A stretch of DNA of 25,547 bases, taken from a virus. The notes under the pieces were generated by a model, which was given only the letters and a program-made list of their open reading frames with translations, was not told the origin of the DNA and did not search any database. Positions within the stretch are counted from its first letter, which is position 1; every line of letters begins with the position of its first letter. Shown in pieces: positions 1 through 25,547 of the stretch. Both the position numbers and the translations under genes were made by a program. The stretch spans positions 1-25,547 of IMG/VR virus record IMGVR_UViG_3300042549_007921; one strand, given 5' to 3'.

Positions 1-19
1 AGTGTGTTTTATTAAAAAT

Positions 20-94
20 GCTCCCTAAGCATAAGTGGCGATGCAGTTGACTTGTAATCATCATAAATCGGTTCGATTCCGGTAGGGAGCTCCA
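20..94 (+). tRNA. tRNA-Thr (anticodon TGT), CCA encoded
   Basis: The sequence folds as a cloverleaf. A 7-bp acceptor stem pairs GCTCCCT (20-26) with AGGGAGC (84-90). A 4-bp D stem pairs GCAT with ATGC. The anticodon loop CTTGTAA (51-57) gives anticodon TGT, and the T loop is TTCGATT (72-78). A discriminator T and an encoded CCA (92-94) follow. The anticodon stem has one T-T mismatch (47/61) and the D loop lacks the usual GG-TA layout, which suggests a phage-borne tRNA rather than a housekeeping gene. It lies 27 bp upstream of the excisionase-like gene on the same strand. It could instead be a host tRNA beside an integrated element, but the intact attP after the integrase argues against that. 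Confidence 0.85.
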
Positions 95-121
95 ATTTCC
101 AAACAGCGAAATAATTCCAAT

Positions 122-400
122 ATGGTAAACTACAAAACAGTAAGCCAATTCTCAATTGAGTCTGGATTCACCGAAGCCGCCATTCGTAAGTTGATTGAAC
201 GATCAATATGGAAGGAGCGTGAGGTCTGGGTAAGAGCGAATGGGCGCATTCTTATTACTGTTGAGGGTTATCACAATTGGGTAGAAATGGAAGCGGGGTT
301 ACAGCCATATCAAAAAGCTCAATCCGTATCGAGTTCTGGTATAAAGGTATCCGCTGTCGAGAACTTATCAAAGTCCAGCCTACAGCTACCAATCTATTAA
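122..400 (+). CDS. xis: excisionase-like small DNA-binding protein
   Basis: This 92-aa protein has an N-terminal half resembling phage excisionases. A SQFSIESGFTEAAIRKLI segment at residues 8-25 looks like a helix-turn-helix or MerR-type recognition region. A WVRANGRILI segment follows, matching the '..DGRILI..YxxWVE' pattern of Xis-like proteins that sit just upstream of DUF3596 integrases. Such proteins bend attachment-site DNA and drive excision. The last 41 codons overlap the integrase start in another frame, so the two are probably translated together. No clear Shine-Dalgarno sequence precedes the ATG. The functional call rests on sequence pattern and gene order. Confidence 0.7.
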   Translation: MVNYKTVSQFSIESGFTEAAIRKLIERSIWKEREVWVRANGRILITVEGYHNWVEMEAGLQPYQKAQSVSSSGIKVSAVENLSKSSLQLPIY

Positions 401-1419
401 AAACAGAAGTATTTAGGTTAGAGCTTTTATCTGCCATAGCTAATGGCACATTTGATTACGCAAGTGTCTTCCCCAAAAGTAAAAACATATCCAAATTCGT
501 ATCGCTAATAGATACAGACTCAACCACCATCAAAGCTTATCTGACTAAATGGTTAGATAATGAAATTCATCATGTTAAAAGTAGTACACATGATGGTTAT
601 ACAAAAATAATCAATCGTCACATCACCCGTTGGGGTCACATTAGATTAGTCGATCTCAATTACAACCATCTTATCGAATGGTGTAGGTCGTGTGAGTCGA
701 GTAATAAAACAATCGCCAATAATCTTTCTCCCTTGAACATCGCACTCGTTGCGGCAAAAAAAGAGGGTTTAATAAAGATTAATCCACTTGATGACTTTAC
801 TTTTGAGCGTAAAGAGCCTCCTAAAGAAGATTTAGTTGATCCATTTACAAGAGAAGAGCAAGAGGCAATTGTTACCTCATCACCTGGACATTTGGGTAAC
901 TTAATCAAATTTGCATTCTGGACAGGCATGAGAACGTCAGAATTATGCGCCTTAAAGTGGTCAGATATTAATTGGGAGAAAAGCAAGATTAGCGTAATGA
1001 GAGCAAAAACTCAAAAGGCTAAAGACGATGAGACTACCAAGACAATCTCAGGAATACGGCAAATAAAATTGTTATCTCCGGCATTAGATGCCTTAACTAA
1101 GCAGAAAGAGCTGACCTTTAATAATAAAGATCGACACATTTTCCTAAATCCATTTGATGAACTTCCGTGGAAGGGCGATGATCCAATTAGAAAAGCGTGG
1201 ACGATAGCATTAAGAAAGGCAGGGGTTAGATATCGCAATCCTTATCAGACAAGACACACTTACGCCTCACTGATGTTATCAGCAGGAGAGTTGCTTCCGT
1301 GGATTAGTTCTCAGATGGGTCACAGTACAACAGCTCAGACCACAAAAGCCTATGCTCGATATATTGATGATAGTTTAACTGATGCTGGAGAAAAAGCGGT
1401 AAAGATGTTTGGCGAGTAA
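277..1419 (+). CDS. int: tyrosine-recombinase integrase (DUF3596 N-terminal type)
   Basis: This 380-aa site-specific recombinase integrates and excises the phage. The N-terminus (about 1-70: GSGV, SIRIEFWYKGIRCRE, GTFDYASVFP) is the arm-type DNA-binding domain of DUF3596 integrases. A SAM-like core-binding domain spans about 80-165. The catalytic domain shows R219 in TGMRTSEL, the YQTRH box at 323-327 (R326, H327), H349 in MGHS and the nucleophile Y359 in KAYARY. The first residue of box II is Tyr instead of His, as is common in this subfamily. The start is a TTG, chosen because it gives the expected GRNGSGV beginning; it lies inside the excisionase-like gene. The 3' end abuts the repeat-rich attP. 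It probably binds those repeats through its N-terminal domain. Confidence 0.95.
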   Translation: MGRNGSGVTAISKSSIRIEFWYKGIRCRELIKVQPTATNLLKTEVFRLELLSAIANGTFDYASVFPKSKNISKFVSLIDTDSTTIKAYLTKWLDNEIHHVKSSTHDGYTKIINRHITRWGHIRLVDLNYNHLIEWCRSCESSNKTIANNLSPLNIALVAAKKEGLIKINPLDDFTFERKEPPKEDLVDPFTREEQEAIVTSSPGHLGNLIKFAFWTGMRTSELCALKWSDINWEKSKISVMRAKTQKAKDDETTKTISGIRQIKLLSPALDALTKQKELTFNNKDRHIFLNPFDELPWKGDDPIRKAWTIALRKAGVRYRNPYQTRHTYASLMLSAGELLPWISSQMGHSTTAQTTKAYARYIDDSLTDAGEKAVKMFGE

Positions 1420-1421
1420 AG

Positions 1422-1511
1422 GGTACATTAAAGCGTACATTAAAATTCACAGCAAATAGATGTAGGCTGAATAGTGGAAAGCAAAAAAGGTACATTAAAA
1501 GGTACATTAAA
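1422..1511 (+). repeat. direct repeats GGTACATTAAA, putative integrase arm-type sites (four copies)
   Basis: The copies are GGTACATTAAA at 1422-1432, CGTACATTAAA at 1434-1444, GGTACATTAAA at 1489-1499 and the same at 1501-1511. They form two close pairs with 12- to 13-bp centre spacing, typical of paired arm sites for the integrase N-terminal domain. They begin three bases after the integrase stop codon. Confidence 0.75.
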
Positions 1512-1538
1512 TGGGTAAAACAGTCCATTTCAGTCGCT

Positions 1539-1549
1539 TTTAATGTACC
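1539..1549 (-). repeat. inverted copy of the arm-type repeat
   Basis: TTTAATGTACC at 1539-1549 is the exact reverse complement of the 11-bp repeat. It lies 37 bp from the tmRNA-like core. Confidence 0.7.
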
Positions 1550-1585
1550 TTTTCAACTTCTAACCCCAGTATTACTGGGCTTGAG

Positions 1586-1615
1586 TGGTGGAGGCGGGGG
1601 GAATTGAACCCCCGT
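1586..1615 (-). other. tmRNA (ssrA) 3'-end segment, probable integration core
   Basis: On the minus strand this reads ACGGGGGTTCAATTCC then CCCCGCCTCCACCA. That is a T-arm (stem CGGGG/CCCCG, loop TTCAATT), an acceptor 3' strand and a terminal CCA, as at the end of one-piece tmRNAs in many beta- and gammaproteobacteria. No tmRNA tag-reading frame or 5' half is nearby, so it is only the 3' segment. Phages that integrate into ssrA carry such a segment so that the host gene is restored after insertion. A serine- or leucine-type tRNA end would look similar and cannot be fully excluded. Confidence 0.65.
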
Positions 1616-1649
1616 AGAGGTGTTGATTTATAAGGCTTTATAAACAATG

Positions 1650-1670
1650 AGTACATTAAAAGGTACATTG
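1650..1670 (+). repeat. arm-type repeats on the far side of the core (two copies)
   Basis: AGTACATTAAA (1650-1660) is followed directly by GGTACATTG (1662-1670), the second copy diverging at its end. Their presence on this side of the tmRNA-like core is the main reason to regard attP as intact. Confidence 0.65.
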
Positions 1671-1688
1671 TTGATAAAAAGTGTCTAT

Positions 1689-1710
1689 TTGGACGCGGGT
1701 TCAATTCCCG
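1689..1710 (+). other. second tmRNA T-arm-like fragment, opposite orientation
   Basis: TTGGACGCGGGTTCAATTCCCG on the plus strand (written here as one 22-bp site; key part GGGTTCAATTCCC at 1697-1709) resembles the tmRNA stretch just before the acceptor strand (E. coli ssrA has GGACGCGGGTTCAACTCCCG). It is not followed by an acceptor strand or CCA; the sequence turns to AATTTTACTC. With the core at 1586-1615 it forms an inverted pair about 85 bp apart. Confidence 0.45.
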
Positions 1711-1714
1711 AATT

Positions 1715-1897
1715 TTACTCAGTATTTCGATTCAAGCCAATTCGTTTGTCAAACTTCTCCATTTTCTTATTTGCCTTCCGTGAATATTCGTTAGCCACAT
1801 TTTCACTTTTAAATTTAGCCAATTGATAATCACCCATCAATCCGATCGACTCAATCATCACGACAAAATATTTACCAATCTCTTCAACGTAGGTCAT
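1715..1897 (-). CDS. small hypothetical protein
   Basis: A 60-aa, basic, probably soluble protein with a lysine-rich C-terminal half (KANKKMEKFDKR). I recognise no family. Its ATG lies one base after the stop of the preceding leftward gene, so it is probably translated by coupling as the last gene of the leftward group. It ends four bases from the tmRNA-like fragment at the edge of attP. Coding status rests on this tight packing. Confidence 0.45.
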   Translation of the reverse strand: MTYVEEIGKYFVVMIESIGLMGDYQLAKFKSENVANEYSRKANKKMEKFDKRIGLNRNTE

Positions 1898-1898
1898 A

Positions 1899-2153
1899 TT
1901 AAATAAGTGTAATAAAAGTTACTGCGAATAAAGCAAAGCAAGCTACAGAAATAACTTTCCACATATTTGTATTTCGAGTTGCCCTTGTGATATAGAACTC
2001 AGAAATATTTAGCCAGTAAGTTCTATTTTCACGCTCACCTTCTAACACATCTTCGTACTTGCACCATTCACCTGTCAGACTTTCTTCAAAAGATGAAATA
2101 TTAAGGTAGCTCAGATGATCGCTTCTTCTTTGTATGATGTTAAACCGCTTCAT
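1899..2153 (-). CDS. small membrane-anchored hypothetical protein
   Basis: An 84-aa protein starting MKRFNIIQRR with one hydrophobic C-terminal segment, VISVACFALFAVTFITLI (about residues 67-84), and no signal peptide: a tail-anchored layout. The frame is open back to an ATG at 2240 (113 aa). I prefer the ATG at 2153 because it overlaps the upstream stop by only 14 bases, as in coupled phage genes. No family is recognised. Early-region membrane peptides of this size sometimes act in superinfection exclusion, but nothing here shows that. Confidence 0.5.
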   Translation of the reverse strand: MKRFNIIQRRSDHLSYLNISSFEESLTGEWCKYEDVLEGERENRTYWLNISEFYITRATRNTNMWKVISVACFALFAVTFITLI

Positions 2154-2334
2154 TTGTATATTCTCTATAGTTAACATTAGATAGATAAGAACGCTGTACT
2201 CCATACATACGTTCAATAATTCTGTAGATATCGGCTTCATGGATCAGCAAATAATCTTTATCGGACTCAACAATGGTAGAAATGTATTTGCTAGAACCAA
2301 TGACGAAAAAAGAAACAATATATTTATATAACAT
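2140..2334 (-). CDS. small hypothetical protein behind a promoter-operator palindrome
   Basis: A 64-aa protein, MLYKYIVSFFVIGSSKYIS at its start, then an acidic stretch (VESDKDYLLIHEADIYRIIERM). The first 14 residues are hydrophobic but short for a membrane span. No family is recognised. The ATG is only two bases downstream of the 18-bp palindrome at 2337-2354 and has no Shine-Dalgarno sequence, so any transcript from that site would be leaderless or nearly so. Confidence 0.5.
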   Translation of the reverse strand: MLYKYIVSFFVIGSSKYISTIVESDKDYLLIHEADIYRIIERMYGVQRSYLSNVNYREYTNEAV

Positions 2335-2336
2335 AG

Positions 2337-2354
2337 TAAGTCACCGTTTACTTA
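2337..2354 (-). promoter_or_regulatory. 18-bp palindrome copy a, putative operator
   Basis: Read in the direction of the downstream gene it is TAAGTAAACGGTGACTTA. The right half matches the consensus exactly. On the minus strand a TAAATA hexamer overlaps its outer edge, with TTAACC 16 bases further upstream, a weak sigma70-like promoter. The gene at 2334 begins two bases beyond it. Confidence 0.7.
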
Positions 2355-2707
2355 TTTAATCGATTCTTGATTTTGGTTAACATGACGCTTAGGTCTGCAT
2401 TATCGAGATCAAGAATCTCTTGCATAATACCTTTGCCTCTTAGTTGAGCCATTAAAGCATTTCGAGTTTTGGTAAGACGATCAACTTCCATCTTTGCCTT
2501 GGCATGACGAATTTTCTCAACCAGCATTTCGTCATTAGGGTTGAATTGAGATACCCACATACCACATAGAACTGCCTGAGATACGCCTAACTTCTTAGCC
2601 ATAATAACGATCATGTTTTTTGTTTCAAGAGTAATTGAGGCACGCATGAAAATCTCAGGTACTTTCTTTTTAATCTTCTTTTTCTTCATCATTTTCAATG
2701 TCATCAT
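2348..2707 (-). CDS. small basic protein, possible ribbon-helix-helix DNA-binding protein
   Basis: Up to 119 aa with a lysine-rich start (MKKKKIKKK from residue 6). A short strand-like RASITLE precedes a helical region (NMIVIMAKKLGVSQAVLCGMW), which loosely fits a ribbon-helix-helix or CopG-type fold. A second helix pair fills the C-terminus. No family is firmly recognised. The start is uncertain: ATGs at 2707, 2692 and 2647 are all possible and none has a good Shine-Dalgarno sequence. The first start overlaps the upstream gene by 38 bases. The stop region runs into the palindrome at 2337-2354. Confidence 0.55.
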   Translation of the reverse strand: MMTLKMMKKKKIKKKVPEIFMRASITLETKNMIVIMAKKLGVSQAVLCGMWVSQFNPNDEMLVEKIRHAKAKMEVDRLTKTRNALMAQLRGKGIMQEILDLDNADLSVMLTKIKNRLNK

Positions 2708-3149
2708 AGTTTATATTTTTTGACGTAAAGGCTAATCCCTTTGTATGTAATAGCCTTTCAAGCTGTCTTCCATACACTCCTTCGTTGACGATCTTTTCAA
2801 ATAACTCTTTTATCTCACTGCTTTCTGGTTTTATATCATCACTGTCCTTATTTTGACGTTTGATTAATCGACCTTTAAGCATTTTTAAATATATTCTTTC
2901 CTTTCTTACTCTTTCAAAGCGATTGGATGCCACATTCCAATTATTAGAGCCGATGGTTGCGCTGGTTATTGCTATTTCGATAAACCGCGCTTCACTGATG
3001 TCTAAATTTTTAGCAAAGTCTTTAATCAATGAGGTGGCATAGGCGGAAATACAAGCTTGAACTGGTAAACGTATAACATCGTCATAACTCACTTTATTCC
3101 AGCCAGTCATGATGGCTTTTCTATTGCCCTTTAATGTCTTCTTATTCAT
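2670..3149 (-). CDS. hypothetical protein downstream of helicase
   Basis: A 159-aa basic protein with an acidic C-terminal tail (DDIENDEEKED). Residues about 26-60 (RLPVQACISAYATSLIKDF.., ISEARFIEIAI) are helical and resemble the layout of the next gene, so the two may be distant relatives or partners. No family is recognised. Its ATG overlaps the helicase stop in an ATGA junction (3146-3149), so it is translated by coupling and belongs to the helicase operon. A role in replication or recombination is possible from context only. Confidence 0.6.
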   Translation of the reverse strand: MNKKTLKGNRKAIMTGWNKVSYDDVIRLPVQACISAYATSLIKDFAKNLDISEARFIEIAITSATIGSNNWNVASNRFERVRKERIYLKMLKGRLIKRQNKDSDDIKPESSEIKELFEKIVNEGVYGRQLERLLHTKGLAFTSKNINYDDIENDEEKED

Positions 3150-4600
3150 AGATTAAAATTGAAATCAGATCCAGTTGGCAATATGCCTTGAGCAAATCCA
3201 TTGGTTGATTCTATGATGGCGCGTCTTGTGGCTGAATGTAGTCTGAGGTGCTTATTGAATTCATCAGCAAAATCAATGATGTAGGCAATATTAGCAACTC
3301 TTCCCGTCTTAGCTCTAAGCCCTCTGCCTATGCGTTGACGTAAAGCTACTTCTGCTTTGCCACCACCTGCTAAAACAATGACACCCACAGCGGGAACATC
3401 TACACCCACATCTAAAATAGTTGAACCTATTAGCGCATCTATTTTCCCAACCTTTAACTTGTCGAGTGCAGACTTTCGCTCAATTTGAGAACGCTCACCG
3501 TACATGAACAAACACTTAACCCCGATCTTAGTGAGCATTTCTTGTAAATGTGCACCATGCGCTTTGTGCTGTACGAGGATCATCGACTTCAGACCGTACT
3601 TTGTCGCTCTTTCAACTTCAAAGATAATGGCTTTATTTCTGAACTCATTTTCAACGATACCGATACGATAAGCGGATTGCCATGAAGTAGTTTTAAATAA
3701 AAATCGAGGTTTTTCTGTAGATATGAATTTGAAATAAGGCTTTGCGAGAATCCCTCTTTCGATAAGCGTGTTTTCATCGACATGAATTCCCACTCCACCT
3801 ACAGCCGCATGAAGTCGCATATTGTCTTCGCCATTTGACTTCATAAAGGGTGTAGCGGTAAGAGCTAGTCGGTAATTTGCATTGGTGCAGAGTTTTAGAA
3901 TTTCATAATAGCTATTACCGCTAATTTCGTGCGCTTCTTCAAGAATAACGAACTCAAACTTTTCCAAAAGACGTTTGGTTTGCTCGACTCTAGCGGGGTC
4001 TTTTAACATAGAGGCAAATGTTTGCACCATGCCTACATTGAAGCCTCTTTTGATAGATAGATTGCCGTCACCGATAACACCGACCTTTTCGCCCATACTT
4101 TCAAATGCATCTTTCATTTGATACATTAAAACACCGCGTGTCGTTAAGAACAGGGTCATTCTATTGATGCGTTTATAGGCTAATTTTGCAATTCTCGATT
4201 TCCCACCACCTGTTGCAACATGTGCAACCATTCTGCCTCGATCTTCCAAATGGCGAATGGTTTCAATTTGATAACTGTAGCGTTCCTCTTCAGGGAAGTT
4301 ATCGACTTTGGGATGATAGTCTCCTAACGGCTCAGGTAGTGATTTCTTAATCAGTTGTACGATATGACCTTGCTTTTCAAGCAAGGCTTTGATGTGCAGA
4401 GCAAAGCCAGCAGGGAAGGTCGCATCAGTCATTTTGAAGAACGAAGAGATACCCGACCAGTTGCCTGATTTGAACTTGTCGCTGTACTCAGCACCCTCAA
4501 CCTCGTAAGACAAAGCATCAGAAACAAATAGCTTAACGTCTCTAGTAGGGTTGGGTATTTTTGCCTTTACAGCATTTGATAGTATTTGAATAACTGCCAT
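3146..4600 (-). CDS. superfamily 2 DEAD/DEAH-box helicase (UvsW-like)
   Basis: A 484-aa nucleic-acid helicase. Motif I is ATGGGKS (129-135), motif II is EEAH (221-224), motif III is TAT (248-250), and motif VI is QRIGRGLR (422-429). Motif V-like GVDVPAV lies at about 399-405. The first 100 residues form a separate domain with a NWSGISSFF segment, as in UvsW/RadD-like phage helicases that remodel branched DNA. The catalytic D of motif II is replaced by E, common in this group. It is the first gene of the leftward block and diverges from the ParB-like gene. The start is not preceded by a Shine-Dalgarno sequence. It probably acts in phage DNA replication or recombination. Confidence 0.9.
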   Translation of the reverse strand: MAVIQILSNAVKAKIPNPTRDVKLFVSDALSYEVEGAEYSDKFKSGNWSGISSFFKMTDATFPAGFALHIKALLEKQGHIVQLIKKSLPEPLGDYHPKVDNFPEEERYSYQIETIRHLEDRGRMVAHVATGGGKSRIAKLAYKRINRMTLFLTTRGVLMYQMKDAFESMGEKVGVIGDGNLSIKRGFNVGMVQTFASMLKDPARVEQTKRLLEKFEFVILEEAHEISGNSYYEILKLCTNANYRLALTATPFMKSNGEDNMRLHAAVGGVGIHVDENTLIERGILAKPYFKFISTEKPRFLFKTTSWQSAYRIGIVENEFRNKAIIFEVERATKYGLKSMILVQHKAHGAHLQEMLTKIGVKCLFMYGERSQIERKSALDKLKVGKIDALIGSTILDVGVDVPAVGVIVLAGGGKAEVALRQRIGRGLRAKTGRVANIAYIIDFADEFNKHLRLHSATRRAIIESTNGFAQGILPTGSDFNFNL

Positions 4601-4651
4601 TGATAATAAGTATTTGTTTTAATAGGTATTTGATGATAGCATCATATATAG

Positions 4652-4669
4652 TAAGTATCTAGTGACTTA
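4652..4669 (+). promoter_or_regulatory. 18-bp palindrome copy b in the divergent early promoter region
   Basis: TAAGTATCTAGTGACTTA, located between the divergent helicase and ParB-like genes. A -10-like TATATA (4645-4650) ends one base before it for rightward transcription, without a good -35. A degenerate half-site (TAAGTATTT, 4607-4615) sits before the helicase start. One operator region could therefore control both early directions. Confidence 0.7.
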
Positions 4670-4686
4670 ATTATACGATAAATAAA

Positions 4687-5349
4687 ATGGAACAGACGAA
4701 AAAAATAGACATTACCTATCTTAGCCCAGAATTACTTGTTAGTAACCCCTGGAATTCCAACGTCATGAGCTTGGAAAATGAGACGAAGCTGGCGGAAAGC
4801 CTGAAACGCAATAACATGTACGATGCCATTATCGCAAGGCAGTTGTTCGATGGCAGCTATCAGATATTAGGTGGCGAACATAGAACAAGAGTGGCAAAAA
4901 AGATTGGCATATTGGAGCTGCCTGTTATTGTTCTTAAAAATATAAGTGACAATCAAGCCAAAGAAATTAGTCTAACGCACAATGCACGTTATGGGGCTGA
5001 TGATAGTCTTAAATTATCAGACCTATTAAACTCTTTAGATGATGCCAGTATTCTGACTGACATTATGCCCTACAGCATTATTGAGATAGAAACACTAATG
5101 TCTGCCTCAAAAATAGATTTCGACAGCCTTGTAGGTCTTGATTTTGATGATGATGAGATTGACGAACTAAGTGAGAAAACATTTTTACCAAAGACGCATA
5201 CCATCATGCGTTTTAAAGTATCCATAGAGGATGCTGCCTCAATTGAGGAGATGTTAAAAGAGACAATAAAGATCAATGGCTTTACAGAAAGCGATGCACT
5301 GACCAATGCAGGTGACGCATTAGTACATTGCTTGCTAAGTGAGGCTTGA
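4687..5349 (+). CDS. ParB/Srx-fold nuclease-like protein 1
   Basis: A 220-aa protein with an N-terminal ParB-like domain. The NPWNSN stretch (20-25) and the GGEHRTRVA box (62-70) correspond to the conserved NP-x-N and GxHRxxA motifs of the ParB/sulfiredoxin fold, which binds CTP or ATP and includes phage DNA-binding and nuclease-like members. The C-terminal half is acidic (DFDDDEIDEL) and unassigned. It lacks the partition helix-turn-helix of true ParB, and no ParA gene is present, so plasmid-type partition is unlikely. A second ParB-like gene lies 320 bp downstream, followed by an ABC-ATPase/GNAT fusion. The start lies 17 bp after palindrome b and has no Shine-Dalgarno sequence. Confidence 0.85.
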   Translation: MEQTKKIDITYLSPELLVSNPWNSNVMSLENETKLAESLKRNNMYDAIIARQLFDGSYQILGGEHRTRVAKKIGILELPVIVLKNISDNQAKEISLTHNARYGADDSLKLSDLLNSLDDASILTDIMPYSIIEIETLMSASKIDFDSLVGLDFDDDEIDELSEKTFLPKTHTIMRFKVSIEDAASIEEMLKETIKINGFTESDALTNAGDALVHCLLSEA

Positions 5350-5353
5350 TGAG

Positions 5354-5527
5354 ATGGATAAAAGAAGTTCTATTGATTGCAAGAGCTGTGCTAACCGACG
5401 ACATCAGAAGATTTGCGATATGTGTCGCTATGGAGAACTGTTTGTGGAAAGGGAATCGCTCAGATTTGACGATCAAAGAGAGTCACCCGAATACCCCAAC
5501 GACTACGAGATAGATAATGATCATTAG
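5354..5527 (+). CDS. small zinc-ribbon-like protein
   Basis: A 57-aa protein with two CxxC pairs, C9-x2-C12 and C21-x2-C24, spaced as in a small zinc ribbon, then an acidic, unstructured tail (ESPEYPNDYEIDNDH). The start at 5354 is preferred over a GTG at 5339 because the latter lies inside the ParB-like gene without a ribosome site, whereas GAG and TGATGAG precede 5354. Such knuckles bind nucleic acid or proteins in many phages; the partner here is unknown. It is packed directly after the ParB-like gene. Confidence 0.55.
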   Translation: MDKRSSIDCKSCANRRHQKICDMCRYGELFVERESLRFDDQRESPEYPNDYEIDNDH

Positions 5528-5530
5528 AAG

Positions 5531-5548
5531 TAAGTCATTGGTGACTTA
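5531..5548 (+). promoter_or_regulatory. 18-bp palindrome copy c, putative operator
   Basis: TAAGTCATTGGTGACTTA, a perfect 7-bp dyad (TAAGTCA/TGACTTA) around TTGG. It starts three bases after the zinc-ribbon gene stop. Upstream hexamers are poor (GATAAT at 5513-5518, no -35), so a promoter here is not evident from sequence. Confidence 0.7.
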
Positions 5549-5564
5549 TGGTTATATCCATCAC

Positions 5565-5669
5565 ATGTCGGAGTTCGCAGTTGCAACGCTATGTATATTT
5601 CTATGGCTTTCAATCTTGTTCATGAACTCAATTATTACCACCTTTAATAAAGTAACTTGTAGGAAGTAG
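5565..5669 (+). CDS. possible 34-aa single-span membrane peptide
   Basis: An open frame from ATG 5565 to TAG 5669 encodes MSEFAVATLCIFLWLSILF at its start: one hydrophobic span (about residues 4-27) then a short basic tail (NKVTCRK). It ends three bases before the next ParB-like start, the packing expected of a real small gene, and fills most of an otherwise empty 145-bp gap. It has no Shine-Dalgarno sequence. Function unknown. Confidence 0.35.
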   Translation: MSEFAVATLCIFLWLSILFMNSIITTFNKVTCRK

Positions 5670-5672
5670 ACA

Positions 5673-6308
5673 ATGACGGACAAGAGTTCAGAAATTCTTA
5701 AAATTGAATCATGGGATATTGAAAAGATTATTCCCTATGAGAATAATGCCAAGATTCACACAGTAGAAAAGGTTGCTAAATTAGCCAAAACCATCAAAGA
5801 GTTTGGCTTTAATGTACCTATTCTTATTGATGAAGCTGGCATCATATTGGCAGGTCATGGTAGACGTTTGGCGGCACTCAAGCTTAAGTTCAAAAAGATC
5901 CCTGTCATCGTTAAAAGAAATCTTACCGAAGTGCAGAAGGGTGTCTATCGAATTGCTGATAATAAAGTATCTAGCAATGACTATGACGACACATTATTGG
6001 CAAATGAAATTAGAGAGTTAATGATTGAATCAGAACGTGAGTTATTGCTTTTGGATGCAGAATTATTTGGTATGGAGCCTATTGAGTTAGGCTCTATCTT
6101 GGAAAAGTTCTCCACCGATGACATTGGCATGATGTTACCTGATATGGATGATCTCAGTGACATAGAAAAGCCTAAAGCCGTTGTCAAAGATGTCGAATAT
6201 GAAAAATCATATGTGGTATCTATTAAATGTTCAGGCGAAGCGGAACAACTTGAGCTGTGGAAGCAGCTAAAGGCTGATGGTCGTGACTGTAGCATTATGA
6301 CGATGTAA
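5673..6308 (+). CDS. ParB-like N-terminal domain protein 2
   Basis: A 211-aa protein with a clear ParB N-terminal domain: IIPYENNAKIH (19-29), a helix with LAKTIKEFGF, VPILID (48-53) and the AGHGRRLAALKL box (60-71). Proteins of this type occur widely in phages next to DNA methyltransferases or other modification enzymes. The C-terminal part is acidic and unassigned. A Shine-Dalgarno AGGAAG sits before the ATG. It ends two bases before the ABC-ATPase/GNAT gene, so the two are probably co-translated and work together. No ParA partner is present. Confidence 0.9.
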   Translation: MTDKSSEILKIESWDIEKIIPYENNAKIHTVEKVAKLAKTIKEFGFNVPILIDEAGIILAGHGRRLAALKLKFKKIPVIVKRNLTEVQKGVYRIADNKVSSNDYDDTLLANEIRELMIESERELLLLDAELFGMEPIELGSILEKFSTDDIGMMLPDMDDLSDIEKPKAVVKDVEYEKSYVVSIKCSGEAEQLELWKQLKADGRDCSIMTM

Positions 6309-6310
6309 TT

Positions 6311-7411
6311 ATGCCAAAATTTACTCATAAGTTAGAGATAGACTATAAACAATCCTTTCGATCAGCCAGTATTGAGGGTATGTTTGACGTACCCATTGAA
6401 AAGAAGCTATCAAAGTCATGGGAAGTTGATATGCCCATCGAGAATGAGGAGTGGTCTATCGGTTTAATCGTGGGACCCTCTGGCTCTGGTAAAACCACTA
6501 TCGGTAAAGTGGCTTTTCCAGATGCTAAGTTATTTGACGGTTCACGTCATGAAAATTGGAATTCAAATTGTTTTGTAGATGACTTTGATGAAAGTCTTCA
6601 GGTGCAGGACATTGTAGAGGCTTTATCAAAAGTGGGATTCAGTTCTCCACCTAATTGGGTACTGCCATTTTCTGTACTTAGCAATGGTCAGAAATTTAGA
6701 ACAGAAATCGCTCGTTTAATTTTGGAATCTGCACCTGGCGAAACCATTATGATTGATGAGTTTACATCGGTAGTGGATCGAAAGATTGCCAAAGTATGTT
6801 CATCTGCCGTACAAAAGATGGTTCGCACATCAAATAGAAAACTGGTTGCCATCTCTTGTCATTACGACATAGCCGAGTGGTTAGAGCCTGATTGGATTTA
6901 TCATGTCGATACCGGTGAATTTAAAATCACTAGGGGGTTACTTAAGCGACCATCTATCGAACTCGTCATACGCAGGGTACATCACTCTGCATGGGGAATT
7001 TTCAAAGACCATCATTATCTAAATGCGTCAGTTAATAAGTCTGCACATTGTTTTGTGGCATTTTTGGATAACGAACCTGTCGCATTTTGCGCTGCCATTC
7101 CTTTTCCACACCCTACTTTGAAAAATATGTGGCGAGCGCATCGAACGGTTTGTTTACCTGATTATCAGGGCGTAGGGATTGGTAACGCTTTTAGCGAAGC
7201 CATTGCTCAGCACTTTATCGATCAAGGTAAGCGCTATTCAAGTGTAACCAGTCATCCATCGATGATAGCTCATCGCATACGTTCAAAAATGTGGGTTATG
7301 ACTCGAAAACCTGGACGTGTTCCTGTTAATGGCAAAACAGGTATGTTTAAAAGTTCAGCCAATAGAATTACCGCCTCATTTGAGTACATCGGAGAAAAGA
7401 GTGAGTCCTAG
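6311..7411 (+). CDS. ABC-ATPase fused to a GNAT acyltransferase domain (possibly Mom-related)
   Basis: A 366-aa two-domain protein. The N-terminal ABC ATPase has Walker A GPSGSGKT (55-62), a signature-like LSNGQ (123-127), Walker B TIMIDE (145-150) and the switch His H184 in ISCHYD. No membrane segment is present, so it is not a transporter. The C-terminal domain (about 215-335) is GNAT-like, with acyl-CoA loop QGVGIG (286-291) after a RTVCLPDY strand. An HHY motif (234-236) and SHPSMIAHR (314-322) are further marked stretches. Mu Mom, which modifies adenine in phage DNA, is also a GNAT-fold protein, so a DNA-modification role is a reasonable inference beside two ParB-like genes. A tRNA or protein acyltransferase is the alternative. 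Confidence 0.85.
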   Translation: MPKFTHKLEIDYKQSFRSASIEGMFDVPIEKKLSKSWEVDMPIENEEWSIGLIVGPSGSGKTTIGKVAFPDAKLFDGSRHENWNSNCFVDDFDESLQVQDIVEALSKVGFSSPPNWVLPFSVLSNGQKFRTEIARLILESAPGETIMIDEFTSVVDRKIAKVCSSAVQKMVRTSNRKLVAISCHYDIAEWLEPDWIYHVDTGEFKITRGLLKRPSIELVIRRVHHSAWGIFKDHHYLNASVNKSAHCFVAFLDNEPVAFCAAIPFPHPTLKNMWRAHRTVCLPDYQGVGIGNAFSEAIAQHFIDQGKRYSSVTSHPSMIAHRIRSKMWVMTRKPGRVPVNGKTGMFKSSANRITASFEYIGEKSES

Positions 7412-7412
7412 T

Positions 7413-7535
7413 ATGTTTGACATTAATGTGGTGGTTTCGATTTTCAGCTATGGGTGTGCGTTTTATCTTTTAGCTATTTATTCAGGGCATTTTGGTAGCT
7501 ACGATGATGACGACGATGATGATAGTCATGCGTAG
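7413..7535 (+). CDS. small membrane protein with poly-aspartate tail
   Basis: A 40-aa protein with one hydrophobic segment (VVVSIFSYGCAFYLLAIYSG, about residues 6-25) and a C-terminus of seven consecutive Asp. Its ATG is one base after the ABC-ATPase/GNAT stop, suggesting coupled translation. The Asp codons are alternating GAT/GAC, so the run is not a simple mononucleotide slip. No family is recognised. Coding status rests on spacing and the membrane-peptide character. Confidence 0.5.
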   Translation: MFDINVVVSIFSYGCAFYLLAIYSGHFGSYDDDDDDDSHA

Positions 7536-7570
7536 ACCCGTTTTAAGCTTGTTTTTTGCTAAACATAACG

Positions 7571-7588
7571 TAAGTTACCGCTTACTTA
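7571..7588 (+). promoter_or_regulatory. 18-bp palindrome copy f, putative operator of the winged-helix gene
   Basis: TAAGTTACCGCTTACTTA. A CATAAC hexamer (7564-7569) ends one base upstream and a TTTTAA (7541-7546) lies 17 bases further up, giving a weak promoter with the palindrome over the predicted start. The winged-helix gene begins 43 bp downstream. Confidence 0.65.
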
Positions 7589-7631
7589 TTATCGAAGCGT
7601 CAGCAAGCTCTACTTTATTAGGATTAATGCA

Positions 7632-7913
7632 TTGAGAGTCACTAAGAAGCAAATATTACTGCTGATAGCAATCAGAAAGGGCGGAGAGTTAGGTGAGTTT
7701 CCCGACATCGATCAGGTATTGCTTAATTTAGATTATGAAACCAGTAAAGCGTCAATACAGTTTTCAATCCGCGCATTAATTAAAAATAACTGGGTTGCTA
7801 AGCAAGAATTAGAACCGAGAAGAGGTCAACACAGACGAGTTTTATCACTAACACAAGAAGGCTATCGTATTGCAGAAGTCCACTCTAAAACGCAATCCGC
7901 TGATGTTGAATAA
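7632..7913 (+). CDS. winged-helix DNA-binding protein, candidate regulator
   Basis: A 93-aa protein that fits a small winged helix. Helices span about 1-30; ETSKASIQFSIRALIKNNWV (36-55) looks like the recognition region; a basic wing (EPRRGQHRRVLSLTQEG, 61-77) follows, as in MarR/PadR-like proteins. The start is a TTG: an upstream ATG at 7627 hits a stop at once, and TAGGA lies 9 bases before the TTG. It is the only clear winged-helix regulator in the window and has palindrome copy f in front of it, so autoregulation through that site is possible. It sits directly before the packaging genes and could control late expression. Confidence 0.7.
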   Translation: MRVTKKQILLLIAIRKGGELGEFPDIDQVLLNLDYETSKASIQFSIRALIKNNWVAKQELEPRRGQHRRVLSLTQEGYRIAEVHSKTQSADVE

Positions 7914-7914
7914 A

Positions 7915-8006
7915 GTGCGGACACGTTTTCGTTTCTTATATTCTCTTATTATTAATAAGCAGTTAAGAAAATGTATATATAGAGAGATCGCAAAACGTAC
8001 CCGCAC
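7915..8006. repeat. imperfect inverted repeat upstream of terminase, candidate cos/pac site
   Basis: GTGCGGACACGTTTTCG (7915-7931) is matched by the reverse complement of CGCAAAACGTACCCGCAC (7989-8006): two mismatches and one single-base gap over 17-18 bases. The 57-bp spacer is AT-rich. The pair lies 42 bp before the small terminase gene, where packaging sites are commonly found. Its role is inferred from position and dyad symmetry only. Confidence 0.4.
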
Positions 8007-8047
8007 TAGACTCAGCCGCTTTTATTTTAACACTATCGGAAATTGTA

Positions 8048-8731
8048 ATGGATGATGAAAACCTAGAAGGAATTACTCGAAATAGTACGGTTAAAAAATC
8101 GACTAAGACAGGAAAGACACGACTTAATAATCATCAATGGGGAGAACTCATTGCTTTGCTAAAGACAGGTCATTATACGCAGACACAGTTAGCGGAAACC
8201 TATGGCGTGTCAGTTAATGCTATTTTGACGAAGCGAAAGAAGTTAGGTGGCATCAAGATAGGTGAGTCATCAACTGAGAAGACTACCTTATCCGCTATCG
8301 ACAAAACAGTGATGGCAATGGAAGGTGCTATCGGATTTAGCACAGTAGAGGCAGGTCGTTTAATTACTGAAGCTAAGCGAGAAACCTTCAGACGCGGTGA
8401 GTTAATAGGGAAGTTAACTGAACATGCTATGACTAAAGCCTTTAGAGAGGGTAATGTCGATAGTATCAAAGATACGGTAAAGGTGTTGCTAGACTGCCAA
8501 GCGTTATTTGAAAAGCAGTTACGTTTAACAGGATTATGTTTGGGCTTTGAAAATGGTCGCTTTGATACAGCGGCAGATGCACCCGTGTTAACCATTGTCA
8601 AAATGACAGATGCCGATATAGCTGCCGTACAAGATCGCTTTAGAGATGACAGCAAGGATGATGATGAGAACTATATCGATGATGGCGATTATGAGGACTA
8701 CGAAGAAGATGAAGATGAGGGTGATGAGTGA
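8048..8731 (+). CDS. terS: terminase small subunit-like protein
   Basis: A 227-aa protein. After a basic start, residues about 28-62 form a helix-turn-helix (QWGELIALLKTGHYTQTQLAETYGVSVNAILTKRKK) typical of terminase small subunits that bind the packaging site. A helical middle (about 75-175) would build the oligomer. The C-terminus is extremely acidic (about 200-227, mostly D and E) and may contact the large subunit. It overlaps the large-subunit start by four bases (GTGA). Identification rests on the HTH, acidic tail and adjacency to TerL. Confidence 0.8.
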   Translation: MDDENLEGITRNSTVKKSTKTGKTRLNNHQWGELIALLKTGHYTQTQLAETYGVSVNAILTKRKKLGGIKIGESSTEKTTLSAIDKTVMAMEGAIGFSTVEAGRLITEAKRETFRRGELIGKLTEHAMTKAFREGNVDSIKDTVKVLLDCQALFEKQLRLTGLCLGFENGRFDTAADAPVLTIVKMTDADIAAVQDRFRDDSKDDDENYIDDGDYEDYEEDEDEGDE

Positions 8732-9951
8732 TTCAGTTACACCCCAAACAACATGAAGTATTTCATGATAAGACGCGATTTAAGGTAGTAGCGGCAGGCA
8801 GACGATGGGGCAAGTCGATGCTATCGCAGGTATCGTTGATTGATAAAGCGATAGAGAAAGGGGGGCGTTTAGTTTGGTATGTTGCGCCTTCTTATCGTAT
8901 GGCAAAGCAGATCATGTGGGATGACATGAATCGTCTGATACCTGATAAATGGATTAAGCGTAAGAATGAAACCTTTATGCGAATTGAGTTAATTAATCAA
9001 TCCGTTATTGAGTTAAAAGGTGCTGACAATGAAGATAGTTTGCGAGGTGTTGGGCTTGATCATTTGGTAATGGATGAAATGCAGGACATGCGCCCAGGCG
9101 TGTGGCGAACTGTGTTAAGACCTACCCTGGCGACCACAGGTGGAACAGGTTTATTTATTGGCACATCTAAGTCCTATAATCACTTTTATGATATATGGTC
9201 AAAGGGAATGTCAGGGGAATCAAAGGCTTGGAAGTCGTGGCAATTTAAAACGATCAGTTCACCCTTTGTTCCTGCTGAAGAAATAGAACAAGCTCGGCAA
9301 GATATGGACCCTAAAACCTTTCGTCAAGAAATGGAAGCCTCTTTTGAAAGTATGGCAGGGCGTGTTTACCACACCTTCGATAGAAAGCTACATGTCGGTA
9401 ATTATCCCTTTAATCCGAAGTTACTGATTTATGTAGGGCAAGATTTCAACATCGATCCGATGAGTAGTGCTATTTTTCAGATTCAACCGAATGGTGAGAT
9501 ATGGGCGGTAGATGAAATCGTTTTATTCGCCTCCAATACTCAAGAAGTCTGTGAAGAGTTAGAGAGAAGATATTGGCGACATCTAAATCAAATTACCATT
9601 TACCCAGATCCAGCAGGCGGCGCGAGACAACACGCCAGAGGCGAAACTGATTTGGATATATTTAGGGAAAAGGGCTTCAAACGTATAAAGCATCATCGCA
9701 AGCATCCAAGAATTGCTGATCGAGTTAATTCTGTCAACAAGATGCTACTAACTGCTGATGGGTCTATCAGAATGCGTGTGGACAGCAAATGCAAGCACAT
9801 TATTGATTCACTAGAGCAAACAATTTACAAAGAGGGTGGTCGTGAAATAGATAAAGCAATGAGCGTAGAACATATTACAGATGCGGCAGGTTATTTCATT
9901 CAATATGAATACCCTGCGAGAAAAATTGAAATTGCCGGACTTTCAATATAA
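8728..9951 (+). CDS. terL: terminase large subunit
   Basis: A 407-aa packaging motor with ATPase and nuclease domains. Walker A is GRRWGKS (24-30), Walker B LVMDE (113-117, D116/E117), and the coupling motif FIGTSKS starts at 143. The nuclease domain opens with YVGQDFN (D239) and continues with YPDPAGGARQ. The start is a GTG overlapping the small-subunit stop, supported by the immediate start of the conserved LHPKQ segment. It cuts and pumps phage DNA into the prohead through the portal encoded next. The promoter for the portal block lies inside its 3' end. Confidence 0.97.
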   Translation: MIQLHPKQHEVFHDKTRFKVVAAGRRWGKSMLSQVSLIDKAIEKGGRLVWYVAPSYRMAKQIMWDDMNRLIPDKWIKRKNETFMRIELINQSVIELKGADNEDSLRGVGLDHLVMDEMQDMRPGVWRTVLRPTLATTGGTGLFIGTSKSYNHFYDIWSKGMSGESKAWKSWQFKTISSPFVPAEEIEQARQDMDPKTFRQEMEASFESMAGRVYHTFDRKLHVGNYPFNPKLLIYVGQDFNIDPMSSAIFQIQPNGEIWAVDEIVLFASNTQEVCEELERRYWRHLNQITIYPDPAGGARQHARGETDLDIFREKGFKRIKHHRKHPRIADRVNSVNKMLLTADGSIRMRVDSKCKHIIDSLEQTIYKEGGREIDKAMSVEHITDAAGYFIQYEYPARKIEIAGLSI

Positions 9952-9954
9952 TAT
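9926..9954 (+). promoter_or_regulatory. sigma70-like promoter for the portal block
   Basis: TTGAAA (9926-9931), a 17-base spacer and TAATAT (9949-9954). The predicted start falls at about 9961, inside palindrome copy g. Confidence 0.65.
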
Positions 9955-9955
9955 A

Positions 9956-9973
9956 TAAGTATTCGGTGACTTA
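9956..9973 (+). promoter_or_regulatory. 18-bp palindrome copy g, putative operator
   Basis: TAAGTATTCGGTGACTTA. It begins one base after a well-spaced promoter and ends 15 bases before the portal ATG, with the ribosome site GGAG between. This is one of the clearest cases of the palindrome covering a transcription start. Confidence 0.75.
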
Positions 9974-9988
9974 CTTTTTGGAGACGAA

Positions 9989-11536
9989 ATGGATAATAGA
10001 GAATTGGCAGCATTGGTAAAAAAGCGACACCCTGAATATGGTTCCAGAGTTGGTCATTGGGATTTTCTTGAGTTGTGTTACGAAGGTGGGCGAGAGTGGT
10101 TTAATGGAAACATTTTCAGATACTTAAAAGAGGGTGATATCGAGTTCAAAGATAGAATAAGCAGGGCTTATCGATTTAACCATTCTAAAGAAATTGTCGA
10201 CTTGGTTTGTAAATATATCTTTAAGTCAAAGATATACAGAAATGAACATAATGCGCCAGATGAGATCGTTAGGTTCTGGGGAAAATCAACAAAAAATGGT
10301 CAATCATCAATTGAGAAGTTTGTCCGTCAAATTGCCAGAGATTCCTCAATTTATGGAAGAATATGGATCGTTGTTGACAATGATAGAGTTGATGATGACG
10401 ATATCTCAGAAGGTGAAGTTGCTAGAGAGTATGCCTATATCGTAAAGCCGCAACATGTATTGGATATGAGCTATGACGATGATGGCGAACTTAATTGGAT
10501 TATGATCGCTGAGACATTTAGAGATAACTCAAATCCATTTTCAAAAAATGATGGCATAAATAGTCGCTTCAGATTATGGACAAAGAATGAATGGTTCTTA
10601 ATCGAAAAGTCTGATGGTAATAGCATTGATGAATCAGGAAAGAATCTTAATATCATTGACGAAGGTGTACATGGTTTAGGAATCGTTCCAGCATTTCCTC
10701 ATGATCATAATGACACCGATGAGCTTTATTCATCACCATCATTGATTTCTGACATAGCTTATTTAGATAGGGCTTGTGCGAACTACTTATCCAACTTAGA
10801 TGCCATTATTCAGGATCAAACATTTTCGCAATTAGCAATTCCTGCACAGGGCTTAATGCCAGGTGAGGAGATGTACAGCAAAATGACTGAAATGGGAACC
10901 AAGCGGATTTTTGGTTATGATGGAGAGAGTGGCGCTCAACCATTTTATCTATCACCAGACCCAAGACAGGCTGAGTTGATCATTACCGCTATTAGCAAGA
11001 TCATTAACGAAATCTATCACACTGTCGGGATGGCAGGTGAGCGTACTAAATCTGATAACTCAGTTGGTATTGATAATAGCTCAGGCGTTGCAAAGGCTTA
11101 TGACTTTGAACGTGTCAATGCTTTATTGACTACAAAAGCGGTTGCCTTAAAACGTGCTGAAATAAAGATGGCATATTTGGTAATGCGCTGGAATGGTAAT
11201 GAAGCTATTAGCGAAGAAGATATTGAGAAGTTCATTACTTACCCAGAAACATTTGATGTGCGTGGAATTAATGATGAATTCTCTATTGCCGAATCACTTT
11301 CGTTAATAGAAGCTCCAATTGAAATGATTCGTCAGCAGATGAAGGTATTAGTAGATAAATTGTTCCCAACCATTGAGGATGTATTGAAAAATGAAATGAT
11401 TACTGCAATTGATAAAATGGAAACTGTCTCTACCATGATGAATGATATCGGTGGGAAGTTGCCAACCGCAATGCCAAATACTGGGTTCAAAGGCAATACT
11501 CAGGGCGAAAATAACAATAACGATTCAGCACTTTAA
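9989..11536 (+). CDS. portal protein
   Basis: A 515-aa protein of the expected portal length, directly after the large terminase. It begins with a segment common in portal proteins (EYGSRVGHWDFLELCYEGG, residues about 16-34), has a mixed alpha/beta core, and a C-terminal part rich in long helices (IEAPIEMIRQQMKVLVDKLF) that would form crown and channel. The last 30 residues are low-complexity Asn/Gly. It forms the twelve-fold ring at the packaging vertex. GGAG precedes the ATG by eight bases. No frame problem is seen. Confidence 0.9.
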   Translation: MDNRELAALVKKRHPEYGSRVGHWDFLELCYEGGREWFNGNIFRYLKEGDIEFKDRISRAYRFNHSKEIVDLVCKYIFKSKIYRNEHNAPDEIVRFWGKSTKNGQSSIEKFVRQIARDSSIYGRIWIVVDNDRVDDDDISEGEVAREYAYIVKPQHVLDMSYDDDGELNWIMIAETFRDNSNPFSKNDGINSRFRLWTKNEWFLIEKSDGNSIDESGKNLNIIDEGVHGLGIVPAFPHDHNDTDELYSSPSLISDIAYLDRACANYLSNLDAIIQDQTFSQLAIPAQGLMPGEEMYSKMTEMGTKRIFGYDGESGAQPFYLSPDPRQAELIITAISKIINEIYHTVGMAGERTKSDNSVGIDNSSGVAKAYDFERVNALLTTKAVALKRAEIKMAYLVMRWNGNEAISEEDIEKFITYPETFDVRGINDEFSIAESLSLIEAPIEMIRQQMKVLVDKLFPTIEDVLKNEMITAIDKMETVSTMMNDIGGKLPTAMPNTGFKGNTQGENNNNDSAL

Positions 11537-11553
11537 TTTAATAGGAAATAAAA

Positions 11554-12387
11554 ATGTCATTTGGACTATTAGCTAGAAAAACACAAACAAGAGGTTATTG
11601 GGAAGAGTCATCAGGCGATGAGGGTGCAGGCGCTCCAGGTGGTTCACCTGAAATTGTAGCTCCAGTTATTCCCCCAGTTGTACCTGCTCCTGTAATGGAA
11701 GAGCAAAAAATGTCTGACAAGGAAGCTGATCTCCTTAAAGATTTGATGAAGCAAAAGAATAAAAACAAAGAAGGTGAGGCTGCATTATTAGCAGTTAAAG
11801 CCGAGCTGTTGAAATTTGATGGCATTGATCTTGAAGAAGTAAAGGCTCTGTTGAACTCAAAGAAGGACTCTGAAAATAAAAAGCTTGAAGATCAAGGTCA
11901 GTGGGATTTGTTGAAAAAACAAATGGCTGAAGAGAACTCAAAGCTTGTTAAGGTTCATGCAGATAAAAGTGTTGAATTACAATCGCTTGCAGACGCTCAG
12001 CAACAAACCATTAATAAGTTAACATTGGGTCACTCTTTTAATACCTCAAATTTTATCAATAATGAATTGACGCTATCATCGGAAAAGACTCGCATCATCT
12101 ACGGCTCGCATTTTGAACTCGATGGTGACAAGATCGTTGCTTATGACAAGCCCAAAGGTTCACAAGATAGAGTTCAGTTGGTTGACGCAAGTGGTGACTC
12201 ATTAAGTTTTGAAGAGTCAATGCGTAAAATTGTTGAAGCTGACCCTGATAAAGATCGTTTGATAAGGGTTAAAACAAAAACAGGTTCTAACTCTTCAACA
12301 ACAGGTAACAAAGTTGACTTTACTAACAAAACCGAATTAAAGGGAATGGATAGAATATCAAAGGCATTAAATGAGCAGAAAAAATAA
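11554..12387 (+). CDS. scaffold-like prohead assembly protein
   Basis: A 277-aa protein between portal and capsid genes. The first 50 residues are Pro/Gly/Ala rich (GAGAPGGSPEIVAPVIPPVV), followed by a strongly charged coiled-coil region (about 50-160, KNKNKEGEAALLAVKAELL and KKLEDQGQWDLLKKQMAEE). A folded C-terminal part (about 165-240) resembles the DUF6651 or scaffold-type proteins found beside such capsids. Position and composition indicate a scaffold that shapes the prohead. No protease signature was seen, so any processing protease is either absent here or elsewhere. Confidence 0.75.
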   Translation: MSFGLLARKTQTRGYWEESSGDEGAGAPGGSPEIVAPVIPPVVPAPVMEEQKMSDKEADLLKDLMKQKNKNKEGEAALLAVKAELLKFDGIDLEEVKALLNSKKDSENKKLEDQGQWDLLKKQMAEENSKLVKVHADKSVELQSLADAQQQTINKLTLGHSFNTSNFINNELTLSSEKTRIIYGSHFELDGDKIVAYDKPKGSQDRVQLVDASGDSLSFEESMRKIVEADPDKDRLIRVKTKTGSNSSTTGNKVDFTNKTELKGMDRISKALNEQKK

Positions 12388-12390
12388 TTG

Positions 12391-12420
12391 TTGACAATCA
12401 ATTGTTTAAATGGATAATAT
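12391..12420 (+). promoter_or_regulatory. strong sigma70-like promoter for the major capsid gene
   Basis: A consensus TTGACA (12391-12396) is followed by TAATAT (12415-12420, spacing 18) or GATAAT (12413-12418, spacing 16). It is the best promoter match in the window and lies just before the most highly expressed type of phage gene. Palindrome copy h begins at its last base. Confidence 0.8.
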
Positions 12421-12437
12421 AAGTCACGGATGACTTA
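12420..12437 (+). promoter_or_regulatory. 18-bp palindrome copy h, putative operator
   Basis: TAAGTCACGGATGACTTA, overlapping the end of the -10 box and the predicted start of the capsid promoter. A bound protein here would block polymerase. Confidence 0.75.
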
Positions 12438-12446
12438 TCTTTAGGC

Positions 12447-12508
12447 ATAAGAGAGCTTGCTAACTAAAGAAAAGTTATTTACTAAGTTACCTACTGATAA
12501 GAGAGCTT
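12447..12508 (+). repeat. direct repeat ATAAGAGAGCTT in the capsid leader
   Basis: ATAAGAGAGCTT occurs at 12447-12458 and again at 12497-12508, exactly 50 bp apart, in the 120-bp untranslated leader between the promoter and the capsid ATG. A palindrome half-site, TAAGTTACC (12483-12491), lies between them. The role is unknown; regulator binding or an mRNA-stability element are both possible. Confidence 0.6.
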
Positions 12509-12557
12509 CAGAAAGGGTTAAGAAAAAATTATTTAATTACTTTATCTGGAGATTCAA

Positions 12558-13517
12558 ATGGCTTTATTAAAAACAGTTGCTGGTACTTTAACTAACAATG
12601 ATTTAGTTGCTGGCGTTATCGAAGAAATTATTGATCGTGATCAATTATTTGCTCAAATTCCTTTTACTCGTGTTGATGGTAAAGCATACGTTTACAACAG
12701 AGAAGACCCTTCTTCTTGGGATGCTTTGAATGTTGACGGCTTAGGCAACTCTATTGAACCAGCATTTACTGATGTTGGAACAACTATTGCTGAGAAAGCG
12801 GCTAAAGTTGTTGAAGTAACAACTAACTTACGCACATTGATTGGTGATGTTGATGTAGACAAATTTTTACAATCTGTTTATAGCAACACAAATGACCAAC
12901 GTGCTATCCAAATTGCTCAAAAAGCAAAAGCAATGGGTCGTAAATTCCGTAGAACTTTAGTTCAAGGTAACAACGCTGTTAACGCTCTTGAATTTGATGG
13001 TTTGTATAAATTGTCTTTAGGTAGCTCTGCTCAAACTTACGCCGCTGCAACTGGCGCAAGTGGTCAAGCGATTACATTTGATCTTTTAGATCGTTTGTTA
13101 GATATGATTCCAAATGGTGCTGATGCTATCGTTATGCGTCCATCTACTTTGAGAGCTTATCGTCAATTGGTTAGAGGCTTAGGCGGTACTATTCCTGAAA
13201 GCGTTATGATTCATGAATTTGGTCAAAGCGTTCCTTCACACAATGGCGTGCCTATTCTTATCAATGAATTCCTACCTATCACTGAAACATTTGGTGGTGC
13301 GGTAACAGGTGGAGCGTTAGGTTCTATCTACGGTGTTCGTTTCAACGAAATAGACGGTCTTCACGGTTTATACGGTGGTGATAATGCTGGTATCGTTGTT
13401 GAAGATTTAGGTACTGTTCAAACACTTGATGCAACTCGTACACGTTTAAAATGGTACTGTGGATTGGCTCTTAAATCTACTAAATCATTGGCTCGTATTA
13501 CTGGTGTTCAAGTTTAA
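12558..13517 (+). CDS. major capsid protein (HK97-fold type)
   Basis: A 319-aa protein in the standard capsid position after the scaffold, with its own strong promoter and a terminator behind it. The sequence has features of HK97-fold capsids: an N-terminal helix, an extended loop region (about 35-80), a helical spine (about 100-130, QRAIQIAQKAKAMGRKF) and a beta-rich A/P domain with a late conserved GLALKSTKSLARITG (about 300-315). Codon choice is markedly biased to CGT, GGT and GCT compared with neighbours, as expected for a highly translated gene. A Shine-Dalgarno GGAG precedes the ATG. No N-terminal delta domain is seen, which fits a separate scaffold. Confidence 0.88.
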   Translation: MALLKTVAGTLTNNDLVAGVIEEIIDRDQLFAQIPFTRVDGKAYVYNREDPSSWDALNVDGLGNSIEPAFTDVGTTIAEKAAKVVEVTTNLRTLIGDVDVDKFLQSVYSNTNDQRAIQIAQKAKAMGRKFRRTLVQGNNAVNALEFDGLYKLSLGSSAQTYAAATGASGQAITFDLLDRLLDMIPNGADAIVMRPSTLRAYRQLVRGLGGTIPESVMIHEFGQSVPSHNGVPILINEFLPITETFGGAVTGGALGSIYGVRFNEIDGLHGLYGGDNAGIVVEDLGTVQTLDATRTRLKWYCGLALKSTKSLARITGVQV

Positions 13518-13542
13518 TTTGAATTAGTAAGCAGAACAAACT

Positions 13543-13565
13543 AAGGAGTCTTCGGACTCCTTTTT
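13543..13565 (+). terminator. rho-independent terminator after the capsid gene
   Basis: AAGGAGTC, TTCG tetraloop, GACTCCTT, then a T run. The 8-bp stem with a UUCG loop is a strong intrinsic terminator. It separates the heavily transcribed capsid gene from the connector genes, which restart behind palindrome i. Confidence 0.9.
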
Positions 13566-13589
13566 GTGTTTTGGGCTGTAATATTATGA

Positions 13590-13607
13590 GAAGTCATTAA
13601 TGATTTA
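13590..13607 (+). promoter_or_regulatory. 18-bp palindrome copy i, putative operator
   Basis: GAAGTCATTAATGATTTA, the most diverged of the ten copies. TATTAT (13582-13587) ends two bases upstream without a clear -35. It lies between the terminator and the ribosome site of the next gene. Confidence 0.6.
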
Positions 13608-13619
13608 TTGGAGTTTGGT

Positions 13620-14087
13620 ATGTATAGGTTAGCGTCAGAAGGATTTAAGAGTTATACGGGCATCTTTGGCGGTGTTCAGTTTGAAAATGGAGAAACAAAC
13701 CAAGAATTAACTTTGCGTCAGGTAAATAACATTGGCGGAATTGTTGTGCTTGAGAAGGTATTGGAAAATGGTGATTATTTTCAAGTAGGTCCACATTCAA
13801 CCGATCCTGTATCAATTGATTATGTAAGACATCTTGCTGAAGAAAATAATATAGCTTATCAGGCAACATTAGCTGTCAACGAAGATAAGCCTGTTGATGA
13901 AAAGATATCACCTGCAATAATTGCACCATTAATAGGTGAAACAAATTTACTATTCTCACGCGAACAGCTTGAGGAGATCGCTGATAAATCAGGCATATCA
14001 GGATTGAGAGAGCTTTCAGACGGTTATGGAATAAAAGCCCGATCAGTTGCTGAAATCATCAATGCGTTATTAGAGATAGCGGTGTAA
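13620..14087 (+). CDS. small head protein with HeH/SAP-like C-terminus
   Basis: A 155-aa protein directly after the capsid gene. The N-terminal half is beta-rich and resembles short proteins that decorate or follow capsids. The C-terminal 40 residues (SREQLEEIADKSGISGLRELS.. then KARSVAEIINALLE) fit a HeH/LEM or SAP-type helix-extended-helix motif, often found in this position and thought to bind DNA or head proteins. The ATG at 13620 is chosen over a TTG at 13608 because GGAG lies eight bases before it. It ends two bases before the next gene. Confidence 0.6.
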   Translation: MYRLASEGFKSYTGIFGGVQFENGETNQELTLRQVNNIGGIVVLEKVLENGDYFQVGPHSTDPVSIDYVRHLAEENNIAYQATLAVNEDKPVDEKISPAIIAPLIGETNLLFSREQLEEIADKSGISGLRELSDGYGIKARSVAEIINALLEIAV

Positions 14088-14089
14088 CG

Positions 14090-14926
14090 ATGAACACTTA
14101 TTATGATGGTAGTTCTGCAAGTATAGAGATCAATCTCTCTTATGAAGACGGGTCACAGGTTGATGTAGCGTCCATTACCTATAGTCTATTTGATGAAAAA
14201 GATGTGGCTCTCATATCAAATACACCATCGTCAACTTTTGTTTACGGTGATGCAACTGTATCGATCGTCATCCCGTGGACGGGAAATCAATTAGGTATTA
14301 AGCAGACAAGTGGCTCAAGAAGATTGTCAGTCAGTGCGGTGACAATGTTGGGTGATGTTGTTAAGTTTAATGAGATATATATCATAAATGGTAACATCTC
14401 TTTGATTTATATGACTAATTCTTACCAAACAATTCAAGAGGCTGAATTAAATGCCTTTAATACTGCAAATATCGATGCGTTTAACTCCGCTTCGTCTGCT
14501 GAAAAGATAACGGCATTGTCAGATGCCTTTAAGCATTTAGGAATGATGACTTATTCAATTGACTATAACTACTTAGGTGGAGCAGTTGATTACATTACAG
14601 AGTACAACACGGGAGCATCTGGAACGTCTATGTCTCAGTTTGGAAGACGTACTGTAATAGTTGATAAGTTGAACTTATTGCCAGAGACTTATATTAGTAT
14701 GTTACCTAGTGCTTTCTTTGCAAAGTTAAAGATTGCCCAAGTGATAGAGGCTAATGAGATTCTAAGCAATAGTGATGGTAGATCAACAGGTATAATTTCT
14801 CAGAAAATTGGTGAGTCATCAATGTCATGGAGACAAACAAAGCCGTTAGCACTTCCTGTTTCAAGAAGAGCATTGGAGTCATTAACAGGTTATCTTCATT
14901 ATGGAAGTAAGCTTGGACACGGTTGA
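14090..14926 (+). CDS. structural protein, probable head-tail adaptor
   Basis: A 278-aa protein. Residues about 1-110 are beta-rich, like an Ig-type fold (SIEINLSYEDGSQVDVASITYSLFD). The rest is helical, including a Tyr-rich segment (TYSIDYNYLGG) and a conserved-looking end (SRRALESLTGYL). Position between capsid and the head-closure type gene suggests a connector or adaptor below the portal. No close family is recalled with certainty. The next gene starts inside its last 26 bases. Confidence 0.55.
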   Translation: MNTYYDGSSASIEINLSYEDGSQVDVASITYSLFDEKDVALISNTPSSTFVYGDATVSIVIPWTGNQLGIKQTSGSRRLSVSAVTMLGDVVKFNEIYIINGNISLIYMTNSYQTIQEAELNAFNTANIDAFNSASSAEKITALSDAFKHLGMMTYSIDYNYLGGAVDYITEYNTGASGTSMSQFGRRTVIVDKLNLLPETYISMLPSAFFAKLKIAQVIEANEILSNSDGRSTGIISQKIGESSMSWRQTKPLALPVSRRALESLTGYLHYGSKLGHG

Positions 14927-15590
14927 TACATTAAATGCTATAGACACTTGCGTTGCAGGCGTTGATGCAACTTATAAGCTTTTTATGACCTCGATCATTG
15001 GTGAATTTCATCGATGTTCATCGAGCAATGTTAATAAGCAAACAGTCAGATATTTTCGTCAATCCTGCAAGCAAATTCAAGCATCTGCGCTGTCTTCTAT
15101 AAATGCTACGCTATGCGATGGGTTAAGAAATATCGAAGCGTCACTGCCCAGTATGATTGTCAAAGACTTTGCTTTGACCAAGACCGATCTTGAAAAAAAA
15201 TTAAAGGGAGCGTATCAAGCTCAGATGTTATTGGACATTGAAGCCTCTCGATCTGACTTGTTTAGATATGCACTGGCGGTCACATCAAGAATTGATCTAG
15301 GCGATAGACAATCGTCCGCAATGATTGCCGCTGACAAATCCGTTAGGTTTAATTTTATCGACAGAGCAGGTAAAAAGTGGAACTCAAGTCGTTACATATT
15401 TACCATCACTCGATTTGAAATCATTAAGGCAATTTATTTTAGCTTTATGTTAGATGCGATCTCTATTGGGGAAACTAAGCTCACTTTGTCAAATGGGTCT
15501 TTAATAGATTTCTCAGAAATTGAAAAATACAGTCACCCAAACTTAAAACTTATACCAATTCAATCAGTTATAAATAAAGTAAGTCATTAA
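14901..15590 (+). CDS. structural protein of the connector region, function unknown
   Basis: A 229-aa protein, mostly helical in the first 150 residues (several Ser/Ala-rich helices, KKLKGAYQAQMLLDIEASR) with a beta-rich end (FNFIDRAGKKWNSSRYIFTIT). It overlaps the previous gene by 26 bases, so translation is coupled. Context suggests a head or neck component; minor head proteins in this place are often about this size. No motif decides it. The stop codon lies inside palindrome j. Confidence 0.5.
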   Translation: MEVSLDTVDTLNAIDTCVAGVDATYKLFMTSIIGEFHRCSSSNVNKQTVRYFRQSCKQIQASALSSINATLCDGLRNIEASLPSMIVKDFALTKTDLEKKLKGAYQAQMLLDIEASRSDLFRYALAVTSRIDLGDRQSSAMIAADKSVRFNFIDRAGKKWNSSRYIFTITRFEIIKAIYFSFMLDAISIGETKLTLSNGSLIDFSEIEKYSHPNLKLIPIQSVINKVSH

Positions 15591-15597
15591 TTACTTA
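15580..15597 (+). promoter_or_regulatory. 18-bp palindrome copy j, putative operator
   Basis: TAAGTCATTAATTACTTA. It overlaps the stop codon of the preceding gene. TATAAA (15569-15574) ends five bases upstream, with no convincing -35. The tail-connector block starts 62 bp downstream. Confidence 0.65.
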
Positions 15598-15659
15598 CTT
15601 TTTAATCAATAGCCTGTTAGAATATGAGTAGGTTTAATAAATAACTTGAGAGTCGAGCA

Positions 15660-16004
15660 ATGTCACTAAAAGGCACAGTTCCAATGAAGATTGAAAGACA
15701 TGGCTCCCATGATGAGTATGGGCAACCTTTATTGTCTTCAACTTACTTATCTTATTGCTCAATCGTTAAGTTGGTGAGCGAAAGTGCAAAGACAGTTGCG
15801 AGAGGTAGTCAGTCTGCATCGCTTGGAAACGCTCATGAAATGGTATCAGATTCAATATTGTTAGCCAATCTAACGCCTTCTGTCAGCGTTGGTGATCGTG
15901 TCACTGTAAAGGGCATCGCACTTAGGGTTGATAAGATGATTTTTAGAGCCGATGTGCGTGGAAGGGAAGATCACTACCAATTAGAGTGTTCGATATGGGC
16001 GTAA
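15660..16004 (+). CDS. head-tail joining (stopper-like) protein
   Basis: A 114-aa beta-rich protein. Size, position and the pattern of a small barrel ending VSVGDRVTVKGIALRVDKM then YQLECSIW match head-closure proteins of the SPP1 gp16 or similar type, which plug the portal and join head to tail. A GAG-containing ribosome site precedes the ATG. It overlaps the start of the next gene. Confidence 0.65.
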   Translation: MSLKGTVPMKIERHGSHDEYGQPLLSSTYLSYCSIVKLVSESAKTVARGSQSASLGNAHEMVSDSILLANLTPSVSVGDRVTVKGIALRVDKMIFRADVRGREDHYQLECSIWA

Positions 16005-16444
16005 TACTCAGTGGCTTTAATGATCTAACTGCGAACTTGATGAACATAGCGGATAGAAGTAGTCGCGGTGCTAGAGATGAATTGGCAAAAGGTGCTGAAG
16101 ATATAAAAGATCTTGCCGTGCTATATGCCCCTATTGATGAGGGCAATCTTGAAAGAGCAATTAAGGTTAAAAAGTTTTCTGACGTATCAAACAACAGAAG
16201 AAATACCTACTCGGTTTATGTTGACGAGGATGTAGCTGCTAAAAATTCCAAGACCGGAACGGTTGGTGGCTATGCAGTTAGGATGCATGAAAGTGATTAT
16301 GAGCTAGGCGTTCTATCACAAGACAAACAAGATTCTGCAAACGTCAAGGTGGGCAGAAAGTATTTAGAAAGAGCTTTGGAAGACCTTGATCAAGAAATTA
16401 AACGAAAAGTAGAGTCGAAAGTTGGCGTAGGCGTAGGTCACTAA
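15995..16444 (+). CDS. HK97 gp10-like tail completion protein
   Basis: A 149-aa protein with the HK97 gp10-type pattern: an N-terminal helical repeat (SRGARDELAKGAEDIKDLAVLYAPIDEGNLERAI, about 25-58) where APIDEGNL is the conserved 'APxDTGxL' motif, a beta segment (TYSVYVDEDVAA) and a C-terminal helix (RKYLERALEDLDQEIKRKV). Such proteins complete the head-tail interface. The ATG at 15995 is chosen over a GTG at 15986 because TTAGAG precedes it at normal spacing. It overlaps its upstream neighbour by ten bases. Confidence 0.8.
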   Translation: MGVILSGFNDLTANLMNIADRSSRGARDELAKGAEDIKDLAVLYAPIDEGNLERAIKVKKFSDVSNNRRNTYSVYVDEDVAAKNSKTGTVGGYAVRMHESDYELGVLSQDKQDSANVKVGRKYLERALEDLDQEIKRKVESKVGVGVGH

Positions 16445-16818
16445 TGAATCTAAAACCTTTTTGGGACATATTGTCACCAAGACTACCAGAGCAACAAGTT
16501 TTTATGTATCACCTACCAGACTCATTTATGGAGGGCGTACTTATTCTGCATGGGGCGGTTGGTGCAAAACTTGATCCAGACTTGCCGGATTATAAACGTG
16601 CAAAGTTTCAGGTCATAGTAAGAAGTGATAACTACGAAAGTGGCTATGGCATAGCAAAGCAGGTGATGGCAGTTTTTAAAGCAGTAAATAGATACTCTGA
16701 TGGAATTATGTTGATCCATTTCATTCAACCACTTAATGACCCGATTTCATACCCAGTATCGAAAGGGGGTTTTACCGAATTCTCCGTCAATTTTGAGACG
16801 GTTTATGTTGAACACTAA
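16444..16818 (+). CDS. tail terminator protein (minor capsid protein type)
   Basis: A 124-aa alpha/beta protein in the position between the gp10-like and tail tube genes, where tail terminators occur. The YKRAKFQVIVRSDNYESGYGIA stretch resembles the conserved part of such proteins; written as key residues it is FQVIVRSDNYESG at about 58-70. The last strand ends FSVNFETVYVEH. The terminator caps the tail tube and sets tail length with the tape measure. Its ATG shares one base with the preceding stop, so translation is coupled. Confidence 0.7.
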   Translation: MNLKPFWDILSPRLPEQQVFMYHLPDSFMEGVLILHGAVGAKLDPDLPDYKRAKFQVIVRSDNYESGYGIAKQVMAVFKAVNRYSDGIMLIHFIQPLNDPISYPVSKGGFTEFSVNFETVYVEH

Positions 16819-16844
16819 ACTTAACACTTAAATAGGAAACTAAA

Positions 16845-17699
16845 ATGGCAAGTTCTACCAATAATGTAAAACTGGGCGTATGCTCAATCTTGTACAAAGG
16901 CGTTGATTTGGGTTATACCAAAGGCGGCGTTGATGTTGACGTAACTACTGATACTCATCAAACAATGGTTGACCAATTTGGCGACTCTATCGTTAATGAG
17001 TGGATTACTAAACGTAATATTAAAGTTACTTGCCCATTGGCTGAAACTACACTTGATAACCTAATCGCTATCATGCCTGGCTCAACAATGAAAAGTAACG
17101 GCACAGCGGCAACAGGTACTATTACTATCGCAACTCTACCTCTTACTGGTGAAACCATTATTGTTAATGGCGCAACCATTACTTTTAGAACAGCCGCATC
17201 TAACGCCGCTGAAGTAACTATTGGTGCAACGACAGCAACGGCAGCTACTAACTTGGCAGCGGTTTTAAATGCTTCAGTTGATTCAGGAATTACTCCCGCT
17301 ACTTATGGCAACGCTACTCCAAGTCAAGTATCTGTTGTTTATGATATTAAATCTATTGCTGGCAATGGCTTTACTTTGGCAACGGGTACAGCGGCTGCAA
17401 AAGTAACAATGTCAGGTGCAGTATTAACTGGTGGTGTTGCTGGAACAGTGGTTCGTGTTGACGTAACTAATGGCATAGGCGTAAGTTTATTGGCAACTGC
17501 CGGTGTATTAACTTTGCACCCAATTGCTAATGGCGCTTCAACTGCTGAAGATTTAACTGTACCACTAGCTTCAACCGCTGGTGCGATGAAATTTTCATTC
17601 AAACACAATGATGAACGTATTTTCAATACCGAATTTACTGGCTACCCTGACCCAACAACAAAACTTCTATTCAAACTAGGTGATTTGTTGGCTGTATAA
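16845..17699 (+). CDS. major tail tube protein with inserted domain
   Basis: A 284-aa tail tube protein. The opening (VKLGVCSILYKGVDLGYTKGG) and the closing strand region (MKFSFKHNDERIFNTEFTGYPDPTTKLLFKLGD) fit the tube fold. Between about 88 and 197 lies an Ala/Thr/Gly-rich block (TITIATLPLTGETIIVNGATITF, IGATTATAATNLAAVLNAS) of a type recurring as an add-on in phage structural proteins; it would project from the tube surface. Tube proteins without such a block are near 150-180 aa. Codon choice is biased to GGT, GCT and ACT, as in the capsid gene, fitting strong expression. AGGAAA precedes the ATG. Confidence 0.85.
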   Translation: MASSTNNVKLGVCSILYKGVDLGYTKGGVDVDVTTDTHQTMVDQFGDSIVNEWITKRNIKVTCPLAETTLDNLIAIMPGSTMKSNGTAATGTITIATLPLTGETIIVNGATITFRTAASNAAEVTIGATTATAATNLAAVLNASVDSGITPATYGNATPSQVSVVYDIKSIAGNGFTLATGTAAAKVTMSGAVLTGGVAGTVVRVDVTNGIGVSLLATAGVLTLHPIANGASTAEDLTVPLASTAGAMKFSFKHNDERIFNTEFTGYPDPTTKLLFKLGDLLAV

Positions 17700-17703
17700 T
17701 TAA

Positions 17704-17721
17704 TAAGTCATTAGTGACTTA
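17704..17721 (+). promoter_or_regulatory. 18-bp palindrome copy l, putative operator
   Basis: TAAGTCATTAGTGACTTA, a perfect 7-bp dyad. A consensus TATAAT (17695-17700), formed partly by the tail tube stop region, ends three bases upstream; the best -35 is TTCAAA with a long 19-base spacer. Unlike copy i, a terminator lies downstream of it rather than upstream. Confidence 0.75.
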
Positions 17722-17744
17722 TGACAACTTTATAATTTATATCA

Positions 17745-17774
17745 AAGCCCCTTGTTTTAAAGGGGCTTAACTTT
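17745..17774 (+). terminator. intrinsic terminator between tail tube and chaperone genes
   Basis: AAGCCCCTT, loop GTTTTA, AAGGGGCTT (17745-17768), then AACTTTT. The 9-bp GC-centred stem is strong but the T run is short and offset, so some read-through is likely. It would cut expression from the tail tube gene into the chaperone and tape measure genes, which are needed in lower amounts. Confidence 0.75.
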
Positions 17775-17784
17775 TGAGAATGGT

Positions 17785-18117
17785 ATGACAAAAATATTAA
17801 ATATAGATGCTTTGGTTAAGGAAGAGCGAGTTATCAAATTAGAGGGAGTTACTTATCAGATTAAGGATATCTCTGTTGCTGATTTTATTAAGATTAATCA
17901 AATGGCAGAAGAAGCTGATAAAAAAGAAGAACCGACCGTAGCAGAGCGTGTGATGTTTCTGGCTGAGACGGTATTTATTAGTGTTCCAGATTGCCCTAAA
18001 GAAGTGTTGATGAAGTGTTCATTGGCTGAGTTAAACATGATTGCATCGTTTGCAAGAGATGGAACACTTCCTGAAGATGAGTCAGTAGAAGTATTGGATG
18101 AATCTGGAAAAAAGTAG
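17785..18117 (+). CDS. tail assembly chaperone, zero-frame product (lambda gpG role)
   Basis: A 110-aa acidic protein between tail tube and tape measure genes. It starts ILNIDALVKEERVIKLEG and is helical after a short beta part, like many tail chaperones. Its last sense codons are GGA AAA AAG before TAG, giving the heptamer A AAA AAG at 18108-18114, a classic -1 slippery site. Ribosomes that slip continue into the next frame, so this gene yields a short and a long product. Chaperones of this kind coat the tape measure protein during tail assembly and are not in the finished virion. Confidence 0.85.
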   Translation: MTKILNIDALVKEERVIKLEGVTYQIKDISVADFIKINQMAEEADKKEEPTVAERVMFLAETVFISVPDCPKEVLMKCSLAELNMIASFARDGTLPEDESVEVLDESGKK

Positions 18118-18416
18118 ATAAGCTAATATCGCTTGATTTTGGTTTTTTATTCTGCCGAGTGCTTGCCTATTATGGAATGGGTGACATTTCGGCACTAGAA
18201 ATGCCTGTCAAGAGATTTTGGCTATTATCAAGCTCTATTGATCGCATGAAGTCAGCGGATGACATTAGATCAATTAGAGTTGCGGCGGCAGTATTAGATC
18301 AAGAAGCTTATAAGTCCACTTTGGAGAGCTTGTCAGAATCTGTTGGTAGTGTAGCTAACAAATCTGATGAAATTGATAGAGAGGGGCTGGATGAACTAAA
18401 GGCAATGATGAGTTAA
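18114..18416 (+). CDS. tail assembly chaperone, -1 frameshift extension (lambda T role)
   Basis: The -1 frame is open from the slippery site to TGA/TAA at 18416 and adds 100 residues, beginning VDKLISLDFGFLFCRVLAYYG. The fused product would be about 210 aa. An internal GTG at 18159 in the same frame could be misread as a separate start, but it has no ribosome site, and the frame is continuous with the upstream slip. The pairing mirrors lambda G/GT, where the T part binds the tail tube subunit and the G part binds the tape measure. A weak AAGC/GCTT stem follows the heptamer; no strong stimulatory hairpin is obvious. Confidence 0.85.
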   Translation, partial: VDKLISLDFGFLFCRVLAYYGMGDISALEMPVKRFWLLSSSIDRMKSADDIRSIRVAAAVLDQEAYKSTLESLSESVGSVANKSDEIDREGLDELKAMMS

Positions 18417-18448
18417 TAAACGATTGATAAAGACTGGAGCTTGTGACT

Positions 18449-19270
18449 ATGAAGACTGAAATACCTGTTGTCGAATTAAGAGAGTTTAAAATATACAAAT
18501 TAACCTCCCCATCTGGAAAGTCTTACGTAGGTCAGACTTGCAATCTTCGCAACAGATTTTATGGTCACAGGTCTTCATCAAATAGATGTGTTGCTATAGC
18601 AAATTCAATTAAAAAATATGGATTTGATTCATTTTTAAAAGAGGTTATTGCCGATAACCTAACGATTGATGAAGCAAATAACTTAGAGTCTTTTTTCATT
18701 AACGCCTTTAACACAATGGCTCCAAATGGATACAATCTTAGAGAAGGCGGTGCAAATGGAAGAATGTCTCAAGAGTCAAAAGAAAAGATAAGAAAGGGCT
18801 TAATTAATCGCCCAGTTAGTGCCGAGACTAGAGAAAAGATCGGAAATGCAAATAGAGGTTTAGTAAGATCGGCAGATGTTGTTATGCGACATAGAGATGC
18901 TATTACTGGAAGGAAACACTCTCAGGAGCATAAAGATAAGATTTCCGCAAGCGCAATGGGTCATTGCGTTTCAAAACTAACTAGGGAAAAGATTTCAGCA
19001 AGTAATACTGGATATATTACATCAGAACATACAAAGAAAAGACTATCTGATATCAATGCTGGTGAAAAACACCCAAGAGCCAAAAGATGGGTGTTAATAG
19101 ATCCATTCGGAAATGAGCATCATGCCCTCAGTTTGACGGAAATTTGTAAAGAAAATGGATTAAGTGCATCGCTAATTGCGAGAGCTGCAAAAACATCCTA
19201 TAAGCACAAAGGGTGGAAATCATTTATTTTGGACGATTTTATTGAAACAATTAATGGAGGTGTATCTTGA
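18449..19270 (+). CDS. GIY-YIG homing endonuclease (NUMOD-containing)
   Basis: A 273-aa endonuclease. The GIY-YIG domain shows KIY (14-16), YVGQT (26-30), Arg-rich LRNRFYGHR (33-41) and the catalytic Glu E80 in NLESFFI. Residues about 100-200 contain NUMOD3-type repeats (SQESKEKIRKGL, SAETREKIGNANRG, SQEHKDKISASAMG, TREKISASNTG). The end (LTEICKENGLSASLIARAA then HKGWK) is a NUMOD1-like helix-turn-helix. It lies between the tail chaperone and tape measure genes, which are normally adjacent, so it is an inserted free-standing homing gene. GGAG sits nine bases before the ATG at 18449; a GTG at 18443 is too close to it. It carries the ribosome site of the tape measure gene. Confidence 0.93.
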   Translation: MKTEIPVVELREFKIYKLTSPSGKSYVGQTCNLRNRFYGHRSSSNRCVAIANSIKKYGFDSFLKEVIADNLTIDEANNLESFFINAFNTMAPNGYNLREGGANGRMSQESKEKIRKGLINRPVSAETREKIGNANRGLVRSADVVMRHRDAITGRKHSQEHKDKISASAMGHCVSKLTREKISASNTGYITSEHTKKRLSDINAGEKHPRAKRWVLIDPFGNEHHALSLTEICKENGLSASLIARAAKTSYKHKGWKSFILDDFIETINGGVS

Positions 19271-22200
19271 GTATCGGAAGACTTGTTGTTGAGCTTGAGT
19301 TAAATGATGGTCAATATACCAGTAGAATGACTCAAGCTGGTAGAACAGCTCAAACTCTATCTGGACAACTCAATCAAGTCAACCGAAGTCTGGGAGGCAT
19401 TCAGTCAGGTGTGACAGGGGCAATACCTCATCTTAGAGATATTGCAGTTGTTACCTCTGGACTACACTCTGTTTTTTCAATGGCGCAAGACACCATTGGA
19501 AAGTTTGCAGGTTCACTTATCAAAGCCAATGCTGAAGTTGAGCGAACCTCAATTCTTCTTCAAGGGCTATCAAAATCAGTCGATTCACAAGGCAAACTCA
19601 AAGATGCTGCCAAAGATATGGAGTTCTTGTTTGAGACTGCTAAACAAGCTCCATTTGCCTTAAAAGAGCTATCCAATTCATTTGTCAAGATGAAAGTCGT
19701 TGGTATGACTGATGTTGAGACAAAACTTAAAAATATCACTAATGCCATAGCCAGTTTCGGCGGATCTGATGAGTCGCTTCATAGAACTACTGTTGCCTTA
19801 CAACAGATGGCTTCTAAGGGCGTAATCTCTATGGAAGAGTTACGTCAGCAATTAGGTGAGTCTGTTCCGTCAGCGATGCAAAACATGGCAGATGGTATGG
19901 GCATGACCATGAGTTCAATGGTTAAAGCAATCTCTGAAGGGAAGGTGAGGGCATTACCTGCCATAGACGGCATGATGCAAGAAATGGAATTCTCAATGGC
20001 AGGGTCTTCAGCTCGCATGATGCAAACATGGAATGGCATGTTCTCGCAACTTGAAACCAACTGGATGTTGTTTCAAAAGAAAGTGGGTGATGGTGGGTCA
20101 TTTGAAGCGATCAAGACGGAACTTGGACGATTAAATGACTTTTTACAATCTGATTCTGCACTGAAGTGGGCGCAAACTTTTGGCGATGCGTTAAAAACAG
20201 GGATAGATGGACTTCACTCAATGGGCGAAGCGTGGAGCAAAAACAGTGAGATGATTGGCGGTGCGCTAAAGATGTTACTGGAATTTTGGGTAATATCTAA
20301 AGCGTTAAAAGGTCTTGGTAATATTGTCGGAGCAACGGCAGAAACCAGAGCATTAGCATCCAGTAGACTAAGACCACCCACACTTAAGCCAGGAACGCCT
20401 GCGACACCTGCAAATTGGGACCCTAAAAATGGTGCTGTGACAATGGGCACAGCGGAAGGTGCTGCAACGATGATTGCGGGAAGCGCAACCGCGATGACAG
20501 CTCTAAATGCCGCACTTGCCTTTATGCCTGGTTATTTAAAACTAATACCACTTGCTATATTGGGATGTGTTGAGGGTTATAAATACTTTAGCAATACGGC
20601 AGGAAAGGCGCTTGATGAGATATCTGCAAAGCAGGAGGAGTTAAATAAGAAAACGCTAGAGAGTGCTCGTATTGAGGGGGATGTTGCGCTAAAAACAATA
20701 GAGGACATTGACAAGGTTAAAGCCTCTATTGTTGAAATGGAGAGTGCAAAGATCAATGCAAAAAGAGATGTTGCAAATTCTCAAAACGTACTTTTTGCAC
20801 CGCAAAATGCAAGTATGATTGACACAGGGCTGACAGCCATTGCCAATAAATTCAATGGAACTGATGATTTAGAAAAACATAAAGCCACCGTTTTACGCAT
20901 GGAGACTGACATTTCATTGGCGAAAAAAGCTGTCTGGGAAGGCAGTGTTGAGTGGTTTGACAGAACAGAAAAGAGACAAATTGGAATAGCGAAAAATTCA
21001 TCAGAAACAGAGATGTCTATTGCCGCAACTACTTACAAGAATGAACTTAAGCTTATTCAGGAAGCATTAGATTTAGAGATAAAAGCAGGTCTCGATGGCG
21101 TTACGGCAAATAAGAATAAACATGCCGCCATTGTCCAGCTTCATAAGGATACATTAGCAAGCAATACCATCATGCTGGATAAGATGAAGGTAGATGCTGA
21201 AGCTGTGGTGTCAGGACTTAGAAGTAAAGATGTTGAAATAGCTATTTATATTGACAGCACAAAAGCATTAAAAGAAGCGGAAGATTTTCTCAATTTATTG
21301 AGACTGGCTGTTGCAAAAACAAAGCTTGCAATAGCCGCTACTAATGATGGAGGTAAGTCATCAGGACTTGCCAGCACATTAATTGGACAGCAAGCAGAAA
21401 TTGACAAAGCGGTTGCAAATATCTCTACCCTAAAAGGAACTATTGAGGATATAAAAGGAACTGGCGCAATTACGGAAGGTGATTTGATCGATCTTTCCAA
21501 AGCCACAGGCACGCTTACTTTTGTGTCAGAAGGAATGAAAAAGATTGTCGAATATCAAAAGGAATTAGCTCAAAATAAATTAAAAGGCGATGATGCGTTA
21601 ATGACTGGCGACACGGCTAAGTCACTAGAGGCTGGGATTAAACGCTTTGAGCAAGCAAAGGCGCAACTCGCAAAAGCGGTAAATGATAATCTGTCGCTAA
21701 ATAATCCAAAACTTGCAACAGCGATGGCAAGACAAGAGGACGGCTCTGGCGCCATAACTGACGCAATGAGAGATGCCGCTAACGCAAGAATAAACGCGGG
21801 AGGGGATTTCAAAGATAAAGGCAACCTTGTTCTGTCCACTTCAATGTCGCAATTGCAAACATCAGCAGTTGGATTGCGAGATCCAGAACAAGTTAAAAAG
21901 TTGACTCTATTGATTGAGGCAAATGTTGATGCGCTCAATCTTGAAACAAAAGCACAAGAGGGTTTGGCAACAGCAACAGCAGGAACCGCTGCTGCACATG
22001 AAAAGCTTAATGAGTTAGCTAAAGGTGGCACTTTTGAGCGTGAGACATTGGCAAAGCTTGAAAGACAATACGGTTTAGAGAAAGGTGTATTGGACGCATT
22101 GTGGCAAGTTGAGTCATCACGCGGCAAAAACATGTCAACAAAAGACTCATCAGCACAAGGTCATTTTGCAATAACAAATGGCACCGCTGACACAATGGGT

Positions 22201-24042
22201 CTTAACAGAGACGATAGAGGTGATTTTGAAAAATCATCACAAGCGGCTGCTAAGTATTTAGGCATGTTGAAGGAAAAATATAATGGCAGTATGGATGCTG
22301 CGCTTGCCGCTTATAAAATAGGTCAAGGTGGCTTTGAAAAGAGAGGGTTTGCGGGAGTAGGTCAAGGAACAAATGCTGATGCTGGGTATTTGGGCAAGAT
22401 TCGTTCTGTTATGAATGATGTGCCTGATAACAAGGTCATTATTGAAAAGATGGCTGAGATTGAAAATTTAAGAAAAAACAATCAAAATCACGCCACTCAA
22501 GATAATGAGTTAGCAGTATTAAGGAAAAAGCAAAGCCTTGAAGATCAATATAAAGAAGAGCTGAAGTATTATGCAGGAACTGATCAGCTTAGGGCGGCAC
22601 AGGCTGCTCATGAGCAAACTTACGCAAAATATCTTAATACGCTACACACAGCTGAGCGGAAAGAGCGTAGAGACGCTGATGCGTTAGCCTCAAGAGATCC
22701 AGTTGGCATCTACAATAATCAAATTAAAGACTACCAAGAGACAAATTTAAAAGCCCTTGAAAACCAGCATGAAGCGTTTAAAAAAGATATTGAAGATGCG
22801 CTAATGCTTGGCTCAATTAACAAGGAAATGGCAGATGACAAGCTAAAAGCCATTGACGATCAGATTGCCGCTGAGAATGAGAGAGCAACGCTTGAACATA
22901 AGCATCTGATGGATGCAAAGCAGGATCAGATTGCTTTCAACAGAATAAGAGATACCAATAACGCAATCAAGACGAATACATTAGGAAGGGCTACAGGTGT
23001 AACAACCACTAAAAAGGCTTACATGTTGGCTGAAGAAGCTAACGCTCAAGCTGTTGACAAGATCAAATCAACCGATGTTGGGGAAAATTCAGGGAATCTA
23101 CAAGGTCATCTTGATTCTCAAAAGGCGTTATACGCAGATCAATTAAAGCAGATTGAGTATGACCATAGAAACGCCTTTGAAATAATGACTCAAGAGACTG
23201 TTGATTTTAATATGGTAGCAGGTCAAGCGGCAGCAGACTTTACCAATGGCATGATAGATGGTCTTGCTAATATGATAGTGACTGGTAAGGGGAGCTTTAG
23301 AGACTTTGCAATATCCATCATACAGTCAATTGAAATGATGATCGTTAAGATGTTGCTACTTAAGGCAATTCAAGCAACTATTGGTATGTTTGGTGGTGGT
23401 GGAAATATGGGAGGGGAGGGTATCTACTCATCTACCACTGGTTTAGGAACCGCTGGACCTAATTATGGGCTGAAGTTCGGAGGGGTTGTGGGTGGCGTAC
23501 ATGCTTTTGCTAGTGGCGGTTCAATGCTAAGCAATGCAACCAAAATGACAAAGAGACAGATGTTAGCAGGTGGTGTGAAGAGCAAACCACATCTTGCTTT
23601 ATTTGCAGAAGCTGATGTACCTGAAGCCTTTATACCGATGCATGATCGTAAAAGCATTCCAATATCTGTCATGCGTGATGCAGCAGGAAACTTAAGCGCC
23701 AAGGCATTATTGCCTGGTGGCAAATCAATTCCAGCTACCATTCAGCAATCTAATTTTAGCCAGTTTGCAGTGGGTGGAATGGCTGGAAATATATCAAGTG
23801 ACAAAGTAAATGGAATGTCATCAGGTGTTAATGGAAACTCTGCAAATTCCCCACTAGCTAATGGCGCTGTTTCGATCACTATCAATGTTGATAATAAGGG
23901 TGATGGGTCTTCCAAAAAGGATGGGGCTGGAAAAGATGGCAAGCAAGATGAGATGTGGTCAAAAATGGCAGACAATATTAAGGGCATTGTTATTAAAACC
24001 ATTGGTGAGCAAAAAAGACCAGGGGGCGCATTATGGAGCTAG
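19267..24042 (+). CDS. tail tape measure protein with lytic transglycosylase domain
   Basis: A 1591-aa protein, the longest in the window. The N-terminal part (about 60-260; NAEVERTSILLQGLSKSV, PFALKELSNSFVKMK) is the typical tape-measure N-terminal domain. Hydrophobic stretches follow (about 335-440, MTALNAALAFMPGYLKLIPL). Long coiled regions come next, then an SLT-type lytic transglycosylase domain (about 935-1040) with catalytic E949 in QVESSRG. The C-terminus (about 1330-1380) has lambda gpH-like FRDFAISIIQSIEMMIVKMLL and Gly-rich sequence. At about 0.15 nm per residue the tail would be near 240 nm or less. The start is a TTG sharing bases with the endonuclease stop, preceded by a strong GGAGG. 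The enzyme domain would open peptidoglycan during DNA entry. Confidence 0.95.
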   Translation: MSIGRLVVELELNDGQYTSRMTQAGRTAQTLSGQLNQVNRSLGGIQSGVTGAIPHLRDIAVVTSGLHSVFSMAQDTIGKFAGSLIKANAEVERTSILLQGLSKSVDSQGKLKDAAKDMEFLFETAKQAPFALKELSNSFVKMKVVGMTDVETKLKNITNAIASFGGSDESLHRTTVALQQMASKGVISMEELRQQLGESVPSAMQNMADGMGMTMSSMVKAISEGKVRALPAIDGMMQEMEFSMAGSSARMMQTWNGMFSQLETNWMLFQKKVGDGGSFEAIKTELGRLNDFLQSDSALKWAQTFGDALKTGIDGLHSMGEAWSKNSEMIGGALKMLLEFWVISKALKGLGNIVGATAETRALASSRLRPPTLKPGTPATPANWDPKNGAVTMGTAEGAATMIAGSATAMTALNAALAFMPGYLKLIPLAILGCVEGYKYFSNTAGKALDEISAKQEELNKKTLESARIEGDVALKTIEDIDKVKASIVEMESAKINAKRDVANSQNVLFAPQNASMIDTGLTAIANKFNGTDDLEKHKATVLRMETDISLAKKAVWEGSVEWFDRTEKRQIGIAKNSSETEMSIAATTYKNELKLIQEALDLEIKAGLDGVTANKNKHAAIVQLHKDTLASNTIMLDKMKVDAEAVVSGLRSKDVEIAIYIDSTKALKEAEDFLNLLRLAVAKTKLAIAATNDGGKSSGLASTLIGQQAEIDKAVANISTLKGTIEDIKGTGAITEGDLIDLSKATGTLTFVSEGMKKIVEYQKELAQNKLKGDDALMTGDTAKSLEAGIKRFEQAKAQLAKAVNDNLSLNNPKLATAMARQEDGSGAITDAMRDAANARINAGGDFKDKGNLVLSTSMSQLQTSAVGLRDPEQVKKLTLLIEANVDALNLETKAQEGLATATAGTAAAHEKLNELAKGGTFERETLAKLERQYGLEKGVLDALWQVESSRGKNMSTKDSSAQGHFAITNGTADTMGLNRDDRGDFEKSSQAAAKYLGMLKEKYNGSMDAALAAYKIGQGGFEKRGFAGVGQGTNADAGYLGKIRSVMNDVPDNKVIIEKMAEIENLRKNNQNHATQDNELAVLRKKQSLEDQYKEELKYYAGTDQLRAAQAAHEQTYAKYLNTLHTAERKERRDADALASRDPVGIYNNQIKDYQETNLKALENQHEAFKKDIEDALMLGSINKEMADDKLKAIDDQIAAENERATLEHKHLMDAKQDQIAFNRIRDTNNAIKTNTLGRATGVTTTKKAYMLAEEANAQAVDKIKSTDVGENSGNLQGHLDSQKALYADQLKQIEYDHRNAFEIMTQETVDFNMVAGQAAADFTNGMIDGLANMIVTGKGSFRDFAISIIQSIEMMIVKMLLLKAIQATIGMFGGGGNMGGEGIYSSTTGLGTAGPNYGLKFGGVVGGVHAFASGGSMLSNATKMTKRQMLAGGVKSKPHLALFAEADVPEAFIPMHDRKSIPISVMRDAAGNLSAKALLPGGKSIPATIQQSNFSQFAVGGMAGNISSDKVNGMSSGVNGNSANSPLANGAVSITINVDNKGDGSSKKDGAGKDGKQDEMWSKMADNIKGIVIKTIGEQKRPGGALWS

Positions 24043-24056
24043 GTTATTGATTTAAA

Positions 24057-24085
24057 TTGACGAATCACCTATAACCGTTTATCCT
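24057..24085 (+). promoter_or_regulatory. sigma70-like promoter for the tail-tip block
   Basis: TTGACG (24057-24062), 17-base spacer, TATCCT (24080-24085). The predicted start is at about 24092, the first base of palindrome m. Confidence 0.6.
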
Positions 24086-24091
24086 ACAAAG

Positions 24092-24109
24092 TAAATCACT
24101 GGTGACTTA
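24092..24109 (+). promoter_or_regulatory. 18-bp palindrome copy m, putative operator
   Basis: TAAATCACTGGTGACTTA. It ends six bases before the gpM-like ATG with no ribosome site between, so a transcript from the promoter just upstream would have a 5' leader of about 24 bases. The ACTTATTATTTATG junction resembles ACTTATTATCAATG before the helicase start. Confidence 0.75.
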
Positions 24110-24115
24110 TTATTT

Positions 24116-24469
24116 ATGGCAAAGCAAATATTTACTTGGTACCCCGATGAGGGTGCAAACGAAAGTATAAAACCTGATGTAACTGTCACCAAATTCGGCG
24201 ATGGTTATGAGCAACGTACAGCGAGAGGGATTAATGCAGACATAACGGAATGGACAATGACCTTCACAGGAAGCTCCGCAAGTGGTCAGGATATTCTAAA
24301 TATCAGAACCTTTCTAAAAAGCATGGGTGCTGTAACCAGCTTTCAATGGACTAATCCATTTGGCGAGCTGGGTGTTTATGTTTGTCGTGAATATGCCTTT
24401 GCAAGAATATCGGCAAAAATAGCTCAGGTATCGGTAAAGTTTAATCGTGTTTATGAGGCTAATATTTAA
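24116..24469 (+). CDS. minor tail protein, lambda gpM family
   Basis: A 117-aa protein directly after the tape measure gene. The FTWYPDEGANESIKPDVTVTKFGDGYEQR opening (key residues W8, P10, KFGDGYEQR at about 26-34) and FQWTNPFGE (about 79-87) are hallmarks of the gpM-type minor tail protein. It forms part of the tail-tip ring below the tape measure. It shares one base with the start of the gpL-like gene. No Shine-Dalgarno sequence is seen; the palindrome precedes it closely. Confidence 0.9.
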   Translation: MAKQIFTWYPDEGANESIKPDVTVTKFGDGYEQRTARGINADITEWTMTFTGSSASGQDILNIRTFLKSMGAVTSFQWTNPFGELGVYVCREYAFARISAKIAQVSVKFNRVYEANI

Positions 24470-25547
24470 TGGCTACAGATAGCACAGTTGCAAATGTCAC
24501 GGATATCTCGGATTCTACAACAGGTCTGATTCAAGCCGACATACAATCATTATCGCCTAGCGCATTAATGGAACTCTATGTGTTAGATATGAGCGCAATC
24601 ACAGGCATCGCTCAAAACTATATGTATTTTCATGCAGGCACAAATCAATTATCTACAGAAGTTATTTGGCAGGGGAAGACTTATATTGCATTACCTATAG
24701 AGGCTGAGGGTTTTTCGCAAGGCAGTACAGGAACTCTGCCAAGACCTAAAATTCGTTTAGCTAATATCAATGGTGCATTTAGCGCAACACTCAACCAATT
24801 CGATGATCTCATTGGCGCAAAGATAATTCGCAAAAGAACCTTTGTTAAGTACCTAGATGAAGTCAATTTCATTAAAACCAATTTATTAAAATACTCAGAA
24901 GACTTTACTCAGGCTAATTGGGCTAAATCGTCAGGAACCACTGTTGTTGGAAATTCAATATTAGCACCTGATGGAACGCTTACTGCCGATACATTAAGCA
25001 GAAGCGCGTTAGCCAGTACCTATTTAGTTCAGACCTACACAACCACCGCTCATGCCAGTAAAGCATACGTCTTTTCTATCTATGTTAAAGCAGGCACATT
25101 AACAGGGAACATAGTTCTAAGGATTAGAGATGGTGGTGGCATTACTGATATTGCAAACACCATCTTAATACCCACCGCAACATGGACTCGCTACTTGGTA
25201 ACGGGAACATTTGGAGCAACTCCTGCCGCTAATATAAAGGTCTACATAGATCCAGCAAATGATACAGGTGTGATTGGCGACACAGTTTATATTTGGGGGG
25301 CGCAGTTACAAAGTGGATCAGTGCCAACTACTTATGAAAAGGTCGGGTCAAGTTGGAATGTAACCGCCGATGCTAACCAACACTACCCTGATGATATATG
25401 GTTTATTGACCAGAAAGTATCAGAGACTCGTTACCTTGTTGAGTGGGAACTGGCATCCGCTTTTGACTTAGTTGGTGTTATGTTACCCTCAAGACAAGTG
25501 ATTCAAAACTCATGCCCATGGAAGTACACTGGGGCAGAGTGTGGCTA
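24469..25547 (+). CDS. minor tail protein, lambda gpL family, with inserted domain (3' end beyond window)
   Basis: An open frame from ATG 24469 to the window end gives 359 residues without a stop. Residues 1-135 (ELYVLDMSAI, TEVIWQGKTYIALPIEAEG, RPKIRLANING) and from 299 (YPDDIWFIDQKVSE, VEWELASAFDLVG) match gpL. Cys349 and Cys358 in CPWKYTGAECG have the nine-residue spacing of the first two iron-sulfur-binding Cys of lambda gpL; the other two would be past the edge. Between about 136 and 298 lies a beta-rich block (LLKYSEDFTQANW, WGAQLQSGSVPTTYE) like carbohydrate-binding modules of phage tails. It is inserted where other gpL proteins have a short loop. Confidence 0.88.
   Translation, partial: MATDSTVANVTDISDSTTGLIQADIQSLSPSALMELYVLDMSAITGIAQNYMYFHAGTNQLSTEVIWQGKTYIALPIEAEGFSQGSTGTLPRPKIRLANINGAFSATLNQFDDLIGAKIIRKRTFVKYLDEVNFIKTNLLKYSEDFTQANWAKSSGTTVVGNSILAPDGTLTADTLSRSALASTYLVQTYTTTAHASKAYVFSIYVKAGTLTGNIVLRIRDGGGITDIANTILIPTATWTRYLVTGTFGATPAANIKVYIDPANDTGVIGDTVYIWGAQLQSGSVPTTYEKVGSSWNVTADANQHYPDDIWFIDQKVSETRYLVEWELASAFDLVGVMLPSRQVIQNSCPWKYTGAECG

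Follow-up and report, generated by a model that had tools for sequence, protein, structure and literature searches.

The window, the whole 25,547-bp stretch of DNA analysed here, is a virus record that is probably a fragment. It encodes an integrase, an SNF2-type helicase, two ParB-like proteins, terminase, portal, scaffold and major head proteins, and connector and tail proteins; the tyrosine integrase is consistent with a temperate element. Distributed among these genes are ten copies of an 18-bp palindrome, to which no strand is assigned:

277..1419, plus strand: tyrosine integrase gene (PHROG 1 integrase, E=4e-58)
2337..2354: site 1, TAAGTCACCGTTTACTTA, ahead of minus-strand small genes (2334-1899); -35-like GTGACT inside the palindrome, -10-like TATATT at 2322-2317 (minus)
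4652..4669: site 2, TAAGTATCTAGTGACTTA, between the divergent helicase gene (4600-3146, minus) and a ParB-like gene (4687-5349, plus)
5531..5548: site 3, TAAGTCATTGGTGACTTA, preceding the second block of ParB-like genes (5673-7411), with a weak -10-like hexamer, TATGGT, at the downstream edge of the dyad
7571..7588: site 4, TAAGTTACCGCTTACTTA, ahead of a small gene and terminase block (7632-9951); -10-like TATTAT at 7587-7592, dyad in the -35/-10 spacer
9956..9973: site 5, TAAGTATTCGGTGACTTA, ahead of the portal gene (9989); TTGAAA 9926-9931, 15 bp, TATAAT 9947-9952, dyad over the expected start site
12420..12437: site 6, TAAGTCACGGATGACTTA, ahead of the major head protein gene; TTGACA 12391-12396, 16 bp, GATAAT 12413-12418, dyad over the expected start site
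12558..13517, plus strand: major head protein gene (PHROG 212, E=8e-79)
13590..13607: site 7, GAAGTCATTAATGATTTA, the weakest copy, between the gene at 13608 and a terminator-like hairpin (13543-13562) that follows the major head protein gene
15580..15597: site 8, TAAGTCATTAATTACTTA, over the stop codon of 14901-15590, ahead of 15660; -10-like TAGAAT ~29 bp downstream of the dyad centre
17704..17721: site 9, TAAGTCATTAGTGACTTA, after an Ig-domain protein gene (16845-17699), ahead of 17785; -10-like TATAAT at 17695-17700
24092..24109: site 10, TAAATCACTGGTGACTTA, after a 1591-aa gene ending at 24042, ahead of the gene at 24116; TTGACG 24057-24062, 17 bp, TATCCT 24080-24085

The original prediction had reported these ten palindromes and placed nearly all of them outside coding sequence or at its very end, and both points hold for every copy: all ten are present (dinucleotide shuffles contain 0.19 on average and 2 at most), and each is either intergenic or overlaps the final bases of a reading frame. 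A motif-free search of the non-coding part of the window independently ranks TAAGT-N8-ACTTA as its top 5-bp dyad, with eight copies vs two or fewer in shuffles. Each copy was also proposed to head a gene block; sites 7 and 9 are less clean, the former being a weak copy with no counterpart at that boundary in the relative G001, and the latter having a terminator-like hairpin (17749-17765) between the dyad and the next gene.

The placement of the palindromes relative to promoters is more varied than had been proposed, namely that a -10-like hexamer ends just upstream in most copies and that the palindrome covers the start site. The well-spaced -35/-10 pairs claimed at 9956, 12420 and 24092 are indeed good, and lie upstream of the dyad. 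At 7571 and 5531, however, the dyad occupies the -35/-10 spacer and the -10-like hexamer is just downstream, while at 2337, where the dyad covers a -35-like hexamer, and at 15580 it is 23-29 bp downstream; covering of the start site is one of three arrangements. Site 2 is flanked at both ends by AT-rich -10-like hexamers, TATATA at 4645-4650 (plus) and TATAAT at 4675-4670 (minus), for two divergent blocks. When 220 sites are oriented by their neighbouring genes, TATAAT-like hexamers cluster at -14 to -18, +6/+7 and +23 to +29 from the dyad centre, and the best promoter score has a median of 8.35 vs 6.45 in shuffled flanks. Across the whole window promoter-like matches are no commoner than in shuffles, so single promoter predictions are weak and the argument rests on the clustering. 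All three -10 placements bring the dyad within the reach of a promoter-bound RNA polymerase, consistent with occlusion by a protein on the site. A terminator-like hairpin precedes the next gene at 12 of the 220 oriented sites, the one at 17704 included, and at none in shuffled flanks; promoter blocking alone leaves these 12 unexplained.

The portal and head proteins match those of ~103-122-kb siphophages and phage-plasmids, including SSU5, Cyrano, Klebsiella and Acinetobacter phage-plasmids, Rhizobium phages, and the virulent-type Pseudomonas phages hairong and nickie; kindred elements are found in genomes labelled Piscirickettsiaceae/Methylophagaceae, Ectothiorhodospira, Chitinibacter, Magnetospirillum and Xenorhabdus. 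Nearly all of 80 relatives gathered via the major head protein carry the motif several times, typically just 5' and just 3' of the head gene, with 281 matches to the real half-site vs 0-10 for permuted ones. Long elements have ~10-46 sites per genome at matching gene boundaries, with capsid proteins only 45-60% identical. Conservation at the same boundaries, by which the original prediction was to be judged, is borne out in two relatives, G001 (counterparts of 9/10 window sites) and G002 (6/6 compared): the site cores are 0.88-0.90 identical vs 0.74-0.81 for the flanks, and site 6 is the same 18-mer at the same place in both. Nor is the motif equally frequent inside genes: reading frames contain 87 of the 428 sites counted over 17 related genomes or contigs, vs ~370 by chance. 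Cyrano, representative of phages with a ~45% identical head protein, has sites at the helicase/ParB gap (at 105108, the position of site 2), before the portal gene and after the head gene.

The palindrome has drifted in the Acinetobacter plasmid pA1296_1, SSU5 and Cyrano, and half-sites are lineage-specific (TAAGTCA, TCAGTCA, AAAGTCA, TTAGTAAG, TAGGTAAG): the window's kin have TAAGTCA, Cupriavidus TCAGTCAG, Magnetospirillum AAAGTCAG, Acinetobacter TTAGTAAGC, SSU5 and Cyrano TAGGTAAG/TAAGTAAG, and two Rhizobium phages probably a form with AATCA. A fixed core, AGTMA-N4-TKACT, suggested that SSU5 lacks sites, which was overturned by a motif-free dyad search and refit that found the drifted form; fixed-core counts were left out of the final test. 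Conversely, a refined matrix gave 28 "sites" in hairong, which were treated as over-fit: they have no clear common dyad, and the motif-free search there did not exceed shuffles.

A candidate regulator is suggested by a locus outside the window. In Cupriavidus and Acinetobacter elements an XRE-type helix-turn-helix (HTH) gene is transcribed divergently from a group made up of a small gene, cobT and moxR, and palindromes occupy the gap; the same arrangement, gap palindromes included, was present in 12/12 genomes mapped, and CYRAN_45, the Cyrano homologue, is placed likewise. A profile search found the HTH homologue in 16 complete dyad-bearing genomes, and Cyrano (hhalign 99.5%) brings the number to 17; the dyad was recovered motif-free in most HTH-bearing genomes. 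Among 80 loci collected via the neighbouring moxR gene, 58 have the HTH gene, and several of the others end before its position. The protein is ~130-180 residues long. Its match to HTH_3 scores 36 bits vs a Pfam cut-off of 23 in the Acinetobacter member, while the Cupriavidus and Cyrano matches are weaker and below the cut-off; the nearest solved sequence is the immunity repressor 8bny (E=9e-7), and a search of the HTH proteins for a cleavage or peptidase domain found none. CYRAN_45 is a listed putative repressor whose transcription in E. coli LF82 is 10-fold higher than the median for its prophage (PMC9928086), and proteins of its type are found in 802 plasmid records. Some palindromes in the HTH/cobT gap score below each genome's strict threshold, as expected of weaker autoregulatory sites and equally of looser chance matches. 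We infer that the window's phage would also encode such a repressor.

The HTH gene and the dyad are also absent together: hairong, nickie, ANB28 and G015 have neither, hairong, ANB28 and G015 retain cobT-moxR, and a Nickievirus, Nican01, is predicted to be virulent (PMC11256456). Comparing the 17 HTH-positive with these four HTH-negative genomes gives a Fisher p of 1.7e-4, for a set in which genomes are non-independent (hairong and nickie are of the same genus) and from which SSU5 and G006 are omitted as special cases. In the SSU5 isolate ~28 sites stand without a detectable HTH gene, which we assume was lost recently; G006 has a diverged HTH protein and none of these sites, with another dyad, CTATGT-N-ACATAG, instead.

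Protein and site appear to have changed in step. Among 50 distinct HTH proteins, the 28 with lysine at the recognition-helix residue preceding PN pair with C as the sixth base of the half-site (median A fraction 0.07), whereas other residues pair with A more often (Mann-Whitney p=2e-5), the A fraction being 0.26 for asparagine and 0.85 for glutamine. The association persists in phylogenetically independent contrasts (r=-0.39, p=0.005). Other HTH columns correlate at similar raw strength, owing to shared ancestry, so the co-variation is supporting rather than decisive.

Taken together, the dispersion of the palindromes, their position and conservation, the co-occurrence with the regulator, the joint absence in virulent-type relatives, the residue/half-site co-variation and the lack of RNA co-variation described below make it very likely that they serve as dispersed operators of one phage-encoded lysogeny repressor of the XRE/Cro-CI type, in a large set of ~105-kb temperate phages and phage-plasmids. 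In a lysogen, plasmid-like or integrated, an HTH dimer would occupy each palindrome and block sigma-70 promoters, since each of these shares its start site, its -35/-10 spacer or its -35 region with the palindrome. Direct silencing would thereby extend to the structural, replication and nucleotide-metabolism blocks, and the protein would presumably also curb its own promoter via the local sites, combining repression with autoregulation; its loss or inactivation would release all blocks together. The DNA-bound dimer and the conserved boundaries of the original prediction survive in this model; start-site covering as a general rule does not, and function and regulator had not been reached there.

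Several other roles for the palindromes can be weighed against repression. One is that the element works in RNA, as a 5' stem-loop stabilising or regulating transcripts in the manner of T4-like promoter/stem-loop units: with a -10 just upstream, the palindrome would form the transcript's 5' end. Within genomes, however, Watson-Crick matches between the arms of 341 sites number 2062 vs 2157 expected under independence (z=-4.4), with no general excess of G-U wobble (170 vs 155); the arms vary independently and show no compensating changes. The earlier observation that differences among copies break the dyad thus extends to a 34-fold larger sample, the T4-like parallel falls away, and two arms without co-variation are not those of an RNA hairpin, which is rejected. 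In the spacer arrangement, moreover, that promoter does not transcribe the palindrome, and half-site changes follow a residue of a DNA-binding protein; we regard an RNA role as very improbable. The preference for a DNA-bound dimer, inferred at each palindrome, now has behind it both the independent arms and a nameable candidate HTH protein. A phage activator, such as a middle or late regulator, might instead switch the blocks on: nearly every block, late genes included, is preceded by a site, and a well-placed dimer could recruit RNA polymerase. Activators rarely sit over the start site or in the spacer, yet the dyad does here, several sites already adjoin good sigma-70 promoters, and the virulent-type relatives keep the gene order without HTH gene or sites, which an essential activator would forbid. 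Activation is unlikely.

Two of the window's sites, 2 and 3, adjoin its ParB-like genes, and the relatives are plasmids, which might point to parS-like partition or segregation sites. Nevertheless the palindromes are spread over ~100 kb at promoters and show no clustering at a partition locus, and hairong keeps ParB-like genes and has no sites; on this last ground ParB/parS was rejected, and it is the least probable of the roles considered. More room is left for a mixed function within the same repressor system, in which most copies are operators and some, in gaps between stop codon and terminator, act as elongation roadblocks like L5 stoperators. The terminator-like hairpins after 12 of the oriented sites speak for this, but the example at 17704 also has a TATAAT hexamer just upstream, and the site is symmetric, unlike L5 stoperators with their orientation dependence (PMC9283540). 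We consider such a division of labour possible but doubtful.

A lysogen transcriptome allows one comparison with the repressor model. Of 14 Cyrano genes reported as lysogen-expressed, 13 have no operator upstream, and operators stand at 21/68 silent operon heads vs 1/9 expressed ones; the contrast is in the right direction and falls short of significance (Fisher p=0.43), operators being missing from many silent heads as well. A broader proposition, put forward tentatively and with rather less than even confidence, is that one small XRE repressor might directly silence nearly all units of these ~105-kb phage-plasmids, late structural operons included, by blocking initiation at promoters and elongation before terminators, and that the divergence of immunity groups across alpha-, beta- and gammaproteobacterial hosts might reflect one recognition helix drifting in concert with some 20-40 operators.

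If the repressor model is right, it would supply a concrete, testable lysogeny switch, with a repressor gene and an operator list, for the SSU5/AB-type phage-plasmid superfamily, whose members number in the hundreds among the plasmids of Klebsiella, Escherichia, Salmonella, Enterobacter and Acinetobacter. As a simple sequence marker, the half-site may part temperate lineages from virulent ones and, in metagenomes, predict immunity groups; its co-variation with the recognition helix would be a naturally occurring example of a repressor that drifts jointly with dozens of its sites.

The closest functional parallels are with phages that disperse their operators. P1 C1 represses lytic genes from 22 dispersed asymmetric operators, its own promoters also being operator-bearing (PMC8546580); the putative system here likewise has one repressor with some 20-40 operators, dispersed at promoters over a ~100-kb phage-plasmid. 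P1 operators, however, are 17 bp and asymmetric (ATTGCTCTAATAAATTT), whereas the dyad here is symmetric, 18 bp and of other sequence, the candidate regulator is an XRE-type HTH protein, and late structural blocks carry the site directly, where P1 controls late genes via the activator Lpa. L5 and other cluster A phages have more than 20 repressor sites genome-wide, in promoters and short intergenic gaps (PMC9283540). The L5 parallel drawn earlier holds for this dispersed way of working, as does that with P1 C1, and not for membership in either system: L5 sites are 13 bp, asymmetric, monomer-bound and oriented with transcription, whereas these are palindromic and mostly promoter-adjacent, and their symmetry is most consistent with binding by a dimer. 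In T4-like promoter/stem-loop units the stem is kept by compensatory changes, which these sites lack. Cro/CI (XRE) phage repressors resemble the candidate in their helix-turn-helix domain and in a gene beside a divergent operon with sites between; they differ in that the candidate operators are genome-wide rather than a local switch, and no peptidase domain was found. Structural gene order and the cobT-moxR locus are common to the SSU5/pHCM2 and AB phage-plasmid groups (Pfeifer and Rocha, PMC11652158), from which the window's phage differs as a distant, low-GC relative with an integrase. We found no prior description in the open-access literature of a dispersed palindromic operator set in these groups or of its pairing with a repressor. 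The strategy of dispersed operators is one known from P1 and L5, while the site and its putative pairing with an XRE-type repressor are, as far as could be found in that literature, newly described here.

A 25-bp stretch containing the -10 element and the palindrome has the identical sequence at the parB-like promoter in the window (4645-4669) and, in the relative G002 (11236-11260), before the portal gene. It is as if operator-promoter cassettes move between gene boundaries.

The SSU5 isolate (L307-L312) retains about 28 palindromes, but the HTH gene, present in related plasmids, was not detectable in it; this isolate may be a repressor-less derivative. In another relative, G006 (L133-L138), the HTH has strongly diverged, the TAAGT-type dyad is absent, and a different, short dyad, CTATGT-N-ACATAG, occurs, for example at:

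G006 13285
G006 13721
G006 99726

SSU5 (JQ965645, L307-L312) also carries a second dispersed palindrome, AAACAA-N-TTGTTT, in about 20 copies, and it is found in Cyrano too. Examples, in JQ965645 record positions, are:

81
30449
42729
82468
88370
92759
94525

An accaacaaga-like sequence often lies 5' of these copies, and start codons often follow a little downstream; this looks like a regulatory element of SSU5-type elements, separate from the main palindrome.

In the window and close relatives the integrase side of the genome comes after a tRNA gene, and the identity of this tRNA varies:

window 20-94 and 122-1419, tRNA and integrase side, Thr
G001 28016-28629, Thr and Asn
G002 1-74, Ala

The differing tRNAs are either phage-borne or mark different attachment sites. 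A short way behind the integrase gene, at window 1593-1613 and 1698-1710, are two fragments like a tRNA or tmRNA T-arm/3' end. The window's tail region also holds a GIY-YIG/NUMOD3 homing-endonuclease gene (18443-19270), directly followed by a 1591-aa gene.

Between HTH and cobT, as the first gene ahead of cobT and divergent from the candidate repressor gene, a small protein of 60-100 residues is encoded in the relatives G005, G009, G012, G013, G019, G020 and G022, the Cupriavidus and Acinetobacter plasmids, and Cyrano:

Cyrano, L325:12827-13039, small gene ahead of cobT

The pattern HPxxGxLxxIxNxxGxxxxxL is loosely common to these proteins. They are candidates for an antirepressor or a Cro-like partner, a role that would be comparable to that of P1 Coi.

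Follow-up and report, generated by a model that had tools for sequence, protein, structure and literature searches.

Two genes lying side by side in a temperate phage, which encode a ParB/Srx-fold protein (ParB2) and an ABC-ATPase fused to a GNAT domain (ABC-GNAT), are best read as a putative ATP-dependent acyl-CoA:DNA-base acyltransferase that would protect phage DNA, a reading to which we assign a probability of roughly 0.7. As judged from its sequence, the ABC-GNAT protein is a new member of a predicted DNA acyl-modification class, given that it matches the exemplar of that class. In the passage of their text that deals with it, Iyer and Aravind, citing a 2013 paper, point to a "GNAT coupled with an ABC ATPase", predicted to catalyse an uncharacterised acyl modification of DNA bases, with Tenacibaculum phage pT24 as its exemplar (Viruses 2021, PMC7824862). 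The pT24 protein (match H26; tblastn E 1e-56, 37% identity over 87%) combines the same two domains and has the same predicted function, whereas its genomic setting differs: in pT24 the gene, annotated in two pieces, lacks an adjoining ParB, while the present phage has ParB2, a second ParB and a putative zinc-ribbon peptide. The passage in PMC7824862 on this system does not mention acyl-donor genes.

New here are the donor operons, the exchange of the cassette with Mom, the pairing of ParB with Mom and the counts of ParB co-occurrence; the 2013 paper may already mention partners. The literature searched, with Iyer 2013 (gkt573) and Iyer 2009 lying outside its scope, contains no mention of links of ABC-GNAT to ParB, formyltransferase or PanD, and the main text of the MetaGPA paper holds no relevant passage. 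If the prediction is correct, a large family that is often annotated as a transporter would represent a widespread form of DNA protection based on acyl-CoA chemistry powered by ATP, in which an acyl group on the phage's own bases hides the DNA from bacterial defences. ParA-less ParB/Srx proteins would, in turn, gain a shared function in accompanying enzymes that modify DNA.

Organization of the module and architecture of the ABC-GNAT protein

The window, by which we mean the whole analysed stretch of 25,547 nucleotides (25.5 kb), carries a tRNA-Thr gene (20-94), a tyrosine integrase gene (277-1419) and, from 8 kb onward, terminase, portal, scaffold and tail genes, a combination that identifies it as a temperate tailed phage. 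The module spans positions 4687-7411, with all genes directed rightward on the + strand in the order ParB1, CxxC–CxxC peptide, ParB2 and ABC-GNAT. ParB1 (4687..5349) is a ParB/Srx-fold protein of 220 aa that matches Pfam ParB_N (3.6e-11) and phrog_723 (3.6e-55), and is followed by the 57-aa CxxC–CxxC peptide, a putative zinc-ribbon (5354..5527). ParB2 (5673..6308; 211 aa) consists of a ParB_N-like domain and a C-terminal tail (F.V.VEC.dE.eQ..L...G.kCR.L), and matches phage ParB families strongly (phrog_620, 6e-42) and Pfam ParB_N at 5e-5, which is under the curated cut-off. Its end is separated by 2 bases from the start of the ABC-GNAT gene (6311..7411; 366 aa). The sequence-only reading had described this block as two ParB/Srx genes lacking ParA, a zinc-ribbon peptide and an ABC-ATPase–GNAT fusion; Pfam and PHROG agree with it on the ParB and ABC-GNAT proteins, and the window proteins scanned against these collections include no ParA.

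The ABC-GNAT polypeptide comprises an ABC half at approximately residues 1-210 (Pfam ABC_tran, 9e-6) followed by a GNAT half at approximately residues 212-366 (Acetyltransf_1, 3e-6), and is covered over its full length by phrog_11143 (1.8e-103), which PHROG labels as of unknown function. Its AlphaFold2 model has a mean pLDDT of 92.7. Conservation was assessed over 133 diverse relatives sharing <80% identity. In the ABC half, the Walker A region (residues 51-63, GLIVGPSGSGKTT; 6461..6499) has invariant G51, G55, S57, G58, G60 and K61, and the segment running from the ABC signature (LSNG, 123-126) to Walker B and the D-loop (DEFTSVVDR, 149-157; 6677..6781) has invariant L123, S124, G126, D149, E150 (the catalytic Glu), S153, D156 and R157; H184 of the H-loop is likewise invariant or nearly so. 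In the GNAT half, motif A with the acyl-CoA pyrophosphate loop (residues 278-291, R-T-V-C-L-P-D-Y-Q-G-V-G-I-G; 7142..7183) shows R278, P283 and G287 in 100%, Q286 in 98% and G289 in 97% of the relatives, such that the QGxG of the CoA loop (Q286-G287-x-G289) is invariant or nearly so. Outside this loop the most conserved GNAT residues are F231, H235-Y236, R278, P283, P316, W328 and F357, the first three of which belong to an F-x-x-H-H-Y-L motif containing HHY (residues 231-237; 7001..7021) with F231 and Y236 at 100%, H235 at 98% and L237 at 97%. This conservation of catalytic motifs suggests that both domains of this single-chain protein, the ABC ATPase and the acyl-CoA-binding GNAT, are most likely active.

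The family is represented by at least 595 matching stretches in viral contigs and by 451 in contigs of bacterial and archaeal genomes, and its carriers include both large lytic-type and temperate phages of many host groups. We take COG2401 to be an archaeal ABC ATPase fused to an acetyltransferase. Several phage records, including P335, Javan141 and others, annotate the protein as an ABC transporter ATPase or a component of iron-siderophore uptake, and the NBD fold does match. However, a permease is absent from the module, from the scanned window proteins and from the annotated neighbourhoods viewed, the GNAT domain is always and ParB usually present, and the scores fall far under the curated cut-off of every transporter model. 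We accordingly rejected the transporter annotation for lack of a permease and regard such a function as highly improbable, in line with the initial view that an ATPase devoid of membrane parts is not a transporter.

Genomic associations with DNA-modifying enzymes

Three genomic associations of the family constitute the best functional evidence. Firstly, the ParB2 family occurs in 284 phage records, many of which are annotated as DNA methyltransferases or methyltransferase fusions. Secondly, in Microbacterium phage Bush, a ParB gene assigned to this family (E 3e-37) and the gene of a Mom-like GNAT overlap. Thirdly, one and the same slot in Porphyromonas phages is filled by ABC-GNAT and a formyltransferase in one genome and by Mom in another, the flanks being 90% and 84% identical. 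Taken together, these observations place ABC-GNAT in slots that are otherwise those of known DNA-modifying enzymes. They are also in line with the earlier suggestion that ParB-like proteins accompany such enzymes and, along with the acyl-donor genes adjoining the GNAT (see below), support the proposed DNA-modifying role. The phage ParB–DNA methyltransferase proteins (phrog_498 and phrog_620) share the ParB domain family and its tie to a DNA-modifying enzyme, whereas the methyltransferase replaces ABC-GNAT, often within one protein, and uses S-adenosylmethionine as the donor in place of acyl-CoA.

An alternative reading of the same genes is a toxin or superinfection-exclusion system, in which a ParB-type nuclease and the ATPase–acetyltransferase would attack other DNA or tRNA; some ParB/Srx proteins are indeed nucleases and NTPases, and toxins are known among GNATs (PMC5512222, PMC7641849). 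We consider it improbable, given that the cassette occurs in temperate phages and in large lytic-type ones across many host groups, swaps with the protective enzyme Mom, and in some relatives is joined by donor-synthesis genes that suit bulk modification rather than a toxin.

ParB partners and the conserved unit

Where the contig has room for it, a co-oriented ParB gene lies directly upstream of ABC-GNAT in 78 of 80 cases among viral contigs and 68 of 76 among bacterial genome contigs; as the 80 nearest members of each collection were sampled, the counts over-represent the window's side of the ABC-GNAT family. Among more spread-out annotated phages, ParB adjoins ABC-GNAT in 10 of 20, suggesting that it is dispensable in some lineages. 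In the control set, neither ParB nor ABC-GNAT was found in any of 80 Mom loci. The adjacency is far above background, as the co-occurrence expected by the sequence-only reading would have it. The link between the two genes extends to an overlap of an identical 21 nt in 81 loci, and to a fusion of ParB and ABC-GNAT into one ORF in a Gemmataceae MAG. The C-terminal tail of ParB2 is common to the ParBs adjacent to ABC-GNAT (154 aligned) and absent from the ParB that pairs with Mom in phage Bush, a distribution which suggests that the tail of ParB2-type proteins may be a docking part. As for ParABS, both window ParBs score approximately 33 bits with the full-length ParB model TIGR00180, well short of its cut-off of 58.

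ParB1 is an extra paralogue of the window's close clade, with homologues at the equivalent position in three related loci (L001-L003), and the CxxC–CxxC peptide is kept between ParB1 and ParB2 in these three and in L028 and L029. The peptide has no Pfam or PHROG match, and both it and ParB1 were seen in the window's clade only. A correspondence of the peptide to Com of phage Mu was rejected on inspection by eye, the two being small CxxC–CxxC proteins that are otherwise unlike.

In many loci the module lies just upstream of the terminase genes, one cluster of 75 loci including the annotated terminases of L006, L012 and L016. This might point to a packaging or take-over factor, in which ParB marks DNA for packaging and ABC-GNAT, in the manner of phiKMV Rac or RimI, acetylates a host protein or one of the packaging machinery; the structural proximity of the GNAT half to generic protein and small-molecule GNATs, including RimI, is in keeping with it. 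Such a role is nevertheless unlikely, if less so than that of a toxin: it leaves unexplained the PanD and CoA-transferase or formyltransferase partners, the swap with Mom and the ParB shared with DNA methyltransferases, and ABC-GNAT lies away from the terminase in jumbo phages, in Straboviridae phages and in Nonlabens. Terminase adjacency is compatible with several roles, and so are the ASCH (PUA-like) genes found near 28 of 185 ABC-GNAT loci versus 0 of 80 Mom loci, an association that we otherwise count in favour of DNA modification.

Probable acyl-donor genes in relatives of the module

A CoA-transferase-III-like gene, first seen beside an aspartate decarboxylase (PanD) gene in Rhodococcus/Gordonia phage Jace, was recovered in six loci by neighbour clustering. 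An independent scan with this CoA-transferase III yielded 27 viral loci, which collapse into 16 clusters at 90% identity and 14 at 70%, with ABC-GNAT directly adjoining in all 27 and PanD situated between the two, with short overlaps, in 22 of them. The PanD proteins of ABC-GNAT loci retain the GS self-cleavage site and the invariant residues, which we take to be catalytic. The product of PanD is β-alanine, from which the CoA transferase could make β-alanyl-CoA for transfer by the GNAT domain; hence, the donor in these loci, as predicted from their gene content, is probably β-alanyl-CoA. If so, these operons name a concrete donor and the product becomes predictable in an isolated phage, namely Jace. 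PanZ/PanM is a GNAT that activates PanD; a comparable role was rejected as the general function of the family, because most ABC-GNAT loci are devoid of PanD, and is possible as an additional role in the PanD-bearing subset.

A second type of partner is a subfamily of formyltransferases (PF00551) which, in a scan of its own, adjoins ABC-GNAT in 80 of 80 loci, and 8 of the 9 phage records with this subfamily are ABC-GNAT records; phage Komp_PAO1_1 exemplifies this version of the system. In the ABC-GNAT tree the formyltransferase association forms one clade, and its 80 loci are therefore not 80 independent events, while the PanD–CoA-transferase association corresponds to four changes. The partner genes thus track subfamilies, as expected of substrate specialisation. 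The formyltransferases have I or G at the position that we presume to be that of the catalytic Asn of PurN.

These associations raise the prospect, to which we give slightly less than even odds, that ABC-GNAT is a modular DNA hypermodification platform, recruited by ParB, that would install varied aminoacyl or acyl groups and whose donor genes travel along with it, the products being N-β-alanyl or N-formylaminoacyl adenine or cytosine. The enzyme resembling GAR transformylase would then cap the glycyl or β-alanyl amine. To our knowledge, no genome with such bases has been described.

Proposed mechanism

The acyltransferase reading can be laid out as a series of steps. ParB2 would bind or slide on the phage DNA and recruit ABC-GNAT, as suggested by the observed adjacency and the one fusion; that the two can occur in one polypeptide (L119, the above Gemmataceae locus) implies that the proposed contact would be a close one. 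The ABC domains might then dimerise with ATP around the DNA and expose a base, by analogy to other non-transport ABC ATPases, so that the GNAT domain, with its intact CoA loop, could acylate adenine or cytosine at an exocyclic amine, the acyl group being drawn from CoA. In relatives, PanD and CoA-transferase III probably provide β-alanyl-CoA, and the formyltransferase-like enzyme may subsequently formylate the aminoacyl group; the linkage of these genes is observed and the chemistry is our extrapolation. The DNA so modified would evade host restriction. No donor-tailoring genes were found in the window, which would represent a plain version of the system drawing on a host acyl-CoA, such as acetyl-CoA, with the extra ParB and the zinc-ribbon peptide as additions. 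Phages Pmp13, SL25 and LE3 likewise carry plain versions.

Relationship to Mom, RimI and TmcA

Mom of phage Mu (PDB: 8bv8), which generates N6-carbamoylmethyl-adenine, resembles ABC-GNAT in belonging to the GNAT superfamily, in having an H-Y pair after alpha-1 and in filling, in some phages, the genomic slot of ABC-GNAT or pairing with the same ParB family; it differs in possessing neither an ABC ATPase nor the QGxG CoA loop. The link of the GNAT half to the Mom fold that the sequence-only reading had proposed does not hold: profile–profile comparison with hhalign gave E 0.074 and a probability under 1%, single-sequence hhalign against Mom gave no significant match, a Mom profile had no hmmsearch hit across the window, and in a Foldseek search with the GNAT half Mom fell outside the top 50. 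As regards the suggested correspondence of HHY to the active-site region of Mom, the topological place is the same, since both HHY and the invariant H58-Y59 of Mom lie after alpha-1 and before beta-2 and are paired in the hhalign path; convergence is, however, a possible explanation, and of the Mom invariants HYS, ELxR, SFAD and YxAxN the H-Y alone is shared.

The Foldseek matches of the GNAT half are generic GNATs with TM ~0.65, RimI ranking 10 among many of similar score, and a profile search of the PDB recovered weak generic GNATs only, including an RNA cytidine acetyltransferase (E 0.09). The possibility of a RimI-type fold, named at the outset as counter-evidence, is thus largely borne out as far as the argument from fold is concerned, and leaves the functional argument from genomic context intact.

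Among PDB structures, TmcA comes closest as a two-domain analogue (Foldseek rank 7, with a 417-column alignment). TmcA/NAT10, the tRNA and rRNA N4-acetylcytidine synthase, joins a P-loop NTPase and a GNAT in one chain and acts on a nucleobase, as proposed for ABC-GNAT, but its NTPase is of the helicase type rather than an ABC ATPase, its substrate is RNA, and the TM score of 0.28 with 2zpa shows that the domain arrangement differs. By analogy to this enzyme, the module might modify tRNA or rRNA and shield phage translation from tRNA-targeting host defences, and the PUA/ASCH domains encoded nearby are often RNA-binding (PMC7641849). We hold this to be improbable, since the partner is ParB, a DNA-associated domain, the cassette swaps with the DNA modifier Mom, and no RNA-binding domain is seen in the ABC-GNAT protein. 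On the whole, ABC-GNAT is Mom-like by context and TmcA-like by architecture, and belongs to neither family.

As a separate observation, made by eye only, R278 of the GNAT half could pair with R111 of Mom.

Arrangement and annotation of the ABC-GNAT in relatives

In seven of the compared loci (L200-L205 and L211), the CoA-transferase-III subfamily gene is followed by a second gene for the ABC-ATPase–GNAT fusion, ABC-GNAT (e.g. L200 3035-4138), implying that some phages possess two such enzymes per operon. A Gemmataceae MAG encodes a natural ParB–ABC–GNAT fusion in a single ORF (L119 4257-6092), which offers a convenient construct for structural studies.

In Lactococcus, Oenococcus and Streptococcus phages (L007, L011, L012) the ABC and GNAT regions are split genes, with the ABC half labelled an iron-siderophore or ABC transporter. 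Two of these loci, L011 and L012, also have their ParB partner labelled a DNA modification methylase; these labels represent a systematic misannotation. The tRNA-methyltransferase label borne by the formyltransferase of Gordonia phage BiggityBass (L018 1823-2473; PF00551, 7e-10) is likely to be a misannotation.

Other features of the window

The module containing the two ParB genes and the ABC-GNAT is oriented divergently from a DEAD/ResIII helicase gene (3146-4600, minus strand), whose product displays weak similarity to the UvsW N-terminus, and the intergenic segment between them (4601-4686) may harbor promoters for both directions. The phage's left end carries a tRNA-Thr followed by a tyrosine integrase (20-1419, plus strand), which probably marks an attachment site there. 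The tape-measure protein (19267-24042, plus strand; 1591 aa) contains an embedded lytic transglycosylase (SLT) domain (residues 929-1022). Immediately ahead of its gene is the insertion point of a gene for a GIY-YIG homing endonuclease with NUMOD3 motifs (18443-19270, plus strand; Pfam GIY-YIG 3e-8, NUMOD3 2e-13).
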